From Perkinsus olseni (Eukaryota > Perkinsozoa > Perkinsida > Perkinsidae), in assembly GCA_013115135.1 (NCBI GenBank), contig JABANP010000197.1:1-64000 (forward strand): a stretch of 64,000 nucleotides of DNA. Reading direction: 5' to 3'. Shown here piece by piece: positions 1-64,000 of the stretch (positions within the stretch are counted from its first letter, which is position 1; every line of letters starts with the position of its first letter). A program made the position numbers and the translations under genes. The notes below the pieces were generated by a model. That model was not told the DNA's origin, did not search any database, and saw only the letters and a program-made list of their open reading frames with translations.

Positions 1-268
1 CTCGATTGATCGCTTGATGCATACTCCAACAAGACATTGATAATTGGTTAACATCATAACAGCGCAAGCAGCACTACGGATGACAGCTTCCGATATCCTT
101 TAAGTATTCGAACATCCGTAGGACATCTTTAAAGCGACTTCGGGAATCAATGCATACTATGACAGAGTAACCCGAACTTAGAGCGAATTCCAAGACACCT
201 CTCATCTGCCGATGATGCTCATATTATTATTGCGCCCCCACAGTCGCCATGTGGCTTCGGCCATCCTC

Positions 269-1228
269 TCAAACAAACTCGGCCTCTTCTGTTCCATGCT
301 CCGCGAGGAGTTCGTCCCTCGAGCTGTCTCTTCTATGTAGACGATGATTGGCACGGAGCCGAGACGCAGCGTTCGCCATCGCTGTGAGACGACGCACTGG
401 ACGAGACCTGGAGCCCTTTCTAGCTTTATTCAGGCCCAGCATGCTCGATAGTCTGTCGCTGTCGAAGGGGCGACCGGCAACGGTGTTGATTCGAGCTTGT
501 GTGAAGCTCTCCCTCGTGCCGTTGAAATGATGCGGATCGACAGGCTCAAGGATGAGTACTGTGCTGTCAGAGCTCTCCTGGACGCCGAAAGAGGCGTGGA
601 TCGCTTTTCCAACCGTGGTGTAGAGGAACTCATTGTAGGCCACTCGTAGAGGCCCGTCTACCTTGATGTGATTCACTCGTGACATTCTGTCAAACTTTAC
701 CATTGCCCTCAGGCCATCCTCATTGAACCCGTAGTATACACCGTTCGGAGCCGGCTCTTCCTCACCAGCGAGCAACAGATCATTTCCCAGGCAAAGGCGA
801 TTCGCTGCTGAAACGATCGGCTCGTCAGATTGCACAGGAGCATCCGCTTCTGCGTGCCTCAGTTCGAACAACACGGCGCCAGAACGCGTTTGCCAGCCAG
901 CGTTGGCTGACGCTGAATAAACCTTGAATCCCCTCACGTCGTCCATAGTGTAAATATAGATATGAGCTCTTTCTTCACTCTTAATTTTTTTCTGGTAGAG
1001 TCTATAGCGATGGCAGATGAATCCATCGTTCGCTGCGTAGCCTTCCTCCGTTTCTGTGCTCGTCACCTTACCTTCTGGATGAAGCTGGATATAGTATCTT
1101 GTTCCCTCCTCGGAGCTCCCTACCAGGGTCGGTACTGACTGACGGTTACCTTCGACGACGATGACGATGCCCTTGCATGCCAAAGCCAGAATGAGGGAGA
1201 TACCGTTCATCAGAGGTGCAGGCATCAT
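269..1228 (-). CDS. Putative secreted protein, no family recognised
   Basis: A single uninterrupted reading frame of about 319 residues. The frame stays open upstream to 1360, but that extension has no ATG, only a TTG just after a stop. The first ATGs are at 1228/1225 and a further one at 1210 begins MNGISLILALACKGIVIV, a short hydrophobic stretch that looks like a signal peptide. The mature part has a mixed, probably beta-rich region followed by a basic, low-complexity C-terminus rich in Arg. I recognise no domain. The lack of introns contrasts with most genes here. Function is unknown; secretion is inferred only from the hydrophobic N-terminus. Confidence 0.55.
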   Translation of the reverse strand: MMPAPLMNGISLILALACKGIVIVVEGNRQSVPTLVGSSEEGTRYYIQLHPEGKVTSTETEEGYAANDGFICHRYRLYQKKIKSEERAHIYIYTMDDVRGFKVYSASANAGWQTRSGAVLFELRHAEADAPVQSDEPIVSAANRLCLGNDLLLAGEEEPAPNGVYYGFNEDGLRAMVKFDRMSRVNHIKVDGPLRVAYNEFLYTTVGKAIHASFGVQESSDSTVLILEPVDPHHFNGTRESFTQARINTVAGRPFDSDRLSSMLGLNKARKGSRSRPVRRLTAMANAASRLRANHRLHRRDSSRDELLAEHGTEEAEFV

Positions 1229-1945
1229 ACGGCCGTCTGGATTGAGAGCAAAGAATGCCTGCAGCGATACGAGTCCGACTACGCTTCCGCCCCTGGTCAA
1301 ACCGATGAGCGGCGGATAAAATTCCCGCTCGAGGGAATACCTGTTTCCGTGGCGAGCCAAGTTTATCCCTCACCACGCGCTCGTTCGAAAGTGATAGCGC
1401 TCGAGCCACACCCGGGAGTCGCTCGAGCAGGGCGACCTGTCAGAACGTCCGCACATGAACGCCGTGTGATCAGTGCGTGCAAGAGCGGCAGTACATGACT
1501 TGAGCTCGTTAAGTTCACCCCCGGTGTCCTCGTTTGGTTGTAGTGCGCTCCTGATGATCTCAGCTATATTGTAGTTGTGGGCCGTATATTGGCGTGGGTT
1601 GGTTATTGAAGCGCCTAGAATCAGCCTTTTTCGTTGCTTCGAAGATATCTTATCTCATTGCCGCGCGCCATTCCTCGATTCGCTTTCAATTCAGATAGAC
1701 ATACTTCGCAGCTTCTTGAGCAGTGACACGTTGCGGAGCGAGCGGAGCTATACTGTATCAGGTAAAATCGCATCATTTCGGGTGTGTGTGCGTGCGCGCG
1801 TACGTACGTATTATTTCTCTTCAGCCAAGGCGCGTATGGAGCCTCTGCCCACATCAGAGGGACTCACTATGTGTCTGCCCCTTAGTAAGATTCACAAGAC
1901 CTCCCTCGTGAGCTATCTGTAGAAACCGATTTTTGACGGAAAAAT
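1229..1945. other. Gene-free stretch
   Basis: Short open frames run on both strands but none shows conserved motifs or convincing splice structure. A GTGTGTGTGCGTGCGCGCGTACGTACGTA alternating-purine/pyrimidine tract (split here only for mention) lies near 1781-1810 and could adopt Z-DNA. I see no gene I can support. Confidence 0.4.
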
Positions 1946-2039
1946 GCCGGGCCTGGGATTCGAACCGGGGACTCTCGCGTGCGCTGGCTATTTTAATGGC
2001 TATATCGGGTTAACAGTTCCACTGAGCGAACTCCGCCAC
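1946..2039 (-). repeat. tRNA-like element
   Basis: On the minus strand an A-box-like TTCGCTCAGTGG is followed by a CTGTTAAC resembling a tRNA-Asn(GTT) anticodon loop, then a B box GGTTCGAATCC and a T run. The acceptor arms do not pair and the T-stem is poor, so this is a degenerate tRNA or SINE head and not a working tRNA gene. Confidence 0.45.
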
Positions 2040-2284
2040 TTCGTCACCAAGACTCGGTGGCTAGATTCACCGATTGCCGCTCGATGTATTAAGCAACGTT
2101 TCAATCGACCATAGTCTACCAAACAATTTCTAAGGCTTACCATGGGGATCACGCGCGTCCTACCAATGCCGTTAAGCTTCGATCACGAATCAAGTGGGAA
2201 CGGTTGAGTTTTTGCAATCGGTAGAGCGGGTTGTCTAACGCGACTAAAATGTGGTAATGATCAGTCACTGCTCTGTCTTTGTCA

Positions 2285-3470
2285 ATGTCGGCTCCCGGCG
2301 GCGCCCCGATCTCCAGCAAGCTAACTTCAGAGGACGTCTCACGGCTCAAGGCTGCAATTGAAGCCGCGGAGACCGTTGATGAGATCACACGGCTTGAGCG
2401 TGTTCTACTCACTGGAAGAATGGACGACGTTGCAGACCTTCTCAGGAGAGAGGCCGGCCGAGGGGACGTGCTGTCTTCTTTATGGGTGGAGGAGAGTGCT
2501 GACCGGAAAAAGAAGAGGTGCCTCGCGGCTCGATAGTCCACCAATTCACGATGTCTTGTAGATCTTCATCACGCGAGCCTGCTGCGGAGTCGACACGTCC
2601 CGTAGTGCCCCCTCCCTTGGCTATGCCCCGACCAAAGCGGCCGAGGCAGATGCCGCGGCACGTTCATGATGTGCCACAGGAAGTAGTACTGCACGAGTAG
2701 AAGGGAGTCAGTGACTCTCCTGGCCTAGGTGCTCACGTGTCTGCACACTCGCCTGCTCATTCGGGCACGGGTCAGCGGCAGCTCTAGAGGGCTCGAACCT
2801 GTGATCGACCCCGATGCGACCACTAAAGGTTGGGCTTCAACCCGAGGTGGGCGACTCGAAGCTGAAACAACAATCCACCTCACTGACCGTACGTGTGTCG
2901 CCTCGTCAGGTCTCTCGCGCGACTCGCCAGTGAAAGAAGATGCGGCGGTTTCGCCAGCCGCAGCCCCTCGACGACGCGATGTGATCGCGATCAGCGTTGG
3001 AATGTGCTCTACTCTTGATCCGACTGACGGCAGGACTTTAGGTCGGGAACTATGCCGAGTGGTCGTGAGGGACTACACTGAGGTGATCTGGGGGAGGCCC
3101 GCCCTCACCGTTCTTTCACTATGAACAAAGTATCTTAACTTCGCTCTAGGACAAGAAACCTATTCTGGATATCAAGGTCAAGCCTAGCGGCCACGTAGCG
3201 GATATGCGGCCAGCATCGACTGGTGAGGAGCTCCTAGTCTGATAGGAAATGCCCAGTAAAAATCTCAGGATTGGACTCGGTCGACGAGGACGCTGTGCCG
3301 GTTGCCGTGGCTCGTCAGAAGGTTATGGATCTCATGCACAGTGGAACGGTGGTCCTTTGCATGGTACTGGACGGCTGGGACGGTTTCTTCGGTTAGAGTG
3401 AATCGACGCTTGTATTCAGTCGATGTTACCAGCGAGGGCACTCGAGATTCGCCACGAGTGTTGGCTGCCG
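2285..3470 (+). CDS. Uncharacterised multi-exon protein with U2A'-tail-like helix
   Basis: The first exon starts at ATG 2285. Residues 16-50 (TSEDVSRLKAAIEAAETVDE and what follows) resemble the C-terminal helix of U2 snRNP A', but the leucine-rich repeats of that protein are absent, so the likeness may be superficial. A 44-nt intron (donor GTGCCT near 2519, acceptor TTGTAG near 2562) joins a basic Pro/Arg-rich exon. Later exons with good phase matches read ...RDYTE / DKKPILDIKVKPSGHVADM... / LDSVDEDAVPVAVARQK.... A tRNA-like intron follows at 3471. It is unclear whether these exons form one gene or continue into the RRM gene downstream. No function assigned. Confidence 0.4.
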
Positions 3471-3527
3471 GTGAGCGGGAAAATGCTACTCTGGTGGGGA
3501 TCGAACCCACGCCCTTTTCCTCGCCAG
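3471..3527 (+). repeat. 57-nt intron containing antisense tRNA T-arm
   Basis: The intron runs GTGAGC...CGCCAG. Read on the minus strand it holds an A-box match TGGCTCATCTGG and a perfect T-arm, GTGGG TTCGATC CCCAC, with no anticodon arm between them. One of the clearest members of the tRNA-like intron set described in the findings. Confidence 0.6.
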
Positions 3528-4745
3528 ATGAGCCACTTATTCGAGATAGACTCGTCACGAGTCAACAAAGAAGAAGTGTACGTAAAGCTGCCGTTGACGC
3601 ATGAACAACTCCACGCAGCCGTACTGGGGACAGGCGACGCAAGGCTCGGCCGTCACCGAGGTGGGACCTTTCTTCTCCTTGCAGACGAGAATCGCCTCAT
3701 CAGGGCCCATCATCACGGATCCTTTGCTGGCTGAGACACTGAATGTTGTCAAAGTCGTCCAGGGAGCAGTGTCGATGGAATTGGGGAAAATGAGAAGTGA
3801 CCAAGATGGTGAAGAGGAAGAAGAGGCCAAAGCGTTAGAACTAACGCATGCACTGAAGATAGGCCCACCCCTAAGATCTAAGGAGATAGTGGTAAGCTTC
3901 CCTCTGCCATAACTTCGCCTGCCACCTGCTGCCAGGTCGAACATATCCCTTCGGAGTGGCGAGATCCAGAAATCTCCGCCCTCTTCCCGGACGCCTCCGC
4001 CGTCCACACCGTAACCTGGGAGCTTGAGCAGCCCGAGCCGCAGGTGAGGAGGCCTTGTGAAGACCCTAATCTCGGCCCATGTGGTGCTTCAGGGCGAGCT
4101 GGAGTGGCGGGGCCACTGCAAAGTAGAGTTTGCGAGCGCCAATGTGCGCAACAAGCAGTACTCCAATTTAAAAGGGTGATCATCTTGCTGGGGTGGTGAT
4201 GTCATGAGGATTCCGAAACACCACGTTTCATTTCCAACCTCGCCCTGTGCAACGTTCTAGCGTGAATTTTCGAATGAGGAAATTTTTGGTGGGACAAACT
4301 GCGTTACCCTCCTATCACCCTTCAGGTGCACTGATGTGTTTGTCGGCTACGACTGGGAGGTAGCAGAGGAAGTGAACGAGGAGCTCCTGAAGCAGTTGGC
4401 CTCCGAGTTCGGCGTCGTCAACCACGCGAGGATTCCTGGCAAGTTCCGACCGCCCTTCACTAAGGATGACAAATCTCGACCTTTTGGATTCGTATCTTTC
4501 GCGGACAAAGAAGATGCTGTTAAAATGGGTCGGAAGAAGAGCCTGCGAGCCCCAGGTAGGGCAAATTTATCTGTGCAGTAGTTCAGTAGCGTGCATCGCT
4601 CCGCTCACATGAGAGCCATTTTTCAGTCACTGGTGCTGGAGGAAGAGTGGTACTACTTCGTCCCAAGCTGGGCAAGCATTTGGACGGTCCATTGAAGCGA
4701 ATACCAGTGAAGATTGGTGACTACGTCGAGATTCACAAAACGTGA
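3528..4745 (+). CDS. RRM-type RNA-binding protein
   Basis: Exon 1 from ATG 3528 reads MSHLFEIDSSRVNKEEVYVK.... To stay in frame with the next coding stretch it must lose one base in the GGGG run at 3626-3629; otherwise a start at ATG 3601 gives the second half only. Later exons follow by phase: an acidic region, then ELEWRGHCKVEFASANVRNK (like the RNP1 end of an RRM), then VFVGYDWEVAEEVNEELLKQ...RPFGFVSFADKEDAVKM (a second RRM-like half), and a basic C-terminal exon ending ...GDYVEIHKT at 4745. Introns are about 40-160 nt. An RNA-binding role is inferred from the fold; I cannot name an ortholog. Confidence 0.6.
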
Positions 4746-4819
4746 TTTCCCTACAGCGTCTTTGGGTTGCGTTGATACCATCTGGAACGGCTCCTACTTG
4801 AGGTTAATTTCCCACAATT

Positions 4820-5113
4820 ATGTCCTTACCCGCCCATTTCCCGATCGTTCGCCCCGGCTGCACCGAAACCTCTACTAAATTTTTTGAATGCTTTAGAGAG
4901 GCCTGCCAGCCCGAAGGGAACGTCGAGAAGGCGCGTACGGCTGTACAGCGTTGTGAGAAGGAACTGCAGGTGAAGACTCTCTTGCAAACTGTGCTTCACT
5001 CCGTCCGTCAGGAATACAACAAGTGCTTCGAGGAGAGCCTCAAGGGCCGCGCTCAGCCAGTGGTACTCACCACATGGGAACAAGTAGAAGAGATGTTGAA
5101 GAATGATGATTGA
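4820..5113 (+). CDS. Twin-CX9C mitochondrial intermembrane-space-type protein
   Basis: Read straight through, this is a 97-residue frame. A 42-nt in-frame intron at 4970-5011 (GTGAAG...GTCAG) is hidden in it. Removing it gives about 83 residues and creates a second CX9C: C-TETSTKFFE-C near residue 14 and C-EKELQEYNK-C near residue 45, the coiled-helix-coiled-helix pattern of small intermembrane-space proteins imported by the Mia40 disulfide relay (COX17, CMC1 and COA families). The appearance of a correct twin motif only after splicing is good evidence for the intron. The particular family member cannot be named. Confidence 0.7.
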   Translation: MSLPAHFPIVRPGCTETSTKFFECFREACQPEGNVEKARTAVQRCEKELQVKTLLQTVLHSVRQEYNKCFEESLKGRAQPVVLTTWEQVEEMLKNDD

Positions 5114-5406
5114 TACATGTGCCATTGTGGCATCGTTTCCGCTCAACAGCTTGAATGTGGTTTGTAGAGGCCGAGAAAACGGTGAATGGTGAAGAAGTGG
5201 CCACGATAATGCTACTTTCTGTGCTCAATAAATTAGCTTAAACTCATCCATTTTAGGACAAGATACATCGGTGATAGTCTAACTAAGCCGATTTTCGACG
5301 TTGGGCTTAAAACTCGCAGGCACATGATAACGCCACTTCGAGTCAACTCAACTAAACTCACAAGACGACGACTTCCAAATAACATAAGTCATCATCATGA
5401 TTCGCA
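5114..5406. other. Intergenic gap between convergent genes
   Basis: No open frame with support. It lies between the 3' ends of the CX9C gene and the minus-strand gene starting below. AATAAA occurs near 5226 and could be a polyadenylation signal for the plus-strand gene. Confidence 0.35.
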
Positions 5407-5541
5407 TTAGACTGACTCGTCCTCTTCATCTTCCTCTTTGATCTCGGGCCTCGAGGCTGCACGATACTCGATACGTTTGCAAGGTTTGAACTTCTTGCTA
5501 GCGTTGTACCCTTGGGGGTCGCATTTTCGCCTCGGAGTATA
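5407..5541 (-). CDS. C-terminal exon of an unrecognised gene
   Basis: After a TTTCAG acceptor the minus strand reads YTPRRKCDPQGYNASKKFKP followed by CKRIEYRAASRPEIKE and an acidic tail, then a stop. Basic and then acidic composition with two Cys looks coding. An upstream exon (near 5580-5640, RVKFPSADYQPRKNHK) is plausible but its phase does not fit cleanly. Product unknown. Confidence 0.35.
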   Translation of the reverse strand, partial: YTPRRKCDPQGYNASKKFKPCKRIEYRAASRPEIKEEDEEDESV

Positions 5542-5882
5542 CTGAAAGGATCACGCGATGCCGCAGGTGCAGAGATTGCCGACTCACGCCTACCCTTGTG
5601 GTTCTTCCTTGGTTGGTAGTCCGCTGAAGGAAACTTGACTCTCTGAGACAGGAACGTTACAACACTTCCGCTCCGCCGCTCGCCATCGCTGGGGAAAAGT
5701 TACAAAGGACGCAGCGCTATGGAATCAATCAGAATCAAGACTCGTGTTGATTCCTTGTAAGTTCGATGGGTCGAATGGTTGGACGTGGGGAAATGTCAGC
5801 TAGATTCTCACGGTTGGAAAACCGCGACCGTTAGCACGAGTCATAATGGCCACCACGCTGAGACACAACCACGGCCAATGTC

Positions 5883-7015
5883 TCACTTCTCAGCTCTCTT
5901 GAGCTCTTCGATCTTGTTGGGCGTGTTCCGCGGTGAGGGCTGTTCTTCACCATTGCCGAAGGCGTGCCGCTTCACCTGACCAACACGAATGGCGGAGGTT
6001 ACCACCAGCAGGGAACTCCCCTCACGGTGTCCCAAAGCTCTCGGCCGTTGTCGTCGACGTCCACGGCGATCTTAACAGGCTGAAAAGCAATAAACAGATC
6101 AGAGCGCACTCGCTTGAGATGATTCAGGCTACATGTTCTTTAACAGCAGCCGAGGCCCCTCGAGGTACAAATCGCAGCTCGGGGTTGATCGGAGGTGGTG
6201 CAGCCGGCACTTCAGTCTGACAAATCACAGCGGTGCGGCTCAACCATCGTAGCTGTGGGCCTACCAGATGAGGAACGATGGCACTCAGGTCCAGACCGGA
6301 GTCAGTCTGCAGCTGTGTTTCCGATACTCGCTTCACCACCCTCGCAGACCCGTCCGCCTGAACGCTACCAACTTTTCCGTATCACAGGAGCCGATCGATT
6401 CACCTTATTATTCACATCGAGCATGTAATCCGGAGTGTGTAAATCCTGTACCATCGCTTCATACCTGATGACGATGAAGCACTTCACCGCTCGAACCTAG
6501 CTCTCAATTTCCTCACCGCGGCCCTGGGTCTTGCAGCATGAACCGCGAGAGAGCCCCAACCGGGAGCTTAGCAGACAAAACTTCATCTGGGATGGTCACT
6601 GGATACCTGTCGGGCAGCGCTGACCCGCCGATCGGGTCACCGGACCTACTCTGGGTTCCACGTGAGGTCGGGCATCATGAACTTGATTTTAGCGGCGGTG
6701 CGGTAGTTGTCGAACCTCGTGGGCGGCGGTTTCGCTTGCAGGCCGGCCCAGTCCACTTTATTCAACATGTTGAAGCTCGGCTTATCGTCATCCCACTGAA
6801 GAATGACAGTCGAGAGGGCTCCTGACAGTGTATGCTCACGTAAGCGTCATCCTCAGCGGCCAGTTTCGGAGGAGTTTCCTCTTCCAGTGGCGCGGCCGCC
6901 TCAATGGCGTACTCGGGCTGAGCAAAAACGTGCGCATCAACTCGCCGGAGAGCGACAGCGTTATCATCGATAGTGAGCTTGCCTCTTCCTTCGCACGCCG
7001 ACTCATGAGAGCCAT
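5883..7015 (-). CDS. Uncharacterised multi-exon protein
   Basis: Nine or so short exons can be joined with consistent phase from MALMSRRAKEE (7015) to ...TPNKIEELKRAEK and a stop at 5883. Readable blocks include YWDDDKPSFNMLNKVDWAGL, RFDNYRTAAKIKFMMPDLTW, EYPVTIPDEVLSAKLPVGAL and YEAMVQDLHTPDYMLDVNNK. Introns are 43-65 nt and the first (6918-6982) appears to use a GC donor (GCAAGC) with a CTCAG acceptor. No transmembrane or signal segment. I do not recognise the family; an axonemal or splicing-related scaffold is possible but unsupported. Confidence 0.55.
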
Positions 7016-7241
7016 CGTCGTCTGTCCCCAGTGAGAGGCTCCCAGGAGTACTATCCAGCAGTACCACAGAGGCTTGTATCGACCCATTGACCAGTGTGGT
7101 GGAAATTATGGTATTAGCTGAGAATGTGAATCATTTTTCTTCAATCACGCTCCTCTGCCGGTTAGGGCTCGACCGCTCATTGACGAACACAACACCCTTG
7201 ACTGTAGGAAGTGTTACTCTACGTCGTAGTGACTATGATGA

Positions 7242-7574
7242 TTATAAGAGTGGGAACGGCGATGGGACAGAACTCCTGACCTCATCGAGGATGTCCACGA
7301 CGAATTCTAAATGACTACTTCTACTAGTGACGGCCAAGATTAACGACGAGGACGATGGTTGTGGTTTTGGTGGTGGCAAGTGTAGCTTTCCCAACTGCAG
7401 CCTCCCTAGTTTCAAGAGTGTCAACTGACTCTTGCAGGCGAACGATGATATATAATGGAAAAGACTTAGCAACATCGCGGGTGCCCGACGTCTGCTGATC
7501 CTTTTTCGCATTGTCCCTGGACGACCACCAGGGTGATTAGAAATTGCGTTACATCTCCGAGAGGTGATCAGCAA
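7242..7574 (-). CDS. Possible small gene or exon, unresolved frame
   Basis: Two minus-strand frames are open here. One is Ser/Pro-rich and ends ...EFVVDILDEVRSS. The other gives a coiled-coil-like LQESVDTLETREAAVGKATL ending ...VVNLGRH. Neither has a clear start. It lies just downstream of the FMR1-like gene and may be an independent short gene or non-coding. Confidence 0.2.
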   Translation of the reverse strand: MLITSRRCNAISNHPGGRPGTMRKRISRRRAPAMLLSLFHYISSFACKSQLTLLKLGRLQLGKLHLPPPKPQPSSSSLILAVTSRSSHLEFVVDILDEVRSSVPSPFPLL

Positions 7575-7845
7575 GAAAATTGAGGCTACCTCTTCTCAGG
7601 TTAGGCGAGACCTACTCTTCGCATTCCGGCGCGCTAGGAATCAGCGGCAATAAATGGTACTACAATGATGGTCAATGATGACGGGCAGGGGAGGCAGCAG
7701 CAGGGAGACCGAAAACAGCAGAGTTGGGATGAGAAGCAACATGTAGATCGTGACTTGTGAGCACAGGAGCCAGTTGACAGGTGACGAGGTACGAGACAGA
7801 ATGAAAAAACGAGGACGAGGATCAGCACCAACAACATCATCATCA

Positions 7846-9918
7846 TCAGGCACCGAGAGTGCCGCAGATTGAAGAACGATCGATAGAGTCGATGGTGGAG
7901 GCGGCCAGAGTTTCGCTCGAGATGGACTCCCTGCTGTCGATCCGTGCCGCACCCAAGTGTCGCAACTTACCACTATCACCACCTGCAAGCACAAGCATTG
8001 CACGTCACACAGAACTTCGCTCCGCTCACCTAGGCCAGCATCTTTGCCAGAATGCTGCGAAGAATCGATTTTCCTCCTCTCTGCTGTAATATCTTGGAAG
8101 ACTTCACGGTAAAGTAAATGACTTTCTATCACTGACTTCGCGTCGTCTATCTCGTCCGCTCTGCCACACATCTCGATGCAGGGCCGCTCTTCCCCTGCCT
8201 CATCCGTATCCGAGTACCGGGCGTAATGGAGGGCAGTCTGTTCAGCTAAAGCTGACAAGTTGCTGAATCGAGGCCCAACCACCCACTGGACGCTGTCGCT
8301 TTCAATAGGGTATCTGCCCAGGACAGATCGACTACTGCCGGAAGTGAAGCGTCTCTTACTTTGTTATGAAAAACTCAAGCCGCCTTCGAGCAAGGGTTAG
8401 AGCAGGCTCTGAAGGCCCCTCGATAATCACCATTGAACCTGTTGGTGACTCTCGGGATACCTCTATTATTCGGACCTGACACGACGACATCCTAGGAGGT
8501 CCCCGGTTCGATCCCGGCACCCCTCACATTAACGCCAAATTCATCCTGAACGCTCTTCACATTAGCGCCTCCTTTCCCTATTGTGAGCCCCAGTAGCCTT
8601 CGTGTTGTGGCGAATTTGACAACCAAATTCCGCGGGGCTTCGAGATCCGTAAGATTCTCAGAGGCTACCGCGGCCGCCGACTTCACCGTAGACGACGACG
8701 ATGAAGAGGACCGTTGTAGTGTTGTCTTCCGAGGACCACTTGCCCGCGCAGATATCCTCCCATCACCGGCCCGCCTCTGACTTCTCCCTCCAGTCTGACA
8801 ACAACGCCGAAGTTCAACAGGTGCGTAGGGGGAGGGCGCACTCACAGTGGCTCTCGGCTGTTGTTGATGTTGTTGTTTTCTAAGGGCGAGTAAACGGCGA
8901 TGATGGAAAGACTGTATCTCCAATTGGTGGTCGACGTGGATGCTCAGAAGCATACAAGCTCGTGCTGTGGTGTGGGCGAACCCTATCAAATGTACTCTGG
9001 GATGGTCACAAAGTGAAGTCTGGACTGATATCTGCAGGACAAGGTGAATGGGCTCAACGGGGGGAGCTGCCCGCCGTACCAGTGATAGTTTAACTCTGAC
9101 GGCGATGTACTTCATGCAGGCCCGGCCATCATCAGAAATCAACCAATCAGCCAACGACTGAGGTACTTCATAAATTTCAGTCTTCAACTTGGTCAAGGAG
9201 GAGGCACCTATGGCGAAATCAACCTTTAGCAATCCATCGACCCAGGTTCAATCCCGGCACTACTACATTCAACAAGATCATCCTGCAGATGCTCAGGACT
9301 CCCCTGAGGCTGAACAGGTGCACGTAGATGGTCAAGCTCAACGATGGTATCCTCCCGGTCAGAAGGCAGTGGTCCCTCATCACCGTCGGGCTGCTGATTG
9401 ACATAATACAGTCCGTCCCTAACAACTCTGACAACACCAAGGCTCCAGCAGGGCGGCGTAGAGTCGCTCCCCAGTGACAACACCTGAACGAACAGCAACT
9501 GCGATAACAACAACACCTTCACGGTACTACTTCAACCGTGTCACCAGGGCCCGGTTGGAAGCTGCCCGGAGTAGCCCTCTTCGGAACACACCGGACCTGG
9601 TCGAAGGGATCTTTCTAGATCTCCGAGCAGATCGACGACCTACCGCCTCTACTGGAACGATCCTAGGCTGCCAGACATTGCTCTGGAACGCTATCCGCAC
9701 CTGAGAGCGGGAGCCTTCGAAGTCGTAAGGATACTACTACTAGTCCGACCAACCTCGCTAGCTTTTAAGTCGATCCCCGCCAGCTGTGCCGTGAACCTGC
9801 CGACGACGGACACGATACGCCTGGTCATGGAAGGACTACAATGGTACCATTTATTCTCGTAACCTCGAACCTCAACGGGCGCTGAGTAACACTGTACAGC
9901 GGCAGACGGCGGCTCCAT
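7846..9918 (-). CDS. FMR1/FXR-family RNA-binding protein
   Basis: The ATG at 9918 begins MEPPSAAVQCYSAPVEVRGY, matching the first Agenet/Tudor strand of FMRP. Spliced exons give VRIAFQSNVWQPRIVPVEA (end of the first Agenet), a second Agenet block (WSLGVVRVVRDGLYYVNQQP, DTIVELDHLRAP), KLKTEIYEVPQSLADWL, the pre-KH region (ARACMLLSIHVDHQLEIQSF), KH1 (RNLVVKFATTRRLLGLTIGK with GKGG loop; helix then RIIEVSRESPTGSMVIIEG), and a KH2-like module (YPIESDSVQWVVGPRFSNLS, PCIEMCGRADEIDDAKSVIE). Domain order matches animal FMR1/FXR, which bind mRNA and control translation. The KH2 GXXG reads VGPR, so RNA binding by KH2 may be altered. Two introns carry tRNA-like T-arms. Confidence 0.85.
8477..8527 (-). 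repeat. 51-nt intron in KH1 with tRNA T-arm
   Basis: The intron splits KH1 of the FMR1-like gene. It reads GTGAGGGGTGCCGGGATC on, with GATCGAACCGGGG inside, so the tRNA T-arm (CCCCGGTTCGATCCCGGCACC) lies on the strand opposite to the host gene. Confidence 0.65.
9208..9266 (-). repeat. 59-nt intron with tRNA T-arm
   Basis: Second tRNA-like intron of the FMR1-like gene. It begins GTAGTAGTGCCGGGATTGAA and ends GCCATAG. The T-arm (CAGGTTCAATCCCGGC) is antisense to the host gene. Confidence 0.6.
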
Positions 9919-10147
9919 TCACAGCAGCAGCCGGGAAAAACTGATAGCAAGATGGGAGCCCAACTCCGAGGGAAATGATAACCAAACCAGGGATCTTTTC
10001 GGTGAAATGCTGCATTATGGGCATTGGTGTTCATCACCCGTGGTGGCAGAATTAGTCTGGGGTGAGTCATCATGAGATGCGGCAGGGAGGGGACTGCCGT
10101 CTTCGTGGGCTACGAGAGGCTACTTCATACCACTCCTTTCCCGAATC

Positions 10148-13080
10148 CTATCCGCTACCAGTGTCCTCTTCTCCTGATCCCCCCATTGTTCGCCTGCGTT
10201 TTGCGGCCGGCGGGGAGACGGCACCCTGCTCTGGTCCATCCGAAGGGTCGTCAAACCATGCATGATCATCCCTGCGCAATAGATGCCGCTGCCCGGGTTC
10301 GAACTCGAGACCTCCGCGCTCACAGTGCTCGCTGGGCGGACCATCTCTTCTTGTCGTCCACTCGGAGGAACATGTCAATGAGATCCTTCGCTACCTCAGA
10401 GACGTCCTCCCATTCCGCGAACGCGAAGCTATACCTAACCACCCGGGTTCTATCCCCACACCTGACATGCCCTACTCTGCATTTAAAATCTTCTGGTCCA
10501 GCAACCCTCCCTGACCGTCGGGGTCCTCATCCACCGAGAATGGCGGTGTCGCCGACAACAACACGTATCTGGCCGACGCTCTATTCCTCCGCCAAGGAAG
10601 CATACAACAGCTGCGTCAACAACTCGTCCCTAGCCGAACGAAGACAGTCGTCAGTCGAGCCACGCAGATCTGCTCCGGCGTATTCCGCCACACTCCTACG
10701 TCCCCACCATACGCCGGCCACGGTGAAACGAAATTGCATGCCGACCCTGATGGGCGAATTTGGTGGCGCGTGACGCAAGTATTACAGTATGACTCCCAAC
10801 GCCCAGCAATCCACTTTGTTGTCGTAGGTCACTCTTCGGCCAAGCTTCAACATGACCATCTCCGGGGCAAAATAGTGAGGCGTTCCACAGTAAGTCCCTA
10901 CGGTATAGCCGCCTACCAGTCCTACTGCCAAGGCTCCCTACCAGCTGCCTCGCCGGTAAGAGGATTGGTGTGGCGTGCCAGGCCAAGATCTGATATTTTA
11001 CCATGACGTTGGTCGGCCGTAAGGAGTATCTTTGAAGATACCACCATCAAACAACCGAGGCACATGAGGTTCAGACGACAGACTGAATGAACCGAAACGA
11101 CCAGGCAGCAGCGAGACCAACAGACAGCACGCGCGGACATTCTCAGGCTTGAGGTCCCGATGGATGATGTTATGACTGTGCATGTATGCAACGCCACTGC
11201 AGAGGTCACGGAAGAGCACCTGAGCGTCCGGCTCTCGGTACCTGGCAAAATGATGGGGGATCGGGCAAGGAGTGGTACTAGTACGCGCCGTGGTTGAGGA
11301 GCCTTTCGAGAAGGTCTCCACCTTGCATTAATTCAGTAACAATAAAGAGGCTTCGATGGTTCTCAAAATACGTGTAGAATTTGACGATCGCCGGATGGTC
11401 CAACTCGCGTAGGACCTCGAATTCGGATCTGATCGACAAGAGTTGGGAAAGGAGTGGTACGAAATACCCGAAAATCCCACCTAAATGTAACACTGTTGGA
11501 CTTAGTGCTCTGCTGGAACTTGAGTAACTTGGCCAGATCCAGCTCCTTGATGGCAACCTGCTTGCCACCCTCCTTCTTCTCCGTCGCGCTATGCACCGTG
11601 GCGAAGTTCCCCTGTCCGAGGGGAGCATTGATGTAGTACCTGTTCCCTGCTTTACCCAATAAATCCATCAGCCCCCCCCCATTACAAATCCTCCATCGAT
11701 CGTCCGGCTGTGTCCCTGGGCGGGTCGGAGTCCTCGCAAGTCGACGCTGAACTGATCGCCTTCTTGCCAAGAGGCCTCCCAACCTCGGAGCTGTCGTTAT
11801 CGCCAAACAGCGCACCGTTGTATTTATATTCCGTCAGGACAGCTCTGAATGTGAATTCCTGTAGAGACGACGCAGACAGTCGAGTTGGTAGAATCGCCAT
11901 CCATCATCCTACTATCCCAGGATCGATTCCCACCGCCACCGCATCTTTTCCCTGACACGCCAGCGACACATGATCACCCGACTTCAGCGGATGCATCTAA
12001 AACACCCCAGGCAACCATCAGAGGGCCCTGGTCGTCGTCGTCGTAGGCGGCCTACGTGCTTCTTAGGGAGCCTCTTATCGTTGAGATAAGTCCCATTGGT
12101 CGACGAGTCTGTTATATGGAAGGCCTTACCGTCATGCTCCAGAGTAACGTGCCTGAACACGGAGTGTCTTCACACCAGTGTAACGCCAATTTCCGTACGA
12201 GCCAGATATCCTGTCATCGTTCAAAACAATGCTGCAAGAAGGGCTACGACCGATGGTGATGGAGCTACGCAGGCCTGCAGTCACCCGCGAGGTCGAAGGC
12301 CGCCATTGGTACCTGAGGGGACGTATTTTTCGACCGTTCCTCTGGAAGGGGCCGTAGGACTTGATATCGCCGCTGAGCTGAGCTATGACGGGGTCCTGTT
12401 GCCCGACGGTATCACGATCCCTCCTTCTCCGAGGGGCGGGCACTTCCTCCCGAACTGATAGAAATACCGTAAAACCAATACTCATAGTGCCGATTGTACC
12501 CTGAGTAGCTGCAGGAGGCATTGCCTGAGTCATCCCTACGACGGCACCATCCATAATCTCCTCCTCGAGCGGATCCTCGTAGCCCAATGGCTTCCATAAG
12601 GCCACGAGAAGAGGCTCAGGATGCCCCCTTATGAAGGGGCTCGTCACCAAGGAAAAGCTGTCTCCCGGCCTGGAGCACAGAGGGTCCATGTGCTACATGG
12701 CCGACTCCACCGCACCTTAGGACTTCGGTCTTGTTCGCTATTAGTCGCCTGGACCCGATGTATGTGCCGTTCCGAGAGACATCAGTGATGGTGATCTCGT
12801 CCTCCTGACCCGATTTCGATGGGTCGTGATCCAGTCGAACCTACTTAGCTGCTTCGACTGGGGAGCGTCTTATGAAGCCTACATGGACGGTAGAGACCTT
12901 GGGGTCTTGGACCTCCACATCGTTAGTACCATCCCTGCCAATGCGCCACGACGATCGGTCCGACCAAAGCTCCAGGGTCTGCTCTTTGTTCTTCCACTGA
13001 CTGGTGTTGATAGTCAAATATAACGTCTGCGGGAGACACAGGAGTTGCGATTTTAACCAGGCGTGGATGGGCAGGCCCAT
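10148..13080 (-). CDS. CHK2/Rad53-like kinase with two FHA domains
   Basis: From ATG 13080: FHA1 (WRIGRDGTNDVEVQDPKVST then ITITDVSRNGTYIGSRRL), a linker, FHA2 (SSITIGRSPSCSIVLNDDRI, HVTLEHDGKAFHITDSSTNG), then a Ser/Thr kinase: glycine loop APLGQGNFATVHSA, VAIKELDLA, HRDLKPENV, KISDLGLARH, GTYCGTPHYFAPEM, YDNKVDCWALGVILY, and a C-lobe end KRWSAQRALDDHAWF. The tail is basic with KRRR, a possible nuclear signal. FHA domains bind phospho-threonine; FHA-kinase fusions of this type act in DNA-damage checkpoints. Human CHK2 has one FHA and yeast Rad53 two flanking ones, so two N-terminal FHAs is unusual. The metal-binding motif is DLG, not DFG. Three introns carry tRNA-like T-arms. A 5' exon near 13.1 kb (DWQPPPPLTGDSEFETPV) may precede. 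Confidence 0.85.
10272..10323 (-). repeat. 52-nt tRNA-like intron
   Basis: The intron GTGAGCGCGGAGG...GCGCAG lies near the C-terminus of the FHA kinase and contains GAGTTCGAACCCGGG, a B box that reads in the sense direction of the host gene. Confidence 0.55.
10435..10475 (-). repeat. 41-nt tRNA-like intron
   Basis: The intron GTAGGGCATGTCAGGTGTGG...GGTTAG contains GGGGATAGAACCCGGG, a T-arm antisense to the host gene with one change in the B box. It is short enough that the T-arm makes up much of the intron. Confidence 0.5.
11859..11939 (-). repeat. 81-nt tRNA-like intron
   Basis: The intron of the FHA kinase starting GTGGCGGTGGGAATCGATCC and ending TCTACAG holds a degenerate T-arm (GGGAATCGATCCTGGG). 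Confidence 0.4.
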
Positions 13081-13163
13081 ACACCTATCAAGACGGGAGT
13101 CTCAAATTCGGAGTCGCCTGTGAGAGGAGGCGGAGGCTGCCAGTCCTGAGTAGCCGTCGCAAG

Positions 13164-13754
13164 CTGCGTTGCTGAGCATGAATCCCGAGCCGGCGAAGTA
13201 AACATGTAATGAGTTATGATGAACTGAGAAAATGCACATTAACCCAGTCTCAGTGTGGTCTCGAATCATGGGAGCGATCCTGAGCTGGTGGGAGCTGGTT
13301 GACGGGAAATTGAAGGTCGTGACGCGCGACTTGCGACGCAAGCACAACAACTCACGCCTATTATGAGAGGGTTCGGTCCCTCTACTCACCGAATAACCAT
13401 CGGCTTCAATGAGCCAGATACAGTAGCTGCAAGCCGCGACCAGTTGTGCGTGTGGACTCCGTCTGTGCATTGCGCAGGTTTTCGCGCGCGCCCGAATTAG
13501 AGCGTCCCGCTACGACGAAATAATTGTGTATCGACGAGCTACATGGGGGTCGCAGCCCTACGTGGGGTCCGAGAGAAGTCGAAGAGTAATTAGGGAGTCG
13601 GTCATCACGCATAGGGCTATGCGAGCTCCGCCGTCCATTTGAATCGCCTTAGGTTCCATTCAGACACGCCGCAGAGCAAGTATCGATACGGACGTCATTC
13701 GGCCTCGTGTGGCCACTGTGAACATGAAGGTAGAAGTGTGATTTTTTTAAACAC
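13164..13754. other. Gap upstream of the FHA kinase
   Basis: Both strands have short frames with no recognisable domain. Part may be 5' exon or leader of the FHA kinase. Confidence 0.3.
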
Positions 13755-13825
13755 TGCGCCCGCCGGGAGTCGAACCCGGGTCACAAGCATGGGAAGCTTG
13801 TATGATACCGTTACACTACGAGCGC
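13755..13825 (-). tRNA. tRNA-Gly (anticodon CCC)
   Basis: A complete 71-nt cloverleaf on the minus strand. The acceptor GCGCTCG pairs with CGGGCGC, the anticodon stem CAAGC/GCTTG encloses TTCCCAT, and the T-arm CCGGG TTCGACT CCCGG is perfect, with discriminator A. The anticodon CCC reads GGG. This is the only intact tRNA I can support here and is a useful contrast with the many degenerate T-arm copies. No intron. Confidence 0.93.
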
Positions 13826-13869
13826 TGTTGTATATTAAGGTCTAAAGAAAGTGCGGACCAGCGTTCACA

Positions 13870-14181
13870 ATGCGGGCTGACTCCGGAAAACCATCCCTCG
13901 CCAAGAGAGCGCTGAACCGCATCGCTTCCATAACTTGCATCGGTCCCACAACCACTGTCTCTCAGGCGAATCATCCTGAATGGCCGGAAGATGACCTTTT
14001 CCTTCTTAACGAGCCCGATGACCAAACCCCCGATCAGGGCATGTTCTACTCTAGACGCCGCCAGTTCGTTGGCGTATGGCGCCTCACTGAAAATGTGATC
14101 CACTGGTATCTTGGATGTGCGCAAAGATCGCCATCTAGGTACTCAGTTTATCGTGGGATGCCGAGGAGCCTCAGGACATAG
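13870..14181 (+). CDS. Possible exon or small ORF, strand uncertain
   Basis: The plus strand has an ATG-started frame, MRADSGKPSLAKRALNRIAS..., of about 103 residues. The minus strand over almost the same bases has a frame with a hydrophobic stretch, HALIGGLVIGLVKKEKVIF. I cannot tell which, if either, is coding. If plus, it could be the 5' part of the RING gene that follows. Confidence 0.2.
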   Translation: MRADSGKPSLAKRALNRIASITCIGPTTTVSQANHPEWPEDDLFLLNEPDDQTPDQGMFYSRRRQFVGVWRLTENVIHWYLGCAQRSPSRYSVYRGMPRSLRT

Positions 14182-14436
14182 TTAGGGCCGTCGAATCAGA
14201 GAGAGAGTGGAGGAATGACCAGACCGGACTGGTACGGCCTACGAGGTTCTGTCGTCTCCCATCTAGCGCACTCTGCCCGGTAGTAGGTGCTCACCGTGGT
14301 GAACCTAGAAGTCCTCCCCCAATGGCTGGCTCCCTCAGTTTTGTCGCAGCGGTATGAGTTATTGAGCTTAGCAGAGAGGTCGGAGAGCGGCTGCTGTTGC
14401 TTGAAGCTGATATGCGATCGTCTTATCGACTACCAG

Positions 14437-15565
14437 ATACAACGAATGCGCTGTCTGTTACTTCGAGCTCTACCGGCTCCCAGTGGGCATCCTGCGGTCC
14501 CAGAGTAAAAGGGCGTGCTCGCACTACTTCCACACGGAGTGCATCAAGCGACTGGTCGCGAAGAACGCGTAGGAACTCCCCTGGACCTGCATTGTTCGAG
14601 CGCGCATGCTCAGGCATGAGGCGCGTAATGCGGGCCATGCTGCTGTGCGGGAGTGTCCTATATGTCGAGCCAAGTTCAGTGACATCAAAACCTTGCCAGA
14701 CGTCTTCAAGGTGAGGTCAAGATACCACTAGGATCTTAGCCCGTCGTCAACTCGGTCGAGGAGTCTTCATGAGCTCGGAGTAACCTCAGGATCCCCGAGC
14801 ATGGTTTCAACTCTGCGATATAGACTGTGGTGGCAGTCTCGACAAGGAAGAGGTCCTGGGCGCCCTCGGAGCGGTTCTACCCGTGGAGAGAGACAAGCTC
14901 GCTGAGTAGGTCACATGGCTCTACGCGTTTGGTCATGTGCCCTTCAGGGCGATCGAGGAGAACTGGGTGGTTTGGGACCCCGACAATGATGGCTCCATCA
15001 CTCTCACCGAGTTTGTTGAGCCTCGCAGAGGCCTGCGAGAGTAGGCCGTATGCATGAGATGCCGGGCCCGAGGATCGAACCTTCGACCGCAGATACCTTC
15101 TGAGGAACTTCAATGTCATCAAGACAGAGAACCTTAATATACGGCCTGATGACATTCCTGACCTCGATTCCCATCCGCTCGAATGGTTCAACTTCTGGGA
15201 CGGCAATGGCAATGGTGGGGCGCTTTGCTTCACAGCAGCATTCGGGCCGATATCTCAGCAGGTTCTCTAGAGCGGAGCGAGATCGTCCGGGCTATCGTGA
15301 GAACCTTCTGCGTGAGCCCCAGTGGCGAGCCTTCCTTCAAGCGTGCTTTTGACTTGAGGGAGATGGCTCTGTTCATCTGGGATTCACTCGGGTGGGGGAA
15401 CGGCTCGACACGAGAGATTTAGGATAGTCCGTCAGGTATCACGAGTTCGGAGAGCTCACCTTCGAAGAGTTCAATGCACCATTTGGTGTCGGGGATCAGA
15501 TATACCATAACTACATCCATGGCATGTACTTTGGCGAGAACGAAGAGCACAACTTTGCCTGGTGA
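14437..15565 (+). CDS. RING-finger protein with C-terminal EF-hands
   Basis: Five' end open. A split RING finger comes first: YNECAVCYFELY, ACSHYFHTECIKRLVA, then ECPICRAKF in the next exon, giving the usual C-x2-C...C-x-H...C...C-P-x-C spacing. EF-hand loops follow: DIDCGGSLDKEE, DPDNDGSITLTEF and DGNGNGSLERSE (the last created across an intron), then a possible degenerate hand ending FGELTFEEF. The stop is at 15565. RING domains act as E3 ubiquitin ligases and EF-hands bind calcium, so a calcium-sensitive E3 is a reasonable inference. The third EF loop spliced across two exons supports the gene model. One intron is tRNA-like. Confidence 0.75.
15041..15092 (+). repeat. 52-nt tRNA-like intron
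   Basis: The intron GTAGGCCGTATGC...GACCGCAG of the RING/EF-hand gene contains CCGAGGATCGAACCTTCG, a T-arm antisense to the gene (CGAAGGTTCGATCCTCGG on the other strand, with fully pairing arms). Confidence 0.65.
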
Positions 15566-15875
15566 CGAAAACCCTCCTTGCCCCTTGTGTTCGCCAGTCC
15601 TCAACCTGCTCTGTCGTGGCAACTACTGCTCACTGGTTTTCACTCGGGCTTCACTTTCCTGAGGTTCGCAGAGAGGAGGAATAGACAGAAGTGACAAAAC
15701 CGTGCGCGTAGGGGCGGCCACACGGGGGGAGTGAGTCTGGCATCAATTGATTTTAAAAAAGTCTTCCTAGAGCGAGATGCGGAGCCGGCCGCGGCCGTAG
15801 GCATGAGTAGGCGCTCTCGATCACGCTGTAGAATCTTATCGTCAGTCAACTCCCGAGTCCGGTCTTACCGTAGCG
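15566..15875. other. Intergenic gap
   Basis: No frame with convincing coding character between the RING gene and the next plus-strand gene. Confidence 0.3.
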
Positions 15876-15879
15876 TGTG

Positions 15880-17286
15880 ATGATGCCCTTGGGAAGGCGC
15901 TGGGATGATCTCCTTGGTGGCAGCTACCCTAGACACGTTGCTTCCATAGCCGAGGATCTCATTCGCGAGATAGTTGACGGTACGAGTCGAGAGGTGTCGA
16001 GGGAAGCTGTACTGCGCTTGCCGACTCAGCGAACCACAGCGGCCTTGCTAGGTGAGAGATATCGCCGCTGAGCATGTTAGGAAGCTGAGAGAGGAGGGCT
16101 CAAAGGGGACGGCGAGAGCTCATCGTGATGTAGGCCTGCCACCAGCTCGCTCCTTGCATGCACGATCGTCCGATCGCTTTGAGAGCAGAAGTTCGGTGAC
16201 TAAATTGACGGCTATAGGGTCCAATGAAATTAAGGCTAAAGCGTCGGCTATACGACCGAGTCGCGCGGAGGAATATGAAGAAGGCGCAGAATGTCTCGAG
16301 AAAGGTGCCCACCTGCAACTTATAATAAGCACCATCACACGACGTTAAAGGACGTCAACTCATCGTTCTGATGAAGCGAACACTGCGGGTTGTGGTAGCC
16401 GAGGCACTGCGTCCTCTTACAGTCGGCTGATTCCAAATCCTCGATCATTGAGCCCCAGGTGGACGAGGGCGATGATGATGCGAAATCGCATTCAAACGAC
16501 GAGAATACGATATTGAAGGAGCTGGATTCAACGTAAGAACAGTACCCTTCCGCAGGGTTCCAGCGTTCCCCGTTAGTTTCCTTAACATCGCCATACTCGA
16601 CCGCTTGCTGCGAGTGGTCGGTGACGGCAGGGAAGGAGTATTCGCAGCACAGATACTTGATGATGTGCTCAAAGTGACGATGGCAGCATCCCTCATGCCA
16701 CTGTGTTCATTCCACGCAGCAATCAGACTGATTGAGAATGCACCACCCGAGTTTTGCCGTCTGGAATCCCATCTTTCATCTACTGTCTTATTGTCGTCAG
16801 CAATTTAGCCTAGCTGCAGCGTAGTCGGCGATCTGCAGAGCCGCTCGGGCTTCGGTATCGACGAAACCCGTCGATCGGGCCTTGACAGGCCTGGTCGATA
16901 ACCCTCGCCGGTGTAGGGCACGCCCAAAGACGCAGCTCGACCTTCGGAGTCACAGCACCTCCGCGGCATTGCCGTACTGTTGTTGCTCAGGGCATCATCG
17001 CAGACCGGTTGCTGGAGTTGGCCATTGGGGCGGCTAGTCGCTCCACACAACTCGAGCTGTCTGATGAGATCAGTGTCCATGATCTGTGCCGCGAGGCTGA
17101 TCGCATTGCAAGCGCAGTGTTCTCATGCGAGTTGCAGAAGAGGCTGAGCTCTTGTTCTCGCTGGATCTCACGTGTCGCGTCCCACCTAGTGATGAAAATA
17201 CTCGTTCTGCTGGAGCAGGAACTGCTGTGATAGTAAAGCCGAATGATAGCGTTGATTGGCTCGCCGCTGGTCTAGCTGAGTGGTGA
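15880..17286 (+). CDS. Unresolved multi-exon gene
   Basis: Several blocks look coding: RHVASIAEDLIREIVDG (near 15940), VRDIAAEHVRKLREEGSKG, VDEGDDDAKSHSNDENTILK, a helical LDRLLRVVGDGREGVFAAQI, and a C-terminal exon MRVAEEAELLFSLDLTCRVP ... VKPNDSVDWLAAGLAEW with a stop at 17284-17286. I could not join them into one phase-consistent model or recognise a family. The coordinates span the first to last supported block; part may belong to another gene. Confidence 0.35.
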
Positions 17287-17543
17287 ATCACCAGTTGTGA
17301 TCCGAGCGAAGGGGCCAGCAGACAGCATGGTGGACGCCATTTTAGTGACTCCCTCCTCTGGAATGCATATCCTAATTCCTAATACTCTTGTGTAACTTGC
17401 CGCTCGTCGCTAGTATGATATTGTGGTGTAGATTTGAGCATAAGATCAGTATCTCTTCATGTGGAATCCCAAGTAGAGGTTACAGTGTCCTTCCTCACAG
17501 CACTAGCAACACACAAAGTTCGATAAATAATCATCAACTCATT

Positions 17544-18224
17544 TCACACAACGGGCATGTCTGATGAATCTTCCCTGTCCGGCATGGGCTCGAAGGAGTC
17601 GGTGCCGGGCAGTTTCAAAAGCAAATTAACACGTTCACCATCCGTGAGACCCGCGTCTCTCACCGTACAGTGGTCCTCGAGAATCTGAACACGACAAGGG
17701 CTACCAGCTCTGCACACCCAGGTCGAGCCTTTACTAAGTTGTTGAAAACTAAGCGGACGTTGTCAGCGTCAACAGGCTCCTGCTCCATCATGGTTGAAAC
17801 CTTGTGCTGACAAAGGCGAGCAGATCTCTCACGCCAGGGTCGGGTCTGCTGCCCTCACCTTGATGCCTGCAATCAGCTCGTCGTTGCGTGTGAGTATGCA
17901 TAGCGTCGTGTCCTCAGTGGGCCTTTCGACTTTGAGGCACAGCGAGCTCGAGGGACCGACATAACATTTTAGTATATTTTTGAACTTTTCCGAGAAAAGA
18001 CATCCGCCAGGAGACTTCGGCTGGACGGAGACCTCCACCGAGCGAGCGTGGTGTTGTTGTTCGCGAATCGTGGCGCGCGCGAAGTGATTTTCATGGATCG
18101 ATTTTCGACAAATTGTGGGCTTGTTTTGTAACGAAGCGACGTAGATGAACTCGTGGCTTCGGCGCGTGAGGGTGAACCCAACAAGAATCCTGAGCTCACG
18201 GGCCGACCCAAATGCTCGCTTCAC
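17544..18224 (-). CDS. Protein with C-terminal ubiquitin-like domain
   Basis: Minus-strand exons give LCLKVERPTEDTTLCILTRN, DELIAGIK joined by a 52-nt intron to HKVSTMMEQEPVDADNVRLV, FNN, and then ILEDHCTVRDAGLTDGERVN followed by LLLKLPG. Strand-helix-strand order and the late D-A-G-L-T-D-G turn match a ubiquitin beta-grasp fold. No C-terminal GG is present, so it is a built-in domain, not a conjugated modifier. The acidic tail ends at 17544. The upstream part is basic and has no ATG in frame, so a 5' exon is missing from the model. It is divergent to MOB1, whose start lies close by. Confidence 0.55.
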
Positions 18225-18363
18225 AGTCTTCTCTTCTTATCTCGCCCTCAATGGCTGTCGGCAAGCCCTTGCTTGCGAACCCTACCATAAAGAGGTTACT
18301 TATGGCAGCATACAGTGATAGTCCATCGTCATCAGCAGGTACTCCCTGACGACGAAGGCCGCT

Positions 18364-19152
18364 GCCACTCTCGGGCGCGGGTGACCTCGAAGCTGCGGTG
18401 AAGGTCCCTCCTGGTGCTGATGAATTTGAGTGGATCGCCGTGAAGACTTTGGACATCTTCAACGAGATCAACCTCCTCCTTGGGGCCATCAGTGACTTTT
18501 GTAAAGGACAACGCCTTACACGATGGGCCGGAGCGCAACTGAGCAGGTACCAATGAGTCCTGTCCTGAAATGAGGGCTGGCAAACATTACGAGTACGCCT
18601 GGGCCGACGAGACCAAGTACCTCACGCCAACGCGCTGCTCAGCTCCTGTGTAAACGCCCGACCCAGTTCTTCAGAAGATTGCATTCTGTGGAAGCAGATA
18701 CACCGAGCTCCTCATGAAGTGGGTGGACTCCCACCTCGCGGATAAAGACCATCTTCCCTACCGAGGAAGGTCCTTGCTGTGCGCTCAAGGCATTTTGAGA
18801 GGCTCATCGTCAGGTGTACCATTTCCGGACAACTTCATACCGACCGTCAAGAAACTGTTCAGAAGGCTCTTTCGAGTGTACCATGTTGTCAACCATTTTT
18901 GAATCTTCCTATGACGACCTCTTAGATACGCACACGTGTACCACAGCCATTTCAGACAGATCGTAGATTCAGGCGCCGAGGCTCATGTTAACAACGCGTT
19001 CAAACACTTTATGTACTTCGTTATGGTAGGGCCGAGGGACGACGCTCTCAGTTATCTTCCCTCTCACGCAGGAGTTCAACTTGATCGAGCAGAAGGAGTG
19101 CACTCCCTTACTGGAGCTCATTCGAAAGCTCTGTGGTCGTCTCCCTGCATGA
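18364..19152 (+). CDS. MOB1: MOB1-family kinase activator
   Basis: Clear MOB domain across six exons: DEFEWIAVKTLDIFNEINLL, CTNESCPEMRAGKHYEYAWA, DETKYLTPTRCSAPVYTELL, MKWVDSHLADKD, VPFPDNFIPTVKKLFRRLFR, then YAHVYHSHFRQIVDSGAEAH, VNNAFKHFMYFVM and EFNLIEQKECTPLLELIRKL, with a stop at 19152. The Cys in CPEM and the two His in HVYHSH are in place for the structural zinc site. MOB1 binds NDR/LATS kinases and acts in mitotic exit, cytokinesis and growth control. The 5' exon is unresolved: the frame upstream of 18364 meets stops, so a small first exon must lie further left. Confidence 0.9.
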
Positions 19153-19294
19153 TACTATAATTCCCATGTGCTGCTGCTGCTGCCGTGAAGTGACTGTGAA
19201 GCCTTTGATGATTTCTTCTGAAGAAAGCGATGAAGTTGCGTTGATGCGAGTCGGAGAGGGGTTGGACTGCTCGTTAATTTAGGAATTAACGGAA

Positions 19295-21760
19295 ATGCCT
19301 GAGGAAGTGGCGAAAGAGTATGATGCTGTGGTAATAGGAGCCGGCATTGCTGGCTTGAACTGCGCCAAACGCCTCAAAGCGGCTGGAGCATCTACGGTAG
19401 TCCTCGAGGCTAGCTTTCCATATTGGTGGGCGGTGCAGGTAGTACTGGTGGCGGAGCATGAGTCGGGGAAATAGCGGTATTGAGGGATCGGCGCTAGAGC
19501 TGGATGAGAGAAGCATGTCGGCAGATTTCTCTTCACTATTTCACGAGCAAGTAAAATCTTTTCCGGTCATTTTGAGTGAATTTTGACACCTATTCAGAGA
19601 GGCGCTTGGGATGGGCAAACGATGTAGTCGTGAGGGATGGACTGATGCTGGATACCGCACCAAAGGGAATAATATCTGATATGTGGAATTGGGAGCCGTG
19701 GAGGCTCGCACCTTCCCTGCCTTGACGGGCCTGTTGATCGTGAACACGTCAGGACGCTTCATGAGAGTGACATGAAGGCACCGGGCTCCCATGGGTGGTG
19801 GATGCATACAGAGGGCAGCATAGGCCGGGGCAATAGCCATTTCGACGTTGGTGAGTGAGGGTGGAGCATCAGCGAAGGCCTTATGATATTGCCAAGGTGC
19901 CGAGTTCATACACGGCGACGGCACGAGCCTGTATCGAATGGCGCAGGAGAAGGGATGGAATTTGCAGAAGGTGCTACTCAAAGGACAAGGGTTTGCTGAA
20001 TGAGCACTCCTCCTTCTCAGCTCTTCACGTGGGCTCAAGGTGATGGTGGTCCGAATGATGAGATGGTCAATGGCGGAGCTGGCTACTACTATGTGGATGG
20101 ACAGCTGTATCGGTTTGATGAGGTAGAAGCTGCCTTCGTTACTTCTTCTCTCGGTGTGAGATTTCGGATTGGTGTGCCTGAAAGGGTGAAAGAAGAACGA
20201 CAGGATTTTCCACTGTCATTGCAGTTGCCACCGGACTTCCGAGAAACGCATGAAATCCTGTCGAGAATGGCCGATGAGTATCCTGTGGCGCACAGCGAAG
20301 ATATGGAGGCGGTTTTGAGGTCGAGGGGCGTATCAGATCGTTCGGAGAGGTTGGTTCAAGCTGGATATGGCAATACTGCCGGTGGAGCATTTCGAGTACT
20401 CAGTTGGCGCGCTAACTGTGAAGCGGTAGGTCCCCGGTTCGATCCGAGGCTAGGATACATCCAATCTGATCGTCAGGAGCATTTCTATGAACGTGATGAT
20501 GGCGACCATGACTTCCAAGTCGAGCAGGGCTTCGGGAGACGCGGTCATCGGTGAGCTCGAGAAGGATGCTGGCGAAGTAGTTCTCGTCGGCTTGGACCCC
20601 CGCTGTGACTTGGTCGCTTCAGGTGCGAGTCCGCCACCGCGTCATCAGTGTAGCCATGGGGACCGATGGAGTTGCATCAGTTCGATGCTCCAACGGCCGC
20701 GTGTTCAGAGCGCCCACACGTTATTCTCTGCGTAAGCCCGATACCATCGTCATAGGTGTGGACTTGTCCCTCCCAGGTACCCGTGCCGGTACTGCAGGGC
20801 AGCTATGGCCCGACCGAAAGCATCGCGATGAGCCCGCCCTTGCCCCAGTGGAAGGAGAACGCCATCCAAGATGTGGGCGCTCCGCCGTTGAGGCCTTGCG
20901 GGAAATATCTTTTTTCTCAGATGACGTGCTCACCCTCCTTGAAAGTGTACGCTAAGTTCAGTAGGAGATTCTGGCCGGCTGATATGCATGGTATGATCTT
21001 CGCTCTGCCGAACCTCATACCGGAGGTCTGGACGGATCATGGCAGCGACAACATTCTCTGTGGTGAGTTCTCCGACTGCTAGTGCTCCTACCACGTGCAG
21101 TATCGCTCAGGGTTTACGATGGCGTCTTGGGCGGAGCGATGTGGCTCGATGCCGCCGGCTAAGCTGCTGGAGGCCTTCCTGGAGCAGCTTGATCGGGTCT
21201 TTGACGGCAAGGCGAGTGGGGCTTATGAGGGAGGTGAGGGAGGGAGCCTATCCTTGGAGACTTGGGTCGTCCAGGTCTCCACGTTGCAGATGTCGCATCG
21301 CTCTTGTTAGGCATGGTTTTCGACTGGGGGAAAGTGCCCTATATTCGGGCTGGTTACTGCCCGCCTTCCGTGACAGAGCAAGAGGACACGAGACGGAAAC
21401 TTGCTGAACCTATCCTATACGATACAGGTCGGTTGAAGACACCTAGTTGGGTATGGTGCATCGGCGTCGAGCTCAGGTTACAGCCTCCACTTCGCTGGCG
21501 AAGCGGCTAATCCGGAGTGCTACATGACGGCCCATGGTAGGCCTCGCGTGAGGGTGGGGGGCGTTCACTAGCAGCGTGGTGCCCTTGCAGGTGCGATGGA
21601 CTCCGGCGCTCGTGCTGCGGAAGAGGTTCTGCGGCTTTTCAAATCGGACAAGACTACGGGTAATAGCCCTTCGGTGAGGGGGGCCGGTGGAGGGGATGTT
21701 GACTTGCTCTCAGGGTCTCCAGCAGCGTCGAAGGCTCGGCAGTTGTCTAGCAGGCTTTGA
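19295..21760 (+). CDS. Flavin-containing amine oxidase (polyamine oxidase/LSD1-like)
   Basis: Starts MPEEVAKEYDAVVIGAGIAG, a Rossmann GxGxxG for FAD, followed by LKAAGASTVVLEAS. The expected next motif HIGGRCR is present at 19419-19437 but one base out of frame. Later exons: GAEFIHGDGTSLYRMAQEKG, LFTWAQGDGG, a helical substrate-domain exon (MADEYPVAHSEDMEAVLRSR), SPPLPQWKENAIQDVG, KVYAKFSRRFWPADMHGMIF, ASWAERCGSMPPAKLLEAFL, VPYIRAGYCPP, and the C-terminal FAD motif LHFAGEAANPECYMTAHGAM, then SGARAAEEVLRLF. The stop is at 21760. Such enzymes oxidise polyamines or methyl-lysine; no SWIRM or tower domain was seen, so polyamine oxidation is more likely. Some middle exons (19.6-19.8 kb) are uncertain. 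Confidence 0.85.
20426..20476 (+). repeat. 51-nt tRNA-like intron
   Basis: The intron GTAGGTCCCCGGTTCGATCC...CGTCAG in the amine oxidase gene carries the B box in the same direction as the gene. Confidence 0.6.
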
Positions 21761-21879
21761 TCATGACAAGATGAGCTGGGGTGAGGGGGCCCTCCCTCTC
21801 GAGTACTGTCCACATTTCGGTTCCTGTGTTTCACGTCTGGCTTCAAGGCTATTTACTGTTTCTTCATGATGGGAGTGGT

Positions 21880-22920
21880 GGAGTTGAGAACACCTTAGCT
21901 TGGGAATAGCAGGGGTATTATCTCGTCATGGCCCGGTAGAAATATTGGGGTGGGGGTTCGAACCTGAGCCTCGTGGATGAAAGTTAGGGCGCCTTCCCGG
22001 CTGGAAAATACACCGGACTGCTCGGGAATTGCGAATCTACCGTATTGCTCAGTGTTTGTGAGCAGCTGCGACACTTTAGTCGACGCATTTCTGAGCAATG
22101 CGTCCTCGTTTATTCTGAGACTTGGCGAACCGCAGTTCTCGGAGCTGCTGCTCGGTTTTTCCTTCACAGCGCCCCAGTGGGTGCCCCTTGTTTCCCAGTG
22201 CAAGTCTTAGTCTTTAATGACAGCCTCCTCAGCTACTTCCAATGGAAGTCTCGGCAGTATTGTGAGAGTTAGTCCGGCTGAATGGAAGCAACCAGTGCCT
22301 CTGGATATGGTACTAGAGAGGGAAGGGGACCAGGGCTGTATCGCTCACCGACAAAACTTCTGCCATCTCCGTCGCCCTCATCTCCTCCCCTGTGTTCCGA
22401 GACACGCCCGAGCGTTGGGAACCCTTTGGGCTGCTTTTTTCACTCGTCCTGTGTAACAAGTGAAAGAGGAATCAACACTGTGAGTGTGCAGCGGAAGGGG
22501 GTTCGGCCGCGTTCCAAAATATGAGACTCGTCAATTAGTGGGGTTAGACGGCACGAAGTGGACGTGGCATTTGGAAAATTCGAATGTCGTGCTCTTCTTG
22601 GTCGAAACGGCAGAGTACCGTGAGAGGGTGGCTGTGGTCGTTTTAGTTCGAGGAGCAGCTCCGGACGCGGGACTTGGCCCTGGAGTACCGGATATTGAGG
22701 TGGGCTGGGTTGCAACAACGGCAGCGGATGCTCGGTACCGGGCCAGTAACGTGATTCGAAAGGTACATGACGGAGACAACGGAAATGGTGAGCAGGTGTG
22801 AGCGAGGAGAGGAGGGCAAGGACCGTTACAGGTAGTAGAACGTCACGCGTGGGGATTGAACCCTGGACCACCGTCATGGGAGTCGGCCGTGCTACCCTTG
22901 GAGGAATAGGTTGAGGACCT
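21880..22920. other. Unresolved stretch with a tRNA-Gly-like fragment
   Basis: Plus-strand frames are open near 21977-22210 and 22484-22801 but show no domain; they may be 5' exons of the phosphatase. At 22850-22905 the minus strand has GCACGGCCGACTCCCATGAC then CCAGGGTTCAATCCCC, resembling the anticodon and T-arm of a tRNA-Gly(CCC) without a pairing acceptor. Confidence 0.3.
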
Positions 22921-23080
22921 AATATACCATTTCCAGACCTGGGAGTTTACCGATTTGGCCTGGGTTGAATCAAAGTGCCCTGGGGTTTTACTTATTTGTA
23001 CTGGGCCATATCGAATTGCTCTCGAGTATTACTATCTTGGCTCGGGCAATTTCTGATTTGGTCTGGAAATGGTATAGATT
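22921..23080. mobile_element. MITE-like foldback element
   Basis: A near-perfect 17-19-nt inverted repeat (TATACCATTTCCAGACC at 22923 and GGTCTGGAAATGGTATA ending 23076) bounds about 155 bp of AT- and CTGGG-rich sequence with no coding capacity. Size and termini fit a miniature inverted-repeat element. No clear target-site duplication was found by eye. Confidence 0.45.
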
Positions 23081-23097
23081 TTCCCGTCGGTGAGAGT

Positions 23098-25303
23098 ATG
23101 GTGCAGTTTGCGTCGTTCAGGGATATCATCCCGTTCAAGGATACCCGAGCACATGTCGGACGGGCCGAGCATGACCGATATATTAATGCTTCGTAAGCTG
23201 GCTGAGATGACCCTCTCAAGGGCCGTCGCTATTCGCGAAAGAGGGAGGGCCTAGTGCTGTCTAGGTACATACGCGGCGGTTCTAGTGCCTCCAGTAGAGA
23301 TGGTGGATTCATTGCCGCACAGGCGCCGTTGCAGTCGACTGCACTGGACTTCTGGTCCATGATATTGCACCATGGGTAGTAGTAGGGTATGACCGATGGT
23401 GGCCATCTACTTTTGGGATGGTAGCGAATGAATCGTCAACGTGTCACTTCTCCTTTGAAAGTTCGAGAAATTTCCTCGCTGAGCTTTGCCATGCCCGTCC
23501 GTACGAGTGACCACCCGACGCCTGCGAGTTGCGCGACCATGAGATCCCAACGGATTCAATTCTTCTATCAGAAACGCTCTAACATTACGCGATGTTGCCC
23601 CATGTATGGCTCCGGCATAGTTCTCTAGGATCTCTCATACGGTATCTGCGTGATGCCGGCGTTAAGTGCTACTTCGGAACCACTGGTAGAGACGGTCGAG
23701 AAGAACTGCTTTCTTGGCGTTTTCGGCTCCGAACCGGATGATAAGTTTATCCTCACCTCATGTTATCCGCATGAAGATAGGGCACTTAGTGATACCTCGG
23801 CAGTGCGTCGACTCAATGCGTGAATGTGCCTGCCGTACCAGTAGAGAGTCGGGCGTACAGGACGTTCTGGGGCTCTCTGAGTGTACCGGGCGACCCTTTG
23901 TCGATCAGCTGCGAGGTTATATTTGTACTTTGTCAACTACGAGAAGGTGGTAGGAGTAAATGTGCGCAATACTGGCCGTCGCCAATGGGAGCAAGTAATA
24001 TCCGGGCGCGTGACGATTGGAGGACTAGGGTGATTATGATGGCCAGGTATGGTTGTTGAGAGCGATGGAATTTCGTGGCGAGTGAAGCTTGCGTTAGAGG
24101 AATCTTATCAGCATTACGGAGGAGGGAGCACTGCAGTTGCTCATGATGAGGATGATCATGGCAGCGAATTCGACCTCGTCAAACGAGTGTAATTGTCGCC
24201 GCCGTCTCTGCCGTGAGAGCTTGCGTGGGCATTGCCACCGTTCAGATTTGAAGTTAGCGTGGAAGGGGACTATTCAATTCCTGTCAAGCAGGTCGTTCAG
24301 TACCAGTATCTATCATGGCCGGACCACGGCACTCCAGACGTTGACCAATTCGTTAGAGTTTTCCGAGTACTATCAGGGGCATTCTTCCCTCGCGAGTCCT
24401 CCTGGATTTCTCGGATTCCTACTGCCAGCCTCGCGCTTCACCATTGCGACGCACGCAGCGTAGTAAATCGACTGATTCGGAGTTAAAGAAAACTTTCCCA
24501 AAAAATCCGAAATTTTACGTAAAATTGGAATTATTGGGCCGACTGTATTCGTCTCTTGACCAATGGAGAGCGATTCTTTTATTTCACGGCGACAAAATAC
24601 AAGGCGCGGTTGGTTCTACTCATAGGAAGGAAACCCTTTGTCGAAGGAGTAGCCGAAACATTGTTTACAGGTTTTCCACACAGCACGTCGGAGAGTGTTG
24701 AGAGGCAGCGGGGCACCCAGCGCGCCGATTTTAGTCCACTGCAGCGCAGGGGTGGGGAGAACAGGCTGCCTTATAGCCCTGGAGCGGCTCGTCTCGGAGG
24801 CTATGGAGCAGAAGGAGAACAAGCGAGGGACCCCGGCTGTCAGCGTCTTGGCAACCCTAGAAGACATGAGGAATAGTCGAGCATTTATGGTAGTACTGGG
24901 GCGCGATGGGGCGGACCTCGTGATGGTCGTTCAACCCAATGAACTGAGGGGGGTGGCGGTTATCCGCTGAAAAACATCGGATGGCTCTGGAGACATGGTC
25001 TCAGCGGAACTTTAGTGGTACGAAGGTTGTAACTGGAAAATTGGTTCCTCACGCTCGTACTCGAAACGCGAAGGGGTCGCTGGGAACCTCCATCTCACTC
25101 TACAGTGTTGGGCCTGCCGTTCAAACTTGCTGTTCCGAGACTGAGTGACCTGCGGTGGTTTTGACTCCTCTTCCACTCAGGTGCAAACAACAGGCCAGTA
25201 CCAATTGATCTATGAGGCAATGGCGATGCTAGTGTCGTGCGGATTCTTTGACGACCCTGCCGCGACCGCTGGATCCGCTGCCGACCTAGATTCTGAAATT
25301 TGA
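23098..25303 (+). CDS. Classical protein tyrosine phosphatase
   Basis: Exons in order: FRDIIPFKDTRAHVGRAEHD, RYINAS (substrate-recognition loop, here RYINAS for the usual DYINAS); GGFIAAQAPLQSTALDFWSM; KCAQYWPSP; VVQYQYLSWPDHGTPDVDQF (WPD loop with the general acid Asp); PILVHCSAGVGRTGCLIALE (P-loop HCX5R with catalytic Cys and Arg, then TG); and VQTTGQYQLIYEAMAMLVSC (Q-loop region), ending in an acidic tail at 25303. All catalytic residues are present, so the enzyme should be active on phosphotyrosine. No signal or membrane segment is assigned; the 5' end is open and may extend to 22.5 kb. A MITE-like element lies directly upstream of the first exon. Confidence 0.85.
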
Positions 25304-25767
25304 GACTCTTTCATGGCTTAGTACAGCCTACGGTAAATATGCATTCTCCGGGCACCAGCAGAGGTGGCTTGAGTATGCTCACTGGGTGATACTCCTGAGG
25401 GTTTTTTATTGGCACTCCCGCGGTCGATCTGTGTAGAATTTATCGTAGTACTTGTTGATGGTGAAGTTGCCGGGCTAGCACTTGTGTGATGCCATATCAT
25501 TCACGCGCGGAAATTATAATATTTACAGTTCGGTGTTTGGGAATAGTAGTATCTGTAAAAATGCCGCATGCAAAAACGAGGCTGCAATGCCACACAACGC
25601 GAGAACGGCGGTCGATTTATCGCAGCAGCGATGAGGAGTTACAACCGCCACGTGGCACAGGGCCTGATCTTCCCATGTCGCGTTTCCCTCTTTATAAAGT
25701 AAAGTATATCCAATTCGGTTCGTCATCTACGGTTTCACCTCTACAGGTTTTTTGAACAGTTTCGGGA
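25304..25767. other. Intergenic gap
   Basis: Short frames on both strands without support. It separates the phosphatase from the next plus-strand gene. Confidence 0.3.
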
Positions 25768-28228
25768 ATGGAGCCCACCACTCGACTTTTCCGACTGCCA
25801 CTGCCCGCCAGAATGCTCGCTGCGGCTGCCGGTGCGCCGCGCTATTGGGCACTTGGCCGAAGATGCGTCTCGTCAACGGCTGGGTCGCCCGTGGCGGACT
25901 TCGTCGATGCTCTGGAAGGGGCGGAGCGAAGGGTTCCGGAATGGTACAATCCTGAGTTTGTGAAGCTCCATGAGAAGGTGGTGCAGTATCTTCCAAGTGC
26001 AAGTCTGGAAGGAGAGCTTTTGCCATTGATGAAGGCGGTGTCGGCTATGCACGGGTAAGGGGTTCTTGGGTAGTCAGGTGAACCTGAGGCTCATTGAAGC
26101 GCCACTAGTGTACGCGAAAGTAGATAGCATGGCTCCTGTCTCGGAATCAGTAGTTACCTCTTTACGCCTAGTGGGGCTACAAGTTCTCCCGTGTCCTCGC
26201 TATGTGGAAGCTGTGCAGATATTGTCTGAGCCTCGCTTGCTGAGTCGATATCGCTAATTCGGTAGAGCGGTCGACTGCTAAGCTAGTGGGCGAAGGTTCG
26301 ACCCTTGCACGCGGCGCCTTGGGTGTCTGAACGATAGTTTATTTCAGCATTGTCACTATTTTATTGCATATTTTGCATACTTCACAGTAGTCGCGGGAAC
26401 GTGGATTGGAACTCTACTCCTTCAGGTTTGGCCTCTCGGAGTTGGTATCGGCCATTGAGACACGTCTGATATCCCTACTGGAAGGACTGCATGCTCCTTC
26501 CTTGGACAGGGCCACGTAAGTGCGCGAGTCTTCGACGACTCGCGGATGACCCCTGTAGGAAAGTTGGTAGTACTCCTTCAGATTCGTACGTTTATTGCTG
26601 TTGCTGGCCTCGTCTAGTGAGGCTCCTGGTGTGATGAGCAGCAAGCTCCGGGACTGCCTTGAAGCGGAGGCACTGGTAGCCAGATTGACTTTTGCGCCAT
26701 CGGTGACAGCTCAGTCAGGTTCACATAGCCTCCTACTTGAAACCGAGTGACGGGGAGACCCTCATGAGCTTGGCTGCTATGATCATAGGTGAGCTGGTGG
26801 AAGTTTGGTACCGGGCAGTTCTCTGATGGGCCTCTCAGGGTGCTCGCAGCTGTCGCTGTCTTCTTTACCACTGGCGACCGCCGTGCAGGAGGTTATCGAT
26901 GAGAGGGTGGGAGACCTTCAGGAGGCACTCGATATGAGGATGTTGGTTCACACCGGAGCTGGCTGCTGCCAATCTAGGAGCGGGCAGAGGCACGGGGTGA
27001 GTTGGATCTCCATCGTAGCGTGAGGCAAGTTGTCAACCTTGAGGTCCACTCACGGCTACAGAAAATTCGGAACATCACTTAGAGTATCTATCACTGTTCC
27101 AGAATAGTAGCTGTTGAAAGAGCCTTCTGTGTTCGCCGAAGTCCAGCGCGCGCAACGGGCGAGATTACATACACATGCCAGTCATGATTAGCGCAACAAC
27201 GGTTATGAATCATTGCCTCAGATACTCCCGATTGATGAGTTTCTTCTGCGCCCAGCAGCTGGACGATTTGGAAAACATAGCCAACGTGAGTGGGGGTCCT
27301 GTTGGCAGTCTGCGATCCTCACCCTCTCATCACCACCCGCGGGGTGGGCTCGATTCGAGCTTCGAGATCGAGCATAGCTTGGTGACAGCTCCACCTTGCT
27401 CTCCCCTAGTTGCTCGCGAAGCCGGGATCGTGATTGACCGAGATGTCCCAGGCAATCTTTCGGGTCGAACCAAACTGTTTGATCAAGATTTTGTTGCTAC
27501 TTTGCCGACTTTCTTGCTAGGGGTTCCTCTCTGTTCTTGCAGTTGCTGCTGATTCAAGCGACGACTCGCTCGTCCCACTTGGCCTTGACAGCCCAGCTCA
27601 TCTCGAGTCTGGATAGCGTGCTAGCTAGAGAGGATGATGGCGACGGAGGGGAGGAGCAGGAAGACCAGTCCAGCCACGCCCTCACGGCGCTCTGGTCTCT
27701 GGTTGCCCTCGGCCACGGGCAGGTAGGCATGGTCGACGACCACTCGTACACGCGAGGACCGTTACCCGTCACGTAGAACCTGGATCCCGAGGGGAAGTTG
27801 CCTGGAACGATTAGCTCGCTGTTGGCGATGGCAACCACGTGGCAGTGCCTTGACGACCCCAAAATGGAGCGCCAGCTGCAGCAGCTCTGTCTGAACTTCG
27901 TCCTGGAGCACGGCGAGAAGCCCGAAGTGTCGTCACAGGTCAGACCACCGGTCGATTTTTCCCGTGTCTTCTGACCCTCCTTCAGGTACCACCGATGCCG
28001 GACTGCGTAGCGCGGGCTGGGTTGAAGAGCAAAGATTGGCAGAATATCTGGTAGGCCGTCGGGGATGCTCTGGAGGGGCACGATGGAGTAGATTCTCCCG
28101 CCGGCTGTGCAATGCTTTTGCGTCGCCAAGAAAGCGAGCCGACCATCGTGGTGGATGATATAAATGGTCGCCTCGGCATTTTGTTCGGGCACGAGAGTCG
28201 AGCCGTGTTACACAAACATCCAATCTGA
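25768..28228 (+). CDS. Probable mitochondrial OPR/RAP-like helical-repeat protein
   Basis: ATG 25768 begins MEPTTRLFRLPLPARMLAAA, Arg/Leu/Ala-rich without acids, a typical mitochondrial presequence. Many short helical exons follow, such as FGLSELVSAIETRLISLLEG, SSKLRDCLEAEAL, LSLPLATAVQEVIDERVGDL, SHALTALWSLVALGHG and LAMATTWQCLDDPKMERQLQ. The recurring L-W-S-L-A-x-L-G-H style is that of octotricopeptide/FASTK-RAP proteins, large alveolate families that bind organelle RNA and rRNA pieces. The last exon ends ...TIVVDDINGRLGILFGHESR and a stop at 28228; it could be a degenerate RAP domain but I am not sure. A tRNA-like stretch lies at 26262-26320. Confidence 0.5.
26262..26320 (+). repeat. tRNA-like segment, Ser(GCT)-like
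   Basis: Reads TCGCTAATTCGGTAGAGCGG (A-box-like), CTGCTAA in anticodon-loop position, then AAGGTTCGACCCTTGC with one T-stem mismatch. Acceptor ends do not pair. Lies inside the OPR-like gene, probably in an intron starting GTAGAGCGG. Confidence 0.4.
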
Positions 28229-28275
28229 TTACTCGGCTTTTACCGGACCGTTGGGCTCCTTCTGGTAAACGAGGA

Positions 28276-29839
28276 ATGCACGGGGTCAAGCGAACTTGCG
28301 GGGCTCTCGGATATGCTAGCAGATCGGTGGAACTGGCGGTGTATTATAGTAGTGATCTCAGGTCGTCTTTTGCGCTTGCTGACGATTCCGCTGTTGAGGA
28401 GTCGTCGGTAGCTTTTGGTGAGCTAGTGAGCTCTATTGAAGGAGAGGTGGAGGACATATTGGAAACTCTACCCGAGATCGGTAGAAACGTCATCCGCAGG
28501 GATCGAACCTGGGATCTGTCTCACGCTGGCAGATACTACCTACTCACCTACCTGGAAAGCCGAGCTAGTGTCTAAGTTCTACGGGAAGGATCGTCTTTTG
28601 CCGATAAATTTGGAGACGTCTTTATTCACGTTGATTGTGGCCCCGCCTGGTTGGAGGAGCCGCTGGACCCCTACGCCCAACTGCTGCATCGACACGTAAG
28701 TTAAAGTCGGATGGTGGATTGAATGCGACCAAGTCGACCGAAGGTGCGCTTGGCCGGCATGCACGTTGAGCGCCTGCGGAGTGTCCGACTGGATCGAGAT
28801 GAACGACGGGGAGAAGAAACAGATGGTGACCGAGTGGTTGGAGGCGGCGCAGCAGGAGTAAAGCTTATTCGTAGTGCTAGTAGAGTTTCTTATCTTACTA
28901 TCAAGGACGGCGTTGTGTATTGCAAGGGGGGAGGCGCCAGGGTTTTGGTCAGTGTGGCCTTTGTGTCATGGTGTGCTCGAAAGGTCGTCTGCAAGCGTCG
29001 GTTGAGGGCTCTCCAGAGGTGGAGGTCCTTCGGGACTCCGACGCAGCCATCGTTCGGTTCAAACTGGTACCCACGGGAGCTTCGGCTGGGCCTTGGTTTG
29101 ACTGAGCAGGTGGTGACCTTGCCGCTGTCGATTGTGCGGAACTCGGTGGAGTCAAGTGCGTCAGCAGACTTGGCCATAGAGTCACAAGTGGAGGCCGTAC
29201 TGAAAGATGTTGTCCAGGTGAGCAGGATGTGCTGTTGGTACTATAAGCGGGAGGTGTAGGGTTCGATCCTCGGTCACGCTCGTTTTATTACCGCACTAAT
29301 ACCGTGTTTATTGGCTCAGGATGCTACTAAGGAGTCAGGGGATCTTGCAGCGCCTTCCAAAGAGGGCTTGATGCCCCCGCCTGGTTTGGGGCCGGCCTAC
29401 GGTTCTGAAGATCTCAGTGAATCTACTGAAAATCACCCCTGGAGGTAGTGGGATTTTCGGGGAATTTCGTGGCGCAGTGACGCTTCCAGCCTGGCCGGCC
29501 TGGCTGGATCAGAGGACCCCTGGAACCGAGTGCCGATAAGGGCGTGTAAGGAGGAAGCTCATTATCACGATTACACGGAGAGGTTCAAATGGGATTGGAA
29601 CTCGGCACGATACATGCTCCGCGATGCCGAGCAGAGGAACCTACAACGACAGAAGTATCTTAGCTCGGCCTATGGACAATTGCATCCGCAGGAAGTAGGT
29701 TCAATTGGTCGGTGTGTGACTCGCCGATGCCTTTCGTAGGTCCTGGGTGGGACCCTCGGAGGGGAGGACCGACGAGGAGGGGGAGAGCCGCTACCACTTC
29801 GGGTGGGTCATTTTTGGAATTGTGAATGCTATTGTGTGA
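28276..29839 (+). CDS. Uncharacterised multi-exon protein
   Basis: Starts MHGVKRTCGALGYASRSVEL and continues through an acidic exon (EGEVEDILETLPEI) and FGDVFIHVDCGPAWLEEPLD, SDWIEMNDGEKKQMVTEWLE, a Val-rich exon (VVTLPLSIVRNSVESSASAD), a Pro-rich exon, HYHDYTERFKWDWNSARYML and GESRYHFGWVIFGIVNAIV at the stop. Phases agree for most joins. Two introns (28481-28532 and 29218-29319) hold tRNA T-arms in opposite orientations. No domain recognised, and more than one gene could be present. Confidence 0.4.
28481..28532 (+). repeat. 52-nt tRNA-like intron
   Basis: GTAGAAACGTCATCCGCAGG then GATCGAACCTGGGATC and an acceptor CTGGCAG. T-arm antisense to the host gene. Confidence 0.6.
29218..29319 (+). 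repeat. 102-nt tRNA-like intron
   Basis: GTGAGCAGG...GGCTCAG contains GTAGGGTTCGATCCTCGGTC in the sense direction, followed by TTTTATTA, which could end Pol III transcription. Confidence 0.5.
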
Positions 29840-30485
29840 GGGGCTGGGCTCCGCTTCCTGCGAGAAGCTGCGTTCCGTAGAGCCTTTCCCTAATGGATCT
29901 CGTTGCCGGAAAAGATCCTAGCAAAAATGAGCACATGTTCGTATCCCTTTGAGAGATTATACGGGCCGGAATGTCCTCACTATTTCCTACCCATTTGACG
30001 CTGTGTTCTGTCAGTCGTGATGATGACCCGGCTCGAGTTGGATGTGCTGGGAATCTTCCCAGGGCGGCCGGAAAGTAATTTTCGAGCGCGCCGCTCGTAG
30101 TAGTCGGTATTGGTTACATCCTTGTTGGTCCTCTGCAATTTGCAGCGGCTCGTTCTTTCAGTTTTGCAGGGCATTTTCAGGACAGTGACGAGAGCCCGAA
30201 GGTAGGCCTCGTGCCCGCTTGTCGAAGCGTATCTTATCTTCACCCAGGCGCAAGACGATCGAGCTACAGCATTAAACTCCTTCGGCGAGGACCCATCCCG
30301 CCAGATGATCGACGTGGTGGCGGGTGGGGAGGGGCGAGGAGGGCTGTAGGCAACAATGACCCACCAGCATGTACACTGTGGCTGCCTTTTTGGTGTAGTA
30401 TTATTAGTGAGTATTCTGACTTCAACTCATCGCGCCGAGTTGCCGGTTTCAAGCTTACGAGCAGCATTTTGTCTTTTCGCCCTCT
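29840..30485. other. Mostly empty gap
   Basis: A minus-strand basic frame (30243 to 29980, containing MPCKTERTSRCKLQRTNKDV) is the only candidate and could be a small gene, at low confidence. Otherwise nothing recognised. Confidence 0.25.
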
Positions 30486-32700
30486 ATGGATGATATCCTA
30501 ACCTCGGATACTCCGACCATCCCTGCGCCCACCGAGAGCCCCTTGTCCAGCTCGTCTGCCTTCATCACGAGCTACCCAGCCGTCCTGCTTGCCTTGGGCC
30601 TGATGCTGCTTGCGTGGCTGGTGACCATCTACAATTGCTTCCAACATTTATTGAACTACTCCAGAGAGGATTTGCAAATGCACATCATCCGCATTGTGAG
30701 CTCGTTGCTAGCGGAGCGTTGCTTTGCCCATGCTTGCTTCTAGGTCTTGGTGGCCCCCCTGTACGCCTCTGGGGCCTTCCTTGCGGTATGCCTGTCGAAC
30801 GTAGACCTGGGGGTGCTTCTGGAGTCCATACCGGAGATATGGGAAGCGGTGGTGGTCTACTCCTTTTTCTGCTTGATTCTCACGTATGTTGGCGGCGAGC
30901 ACAATTGGATACAAAGTGAGTGACAAGCATCGGAGCCGCAGATTCCGTCACGCGCCACTAAATTCTGCTGACCAGGTACGCAGTATACAGCGCCGGATGG
31001 CATCCAGCAGCCGTGGCCACTGAACAAGTGTTTTGGGAATCTTGCCCTCACGTCGGAGTTCCTCAGGGGGATGAAGAGATGCGTGCTTCAGTTTGTCGTA
31101 TTGAAGCCGGTCATGACGGTCACTGAAATTGTGAGTTTGCAAGCCGCCGGGATCGAACCTGGGTGATTCGTAAGCGAGAGCGAGGCGTGACTCATTTTCT
31201 CTCAGTTAATGCACATTCTGGGACAGAGCGATGATAAAGTGTGGACTATCATTCGGGAGGTCGCTTATAACTTATCATACTCGGTAGGTCCCGCTCGGGA
31301 TCCAGAGGTCCCTGGTTCGAATCCTGCACCTGTCAGGTTGCACTATATGCCTTGGGCCTTCTGTACATATCTTCTAGGCGCCATCCGAGTCTGCGAGACA
31401 AACGGCCCCTGGCGAAATTCGTCTCGGTGAAGTTGGTCATTTTCGTCACTTTCTGGCAGCAGTACTTCTTCGACCTCATTTTCTCGAAGGATGCTGAAGC
31501 GATCGGCATCAAGTGGAGCGCCTTCGTCGTGTGCATAGAGATGGCCATGTTCGCCATTCTCCTCACCTCCGCCTTCACCTGGCGGGAGTTCGAGTTTGAA
31601 TGGGTTGAAGCATCCCCTCCTAAAGTTGATGACATTGAGATGGGCAAGGTTGAAAGTGAGGCCGCCGCGTTTACAATCGAAGAGACGCTTCTTCTGCTCC
31701 GATACATTTTGTCGGGCCTCGATTCGTCCACCATGCTTGGGGTTGCCAGATGTTCTGCTTTGCAGGTGCTGTCCCAAGGTGAGGATGGGGCCTCGACGGA
31801 TGGGGAGCAGAGCCCTCGGGAGGAGCGGCCGTCCGATCCCGAACAGCAGCAGCAGCAGCCAGCACACGTTACTTACGGTCAGTTGTCTGCACGCCGCAGA
31901 GTGTGTTTGATGGTCTTGCTGGCATTAGGTACGAATAGTCGTATACTTCCAACACAGGCGGACATACGGCTGGCCTTGGCGAATGCAAAGCGGTCGCTGT
32001 ATCCGTCGGACGTGGCACTGGATACGTCCAGGAACTGGAGTACTCGATATCAAGGCCACGTGAGTTTCTGACCTGTCTCCTACGATCTGCTATGTATTTT
32101 TACGTTGTGCTTGCAGTCATAGTGAAGACCATTTAGGTGCTGTTGGAGACCAGTCAAGCGTTCGTGGGCGAGGAGGATGAGGAGCTGGAGGAAGCCTCCG
32201 AAGCTCGGAAAGAGGGCAGCATCGCATCACCCGAGACTAACTCGGAAAAGTCGGCTGGGTGAGCACTCCGTCACGCGCCACGAAATTCAACCGTGTTTCT
32301 CTCGCTTAGAAGTCCCCGACGGAAAAGCCTCAGCGGTACAGACTGAGCCCCTTCTTGTTATTTTAATGGTTTGTATTACAACATTCATGGGCCTCTTACC
32401 GGTCGCACTATCATTGCTGCTACACTTCATTCCGAAACAAAGAAGAAGTTCAGAACATTCCAAAAAACTAGATTTTCGTTTTTCGTGGTGGTTGTGCGAT
32501 CCGTTCGTTTAGTGACTCCCACCATGCCCTCTAAGCATGCAGTGAGTATAAAGGCTCATTCGTCCACTCCCGAAGGCCACGCTGCTCCGCCCTCGGTGTC
32601 CAGCCACGGCAGCATCCTCGGCAGCCCGGAACTGGGGCCGAAGAAGAGCGATGGTGAAGATGATCATGAGAAGCGAGACTCTCGAGACTCCGTATGGTAG
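30486..32700 (+). CDS. TMEM184/OST-alpha (DUF300) family membrane protein
   Basis: MDDILTSDTPTIPAP... leads into TM1 (YPAVLLALGLMLLAWLVTIY). Further exons: NYSREDLQMHIIRI, then membrane segments VLVAPLYASGAFLAVCLSNV and AVVVYSFFCLILTYVGGEHN, LRGMKRCVLQFVVLKPVMTV, DKRPLAKFVSVKLVIFVTFW (QQYFFDLIF) and IKWSAFVVCIEMAMFAILLT, SAFTWREFEF. The K-F-x-S-V-K-x-V-I-F-x-T-F-W-Q and C-I-E-M-x-x-F blocks match the seven-helix family that includes TMEM184 and the organic solute transporter alpha subunit. The C-terminal tail is long, hydrophilic and Ser/Glu-rich, ending at 32700. The exact substrate is unknown. Two introns carry tRNA T-arms, one in each orientation. Confidence 0.8.
31131..31205 (+). repeat. 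75-nt tRNA-like intron
   Basis: GTGAGTTTGCAAGCCGCCGG then GATCGAACCTGGGTG and an acceptor TCTCTCAG. Antisense T-arm (CACCCAGGTTCGATCCCGGC). Confidence 0.65.
31284..31336 (+). repeat. 53-nt tRNA-like intron
   Basis: GTAGGTCCCGCTCGGGATCC, then GAGGTCCCTGGTTCGAATCC and an acceptor CTGTCAG. Sense T-arm. Lies only about 80 bp from the antisense copy in the same gene. Confidence 0.65.
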
Positions 32701-32862
32701 GTTGGGGTGGTGAGAATGGTTCGGCCGGTGTCCAGTTGGCGTCCCTAACGTATCTTGTTCATAGTGCGCCGACGAAGTTCTTGCCTTTCCGCTTTGTCTC
32801 TGGACGCGCCTTTTGACGACTTTCTGACTGGTTTGCATGTAGGGCGGTCGGAAGAGAGAAAG

Positions 32863-34733
32863 ATGGAGCTTGTGTTGAAGGACAACGACTCTGAGTTCCG
32901 AGATCTATGCGACGAGAAGGAGCTCGGGTAGGTGCAGCCGCGTCCTTCTTTACCCGTTTTCGATAGTGGACGTTATAGTGGTTGGCAACGCTTATTAGTA
33001 TTAATATTTATTCCCTATTCCCTATTCCTTACGCATACTTATAAGTTTGTATGAACTTAGCGCGATAGAGGGCCCGACCTTCAGGATCGTAGTATTATAA
33101 ATTCAGTATTAGAACGTGCGTTCCAATACGCCGGCTGTTGTCCTGTGTGAAATAGTAATTACTATTAGAATCATCGTAATGGTAATTACTATTCAATCCG
33201 CGAGTATCGAAAAATGTGGTATGAGTAACCAGTGAATAATATGCACTGAGTTTACTTACTATTGTGATTCCTCTATTCTTAGTTGGCAATCGAGAGCAGT
33301 GACCCTGTTGTGGAACCGGAGGAAGAAGAATTTCGAAGACCAAGCCCTGGATACTCAGAAGGCCACGCGGGTTCGATTCACCCCGGAGGAGAAAAAATAT
33401 TTCGAATTCTACAGGTAACTTTCCGGCCATCGTGAACGCCTTTGATGCTGCGTTGTGCTGCAGGGGGCGGTTGCCCCAGATGTGTCCGGAGGTGTTTATG
33501 AAGCTGCCGCTTCGCTCCGCTGCTTCCGACAAGCTCGAGGATGCCCCGAGAAAGATCTTTGTGGATATCGGCTCGGCTCCGGGAGGAATGAGTAGGCAAC
33601 CTTCATACCACAAACCTTTGCTGTGCGCGTGGGAATCTTTTGCGATATCGTAGTGCTTTCTGAACATTATAGGTAAATTCTTGCTCACCTCCCTGCACTG
33701 GACCAAGGGTCATGCTTTCTCATTAGCGCCCGAAGATGGAGGTAAGCGGGGGATTCCGCTACACCGTGACTTTCGGTGCGGGGCTTGCTAGAAATGAAAC
33801 GATTGACGTGGGAATATGTGGAACGGAAGTGTGAAAATATCGCTCGAGTTGAAATCAAATATGTGGAACGGAAGTGACAGTTCATGAAGACTCCTGGGAA
33901 ATGGCGTGGTCAACTGCGGGGCACTCAGTGACACTGCACTCATGTCACTTAGCGGCGGTTCTTCCTGCCTTCTCAGCAAGCTCTGAGGAATCTTCTCAGG
34001 CCTTGAGATGAGGTACCACAACCCCTCCCTGGAGTTCGAATGTGCGGATCTAGCCGAGAACGGCGCCTACAAGCGTATCGCCTCGGCACTGGAGAGCCGG
34101 GGATTCAAGAAGCACTCCCTGGACTTCATCAACTTAGGTATGTCCTCAGTGGTAATGATCCTTCCCGTCGTTGCATTGAGAGTGGTAGGTGTTGTTATTG
34201 ATGTGGGCCAGTGCAACAGAGACGACGATCCTTATGTGACTGCGAAGAAGTCGGTGGAGGTGTGCAGGAACCAGTTCCTGCTCATGCTCGATTTCCTCAA
34301 ACCCGGCGGCTCCTGTAGGGCGTCGCGCGGTGAAGTCGAAAAAAACATGCCGGGTTTACATCAGGCATGTGGATTCACAGCGGTTCGCATCTGGACACCT
34401 ACCTCTTCTATCTCAACTGGCTCAATCGTATGTTCGAGCGCTTGAGGGTCACTAACACGCTGGTAGGGCCGGTCGTTCAACCTGAGGCGTTATGCCGTTT
34501 CACGCTGCTCAGGTACCGAGCCGGAGCCCTGTGTACACTATTGCTGAAAACTTTATACCCGGTGACAGCGACGCTGCATTAAAAGTAGGAGGCTATCAGC
34601 TCGGCTACGATGCAGCTTTTCTCGTCAGGCATGCGACGATTTCCGCGAGTTCCTGCTAACTCACCCGGCCGATCCCTCAACACCGGAGATATGGCAGGTG
34701 AACTCGGTTCCCTTGCGGCGCAAGGTGTGCTAA
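32863..34733 (+). CDS. FtsJ-fold RNA methyltransferase
   Basis: Exon 1 MELVLKDNDSEFRDLCDEKE joins, across a 355-nt AT-rich intron (32928-33282), WQSRAVTLLWNRRKKNFEDQ. Then RVRFTPEEKKYFEFYR, PRKIFVDIGSAPGGMS (SAM-binding motif I, D-I-G-S-A-P-G-G), KFLLTSLHWTKGHAFSLAPE, CADLAENGAYKRIASALESR, VVIDVGQCNRDDDPYVTAKK, FLLMLDFLKPGGSC (motif with K-P-G-G), and a C-terminal exon ACDDFREFLLTHPADPSTPE ending at 34733. Fold and motifs place it with FtsJ/RrmJ-like 2'-O-methyltransferases of rRNA, tRNA or caps. The substrate cannot be told. An 18-nt direct repeat (ATATGTGGAACGGAAGTG) occurs twice in an intron at 33814 and 33859. Confidence 0.75.
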
Positions 34734-35064
34734 AACTACAAAGTGCCCTAGAAGAAAAACTCATTATAAACTAGCGCGACAAGAATGTCAAATCGATATT
34801 CGACACCGCTTGCTCACACTCTTCGTTCGAAAAACGATCCGTTTTTACACAGCTAGAGAACTCGTGAGACTAAATGACGAGAAAACGGCACCGCGCGGCG
34901 CGGTGGATGGCGAGTCATCGGCGTCCAGGGTTGAATGGGGTTGAGTGTTGTTTAGGTGAGCTCATGGGCAGAAGTGCAGTCATTGCTTAACCCAAACTCA
35001 CAGCTGCTGAAAGATCTTCACGCGGTGTGGAGAGAGAAGCGGGAGAAGTAGGGAAGTATAAATC

Positions 35065-35566
35065 GACTACTTGGGCGAGCGCTTATTGCGTAGAGAGGTG
35101 GTGGATGAGTTCGTGTTAGGCTGGCTGGGACTCGCATCAATGCTGAACGGTCTCTAAAGGAAGACTGCGGCGGTGACGAGCAACTCTATTTATCCAATAA
35201 AAACATACAGCCCCTCATGAAGGACCTCTCTGGGGTGAGTGAACGCGATGGTTGAAATGCCCGCCGTGGGAATCGAACCCGGGACCTCGGGCATGTGCGC
35301 CACTCAGGTCCGTGGCCGCGGTAACGACACGAGCGGAGATGAAGACTTGACGGTTCCCACTGAACAATACACACACGTAAGATATCGCTTGCTGCGGGTG
35401 CAGTGACGGTGGTCGATCTCAGCCTCGACTCTATAACGAATCGCCTGCCCTGGCGTTCTGCGCTCTAGCAGCGTCAGAAGGGAAGGGCCGGAAGGAAGCG
35501 CCATCAGCAGCGCAGCCAGCGCCCACGGTCTCGTTCCGACCCCCGACCAAACCCAGGGGCCTATAG
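35065..35566 (+). CDS. Small uncharacterised gene, 5' end open
   Basis: Blocks DYLGERLLRREVVDEFV, then DCGGDEQLYLSNKNIQPLMK, DLSG, a tRNA-like intron (35235-35307), VRGRGNDTSGDEDLTVPTEQ, and a Pro/Ala-rich end ...VSFRPPTKPRGL at 35566. Phases agree. No start codon located and no family recognised. Confidence 0.4.
35235..35307 (+). repeat. 73-nt tRNA-like intron
   Basis: GTGAGTGAACGCGATGGTTG, then GCCGTGGGAATCGAACCCGG and GACCTCGGGC to the acceptor CCACTCAG. On the other strand it reads GGTCCCGGGTTCGATTCCCA followed by CGGCGGGC, like the 3' half of a tRNA. Confidence 0.65.
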
Positions 35567-35622
35567 ACTGACTTGTTCATCATTTCACATTCACTTTGAT
35601 TTGTGTGAGTCAATCGTCGTTG

Positions 35623-36343
35623 ATGGCTGGGCGAGAACGAAGCGATCCTGAAGCGACTTTCTTTGCTGCTTCCGTGGATGCTCGAATGATACCAATGGCG
35701 AAGGTATCGTTGCCTATTCGCTCCTTGAGACTACCGGACCTCGGAGGCCCATGCCCGGGCACTGCCAGGGCCTTATCAAGAGGGAAGCATGTGAGTCAAA
35801 CCCGCCTGCTCGACCGTATATTTCCAGCTTGCCGGATGTGAGTGTAGCGTGTAGACTATTTCGGTCTTACTCAGCTCGCCTGGAGAGGAGGCGCTGACGA
35901 TAGGCCCGGGTGGGCCAGCCCGTTTTGTGACCGATCGAGAAGTGTCGCCGGCTTGTGAGGGGCTCCAGGCGAGGTAGATGGCCCTCGTGACGCCTCCGGT
36001 TTTTACCCGGTGTGTTAGCCTCTCAGTACCATACCCAAGTGTCACGCCTGCGAGTTCCTATGTAAGCCGTTTCGACCGGCAAGCGGCCATGAGGTCGCTG
36101 ATGGTGGCGTTTGTGTAGGTACGGAAGGGTTCTCCTCACGGTCTCATGGTCGGGGCTCGAAGAAGTTATGATAGCGTAACCGTGACGGCAGCACGCTTGA
36201 GCGATTCTCGGATGGGTGTCCTGCTGTTCAGATCGATACGTTGTCTCCCGCACGTACGGGATGGCCTGGAGTTGTTCGGAAGCCATTTGGAGTCCCATTG
36301 TTCTCTGTTGAACGAATCCTTCGACGACACATCGTCGAAGTAG
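35623..36343 (+). CDS. Uncharacterised small protein, complete model
   Basis: ATG 35623 begins MAGRERSDPEATFFAASVDA. Four exons join with matching phases: ...LLDRIFPACRI / SPGEEALTIGPGGPARFVTD / SLSVPYPSVTPASSYVSRFD / SIRCLPHVRDGLELFGSHLE, with a stop at 36343. The last codons form a perfect hairpin (CTTCGACGA...TCGTCGAAG at 36318-36340), so stem and stop codon overlap. No domain recognised. Confidence 0.5.
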
Positions 36344-36947
36344 ACTTCGTTGTGTTGTACATAGTGAGTGGCCTTTGAGTTAATAATAAGTCACAACGAG
36401 GCAGGAAGCTTAGCAGAAGTAGCTAGTTCGATAATGTTGACGTCTGCCGGGATCGAACCTGCGCGGAGTAGGCGATTCGAGATTTTGGCATAGTTGTCTC
36501 CCCACTCGAGCAGATTCGCAGACGTGAAGTATGGACTGAAAAGCGTTTGCCCTCATCGCTCATATCGGTCAGTGAGAGTTCTTGTTGTCAGTCTCGCTTC
36601 AACGTCGCACCTGAAGCATCTTCATGTTACGCGATGGTTATGTCCGACCCCACAGTAGTTGATTAATATTGCATGCCCATACCCAGTAGTTCAAGTAGAT
36701 TGCGGCGATCTAGTTCTCTCTCTGGAGGGTATAGTCTGGTAGGGCACGGTCGAACAGCACCGTATCACCGTGTGACCTAATCAGTGGTCTGATTCTAGCC
36801 CTCGTTCTTAAGACCCTTCAAGTTCAATTAATATCTCACCGGTTAGTCATCTTCTGTTTACGTTCGTTTTGCACGATAGAGCCGGTCTGCTTGGGGGCCG
36901 TTGATGGCTCTTCTCTTTTCAAGGTCAGTCTCATCTTCGCTGCTGCC
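36344..36947. other. Gap with a tRNA T-arm copy
   Basis: No supported gene. At 36440-36475 GTCTGCCGGGATCGAACCTG is an antisense tRNA T-arm of the same type found in introns, so a spliced leader exon of the following gene may lie here. Confidence 0.35.
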
Positions 36948-38785
36948 ATGGGGGGAGTTTGCATGCAGGCTGTACAACTGTTGCTGCCGGCTATCAGAAC
37001 CCAGCCCAATGGTGATGACGTCAAGCAGCAGAGGACCAACCCGCCTTCCTTCTATCTTCTCGTGTTGTAGTTGTGCTCCCCAGTAGTACTCTCCGTGGTG
37101 GGGCCCTCTCGACGCCCGACGAGGATAGTGCTGAGCTGAGGGCGGCAGGAGAGGTAATACGGGTAACCGTGCTTCGAATATTCTAGCTTGACCCTAGTTT
37201 GTCAACTTGCCTTGTTTCTTGCCGTGACCTTCGTTGTTGTTTCTGCATCAGTCCCTCCGCGACCGGTTCTAAAGACCAATTGATAGCAGATCTCCGCCGA
37301 CAGTTAGTGGAAGCGAAATCCACTGGTACTAAATCTCACAGATGAATCGCCTAGCGGGCTGCCGCTCTCTCGTCTATGGGTGCTCTGTTGATGAGTCGCT
37401 TCGTCAGGAGGTTCAGGGGGAGGCCCGAATGGTGGTGGGAAGTGCCTGGTGGACGCGAAAAGGCGACACATGCGGATGTTCGACATGCTCAGGCTTGCCA
37501 ACTATGACTGCCAATCTAAGGGAAAATTGATCGACAGGTAGTCCCTTGGCAACCCCGAAGAAGGGAGGTACCATAAAACCCTCGATTCATACGCTGTGGG
37601 AGATTCACGCAGATATCTAGGCCTTTGTGCGTCCGTTCGGAGCAGCTTGTGCCTCGTTTCGGGCGTGCGAATGGACACTGGTGTATCTGGTGGAATGAGG
37701 TTCCTGCTGAGCAGTTACAAAGACGCTGTAGTTGTAGAGGTAGGCTCGTACTTGGGCGAAGAGTTGAAGCAATTTATTCATGCCAAGAAGGTGAACTCAG
37801 TGTGAGTTGAAGGATAGCAGTGTGCCGCGCGGCAGGTTTACACGTTCGAGCCAACTCCGGCGAAGAAAGCTAGAATAATGAAGGCTATTAAGAAACGGAA
37901 TATGGAGAATATCGTGGAGTTCCATCAGGCAGCTATCACTGATAAGACCGGTAGCTGTCATGAGTTTTAACATATTAAATGCGATAAGAAAATTTATGTG
38001 ATACTGCATACCATATTTTTCTTTGTATTATAATATGTTAGTACTCCTTTCCTGCCTGCCGAGGCCTTCGATTCATTCGGGATATTCAGGTACGGTTAAG
38101 CTGCACTTAGAGTGTGCCCACTGGAAGCAGCAGTCCAAGGAGGGCTGTGTGTCGAGCCAGCAGGGTGGGTCAACGCTTCCCTTGTGGTAGTAGAGATGTT
38201 CATGGTAGATACAGTAGGGGCGCCGCCACCGTGGCGAAGTCAGGAGTTCTTTGACAAGTACTCAATTGACGTGCCTGTACGATTGGATGAAATGCGGCTC
38301 GGCGGGAGCTGGTCACATCGCAGGCGTATCGGTTGGACGACCCGGGTTTGATAAAGGAGCACATAACACTGTTGAAGGTAGATGTGCAGGGCCATGAATA
38401 CCAGGTAAGGGCGCGCGCTTTTGTGTTTTCGATTAGATGTATATTTGACAAGTTATGGTACTGCCATGGCAGGTGTTGCGAGGGGCGGAGCGGATATTGC
38501 GGGAGGATCCACCCGACATGCTGCATTTGGAGTTCAGTCCACAGCTGATGAGAAAGAACAATAATGGTCATATTTTTGGGCTTTAAAAGGTTCCTGGCTT
38601 CTTCTAAAAACTATAGAAATTCTGTTTTTCTATTCTCCTGAAACATATATTTTGTTTCCCTCTATCCCCATCTCTATAAAAAATTAGAGATTTTCAGGCT
38701 CATTAAGTTTAAGTCGTTTCGCACGACGTTGGTCGTGGTGCCTGATGGCTTTCGACGGGTTCATCAGGTTTGGAGGGCTCAGTAA
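36948..38785 (+). CDS. FkbM-family SAM-dependent methyltransferase
   Basis: A hydrophobic start MGGVCMQAVQLLLPAIRTQP could be a signal or anchor. A coiled-coil/linker follows (SKDQLIADLRRQLVEA, GSGGGPNGGGK, MRMFDMLRLANYDC). The methyltransferase domain comes next: KDAVVVEVGSYLGEELKQFI (motif I), VYTFEPTPAKKARIMKAIKK (acidic E after strand 2), ENIVEFHQAAITDKTG, IDVPVRLDEM, ITLLKVDVQGHEYQ, VLRGAERILREDPPDMLHLE, FSPQLM, and the final exon LIKFKSFRTTLVVVPDGFRR ending at 38785. The K-V-D-V-Q-G-H-E block is diagnostic of FkbM proteins, which O-methylate glycans or small molecules. Join near 38290-38330 is uncertain. Together with the fucosyltransferase it hints at glycan modification. Confidence 0.7.
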
Positions 38786-39387
38786 TGCTTGAGTACATCT
38801 ATTCCTTCGGGTATATCTGTTTTGATTGTGCAGCGTTCACGCCGCCAGCGATGGACAAGGATAAGCGGGACATTCGAAGGTAATGCTTGAGAGGGGAGAA
38901 CTTCTAGAGGCGTTCAGCCGTGGTGAATAACAGTGGGATGCCTTCGTCCTTGACTTTAGCAAATTCGGCCGCTATGACGAATTCGGGACTTCTGTTAATA
39001 GCCAGGGAGTAATGAGGTTGTATATAGTTACCACAAATATTTCGGTTCTAACCCTTACGATGGTCAGCAGGATGATACAGGGTCGGGCAAGGGGGACCAT
39101 GGGCAATGGACTGACATACTCTGTGTTATATGACATGGTATTCGATAATGAAGCTTCTAGCCAGAGAGTGTCTCGTTAAAGTAGGGGAAAATAGCGGGCT
39201 CGGTGGGGAGTGCACCATTTCTGATGGCATGCGAGCATATCGCGGATCAGGGCTGGCTGTTGTGCGGCTCGGCCGTCCTCCTTCCGGGAAGAGTACTCGG
39301 TGCGTAGGTTGTCCTGTTGATCGCGTGATGCTATCGATAAAGTCGGGCAACAGGCAGGCCGAGGAGAGCACTAATGGGGAAGTGTCG
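38786..39387. other. Gap, possible leader of the next gene
   Basis: An open plus-strand frame from 39130 runs into the RRP4 start but its ATG-to-39387 part has no homology I can see. Otherwise nothing supported. Confidence 0.3.
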
Positions 39388-41827
39388 ATGTCCATGCTGG
39401 ACTCGGCGCATCATCAACAGATGTACCAAAGGCAGCTGGTATTGCCGGGGGATGTGATCAATGCTGAGAAGGGCTTCTTGAAGGTAGTAGGAGGGCTGGA
39501 TGGATCGGGCAAGGGGCCCTATGCCTGTGGCTTGGCTAAGCAAGAGTGTAGAATCGACGCAAACACGTGAGGGTGACTGAGGTGATGAACGGGACTTTGC
39601 ATGTCGTGAGTCTATCATTAATAACCCACCGTAGCCTCACGGCATCTTAGCTGAGGATTGTATTTTGTGTGAGATGACGCCCTAGAGGGCGGTAGGATGC
39701 CGAGCTCAGATATGTGGGATGTATTGTTCTTATGGCTTGGGTGTTCCTACTCGGATTTTTTGTGCGTGAATTTCGGTCCTGAAAGAATGGTGTCTTGGAC
39801 GTTTCAGTGTGTTGTGGTTCGTTCTTCGAGTTGCTGTGATGAGTGTACCTCTGTGATCACTGAGCGGCTCGGTCTCGATACGTCGACGACGGAATGTATT
39901 GAAATTAGTATCACCAACGCTGGCATGCCGCGGTTTTCCGGGCGGATTGGGGTTCGATGGTGTAGGGTCGCGGCCTTCTAGTTGACCCCGTCGACGGCAA
40001 GCTGGTTGCTACTGTCAGAGGGATCTTAGAGAGAGTCAATAAGCTGCTGTACATACGCCCTTTGAAAGTACTACTGGGGAGAGGGCTCGTCGAGGGCGTC
40101 GTGGAGGGAAGTCTGATCTCAGAGTCGGTATACGGGGGAGGTCGGGGACGTTATCGTCGGACGGGTCGCTGAGGTGGGCGGAGATAGATGGATGCTGGAC
40201 TATGGCGGGTAAGCCGATGGTCTAAGGATCGATCCTGAGGTAGGGCATTTTACGTTCAGAGGAGGATCTTTGGCGTCCTTGCCCATTGGTGGTGTTAACC
40301 TTCCGCAAGGAGAGCAACGTCGTCGGACTGATACCGACCGGATGAACATGCGGGCCATGTTCACTGAAGGGCGACCTCGTCAGCGCTGAAGTAAGACTTG
40401 TCAGCTTTCGAGAGAACTTCGGCGGGCAGGATCGACTGTTTGCGAAGCTACTCTCGATGTTCGGGGCTTTCGCAGCTTCTCCCATGTTATTCGCTGTTAC
40501 CGTTGGTTGGAGCTTTCCTCTATACGTTGGGCTGTACATGGTATTTTCATCACGTTCCTTCGCACAGGAGGCGCTGGCTGCCACGCCAATACTACGATTG
40601 AGATTTTCGACCTTCTCTTCCAGACGTTGAGACCGCTCTTAGCGTCATCGTTATGGGTCTCACCTCTTTTTCACCCTTCAGATTCAGAAAGTGGTATCGG
40701 ACACTGGAGATGTTATTTTGCATACTCGAAGTGCTAAGTACGGCAAACTGTATAATGGCCAGATGGTGCGAGGTAGGAAGGCTGAGCAGCAGCTGCTGAA
40801 CCAGTCGAAGGCATGCTTCTCGGTAGTGTCCTCCTCCCTGGTGAGGAAGACAGTCTTCCCATATTGTTGAGAATCTCCCAGCACCCTTCGATCATGTAAG
40901 TGGGACGTTTGCACTGTCTCGTTGTAGGGGTGTAGTAGTAGAGCGCAACATAGGTAGATTGGGCTCATTGGGAACTAGATTGAGCGAGGAGTGGTAGAGA
41001 CGGTGGTTGTAACTTACTAATGGTATGAGCTTAGCTCGATTGTGTTGTGTTGACAGCGCACATTGGTGAAAACTTGATGATGCCTCGGCTGCTGTCTTCT
41101 TCTCTGCGTGGACGTGGCAACGCCATCCGTGCTGCTCCTCAGTTACAGCTTGTACTTGGCCTGAACGGTTGGATTTGGGTGGGTATGAGGCCGAAGCAGT
41201 CCGGGCATATTCAGTCTATTAACTTCACACAAACAGAGAAGGGGTCAGCTAGTCATCACCACCATTGATGTCTCAACCGAGTGGTGTTGTTGTAGGTTCC
41301 AGGAGGTTGACCAAGCGTCGAGACAGGCCATATCTCTCCTCTGTGCATGCGTACGTTGGGAGATGCCGTTCCGTGAGCGTGAGATTCTCGAGTATATTAG
41401 ATCGTAGTGATAGCGCGGGTGACGATGATGATGGAGCTGTGATGTTCAGATTGAGGCCCTGGGCAGTTCTTTCTCCGAGGTAACAGTGGACTCGATGCTA
41501 GCCGTGGTTGATGCCGCTCGACGGAGAGGACTGGAGGGCAAGGACTTCTTGTAAGGCATCAGGGTGGTTCGATTCTCGGCACTGCGGTCAGCTGCGCCGA
41601 GGCTACCATCCGGGGTCATTCTCTCTCACTCTCTCCGCGTGGGAATTGATGGGCCGTTTGTGTTTGACTTTGGGTGTACTTCACCCGATCCGAAGCTGGT
41701 GGACGGGGATAGGTTTCTTGTCAGGATTCCGGAAGTGGCTCTGGAGTGCGCGAACGAGGCACGCGAAGTCGCGGCGGGAAGGAAGGTTGTGGAGGACGAC
41801 GATGAGCAGATGGTCGATGCTTCCTGA
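39388..41827 (+). CDS. RRP4: Exosome cap subunit RRP4
   Basis: MSMLDSAHHQQMYQRQLVLP, GDVINAEKGFLK gives the N-terminal domain. Then VDPVDGKLVATVRGILERVN, KLLYIRP and EVGDVIVGRVAEVGGDRWML (S1 domain), NLPQGEQRRRTDTDRMNMRA, MFTEGDLVSAEVQ, VSDTGDVILHTRSAKYGKLY, SVVSSSLVRKTVFPI, LQLVLGLNGWIWV (G-x-N-G-x-I-W-V of the KH part) and ASRQAISLLCACVRWEMPFR. RRP4 binds RNA at the entrance of the nuclear and cytoplasmic exosome. One extra G at 40369-40371 breaks the frame in the conserved E-G-D motif. The last exons (41.48-41.83 kb, ending GRKVVEDDDEQMVDAS) may belong to this gene or to another. A tRNA-like intron is at 41551-41591. Confidence 0.8.
41551..41591 (+). repeat. 41-nt tRNA-like intron
   Basis: GTAAGGCATCAGGGTGGTTC then GATTCTCGGCACTGCGGTCAG. 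Sense B box, almost filling the intron. Confidence 0.6.
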
Positions 41828-42451
41828 TGATACTGTCACGCTGCGGCAAACGTTTTATCAGCAGAGGGAGCGATGTTGTTGTTTTCATCAATAGTTTGAT
41901 ACAAGGGAAGTCGATGATGCCGAGCACTCGAGATTGGCGATAGCATTGGGAGTTATCTCCAAGCAAGGCAACCCCACCACAGGGTGACGGTGTTCTTATT
42001 ACCATAGCTAGCATAACGCTGGTGGAAGCCCACCCCGTGGATAACCATCGATGATGTCAATGAACCATAACGTTCGACTGCCACGGCGATTAAACTGAGT
42101 TACTCCACCCGTCCGTCACGGACGGTCCGTGCCTGGTGTCGCCCACCAAAGCTCCCCTGATCACCCACCGAAGCTCCGCTGACAGCGGTGAGACCGTCGG
42201 CTCTGTCGCACTCGGTCAACTTCGCCCTGCCCGTGTCATTGTGGGCGAGCGGTGGCAGATCTCGAGCGGAACAGATCTTCCGATCTTATCACAGCTCGAA
42301 AAGAAATTCCGGCTAAGGAACACCTTCGCTAGAAGCTCATCGCCCCCCTTCGCTGTGTGTAATCTCAAATCACGAGTCTTGATTGCGATAGCGCAGCCGC
42401 TGTGCTGCTGCCAGAGCTTGATGATAGGGTTCTCGATCCATCCGTAAGGTA
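41828..42451. other. Gap
   Basis: A plus-strand frame (42136-42447, VSPTKAPLITHRSSADSGET...) might be coding but lacks a start and domain. A hairpin CGTCCGTcaCGGACG sits near 42109. Confidence 0.3.
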
Positions 42452-43035
42452 ATGCGCCTCGTAACCTCTCTCCTCACTGTGGGTACCTCTGTCGCCATCG
42501 GTGTGAAGTCGGGCATCCGTCGCAGCCCTTCTCCAGTGTCACCCTCCAGCCCGATCCCGGTAGTAGCCTAGGAGTGCTGGTGTGGCGGAGGCTGCACTGG
42601 TGCTGTTCAGGCCCATGCGCGCGAAGTTGGTGGAAATGTCTCCTGGACCTCGACGACTTGGAGGTCGAGCTTTCTGTCAACAAACTGAACCGCGTTGCTA
42701 CCAAGTGCACTAGAAAGGGACGTAGGTCGATCGTGTCCTCGCCCCTACTCGGAGCTGTCCACTCTGTTGTTGTAGGGGAGAGTTGGAGGCGAAGATCGAC
42801 ACTCCATATTATGGGGACAACTCCTACACTTGCCAAGAACTTGCTCAAGCCGTCCACGATGTGACGCTTGCAACGGACGAATCTTACTACCAATCACTCT
42901 TTTGGAAGCATTCGCGACCAGGGAGGAGAAATTGCTACGGACGACTCAGGACAGGATGGCCAATGGTCATGGCCCGCGGATCGAGCCCGCAGCCCAGCGG
43001 TACGTGAGGCTCTCAGGAGGGCGTTCTGTCAGTGA
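42452..43035 (+). CDS. Putative secreted protein upstream of the array
   Basis: MRLVTSLLTVGTSVAIGVKS looks like a signal peptide. Spliced exons continue CARSWWKCLLDLDDLEVELS and IDTPYYGDNSYTCQELAQAV. The last exon is ambiguous because three frames stay open; one ends ...VREALRRAFCQ at 43035. Y-T-C-Q-E-L in a helical exon recalls the third exon of the family just downstream, so it may be a divergent relative, but I would not insist on it. Confidence 0.4.
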
Positions 43036-43370
43036 TCGTCCGAATACCACTCTTCCTTCAAATCCCCTTTTTATCACGCTATTACGAGCCTGTCATGCTA
43101 CATGTGTATAAGAGTATGTGGATGTTACCAAGAGCTTATTTCAGTGTTGGTCTTCTGCCAGGGCGTAACGCGCGACTGTGTACTCATCATCTTTCCTGCA
43201 GTACTGTCACGGAGTGTCTTGGCCATTTCTCGCTCCTATTTGGGCCAAATTTCACTTGCTCTCGGCTCTCCAACAGATTAGAAGAGAGCACTCATTCAAG
43301 ACGACTTCGTTGTGCTCTGCGGAGTTGAGAGTGGAAATCTCGCGAATCAGGACATCAGGATCTTTTCACT

Positions 43371-44068
43371 ATGCTCGCTCCGGCAGCCTTGGTGTTCGTC
43401 GCTTTGCTGGAGTCGACCCATGCAGCAGCCGGGCCGATTCGAGCCCTCAAAAGCGGAAACGGGCTCGTCGCGCCGCCGCTCGAGGTAAGTGGCGCAGGTG
43501 CGCGTCTTCCCTGTTGAATCGCGTGTCATATCTACCTAGGCAAGTCGCGTCAAGAGAGACTTCGATATCCCACCTCACGGGCGCGGGTAGGTGAGCTGAG
43601 AAAGTGGACCATCTTAGCATTATTCATGCCAGATTGAACGGAAGCTGGTGCTTTGTCAATGGTGAAGTGGCAAACGGTGAAGTGACTCAACTGCGTATTC
43701 AACAGCTTGGAACCTCTATGGTTATCAACTCCTACGTCGGTGACCCTCCCTCGTACTCCCGGTAAGCACTCTCCGTTCTGTGCGATCCATCGCTCTTGCT
43801 ACCCGTTCGGCCAAATACAGCCACATCAGAGACCTGGAGAATAACAGTGTATTCCTTGTTCAGTACTTGGATGCTCTTCGGACACTTCCATCGTGCCCAA
43901 GACAGTGACTGCCACTCCTACCTCGGCAGTATTCACTCACACTGGTATAGCGAGCACGCTTATTACAGGGTCGCATGTGCTCAAGCTAAGTTGAGAAGAG
44001 GAGCTTTGGCTGATGTTTTTATTGAGGAGCTCGTGAGAAGACACCAACTGGGAATAGAGTATGTCTAG
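43371..44068 (+). CDS. Secreted family member 1
   Basis: Signal-peptide exon MLAPAALVFVALLESTHAAA ending ...VAPPLE at a GTAAG donor. The second exon has NGSWCFVNGEVANGEVTQLR and ends VGDPPSYSR. The third has DCHSYLGSIHSHWYSEHAYY and ADVFIEELVRRHQ, with a stop at 44068. The conserved helical alanines are partly replaced (RVACAQAKLRRG), so it is one of the more divergent copies. Intron positions and phases match the other members. Function unknown; secretion inferred. Confidence 0.7.
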
Positions 44069-44494
44069 TGGTAAGGTGGAATTACTGAATCTTCGCTCCA
44101 GACTCTAGAGTTGCTTGGAGTGCATGATTACGGGATGTTCTTGTCCTCACGAAGGAGCTGTCGAGTGCCACGGAAGGGATGGATCGACGCTCGTGCATTG
44201 TAAATTTACTTCCAGAACTTGGTGGAGCTTTGGTCGAGGCCTCCGTCACTCAGCTCATCATCATTAGGTTATCACCATAACTCGGTCATAGCGAGACAGG
44301 AGGCAGCCTCGTTCCCCGTAAGGCACGGTCGTCCGGAACAGGGTCTTTCGTCCCTTCGAAAACCCTCCGACTTGCCCGTATCGTAGACGCAGGCAGCATG
44401 CCCCGCTTGTTCCTCCCCATCACTGTTTTAGAAACTACTGATGATTAGTAGGGGACATCAAGCTCTCCGCAGTTGCATTACATTTCAGCTTTCC
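44069..44494. other. Intergenic spacer in the array
   Basis: No open frame of note. Presumably holds the 3' end of member 1 and the promoter of member 2. Confidence 0.3.
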
Positions 44495-45231
44495 ATGATG
44501 TTCATTCCCGCTGCTCTCACCTATCTCGCTCTGCTGAAGACCGTTTGCGTCGAAGGCCGCTCGAACGGCCCCGCCCCCTCTCTTCGCAGTAGTAGTCCGG
44601 AGAGTAAGACGCTCCCTGAGCTGGAGGTGAGCATCGATGGCGGTGTGCACCAGGGCCATGCTCTTACTTGCAGGATGAGACCATTGGAAACGAAGTTCCA
44701 CCGACCCTTACTCGGTTTTTTGGGAGGTGAGTGAGTGGAGATTCCTACTGCTGCTGCTACTGCTGCTGCGGTTTGTTCCGATCCATTCTCTCAGGAACGT
44801 CCATGGTCGGTGGTGTTCCATCAAGGGCAACGTGGGCGGCGAAAACGCCGGGGTCTACTTGAAGCACCATGACGCTGGTAACACGCTCTTCAACTTGTAC
44901 ACAGGCGACCCGCCCGCACTCGATGAGTAAGCCTCGTGTTCGCTGTATGCCTCCCTGAGGTGTCGCTGTCTGTGTCATTTTCAGTCAGGGAATTCTCCCA
45001 GAGGGGGCTTTCCCTCATGCCTACGATGACAACTGCCGTGCGTACTACGCCAACATACACTCCGACTGGTACGAGAAAGACCAGAAGTACCGGGCCGCAG
45101 TTGACGGTGCAGCGGCTGACGGGGCGTCCATCACCAATGTTTTTATTCAAACGTTCTTCGAGAAGTACAGATCGCGGATGGATGCTCAGAACCGCGTCAT
45201 GCGGAACGCAAGATGGATAGAAACCCTCTGA
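44495..45231 (+). CDS. Secreted family member 2
   Basis: MMFIPAALTYLALLKTVCVE is a good signal peptide; the exon ends LPELE. A short extra exon DETIGNEVPPTLTRFFGR follows. The beta exon reads GRWCSIKGNVGGENAGVYLK ... TLFNLYTGDPPALDE. The helical exon reads DDNCRAYYANIHSDWYEKDQ, KYRAAVDGAAADGASITNVF, with a stop at 45231. This is the cleanest full-length copy and a good reference for the family: two conserved Cys, one per exon, could form one disulfide. Confidence 0.8.
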
Positions 45232-45398
45232 TTTGTGATCGACTCGCTCCGATCGTTTGTTGGCATGTTGTACTGTCCGAGGTGTATCCGTCGGGGTCAC
45301 TCAAGTGACGAGTTCCAATCAAAGAAGAGAGCCAAGAGTAACGCTGGGCCGAAGCGGCATTTTCGAGCAGCGGTCTTATCACTCTGATATCTGCGACG

Positions 45399-46502
45399 AT
45401 GCTCGTTAAAGTCGCCTCCGTCTTTTTCGTCTGCTTGGGGTCCGCTCTGGCCCGCCTGACGCGGACCGCGGCGCTTCGAGTCGACGGGAGCCTACGAGTC
45501 CCTCCCCTCGAGGTAGGATTTCGCCTCCAGGGGACTGCCCGAGATCGAAGTTTGATTCGGCGACTTGGAGTTGCACTCAGGCGAGCAGAATCAAGCTAGG
45601 CATTCCTGCTCATCTCGTGGAGAATGCAGGGTGAGGGAGGAGTGGGCCCACGCCAGAGGTACCGTTATCAGCATTTCAGGGAGGACGCTGTGGAGGGGTG
45701 CTTGGTGAAGGGCAAGATCGACGGGAGGGACTCGACGATGTACATGCGCGTGAACGAAGATGGTGACACGGTCGTCCATTATTACAATGGCGACACTTCC
45801 TGTCTTAAGAAGTGAGTGTGAATTGGTGAAGTCTTGCCGGACCGCAGGGCACGGATGCTGCTCTCTGCAGTTAGACGTTTCCCTCCTCGCACTGATTTCC
45901 GGTGTGGTCTAGGATGTTAGGTTTGCTTAAGTGTAGAAGTGGATCAACGCAACTTTACCGCACTCACACCGGCGCCTCGATTCTGAGTGTCTTTTCTCAC
46001 TTGTTTCCCCCTCGCTCAGCATAGAGGCCAAGATACCTTGGCCCCTACGCTGAGCGATACATTTCGGTTATTATGATCGAGTATCACGATTCGATGTAGA
46101 TTTTTTATGCGATCTAGGTGTTCCACTTAGAGTATCAAATCTCCTCGCGAATGAAGATGCATCGATGCTAGTCTGAGCGTTAGGCTTGGAACTTCCCGAC
46201 ACAGCCGGCGGCCTTTGTACTGCGAAACCTAGCGAATATTCCCTGTACGATGTATGAAGCACGCTGCGATCGCTTCCCCCATCCAACTTGACGATGGCGT
46301 TTTGATCAGGGTCAGAATGATGCCTGGGGAAGTCCCCACTGCTAACTACGACGACGGTTGTGAAGCGTTTGTGGGTGAGATACACTCGGGATGGTACAGT
46401 ATGAGCAAGAAATACAAAGCTGCTGTTGATCAAGCAGCGGCTCGAGGAGCGCCGATCGCCGATGCCTTCGTCCAGAGTGTGCTCGACTTGGCTATGTGCT
46501 AG
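45399..46502 (+). CDS. Secreted family member 3
   Basis: MLVKVASVFFVCLGSALARL signal peptide; exon end RVPPLE. The following intron (45513-45579) contains a degenerate tRNA-like B box. Beta exon AVEGCLVKGKIDGRDSTMYM ... VVHYYNGDTSCLKK; here the W before C is replaced. Helical exon DDGCEAFVGEIHSGWYSMSK, KYKAAVDQAAARGAPIADAF, with a stop at 46502. A 44-nt hairpin lies in the last intron (46013-46056). Confidence 0.75.
45513..45579 (+). repeat. 67-nt intron with degenerate tRNA-like motif
   Basis: GTAGGATTTCGCC, then GCCCGAGATCGAAGTTTGAT and an acceptor CACTCAG. Resembles the antisense T-arm but with changes; weakest of the set. Confidence 0.3.
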
Positions 46503-47040
46503 GGACTGTGAGGACGAGGAAAGCGGAGGTTCCGCTTTGTCTCGCGATGCTGTTGTCATGCTGTTGTGTGTGGATGTACTTGAAGATCTATGCTGGGAGT
46601 TGAGTTCTAATAATAGGATATTCAGATACACAGACCTGGTTGAAAATACAGCGCGCTGCATCGCTTTCATGATTTGGCTCTTCGAGGATACTCAGGGGGT
46701 TCTCCTGCATCCTCGCCTCAGCGGGCGAGTCGGGAAAAAACATTTGCTGCCCTCGTCGCCTTGAGTCATCCTACTCGATCTCCATGAGTATGAATATTGA
46801 TTCTCGGCTGCCTTGCGTAGGTGGCGTCAATACTCGTCAGTGGTGGTGGCTGAGTCTGCGCCAGCGTGCCTACGGGGCAACACCGGCGCCCTCTCGCTAA
46901 CCTTGTGTTCATTGCACACTGAAGATGGTCGTACGGCTTGAGCACATGACTTCATTCCTCCCCATGGAGCGATGTCTCCTCCCTGCGAAGCGGGACCGCA
47001 TACTCACGGTCAGTTTTTCTCACAGTAGCACGTACTGTAT
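46503..47040. other. Intergenic spacer in the array
   Basis: Nothing recognised; no signal exon or family motif. Confidence 0.3.
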
Positions 47041-47740
47041 ATGGTGATGATGTTCCCTCCTGCTCTCTGGGTGTTCATTGCTCTGTTGGAGATAGGTGGC
47101 GTGGATGCCCGTTTGGCCTCGGCAGGAGCTTCCCTTGGGCAGACGCACCCGCAACTGGAAGTAGAAGCCCGCAATGATTCGCCGTGTTCCGGAGTGTCCC
47201 TTCGAATTTTCTCAGAGAGGTCGAATCGGCCAGGATATCTCTCCGGACCTTCGAGGCACTGGGAGGTGAGCAGGGGATCCTTGCGCTGTGTGAAGGGTGA
47301 GAGATACCAGTTCAGGCGTGATCCAGAAGACTGGTGCTCCATCAAGGGCAAGGTTCGAGGCGAAAATTTCGAGTTCTTCTTTCTACCCGATCACGGAGAT
47401 ATTGGTAACCTGGGTCGGGAACCGACGAGCGGTCCAGCAGTTCGCGTCATGTCTAGGTATCACGGCATTCCACTTCTACCGAGGCAACCCCCTTAAGTGG
47501 GCCTGGTACGTTCTCTCTTTTATGTTACAGCGGCTCTTGTGATCCGTTTGGAGTGGTATCGCTCTGCTTCAGGCTCATGTTTACCACGGCAACTGTCACA
47601 ACTACTTCAACGATATACACTCAGCGTGGTACACTAAATACCCGACCTACAGAGCCGACGTTGATAGAGCGTCGGCTAGCGGGACTTCGATTGTTGATGT
47701 CTTCGTTCGAGAGATTAGTAGGAGGTACACAGCCAATTGA
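47041..47740 (+). CDS. Secreted family member 4
   Basis: MVMMFPPALWVFIALLEIGG signal peptide; exon end THPQLE at a GTAGAAG donor. The frame happens to stay open through this intron. Short exon RGRIGQDISPDLRGTGR corresponds to the extra exon of member 2. The beta exon is split in two here: DWCSIKGKVRGENFEFFFLP and GITAFHFYRGNPLKWAW. Helical exon GNCHNYFNDIHSAWYTKYPT, YRADVDRASASGTSIVDVFV, with a stop at 47740. The extra intron shows intron gain or loss within the family. Confidence 0.78.
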
Positions 47741-47918
47741 AGCACTTTCACGTGCGTGCTGCAGTAGTTGTCATGAGCATGGTTTGCTATGGTGTAAAGA
47801 TGTGCTTATCTGTCCATAGCATGAGTCGAGCTTGGATACGCGAAGATCTTCGTTTCTGGCGAGGACAGTTGATTCCGGGGCCCCTGTTGGCATACATTTC
47901 ACCACTTCAGTCACTCTG

Positions 47919-48676
47919 ATGTCTCTGGTGTCCGTTGTCTTGGCCTATCTCGCACTACTGCGGACCGTTGTCGTTCAAGCCCGTTCGAGTAAAAAGGGCC
48001 CGCATGAGTTGTTCGGTATAACGTGGAGAGAGGCTCCCCTCCCCAGCTGAAGGTGGGCAACTGCGCGTGCTTGTAGTGATTTCATAAGACACTTTCTGGA
48101 TCATCAGTCAAAGAAAAACTGCATGAGGGATCCTCCAGACTTTAGAGTAAGGAGGAGGAGGAGGTGAGGTTGGGAGGGTTGCTGCTGTCGGTGTTGAAAT
48201 CCGAGATTTCAGAGGTGCGGCCGAGTGGTGCTCTTTCAAGGAGACAATTGATGGAGAGAAGTTCAAGGTTTTCATTCTCCCACCTACCGCGCAGAGTAGC
48301 TCAGCAGTTTTCTAGCGATTGAGGATTCCGTTTGTCTTGTAGATGGTCTGATTTTCCGCTTTTACAGAGGCAAAGCGGCCACGTTCGCATGGTAAGTGAG
48401 GTGGATCATGATGGATCAGGTATGGTGGATCATGTGTTTTTCAGGGAGGCACGGCAGCAGGAGTGGGAGTCGATTCACCCATACGAAGGAGACTGTCGGC
48501 TATTCCTACAAAAGCTGCACTTGTCTTGGTACGTAGGACGCCGAAGCTATGAAAGGGCAGTGGACAGTGCAGTGGCTACTGGTGTGTCAGTCTCTGATAT
48601 TTTTATGAGGGAATTGATCAATACATTCAATGCGACACATGATGAAGTCGCACGTCGGGTCCCTCACCATGACTGA
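47919..48676 (+). CDS. Secreted family member 5, first exon with frame problem
   Basis: MSLVSVVLAYLALLRTVVVQ is a fine signal peptide, but the usual exon end (here PPQLK before GTGGGC) is in another frame, so the gene is either damaged, mis-assembled or spliced differently. Beta exon AEWCSFKETIDGEKFKVFIL, then LIFRFYRGKAATFAW after an intron at the same place as in member 4. Helical exon GDCRLFLQKLHLSWYVGRRS, YERAVDSAVATGVSVSDIFM, with a stop at 48676. Members 4 and 5 share the split beta exon and are probably sister copies. Confidence 0.65.
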
Positions 48677-49259
48677 TGTGATAGCCACCTTGTTCAGGAG
48701 TCGAGTTCGGGTCAACAACGGGTCCTCATGATCGAGTGATGGTGGTGCCTTCGTGGGCGTGAGTTGGCCGGTGTATGTGAGTTTATGGTCCAACGCCGGA
48801 TCCACCTCATTCAGACTCTTGCCGATGTCCTCAACTAGAGAATCTCTGTAGCGTGGGCATCCAAGCGTTCGAGCATCCAAACGATAGCTATCCAGCTTCA
48901 CTAGCTTCAGATAGCTATTCGACTGATAAAATCCGGCGAGGGAATTATCCTCACCCATCCTCCCCCTATACTATAGGGCCTATAGGTGGCTCTTTCTGAA
49001 GTTTGTTATAACCGTGCAATTTGCATGATGATTCATACAGGTTTGCGCAGGCGTGTGCGTCCACTCATGCTAGTAGTCGGCTTTGAAACACAGACCGAAT
49101 CAGAGTTGGTGGTACGGCTGAGCTGTAACGGCTCATTGCTTTCCGTACCGCAATGAAGGAAGTTGAATGAACTCGCACCTACTTCGCCCATACTTCAATA
49201 TGAGGCATACAGTATGAGACTTGATAGAAGTGTCCTCCACTTCAGCAGGAACCCTGATT
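48677..49259. other. Intergenic spacer in the array
   Basis: Nothing recognised apart from imperfect repeats of TAGCT..TTCAGATAGCTAT near 48880-48915. Confidence 0.3.
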
Positions 49260-50289
49260 ATGCTCCTTCCGACTTTCTTTGCTTTATTCGTCTCATTGGA
49301 GCATAGCCGCGGTGCGACTAGCTTACCTCGACTCGCGCCAATCGCCACCAAGGAGGCTCTGAGTGTACCACCTCTCGAGGTCAGTCGTCCACTGGGTATG
49401 GCACAACAGTATCACAACATCGCCACTGTGTCAGGCCAACAGAATACGTCAGGAAACTCCGGCTCATCTCGTTCAGAACTTCGGGAGGTAAGGGGCAGAG
49501 CAGAACCACGGTCTGGGTGTTTAGGCTCGGCACATAGTCTATCTATTTATCAGTATACATTATTCAAGGTCTTATCGTTGGGTGATACCCATGTATTGGT
49601 GAGATCTAATTTACGTTATTTCATCTCGTTCTCAATATTACTATCCAGACGCTGTTATACCTATTTATATGATTTGATATCTATTTCAGTGACGCAGCGA
49701 AACAGTGGTGCTTGATCGAGGGCAAGGTTGGCGGTGTGCCCTACAGAGTGTACCTGCGTCATAGCGAGCAGGGAGGCACGGCCATCAACTTCTACAGAGG
49801 TGACTTTTACTACCCTCAGAAGTGAGTCTGATTGGTCACTGAGAGTATCGTCTCGCAAAGCCGCTTCCTCGCTCCACGGACTTGGCGCTCCAGCCTTCTG
49901 CAATATTCCTGTCGTAATCGGCCACAGGCCGTGGCCGATTACTGGCCGTCCCCGTCACACAATAGATGATACAGTGGACCGCCCACAGGCAGATGTATTT
50001 GCGTTCTCCTTCCAGGATAGAATCCTTCTCTGTGTTTGTTTTTTCTCATCTCTCACTGCACTTGTTATCTGGTGCCTTACTGCTCAGGATGAGGATGCTC
50101 GCTGGATCTCTATTCCCTCGTTATCCAAACCACAACTGTACCACATACATGAATAGAATACACGCCGACTGGTATAGTAAAGGTGGAGCATACAGAGCTG
50201 CAGTCGATGACGCCTCTGCCCAGAAGAAATTGATCGGCGATGTGTTCTTCCACGAGCTGTTCGAGTGGCGTGACGCTCACACTGACTGA
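49260..50289 (+). CDS. Secreted family member 6
   Basis: MLLPTFFALFVSLEHSRGAT signal peptide; exon end ALSVPPLE at a GTCAGT donor. Beta exon KQWCLIEGKVGGVPYRVYLR ... AINFYRGDFYYPQK. Helical exon NHNCTTYMNRIHADWYSKGG, AYRAAVDDASAQKKLIGDVF, with a stop at 50289. The last intron holds a perfect hairpin (49916-49940). Confidence 0.77.
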
Positions 50290-50464
50290 ATCGTGTTGGG
50301 GGCGAAGCTGGCCTTTTTGATGATGAGCATGTCTAGATGTGGTCTGTGGATGTCATTACTGATTGATCGTGACTGCCGAGTTACAATTCCAGCAGGACAT
50401 TGTGAGGCCATAGAAGTATTTGGGTCGTCTTCTGCCGTTTTAAATGGTGCAATCATCCCAGAAG

Positions 50465-50515
50465 CTGTCTTTGTGAATACGAGCAGAAATTCTGCTCGTA
50501 TTCTCAAAGACAGCA
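50465..50515. repeat. 51-nt near-perfect hairpin
   Basis: Arms of 25 nt (GCTGTCTTTGTGAATACGAG and on) pair with a single mismatch around a one-base centre. Lies about 180 bp after the stop of family member 6. Confidence 0.85.
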
Positions 50516-50526
50516 AGCTGCAAGAG

Positions 50527-50549
50527 CGTAAGAGCTGCAAGCTCTTACG
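50527..50549. repeat. 23-nt perfect hairpin
   Basis: CGTAAGAGCT, a 3-nt loop GCA, then AGCTCTTACG. Immediately follows the larger hairpin. Confidence 0.85.
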
Positions 50550-51463
50550 GACGAGGAGTTAGCCGAACAAACTAACACGGCCACAGGAGGGTTTCTCGGG
50601 TGAAGGGGTACAAATCCGCAGGGTTGAAGCGAGACGGTCAGTGAGGAGACTTTGGGTCTATCATGTCAGAGTCCTCTGGAGGGTCGACCCGTACCGCCCG
50701 ACAAGCTCGTTATGTTTGTTGAGAGGTTAACGCGTTTGGCTTCCTCGTTTATGGCAAATGCGGAACTCCGCCGCGGCTGTCGATTGATTCTTACCTCAAC
50801 GGGCTCTCAACTACCACCCCATCTTAGGATCACCGAAATTTTCAGGAAAACAAGAGTTGAAGGTTCGTCAGCGCCCATTTCCCCAGGGGGTTCGCTGAAC
50901 CAGAGGATTTGATTATTTTCTGACGATTAGGCTTGGCAATGTTCCCAAGAGAAAGGTCGCTCGTTCAGTGCAGCTCTCCTTATTGGACAATGCTCTTCTC
51001 TAGCCTTCCCTGGTCTGCTGCTTCTGATAGTGTGTTGCGACCTCATCGAGTTCACCTCGGCCATTGGAAAGGAGCCAACAGACTGTCCTAGAAGCCTCTG
51101 ACAAGCCACAGATTCCACCACTACAGGTGAATTGCAGTCCTAATGCATGCAGAGACGAGAATTTGTTCAATAAGAAATTTTACTCGCAGCATCACTCTGT
51201 GCTCGAGGTCAGCCCTTAGAGAAAGCGCCTTCAATCATCGCCATGAAGTTGGTAAATCTCCAACCCACCGTTCACCTACCCGCTTGAGCTCAGCTGCTAG
51301 CGCCCAAAGCTGAGCACTTACCGCTTCTTTCTCACATGCAGCGATTGGCATCGCCGCTGGTGATCGAATGGCCCCTCTGTGAACAGTCCGGGAGGGACTT
51401 CATAGTCTTTGTGATGCTCCTAGATGATTTGGTTCTACTGCCGACCGGATAATCCGGCGTCAT

Positions 51464-51993
51464 TTGCGTCAGTGGAGAAACAATGGTTCCCTCTCTGGGA
51501 CCCTCGAATGTCCTCTTCTGCTGATCAGGCTGGAAGGGATAGGCTTCAAAGAGGCCGAACCATTTACCGCGGCAAGCTCATGCTGGATCGAAACTCGACA
51601 TTTGATAGCCGCTTTCCTGCACTCGAACGGGCCCACGGTCGCCTCACTCCAGTACAGGGATCCCCAGGCTGGCATAAAGTGAGATTGGTCATCTCTTCCA
51701 GAACTCATGTACGGTCCTTTTGTTCGTGAGTAGATGAGACTCATTTCAGACGTAAGGTGATAGACACGAGCGATGCTGCTGAATACAGAAAGAAGGGAGA
51801 CGAGTCGTGTGAAGACTTTCTTGACAGGATTCACGGAAAATGGTATCAGGAATCCTCGGAATCCTATGCAAAAGAAGTTGATGAGATGGCGAGGACTGGA
51901 GGCTCGGTGAACCGTCAGTTCGTGAAGCAATTCGTTCAGGAATTCGCGCCTGAGTATTGGAATAGGTTGGCCAATGAAAATGACATGTTGTGA
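51464..51993 (+). CDS. Secreted family member 7, signal exon not found
   Basis: Beta exon SSCWIETRHLIAAFLHSNGP, TVASLQYRDPQAGIK: the tryptophan and cysteine are swapped in order compared with the WC of other copies. Helical exon DESCEDFLDRIHGKWYQESS, then EVDEMARTGGSVNRQFVKQF, with a stop at 51993. Upstream, no ATG-led signal peptide joins in phase; a hydrophobic stretch near 51000 is a candidate. Possibly a decaying or divergent copy. Confidence 0.6.
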
Positions 51994-52083
51994 GCCTGGC
52001 GAGTGGATGTGTGATGTTCGAACGGAATTCTGTTGCGTTCTTGCGGGTGCGTAAGATTCCTGATCGGCAGGAGCTCATTCGCT

Positions 52084-52741
52084 ATGTTTTCGTTGACGGC
52101 CTTGCCTCTCATCGTTCTGCTGAGTTTTCACTACGCCGAGGCTCGTCTCAGCCCGAGGCGGGTCTCCTCGTAGTCGCGGTAACTTCAAGCTCGAGGTAAC
52201 CGTTGATATTCAGCAACGACAATAGACGGATCTTTCAGCGTGATAGAGTGAAGAGAGAGAGCCCTCCACTCCTTGAGAATCCCGACAGGTGAGGGGTGAT
52301 CGAGCCACGCTGTAGGCGTTGGCACTTGGTATCTCAGAGACCGAACCCAGCGCTGGTGCTCGATTGAAGGGAAGGTTCGTCACGAGCCCCGCAAGGCCTA
52401 TTTTCGACCGAATGAGGATGATGGGACGATCATTAACATGTATGCAGGACGGCTGCTTCTGCTGCAGAAGTGAGTCTTTGGATAGCGGTCCCATGGTATC
52501 AGATGACTGTATTTGGCTCAGAGTGAGATCCTTGCGTAAGAGCGACTTTCCTCACCCTCACTACGATGATTGCTACACGTACCTCGAGAACATACACTCT
52601 ACGTGGTATTCCCAGGACCAAGAGTACAAGGAAGCAGTTCGTGATGCTGCGGCCAGTGAAGGGCTGATCGCCGACGTTTTTCTTGAAGAAGTTTTTAGAA
52701 GATACAGAACGCCGGCAAGTCGGCTGCCTTTGTTGTTATGA
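52084..52741 (+). CDS. Secreted family member 8, +1 slip in first exon
   Basis: MFSLTALPLIVLLSFHYAEA signal peptide. The family-typical exon end (GNFKLE before GTAACC) is reached only if one C of the CCC at about 52151 is skipped; read directly the frame stops. Beta exon QRWCSIEGKVRHEPRKAYFR ... IINMYAGRLLLLQK. Helical exon DDCYTYLENIHSTWYSQDQE, YKEAVRDAAASEGLIADVFL, with a stop at 52741. Confidence 0.68.
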
Positions 52742-53401
52742 GGTCGTTGTTGTTGTTGGTTTTCGCACGAGAGATGAGTTAGAGTGGCATAAGCTGCTAA
52801 GCTGGGAGCTCAAGGATTTGCAAGTGCTGTTCGAGGAGTGGTATAACTGTTGTCTGGGGACCTGGCGATGTGCATTCATATCGCATCAGAAGAACACCTC
52901 AGGCTCGAACTAGACGACGGAATCGTGGCCCGTAGATGTCGGCTCCTGGAGAACTAACGACATTGGACGTCGTATCGCCTCAGCGCTGTGCTTATCACTG
53001 AATGACGATGTACTCATAGTAGTTGTTGTAGAGTACTATCACAATTCCTGCCTAGGGAATCGGCGCTATTAGAGGCTCTGATTCAGAGCTGGAGTAGCAA
53101 TAGTTTTTGCCAGGCCAGACTTTTTTCCTCCTAGTTGCCAGAGTTCTGTCTGGTCCACTAAGTGGACCAGTGTGTTAAGTGGATACTAAGTGGACTCCAT
53201 TTACTGAGTGGATTATTGTATCCAAACGTAACTCTCTGAGACTTCGAGTAGCACACTCACCTTCCTTCTCCCTGGGAGCCGCCGTCGGCGCCTGCTCGTG
53301 ATGGAGAGCATCCGAGCCTTGGACGCTCTCCATCATCCATCATTCCATCGCCATTCAAGGAGTATTGACGGTGGGGTCGAATCCCTTCCTGCTGAAGTAA
53401 A
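52742..53401. other. Gap after the array
   Basis: No supported gene. Contains the palindrome TGGTCCACTAAGTGGACCA at 53151-53169 followed by three more AAGTGGA/GAGTGGA units, and a hairpin GATGGAGAGC...GCTCTCCATC at 53300-53334. Confidence 0.4.
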
Positions 53402-53890
53402 ATGATAGATAATGGTGAGCTCTCCTCGAGCGCAGTTAGCAGACGAGGATTTGATGTTTTACACCCGACGGCTGCGTGTTCATGGATCATCATTGCGATC
53501 ATCTTGAGGATCATTGCGCTCGTCTTCTCCTCATCGGCACGTTGGTCGCAGCCTGTAGGCGCTACAGCCAGAGGGCCTAGGAGTGTCGTTGCCTTCGTAT
53601 CTCCAATTGAAACTTCCTCGATACATCAGGCTGTACATGCTATACTTATGTCGTTCAGGTCTGTTGAGTTGCTTGTTCCTGGTTCGGCTATCCGGGTGGC
53701 CATGGAGTTGCCGGCTCGTTGGGGTTTGCATGACGTCTACGGCTTCAGGCTTTTTCATATGGGAGAACGGAGAGTTTGCTTTGGAACCTTACTAGCTGCA
53801 TTGCTCGGTTATCTAACAGCCAGAGTAATGACCTGCTCGCGTCTGGCCACTTCAACTTCGTTGTGGGTGTTTGAAGACAACCTTGAGTAG
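53402..53890 (+). CDS. Possible membrane-anchored N-terminal exon
   Basis: ATG 53402 gives MIDNGELSSSAVSRRGFDVL then a hydrophobic SWIIIAIILRIIALVFSSSA, a short cytoplasmic tail plus one membrane span. This is the type II layout of Golgi glycosyltransferases, so it could be the first exon of the fucosyltransferase whose catalytic exons start at 55.25 kb, or a separate small gene. The rest of the frame is not convincing. Confidence 0.3.
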   Translation: MIDNGELSSSAVSRRGFDVLHPTAACSWIIIAIILRIIALVFSSSARWSQPVGATARGPRSVVAFVSPIETSSIHQAVHAILMSFRSVELLVPGSAIRVAMELPARWGLHDVYGFRLFHMGERRVCFGTLLAALLGYLTARVMTCSRLATSTSLWVFEDNLE

Positions 53891-54525
53891 CTTTTTTGAC
53901 TCGCTGTCTCGAGTTATTCACGAGACTGTTTTCTCCAATCTATTAACAGCCGAAGCATTGAACTGTTTTCGAGCAAGTTCTCGATGTATCTTTGAGGTAC
54001 TTTATCAGTATACCTTCCTGGATTTTGCTGGCCCTTGGGTGGACATGATCCCGACCACGCCTGTGGCCGAAGAGAACGGGGCGGAGGAGGTTCGTGAGTC
54101 GGTTATACCTGCTTTTAAGGCTGTTCTTGTACCTTGTTTAATTCTCGATACTCTACTGTGCAATGATTGATACGATGTTTCTTTCGAAGGGAATAACACA
54201 CATCGCGAGGCTCGATATGGCTCGTTCTGTGTGGGATAGCAACACCTCCGGGGCTCGGAAGTGCACCAGCAGTATTTCGCGGTCGCGCTTAATAGCACTT
54301 TGGCCACTGCCCTTGGCTTCGGGAGCCGAGGTTGAATGATTTGAGTAGCATGCCTTTGGTGCGCCATGATACGCCGACTGTTTAGTTGATACCCTCGACC
54401 GATGCACTTCGACCGGAGACGAGATCAGCCACTTTCCCTGACCGGCCCTATCGGGTATGAGAGGGATGTTCGAGTAAGGCGGCTGGTAGGTTGCAATTCT
54501 GTGGTGCGAGCGATGAGCAGGAGTG

Positions 54526-54998
54526 AAGTCCATCAGCCGTCAGTGTCTGTCATTCTCTGCTGGAGGCGTCAGCGTTCGCTGCCCAGTTCATAATGTCAGA
54601 GCTGTGCGCCTCTCCTCGCTGACTGCTCTCCGGCCAAAGTCCTGCGTTGGAGCTAATGCGAGTCTCGTCGTGTTCTACAACCACTCAGTCCCTTTTCCCG
54701 AACTTACAGTTTGGCTCGTTCAGGAGGCGCCATTGCCGAAGCTTCTCGGTGCCGCTGGAGCCGAGCAAGGCAGTCAAGATGCCATTCTACGACACTTCCT
54801 CCCTGTGAAGTCAGGAGCTCTTGTCCAGAATGTCTTCAATATCATCTCAGCAGAGGGCCCGAAGGAAAAGTCAGAAATATATGTAAGGGCGGCTATTTGC
54901 TTGAGGCGGACGAGTGTCTCGAGCGAAGTAACCCGCATGTCCTAGCAGGGAACGACGACTCTGAGGGAGCGCGGATTGTGTTTAACAACGTTCAATGA
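54526..54998 (+). CDS. Unresolved coding stretch
   Basis: Two overlapping plus-strand frames look coding: one with VFYNHSVPFPELTVWLVQEA and VKSGALVQNVFNIISAEGPK, the other Cys-containing, CPECLQYHLSRG then ICKGGYLLEADECLERSNPH. An intron or a frame slip may join them. No family recognised; may be stem-region exons of the downstream fucosyltransferase. Confidence 0.3.
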
Positions 54999-55035
54999 CG
55001 ATCACAAAAGAAAGCCTCTTTCGTAGCACTGGTAC

Positions 55036-55077
55036 GAGGAGAAGTGAAATTCACTTCTCCTCATTCACTTAGTGAAT
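55036..55077. repeat. Two adjacent perfect palindromes
   Basis: GAGGAGAAGTGAA, one base, TTCACTTCTCCTC (55036-55062), directly followed by ATTCACT, one base, AGTGAAT (55063-55077). Confidence 0.85.
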
Positions 55078-55249
55078 GGTCAGCGGTCTTTCTCGGCATG
55101 TGCAGAACCAGCGTCGTTGACAAGTGTTCATAACCGAAGGCTTCGCAGTGCTGTAATGTAGAACCGTTCCACTCTAGTAATGAACAACCTCTTTTCCAGA
55201 GAAGGGGAATGCCAAATGTCGCCGGCGAATGATGAATTGTGCTTCTCAG

Positions 55250-57522
55250 GTTCATATGTGGGGAACACAGGAGAGAACACAGTACACTAACGGAAAGCCT
55301 TATGACTGTCTCCGATCAACCTGCCATGTCGTTGGGCAAGCGGACCAGACCCCGTCCGGCACTGCAGGCTTCGACGCGGCCACGTACAATCTGCGGACTG
55401 CTGAGGGTTGGGGCAGCGACATGCCCAAGGCTAGGAAGCATGTGATGTATTGATTAACTTACCGAGTGCCGGTTGAATGCGTGGTGCTAGGTATGTTACT
55501 GAGAGCCCTGATAATACGCCAGAGGCTATGCGTAGGACAGCAGCTAATGTTAAGTTCGATTACACCATGACGTACAGGTAGGGAGGGCCAGCCGTTCATT
55601 CTGTTCACTCGCCGTGAATGGGAATGTGCCCTATTGAGAGCCACAGCCCACCCAGCCTTAACTAGCAAATACTAGAGAGATTTATCTTATTATTATCACT
55701 GGTATGAAAACGACTGGGTCCGCGTGGTGATGATACGTTGTGACACAACCGCAATGTTGGCAATATGTATTGCATAAGGGACAATGATCAACACAAAATG
55801 AGTATCACAAGCCTTGATACATAATGTGAAGAAGCGAAATAACCTTACTCCTCGACGTGGAGTGCGCCGATCGTAGAAGAGAAGCCTCAAACTCGGCGAC
55901 TGACCACTTGACAACAATTGGTGTATCATCAATTCGGTGGTCATCATAAATAATGATGCGCATTCACTGTATGGAGCGCCTCTGTTCTGTCCACGGCGAT
56001 GGAAGGTCTTAGACCTTGAAGAAAATCACTATTTGATTTGCTTTGGTAATTCACAAGAGAAACGTCGTTTGACCGGGAGTCGCGCTCCGCGACTGACGGC
56101 TTACAACTGGCTGACTCAGGTGGGACTCGGACGTTCCCGTACAGGCTGTTCATGTTGTTCACAGAGCCGCGGCGGACATGAGCGCCTTCACCAAAAATTG
56201 GGCGGAAGGAAGGTGACAGAGTGTACCTGGCCAGAGCTGTTGGCCTATGCGTGCAGGTCGTTGGTCGCGTTCTGGTTCGTGTCTAATTGCCAGACCAGCA
56301 GCGGTAGGGAAGATATTGCGAAGGAGATTGCTGGGTTGGACATGTTCGGGGCCTGCTCGGGACGGAAGGGCTGCAGTTACGTGCAGAAAAAGAAGAAACC
56401 CGAGAAATACGCGTAGTTTGCTGCATCGAGAGGATAGAGGAGCGCGGAGTGGCTTCAGGCAGTGCATGCGGGACATCGCTGCTAAGTATCGCTTCTACCT
56501 CTCCTTTGAGAACTCACGCTGTGACAAGTACATCACCGAGAAGTTTTGGAGGCCCTTGTGGAAGGTGGGAAGGTTGAGCGCCGACTAGTGTGTTCAACTG
56601 CATCGGCGTGAAGGGCTAGCGATTTTACATACAAAAAGTCGTGCTAGTTTGCTGCGACGGCGAGCCTCAGTAGTCCTTTCTGCGGTTGGCTGCAACACCT
56701 GTTAGTAATTCACTACTGGCTCCTCTTAGAGTGGTCAGAGCACAGGGCGACTGCGATAGTAATCACGCTTAGCCAGGCTACATGCATGCTAGTTGCTTAT
56801 AACCGCGTGTGAGCAGTCATACACTAAATGGGGCTGATAGTGATACAGCAACAGCACATACTTAATTGGCCACAAACGGGAGATTGTATCACGCTGTGTT
56901 GCATATCGAATTGGTCAGATTAATTCCAGCCGTTCGGCCTCTGATACGCTGTTAAAGTATCACTCTCAAAATTAACATCTATACACTAAATTAGGAAGGT
57001 GATGGGGCTTTTTTTCTTGGCGTAGGGCAACGTTCCGGTGGTACTAGGAGGCCTCGGTCGGGCTGACTACGAGGAGATTGCCCCACCAGGCAGCTTCATC
57101 CACGTGGACGATTTTCGTACAACTAAGGAGCTTTCGGCGTACTTGCAGTACTTGACGAGCAATGACACTGCGTACAATGAGTACCATCAGTAAGACTAAG
57201 ACGAAACTGGGAGAATTCACGTTCATGCTGTTCCGCACGGGAACGTCACCTTCGTAGTGGTTGCAACTCCCGTGAAAACGTTGGATGCCATGATTTGTGA
57301 TTCGGATCGATCTTCAGTTGGCGAGCGTTCTATGAAGTGTCCCGGAACGCCAGTACTAGTTACAACCGATGGTGTCATCTGTGTGATAGAATAGCAGTGG
57401 ACGACGCCCGACTTGGCACGGACAGTCGAGCTACCGCACGTTACACGCTGAGCAGCTGGTGGTTCTCGGGGACCTGTAAGCCTGCTGCAAACAAGCCACA
57501 AGATGGTGCAGTCGTGCGGTGA
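55250..57522 (+). CDS. GT10 alpha-1,3-fucosyltransferase
   Basis: Catalytic exons in order: FDAATYNLRTAEGWGSDMPK, YVTESPDNTPEAMRRTAANV, KFDYTMTYR (the E-S-P-x-N and F-D-Y-T-M-T-Y motifs), then SLVAFWFVSNCQTSSGREDI, AKEIAGLDMFGACSGRKGC, RDIAAKYRFYLSFENSRCDK and YITEKFWRPLWK (the F-Y-L-x-F-E-N-S and Y-I-T-E-K-F-W signature), NVPVVLGGLGRADYEEIAPP, GSFIHVDDFRTTKELSAYLQ, and a last Cys-rich exon YNRWCHLCDRIAVDDARLG with a stop at 57522. All GT10 hallmarks are present, so an active GDP-fucose enzyme is likely. It should act in the Golgi; the membrane anchor exon is upstream (perhaps 53.4 kb). A region at 55.6-56.1 kb is an intron or unresolved exon. Confidence 0.85.
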
Positions 57523-57613
57523 TGACCATTGCCAGTGCATGCCGTGTGAGTCCCACTTTGCGTTGTTTCGTTTTCCGAACGTGATTGTGTTGAAGGTTGG
57601 GTAATTACCAGGG

Positions 57614-57763
57614 TCAAAGAGGACCTTCCGGTTTCTTGCCTTTGGTAACAGTTCGGGCCACGGGAGGAGCCTCTGGTTTCCCGTTCCTGGCTTTACCAGC
57701 AATCCAGGGTGTTCTCTGTTGTCTTTCACTCACTGTGGCGCGCGGAGCCTTGCGTTTTGGCAT
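57614..57763 (-). CDS. Possible small basic protein
   Basis: A 49-residue minus-strand frame, MPKRKAPRATVSERQQRTPW..., Lys/Arg/Pro-rich. Could be a short gene or the end of a longer spliced one (an upstream exon SISSESEYTPGE is visible). No homolog recognised. Confidence 0.25.
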   Translation of the reverse strand: MPKRKAPRATVSERQQRTPWIAGKARNGKPEAPPVARTVTKGKKPEGPL

Positions 57764-57950
57764 TCACCCGTTAATGGCTACACCTTGGCGCTCGCCAGGA
57801 GTATATTCCGATTCTGACGATATGCTCTCGCGACGGACGCGCTGATATCGATCAAAATGGCGTGCGCTGAGTGCGAATCATTTTTGTTTGTAGTATACCT
57901 TTTTTGCTTTGTGGGTTTTCTCATGGCACTTGGACCGTTCGCAAGGTAAT

Positions 57951-58800
57951 ATGAATATGGCTTCCTTTGTGAACACAGTAAGCCCCCTCAGGATATTGGC
58001 CCAAGTGGCTCTGGTGGCCGGCAGTGCGATAGGTCGAGCATTCGTACAGGCATTTCAGGAGGCAGCGCAGAAGGGAGCAACGCAGGCAGCGACAAGGTCG
58101 GTGGAGCGCGGCATTGGTGTGTTAGATTGGATCCGCTAAGGGGGGTGCAGGCTCTCCTTTGAGTGCGTCCATGTCGTCATGTCCGTGCGTGATTTTTGTT
58201 TTCCGTGATTGTCAAAGCCGCGAATTCTGATACGTTTGAAGCGAGAGGCGGAATCTGGGACGGCAAGACCCTCCTAGCTGCGAGTATCAAGATGATAAGA
58301 ACATCTTCTGGATGTGTATTTGCTACGTCCATTTTTTCTTCCTCCTGTAGTTAGCGTCCTGGCTGGGCATTTCAGTCTGTGTATTTTTCTCTCAGAACTC
58401 TCCGGAGGCAGATGCCAGTGGAAGAAGCGTATAAGATACTGGGCATTGATACAACAGCGGCCACAAGAGAAGAGATAGCTAAAGTAGTGCATTCTATCCG
58501 ATTTCAACGGCCGACATTTGGTCAACAGCCAGCAAAAAATTGCCGGCTGCAAGCTAGAGCTGCTTCACTTGTGTGCTTTCATGTCTTATGTGGTTTCAGC
58601 ATTATAGTAAGCTGTACGAGATGAACGCTCCTTCGGGATCCGCTGCTGGCAGTCCTTACTTACAGCAGAGGATTGAAAATGCGCAAAAAGTACAAGTCTG
58701 GGTTTATGCTACATTCTCGACCGTAACGTGTTTGTTAGGTTATAATTCAACATTTAGAGTCCCAGAAAGGCAGCAAGAGCTGAGCACGATAGCTGGTTGA
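57951..58800 (+). CDS. PAM16: PAM16/TIM16 import-motor subunit
   Basis: First exon MNMASFVNTVSPLRILAQVA, LVAGSAIGRAFVQAFQEAAQ is the membrane-associated N-terminus. The J-like domain follows in later exons: RRQMPVEEAYKILGIDTTAA, TREEIAK, then HYSKLYEMNAPSGSAAGSPY, LQQRIENAQ. The usual HPD of DnaJ proteins is absent, as expected for Pam16, which binds Pam18 and restrains Hsp70 stimulation at the TIM23 channel. The S-P-Y-L-Q-x-R-I block corresponds to the family G-S-F-Y-L-Q-S-K. The end at 58800 assumes no further intron; a shorter C-terminus is possible. Confidence 0.85.
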
Positions 58801-58833
58801 GAGTCGTCGTCGTTTCCGTCGCGCAACAGTACT

Positions 58834-59169
58834 ATGGTGGACATTGGTTTCATTAACCCTTCTGCACCAACGCGGAGCATTCCCGAGTATAATTTGTTAC
58901 TTTTGTATTCTCACCAACTGGTAGTTGAACGTAGCTGCGATTGGTGTCGGGTTCAGTGTCGTCATGGTCCGCTCGGGGCTGGTTCGTCTGGGTTGCTGGT
59001 TGTTTTTGGAGAGGTTGGCCCGGGTGCTCAGCAGTTGTTTTTCTGCCGTTGTAGCATAGCTCACTGTAAGAGGGAACTCGGGCGATTATTGTTTGTTCGG
59101 AACTTAGAGGTGTCTTTTCGGGCCACGACGAGATTGCATTCAAGGATCGCTAATTCATTCTCCGCGTGA
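58834..59169 (+). CDS. Doubtful ORF
   Basis: An ATG-started 111-residue frame, MVDIGFINPSAPTRSIPEYN..., with several Cys but no domain. It fills the space between PAM16 and the CDK and could equally be untranslated sequence. Confidence 0.15.
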   Translation: MVDIGFINPSAPTRSIPEYNLLLLYSHQLVVERSCDWCRVQCRHGPLGAGSSGLLVVFGEVGPGAQQLFFCRCSIAHCKRELGRLLFVRNLEVSFRATTRLHSRIANSFSA

Positions 59170-59243
59170 AGAGCGTCCCATCTCGAGACTTGTCATTGAA
59201 TCTGGCTTGTCCGCAGTGCAGTTTTTGTCGGGAGAATTTCGCA

Positions 59244-61263
59244 ATGGATCACTATGAGCGACTCGAGAAGATAGGAGAGGGCACATACGGTATCGTGTAC
59301 AAGGCGAGGGATGCTCAGGTAGTGCTGTGTGGGGGTTGCGTGCTTCATGACCGTTACTGGCCTTCAGGGTAACCTATTCGCGTTGAAGACAATCAGGCTG
59401 GAGGCCGAGGATGAAGGTGAGGGGAGCATGGTGGGGCAGGCCTGGGCGTGCGAACTTTGAGTAGGTATACCGTCTACAGCGATTCGTGAGATATCCCTTC
59501 TGAAGGAACTGAGACATCCTAATATTGTGCGGTAATTGGGGAAGGAGTGGTATTGGTCATGGTTCAGAAATGGAGCAGCACATGGGGGCTCGGGCCCGTG
59601 GCATCTCATCGCGCGCGCTGAGTTTCCCAATCGTCTCACTCGTCTCTGCAATATGAGTCGTCCATATGGTAGTCCCGTTGGTAGATGAACTGACGTTGTA
59701 GAATAGAAAGTTGGTATTAGAACTTTCTAATACCAACTCTTACGCAACTTTCTCTACCCGTCAGGTTGTGTGATGTCATACATACTGAGCGCAAATTAAC
59801 ACTCGTATTTGAGTACTTGGACCAAGACCTGAAGAAGCTAATGGACAGCTGCGGACATCGTAGTAGCCCACTCTCACGGTTGGTAGCGCATGCATAGTGA
59901 ATACGACAGATGGCCTCGATCCTGCTACTACCAAGTCCTTCCTCTATCAGCTTTTGAGTGGGGTCAACCACTGCCATCAGCATAGGGTAATAAGGGTGCT
60001 CCTTCCTTGTAGGGGCACTGCTCTGATATCTCTTGGGTGCTTTACTATGGGTGAACTTATGTGCCGTACTTAGTGAGGCGAGAGCCGGACTTGCATATTC
60101 TAGGGGTCTACTGGGGTGTCATCGTTAACTCGCTCGAGGGTGCTGTAGGGTGGGTCGACTTGTGCATCGTATTTGCTGGTGCGCGAATCAGATCGAATTG
60201 CATGCTCCAAAGGTTTACTAGAGCATGACAGGCGTGAAGCTCAACCCCTTTCGTCGACTCGAAGTCGAAATGGGTTCCGCACGGTTCAACTGCGTCGGCT
60301 CGTCTCCCTTTGTCGCAGAGTCTGTGGTGCCCACTTCCCGCCCAGACGTTTTTCGGAGTCGATATCATTCTTTTCTTTTCCTTTGCGTAGATCCTGCATC
60401 GTGATCTCAAGCCACAGAATCTTCTCATCAGCAACGACGGAGCTCTCAAACTTGGTGATTTCGGACTAGCCAGGGCCTTTGGTATACCCGTAAGAAGCTA
60501 CACGCATGAGGTAGTCCTGCCCACCCACCTCACCATTCGCTTGTCCTATCGATGCCTCGCCTGTTAGGTTGTTACGCTTTGGTACAGGGCGCCTGATGTA
60601 TTGATGGGCTCCAGGAAATACTCGACGCCCGTTGATATTTGGAGTGTCGGGGTGCATCTTCGCTGAGATGGTTAACGGAAGACCATTGTTCCCGGGTAGG
60701 GCGTAGTTGTTATGGTCGGCATATAGATGGTGCGGATTCAGGCTCGTCCGACCAAGATCAGCTCCAAAGAATTTTCAAGACCCTGGGGACCCCCACTGTT
60801 GAGGAATGGCCGACGGTAACGGAATTGCCAGAGTGGAAGTACTGATGAGGTGATCTTGGTATCTTGCTGATCTTGCATTTCCTCAGAGCGGATTTCCCCC
60901 AGTATAATGCTTTGCCGTGGTCCCAAATCGTTCCCTCGCTATCTCCGGACGGAGTAGATCTCCTGTCCCGGCTTCTAAGGTGAGAAATTCCTGTTCTTCT
61001 CGGACGGACTGGTTCGAGCGGCTGCCACTTGAGTGGTCTTGGCTTTGCCGAACATGATAAAAGGGCGCTCAGGGAGGGCGGTGTTTGTTGAGAGTGTGGT
61101 ATCGCTTACGTGCGGGTATTGCTACCTTCAGTGTGTGGTGGTTTGCTGTCGATTATGAGTCCTTGCCAGGTACGATCCCGCCAAGCGCATTACGGGCAAG
61201 CAGGCTCTGGAGCATCCGTATTTCAACGATCTGCCAGACTACATCAAGAAGATGACTCGATAG
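59244..61263 (+). CDS. PSTAIRE cyclin-dependent kinase, PK5/CRK2-like
   Basis: [20 protein letters not shown] (glycine loop with the regulatory T-Y pair), [34 protein letters not shown] (exact PSTAIRE cyclin helix), [121 protein letters not shown], and [12 protein letters not shown] to the stop at 61263. Every catalytic and cyclin-binding element is present, including the activation-loop Thr in SYTHE. It is the mitotic/S-phase CDK type, closest to apicomplexan PK5. One extra G in the GGGG run at 60649-60652 breaks the frame inside the W-S-V-G-C-I-F motif. Confidence 0.92.
59709..59738. repeat. 30-nt perfect hairpin in a CDK intron
   Basis: AGTTGGTATTAGAA, loop CT, TTCTAATACCAACT. Lies in the intron before the exon starting with [10 protein letters not shown]. 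Confidence 0.8.
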
Positions 61264-61539
61264 GGGCATAGGTCAAGGATCTTATCCCGAAGCTTGCACT
61301 AGTTGTTGCTTGCTTACGGGTGGGACTAGTAATTGATACGCGTACCATATGGCGGATCAGAGGTAGTTAGTCTGAGAAGCTTTCACAGTAACTCCGGAAA
61401 TTTTGCGTTTACAGTGCTGAGCAGAGCCCTCTCGTCCGGCCTGGACACAGCAACACGGCCGTCGTAGTGTGTTGGGGTCAAGTGTAGTTCTGGGCATGAT
61501 AATATTGCCGGGCCGCTCGACGGCGTCGTTAGTCGGTAG

Positions 61540-63345
61540 GGTAGGAAGGAGGCACTTTTCGAGAGTGCTGTTGTGGGACGCGGATACTCCACACGCTAAG
61601 GCGATGGAGAAATTCCGAGAGGCGACCCCGTTGATGACGTAAAGAGGCTGTAGTAGTTGTTCAGCAGTGTGGGGAGGTTGGTATCAGATATGCTCTGGAC
61701 AATGCAGAGAGCTTTGGGAAGAGAGACTGGCTGGCTGCCCTGACGTTACTCACGACTCGGAAGAATGCAAGCAGAAATCATCACGTGTGAGCAAACGGCT
61801 GGCAGAGTGCCTACTCGGCTTTCTAGCGCCAACATTTGGGCCTGAGTCCGGCTCAGGTATCGTGACTTCATGGCGAAGGTGGTCTCTCAACGGGAAGTCT
61901 TTGGCAAGGGATCGATACACCTCATGCTGCACAGATTAGCTATCATTGGTAGTAGCTCAACTCTACAGGGTCCGAGAGCTGAATATTTCTGGGACCTTGG
62001 GTGTTCATGCGTTACTAGAAAGTATTTGATATTCCGACAGGAGGCTTTCGCTGGAATGGTAGTAGCAACTCATGGACCATGAGTCACCGACGTAGTGAAG
62101 AAGTAGTAGAATCGGTACTTGGCTTGTTATCCAGTCGACAATACCATGTCCGGTATACATGCCAGTGCTCCATGCTTTGGAGCGTTAAAATTTAGTCATT
62201 CTCACGGGGCGTCATATTTGGTGTCCCCGTGAGTGTCGTCTTGAGCGCTTCAACTGTGATTGATGAATGACCTCACATGCTCAGCAGATCGCGACTTGCC
62301 GGTTTTCATTCCGCCATTGCCAGGTGCATCGGCTATTGTGTGGCGGTTAGTGCCCTTTATAACGGCTCAGCTGACAGCGTTGCAACCGAGGCAAATCTGT
62401 CTTATATCATGGGCCCTGGCTAAGGCTAAGGTAAAGTAGTATCCTGGCGTACTTCAGACAGCAGGTCGACTCGCGCTGAAATTGTGCTCCGTGCATTCCC
62501 TCAGGTGTTTGATAACGACTTCAACGAGAAGTTGGCTCTCTGGCTACAAAGCGTCGACCCGGGTGAACTCAGCAAGCTGGTGCTAGAGAGATAGACCTTT
62601 CGTCGTCCGAGCAATTGCCCGTGCCGTCAGGACGCCGCCCATCTTGCCTGGAGTTACGCTCGACGGGCGGAGATCGCCAAAGACGGAGAATCAATCTCCT
62701 CTGGGACCTCGAGTGAGAATTGCGGTTCTCCTGTCCGTGACGGGTACGACACGCTCAGGAGCTGCAGTGTCTTCGGCGGCTGATAGTCGTGCACGGATCG
62801 TCGGACCGGGAGCAAGATGGGAGGGTGGGAGAGGCATACATTAGTGAGAGCCACAGCTCTTCAACGCTCTTGAAGGCGGCGGCCGATCTTTTCCCTAAGG
62901 TGAGACCCTGAAGTGTGTATAGTAGAGGGTGTTTCATGAAGGTGTGGGTGGCTTGGGCACCCAACTTTCTCTTAATGGATGAGAAATGAAACTATGGAAG
63001 CAGATGCGCCATATCACGAAGAGTAATCTCTGAAAACTTTCGTCGATTTCCGTAGCGCTGGACAGAAGCTACGTTGTGAAACGTCTTCGAGGACCCGCGA
63101 CTACTCGGCGCCGGCCTCAGTGAGTGCTTCGCGTCTGCCGAGGTGGATGGTCGTGGGAGTTTTCTCGTTAAGTTGGCATCTTGTTGTTGCTGGTTTGGTC
63201 AGGACTTGGGATTGTTTACTGAGCTGAGTGATACAATACGAGCGGCCGTCGAGGGAGACGAATTCTCCTTCACAAGTCAAGAGCTCACTGCCTTGTGGAT
63301 ATCAACTAGCATCATTGGAACGTCGCACAGGACGTAATGGGACGG
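61540..63345 (+). CDS. Second OPR-like helical-repeat protein, partial model
   Basis: Helical exons: VLLWDADTPHAKAMEKFREA, CGEVGIRYALDNAESFGKRD, WLAALTLLTTRKNA, SEEVVESVLGLL, RLVPFITAQLTALQPRQICL, ISWALAKAK, NDFNEKLALWLQSVDPGELS, SSTLLKAAADLFPK and LGLFTELSDTIRAAVEGDEF ... LTALWISTSIIG. The L-x-P-R-Q-I-C-L-I-S-W-A-L-A-K-A unit is characteristic of octotricopeptide-type organelle RNA-binding proteins. Start and end not located; further exons may run past 63.4 kb. Resembles the gene at 25.8 kb in style. Confidence 0.45.
62201..62233. repeat. Hairpin
   Basis: CTCACGGGG, 15-nt loop, CCCCGTGAG. Probably intronic in the OPR-like gene. Confidence 0.7.
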
Positions 63346-64000
63346 AATATTGTAGTGCGCGAAATTCTTCTGCCCGGGCTTCAAGAAGGGCATGGCATGC
63401 CCGGCATGCTCAAGAGATCTTGCATTTGTTATCACCCAGTTGAGGTTCCGTTTCAGCGTTATTTTGCATGACCCCCGAATACTCCAATACAAATGAGGAA
63501 AACCTCCACGGGACTGAGTGGCCTACTAGATGGGCTCATGGTGATTGTCAAAGTTGCTGAGTCTATGAGCCTAGGTGGTGACTAGTAATAAGTCACAACC
63601 AGTCACGTCGTCAGTTGGCAGTCAGTTGTCGGCGTGGTCTTAGAGAATTGATGTGGCAGTCTAAAAATTTTGCCGTGCATGTTGTACTCAACATCCTATC
63701 GCATCGAAGATTTTGCAGCCGCCTCCGATCGAGGTTTGGTCTCCACTTTCGGAGTATCTCGGTGGCTGAGTTGGTGCCGCTCTGAGTGATTCTTGGAGAG
63801 ATGGGGTCGTGATCGACTAGAAGAATCCATCGGATTATCTGACCAACTTTTTCAACATCCTGGAAGGCCTTCGTCAGATGCTTCACTCTGAAACTTGCGA
63901 GATATGTATGCAATATTGATTTTATCTTTGCCCTTGGTGGCGGTTCTCAATCGGTATTCCCAACGGTATATCCGTTGGGATCGTGCTCAACACCTGTTAC
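63346..64000. other. Unresolved window end
   Basis: Frames are open on both strands (minus 63611-63913 is the longest), none with a domain. A hairpin TCCCAACGG, TATAT, CCGTTGGGA lies at 63958-63980. Confidence 0.3.

What the first reader, a model, noticed from the sequence alone, without database searches (positions are those of the whole stretch)
3471..41591. Introns built on tRNA T-arms: candidate tRNA-derived introners
At least thirteen introns that I could place by reading frame contain the T-arm/B-box of a tRNA (consensus CCAGGTTCGATCCCGGC): 3471-3527, 8477-8527, 9208-9266, 10272-10323, 10435-10475, 11859-11939, 15041-15092, 20426-20476, 28481-28532, 29218-29319, 31131-31205, 31284-31336, 35235-35307 and 41551-41591, with a weak one at 45513. 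Most are 41-75 nt long, so the motif makes up a large part of the intron. Both orientations occur, with antisense the more common. Host genes are unrelated (FMR1-like, FHA kinase, RING, amine oxidase, TMEM184, RRP4). Further copies lie outside mapped exons (1946, 22850, 26262, 36445). This is hard to explain by chance. It suggests that tRNA-derived short elements either inserted into introns or created the introns (introners), bringing GT and AG ends with them. Introners are known in several protist groups; a tRNA-fragment origin would be notable.
Basis: partly seen in the sequence, partly recalled or inferred. Interest (0 to 1): 0.88.

Follow-up and report, generated by a model that had tools for sequence, protein, structure and literature searches.

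The report
Introns made from tRNA gene pieces
In the genome of a shellfish parasite close to Perkinsus olseni, about one in sixteen of the short predicted introns examined consists largely of the tail end of a tRNA gene; these fragments likely turned into introns when they landed inside genes, which would be a new source for the genetic elements that create introns.

Summary
A gene finder blind to tRNA motifs, run on the window and 180 kb of another contig, recovers most of the listed introns. Of 286 predicted introns of 80 nt or less, 18 carry the element, against 0.5 shuffled and none in reversed introns or exon pieces. Conserved proteins cross six junctions without an insert. The shared piece is a tRNA gene's 3' end, from the anticodon loop to the discriminator base, then a run of T, in both orientations.

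The introns were probably made by the element, not invaded by it: median length is 52 against 50 nt, and element density is 11 times that between genes. In five of 18 same-strand introns (three weakly predicted) the anticodon loop gives the 5' GT.

Against simple tRNA copying: T-stem strands no longer match, left and right parts assort independently, and no target-site duplication, CCA or A box was found. Twelve near-identical duplicates showed no empty site. Splicing is predicted, not measured. Best reading: a tRNA-derived, introner-like class, new in its source; spread by retroposition is inferred. Reader introns 11859 and 41551 and the weak one at 45513 are not confirmed.

The parts
3471..3527 (+). 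predicted intron, 57 nt; T-arm on the opposite strand (B box 3497-3507)
   Evidence: local splice/coding scan gives exactly these ends, score 6.5; the gene finder merged it into 3392-3703
8476..8527 (-). predicted intron, 52 nt, KH-domain gene; T-arm on the opposite strand
   Evidence: gene finder; PWM 25.5; range of the KH_1 match spans the junction (alignment not printed); present in the near-identical copy on C694
9208..9266 (-). predicted intron, 59 nt; T-arm on the opposite strand
   Evidence: gene finder; PWM 12.6
10272..10323 (-). predicted intron, 52 nt; T-arm on the same strand, GT at tRNA position 34
   Evidence: gene finder; PWM 25.9
10429..10475 (-). predicted intron, 47 nt; T-arm on the opposite strand
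11859..11939 (-). near-complete tRNA-like sequence (D-arm AGTTGGTAG and degenerate B box) in a possible intron
   Evidence: one end only recovered (gene finder 11859-11912); no good local intron
15041..15092 (+). predicted intron, 52 nt, EF-hand gene; T-arm on the opposite strand
   Evidence: gene finder; PWM 22.1; EF-hand match
20426..20476 (+). predicted intron, 51 nt, upstream of an amine-oxidase domain; T-arm on the same strand, intron starts GTAGGTC at tRNA position 42
   Evidence: gene finder; PWM 28.9; one other frame is open through it
28481..28532 (+). predicted intron, 52 nt; T-arm on the opposite strand
   Evidence: gene finder; PWM 26.4
29218..29319 (+). predicted intron, 102 nt; T-arm on the same strand
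   Evidence: local scan gives exactly these ends; gene finder gave 29218-29259
31131..31205 (+). intron, 75 nt, TMEM184-like gene; T-arm on the opposite strand
   Evidence: gene finder; range of the PF03619 match spans the junction, and the P. chesapeaki protein P0001 reads through it, compared by eye
31284..31336 (+). intron, 53 nt, TMEM184-like gene; T-arm on the same strand
   Evidence: gene finder; range of the PF03619 match spans the junction, and P0001 reads through it, compared by eye
35235..35307 (+). predicted intron, 73 nt; T-arm on the opposite strand
   Evidence: local scan gives exactly these ends; not in the gene-finder models
   Evidence: gene finder; PWM 20.9
41551..41591 (+). 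possible intron, 41 nt; T-arm on the same strand
   Evidence: 5' splice site recovered, 3' end not
36444..36463 (-). T-arm outside predicted short introns (others: 1956-1966 -, 22852-22862 -, and 26292-26308 + inside the long predicted intron 26055-26425)

Best explanation
A class of short predicted introns in this Perkinsus genome consists largely of the 3' end of a tRNA gene (anticodon loop to discriminator base plus a T-run), and these introns likely arose when copies of this sequence inserted into exons in either orientation and were spliced out from the start. Shown: the class exists well above chance on two contigs and in a systematic genome sample; the core follows tRNA numbering; groups of copies share part of the core at sites with mostly unrelated flanks; conserved proteins need six of these segments removed. 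Seen in part of the predicted same-strand introns: the anticodon loop gives the 5' GT (position 34 or 35 in 7 of 18), and the T-run lies just before CAG, as a polypyrimidine tract would (49-nt intron of L063: GT at 34, end GGCATCTTTTCAG). Inferred: insertion rather than gradual sequence change; copying by reverse transcription of RNA polymerase III transcripts that end in the terminator, with template switching in the conserved T-loop as one way to get the mosaic left and right parts; upkeep of the B box because active copies need it. Opposite-strand copies would be spliced from sites in the element's edges and the target.
For: PWM built from 40 sites outside window and C13:1-180000: 18 of 286 introns of 80 nt or less score at least 12, against 0.5 shuffled, 0 reversed, 0 exon pieces, 1.1 between genes; only one further intron scores 6 or more. 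B-box score at least 9: 17 of 307 introns of 110 nt or less, 0.9 expected. The three commonest 10-mers shared by short introns are B-box words. Forty genome sites: 16 lie in an intron-like GT..AG with coding flanks at score 8, against 98 of 1200 random positions, P 9e-8. Density 6.54 per 10 kb in short introns against 0.59 between genes; without the tRNA-Gly gene 0.83 expected, 11 seen, P 1.6e-9; per genic DNA (exons plus short introns) 1.04 against 0.50 per 10 kb, P 0.21. Median length 52 against 50 nt. Profile with edges near tRNA positions 35-38 and 77-79; C72 39 of 61, A73 37 of 61, T at 74-77 97 of 188 in elements outside same-strand introns. Left parts in near-identical groups: 12 pairs at 14 or more of 16, 0.06 expected. 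L065 core at five further places, two covering 29/30-78, two ending exactly at 62. GTAATC group: 120 genome matches, 0 control. Junctions confirmed by conserved proteins. At least 150 reverse-transcriptase matches, many in open frames above 1000 residues.
Against: No target-site duplication, in register or free. No empty site in 12 near-identical duplicates of 10 introns (only the best 40 of 60 candidates were scored). T-stem strands do not pair beyond permutation (91 of 192, 88.6 expected), whereas real tRNAs in the held sequence pair 244 of 258, so these are not faithful recent copies of tRNA genes. No A box of the searched form in 286 short introns (0, 1.05 by chance). No CCA after A73 (0 of 61). 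T-arm introns are slightly longer than others (Mann-Whitney P 0.016), and 14 longer predicted introns also hold a B box at 8.7 or more. Three of the five introns with GT at position 35 (L059, L089, L090) are weak predictions, scores 4.7-5.0, a level that up to 22% of random positions reach. Three of the five L065 matches carry the same variant and may be duplicates of one locus. No RNA data; most introns are predictions, and GT/AG-bearing elements could be favoured by the gene finder. The sharp left edge partly follows from how pairs were chosen.
Confidence: 0.6

Rival explanations
1. Ordinary tRNA pseudogenes or tRNA-derived repeats inserted into introns that already existed; introns merely tolerate them.
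For: Copies also lie between genes and in long predicted introns; tRNA gene arrays are large in this genome; both orientations occur; carriers are slightly longer than other short introns, P 0.016.
Against: Carriers are only 2 nt longer in the median, although the core alone is about 40 nt; density is 11-fold that between genes, P 1.6e-9.
Confidence: 0.15
2. The B box is kept in introns as a functional DNA element, for instance a TFIIIC site without Pol III as in yeast ETC or fission-yeast COC loci (recalled), so it was selected into or held in introns rather than brought by a mobile element.
For: Scores are bimodal, B boxes intact while T-stem pairing is at chance; orientation does not matter.
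Against: C72, A73 and the T-run at the right tRNA distance are also kept; separate places share 31-50 nt at 90-100% identity; there is no clear reason for such sites to be rarer between genes.
Confidence: 0.15
3. Fragments spread by tRNA-targeting DNA transposons of the Dada superfamily or by repair of double-strand breaks with tRNA DNA as filler.
For: Dada families inserted in tRNA-Ile, -Leu, -Gly and -Tyr genes are reported from P. marinus, and in zebrafish one-ended events leave a copy between fragments of different tRNA genes (PMC3706591, passages), which might lead to the mosaic left and right parts.
Against: Three of the five tRNA-targeting families of P. marinus have TAGCTC in the A box as putative target, not the anticodon loop; no duplication at the intron edges.
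Confidence: 0.15
4. Chance: B boxes are short, the genome has many, and reading by eye favoured GT..AG around them.
For: Single B boxes do occur by chance, 4.61 expected in the window at 1 mismatch.
Against: Blind gene models, independent contig, shuffles, reversed and exon controls.
Confidence: 0.02

Closest known systems
Introners (Gozashti et al. 2022, PMC9860276, passages read)
   Same: Related sequence in many introns of unrelated genes, short; families without TSD or TIR are reported, and copies outside genes were recovered there too.
   Different: Source is a tRNA gene end; only a 30-50-nt core is shared; subgroups are mosaic. The terms tRNA, SINE and Perkins- have no occurrence in that paper's main text.
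Amoebophrya introner elements (PMC7789003, passages read)
   Same: Relative of Perkinsus within the dinoflagellate line; repeated introns.
   Different: Those carry inverted and direct repeats and lie among non-canonical introns; these are GT..AG, and no flanking direct repeat was found.
tRNA-derived SINEs (recalled)
   Same: Dispersed tRNA-related sequence with B box, oligo-T at the 3' end.
   Different: No A box of the searched form or 5' half in most copies, no body, no duplication.
Dada transposons in tRNA genes (PMC3706591, passages read)
   Same: Fragments of different tRNA genes brought next to one element; known in P. marinus.
   Different: Elements of 4.7-11 kb with a transposase; reported target sites lie elsewhere in the tRNA for three of five P. 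marinus families.

Membership tests
Introner | sequence-similar introns at many unrelated gene positions | tested here: met
   18 of 286 short introns share the core; near-identical left parts with mostly unrelated flanks; L065 core at five further places
Introner | similarity reaches the splice sites at both ends | tested here: inconclusive
   5 of 18 same-strand introns start exactly at tRNA position 35, three of them weakly predicted; most ends differ between copies
Introner | intron gained: empty orthologous or duplicate site | tested here: inconclusive
   12 near-identical duplicates of 10 introns, all carry the intron; no related species' DNA available
Introner | TSD or TIR (present in some families only) | tested here: not met
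   no TSD; TIR not tested on its own; neither is required of all introners
tRNA-derived SINE | A and B boxes of an internal Pol III promoter | tested here: not met
   B box yes, A box of the searched form in none of 286 introns; the D-arm word AGTTGGTAG occurs 4 times in short introns
tRNA-derived SINE | target-site duplications | tested here: not met
tRNA-derived SINE | transcription by Pol III | not testable with these tools
   no RNA data
tRNA gene or recent tRNA pseudogene | folds and scores as tRNA; T-stem paired | tested here: not met
   only tRNA-Gly 13755-13825 reported as tRNA in the window, also at E up to 10; pairing at chance, real tRNAs 244 of 258
Spliceosomal intron | GT..AG, removal restores a conserved protein | tested here: met
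   alpha-tubulin-like, SMC4, atlastin by alignment; KH and TMEM184 twice by match range, the latter also against P0001 by eye
Spliceosomal intron | splicing seen in RNA | not testable with these tools
   no RNA data
Dada insertion footprint | transposase or its ends next to the tRNA fragment, 6-7 bp duplication | not tested
   no Dada search was run; no duplication at intron edges

The most novel reading that the evidence does not exclude
A tRNA 3' half is a ready-made minimal intron: the anticodon loop supplies the GT, the Pol III terminator supplies the polypyrimidine tract, and CAG follows. A short selfish lineage built on this, kept alive by its B box and reshuffled in the T-loop, has seeded thousands of introns in Perkinsus (18 per 244 kb would scale to some 4,500 genome-wide), linking RNA polymerase III elements to intron birth.
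Probability: 0.3. Interest if true: 0.88.

Novelty: new variant of a known kind. Interest (0 to 1): 0.76.

Why it matters
Where new introns come from is a long-open question. In the broadest survey seen here (PMC9860276, passages) most introner families show at least one sign of DNA transposition. A tRNA-gene source would add a second kind of raw material, present in every genome, and could supply the GT and pyrimidine tract itself. It can be tested directly because proteins of other Perkinsus genomes are already public. The same class could be sought elsewhere by scanning short introns for B boxes at fixed distance from a T-run.

Tried and rejected
A first gene finder without an intron penalty predicted thousands of introns and was dropped. 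Rfam tRNA models, also at E up to 10, do not see the elements in the window. Target-site duplications: none. A tail of decayed copies: none seen; scores are bimodal. T-stem covariation: none overall. Copy of window 20100-40000 elsewhere: no long match, only a 140-nt repeat and one other short match; part of 8427-10520 has a near-identical copy on C694 with all four T-arm introns. Alpha-tubulin paralogues: the copies on C290 and C823 have no intron within the matched stretch, but are old paralogues at 35-54% identity, so they do not date the intron. Atlastin has no close paralogue, one weak match on C43. Reverse splicing of whole introns was set aside because copies do not share intron ends. 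A first T-stem count on real tRNAs was mis-indexed and redone. The checkpoint-kinase protein search gave distant or partial Perkinsus matches and was not used to confirm further junctions. Searches for prior reports: introner with tRNA, Perkinsus with intron, introner with intron gain, intron gain with tRNA-derived and spliceosomal introns, P. olseni and P. chesapeaki with genome assembly, introner with retrotransposon, SINE or origin of introns, Perkinsus with tRNA genes and introns: no listed title or start of abstract, and no passage that I opened, reports tRNA-derived spliceosomal introns; the library lacks most subscription papers.

Rows dropped before counts: the real tRNA-Gly was left out (64 kept); three more (one of a duplicated pair and a palindromic exon pair; 61 kept). 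The 40 sampled sites are the first 44 of the 100 places listed (328 in all) without two already held on C13 and two later C13 places. In one search only introns up to 80 nt were used (33; one at the very start of C13 left out), each with up to 45 flanking bases. The same-strand and opposite-strand sets (18 and 22) mix gene-finder introns at B-box score 8.7 or more with sampled sites at intron score 4 or more.
Full report
What the window is. It is positions 1-64000 of contig C109 in a 61.48-Mb, 968-contig genome. The genome has 164 places matching the dinoflagellate-type spliced leader CCGTAGCCATTTTGGCTCAAG within 2 mismatches, most of those listed reading CATCTTGG, and 0 in the control. A TMEM184-like protein from the window is 99% identical to a partial P. 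olseni protein over 40% of the query and 87% identical to a P. chesapeaki protein over 99%. I take it as P. olseni or a very close relative.

Noticed in passing
window 30916-30975, 32259-32309; C13:77910-77955; window - strand 10775: A second sequence, (T)CCGTCACGCGCCACNAAATTC, shared by short introns in both orientations: in two introns of the window at 95% over 22 nt, in part (17 nt) in a third on C13, and once more inside a long predicted intron. Possible second introner-like family.
   Followed up: partly
window 10110-10158, 11242-11284, 11429-11480; C13:66004-66076: A third shared sequence, TACCACTCCTTNCCC, in whole or part in four short introns, both orientations.
   Followed up: partly
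window 6358-6403, 26516-26581, 11859-11912; C13:95175-95218: The tRNA D-arm word AGTTGGTAG occurs 4 times in 16.8 kb of short introns and once in the other 227 kb (word chosen after seeing it; introns named). tRNA 5' parts may also become introns.
   Followed up: partly
window 22923-23076: 154-nt element with perfect 17-nt terminal inverted repeats TATACCATTTCCAGACC; its interior gives 30 of 31 genome matches at 72-79%: a MITE.
   Followed up: partly
C13:182000-198400: Tandem array of tRNA-Ala genes, 141-nt unit; further tRNA arrays on C778, C823, C607.
   Followed up: no
L049:2534 (C179): A tRNA-Thr array copy whose 5' part is lost at about the anticodon while 3' part and flank match the array unit.
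   Followed up: no
window 8427-10520 and C694:10092-12176: 98-100% identical duplicate at the four T-arm introns tested, all present in both: haplotig or recent duplication.
   Followed up: partly
window 44811-44860, 47332-47381, 49706-49755: Three diverged copies of a 50-nt coding-like segment 2.4-2.5 kb apart: perhaps a small tandem gene family; the model holding the first begins with a hydrophobic stretch.
   Followed up: no
window 50464-50514: Near-perfect 25-nt inverted repeat with a 1-nt gap.
   Followed up: no
C290, C823: Tubulin-type genes without an intron in the matched stretch, while the divergent copy on C13 has several introns.
   Followed up: no
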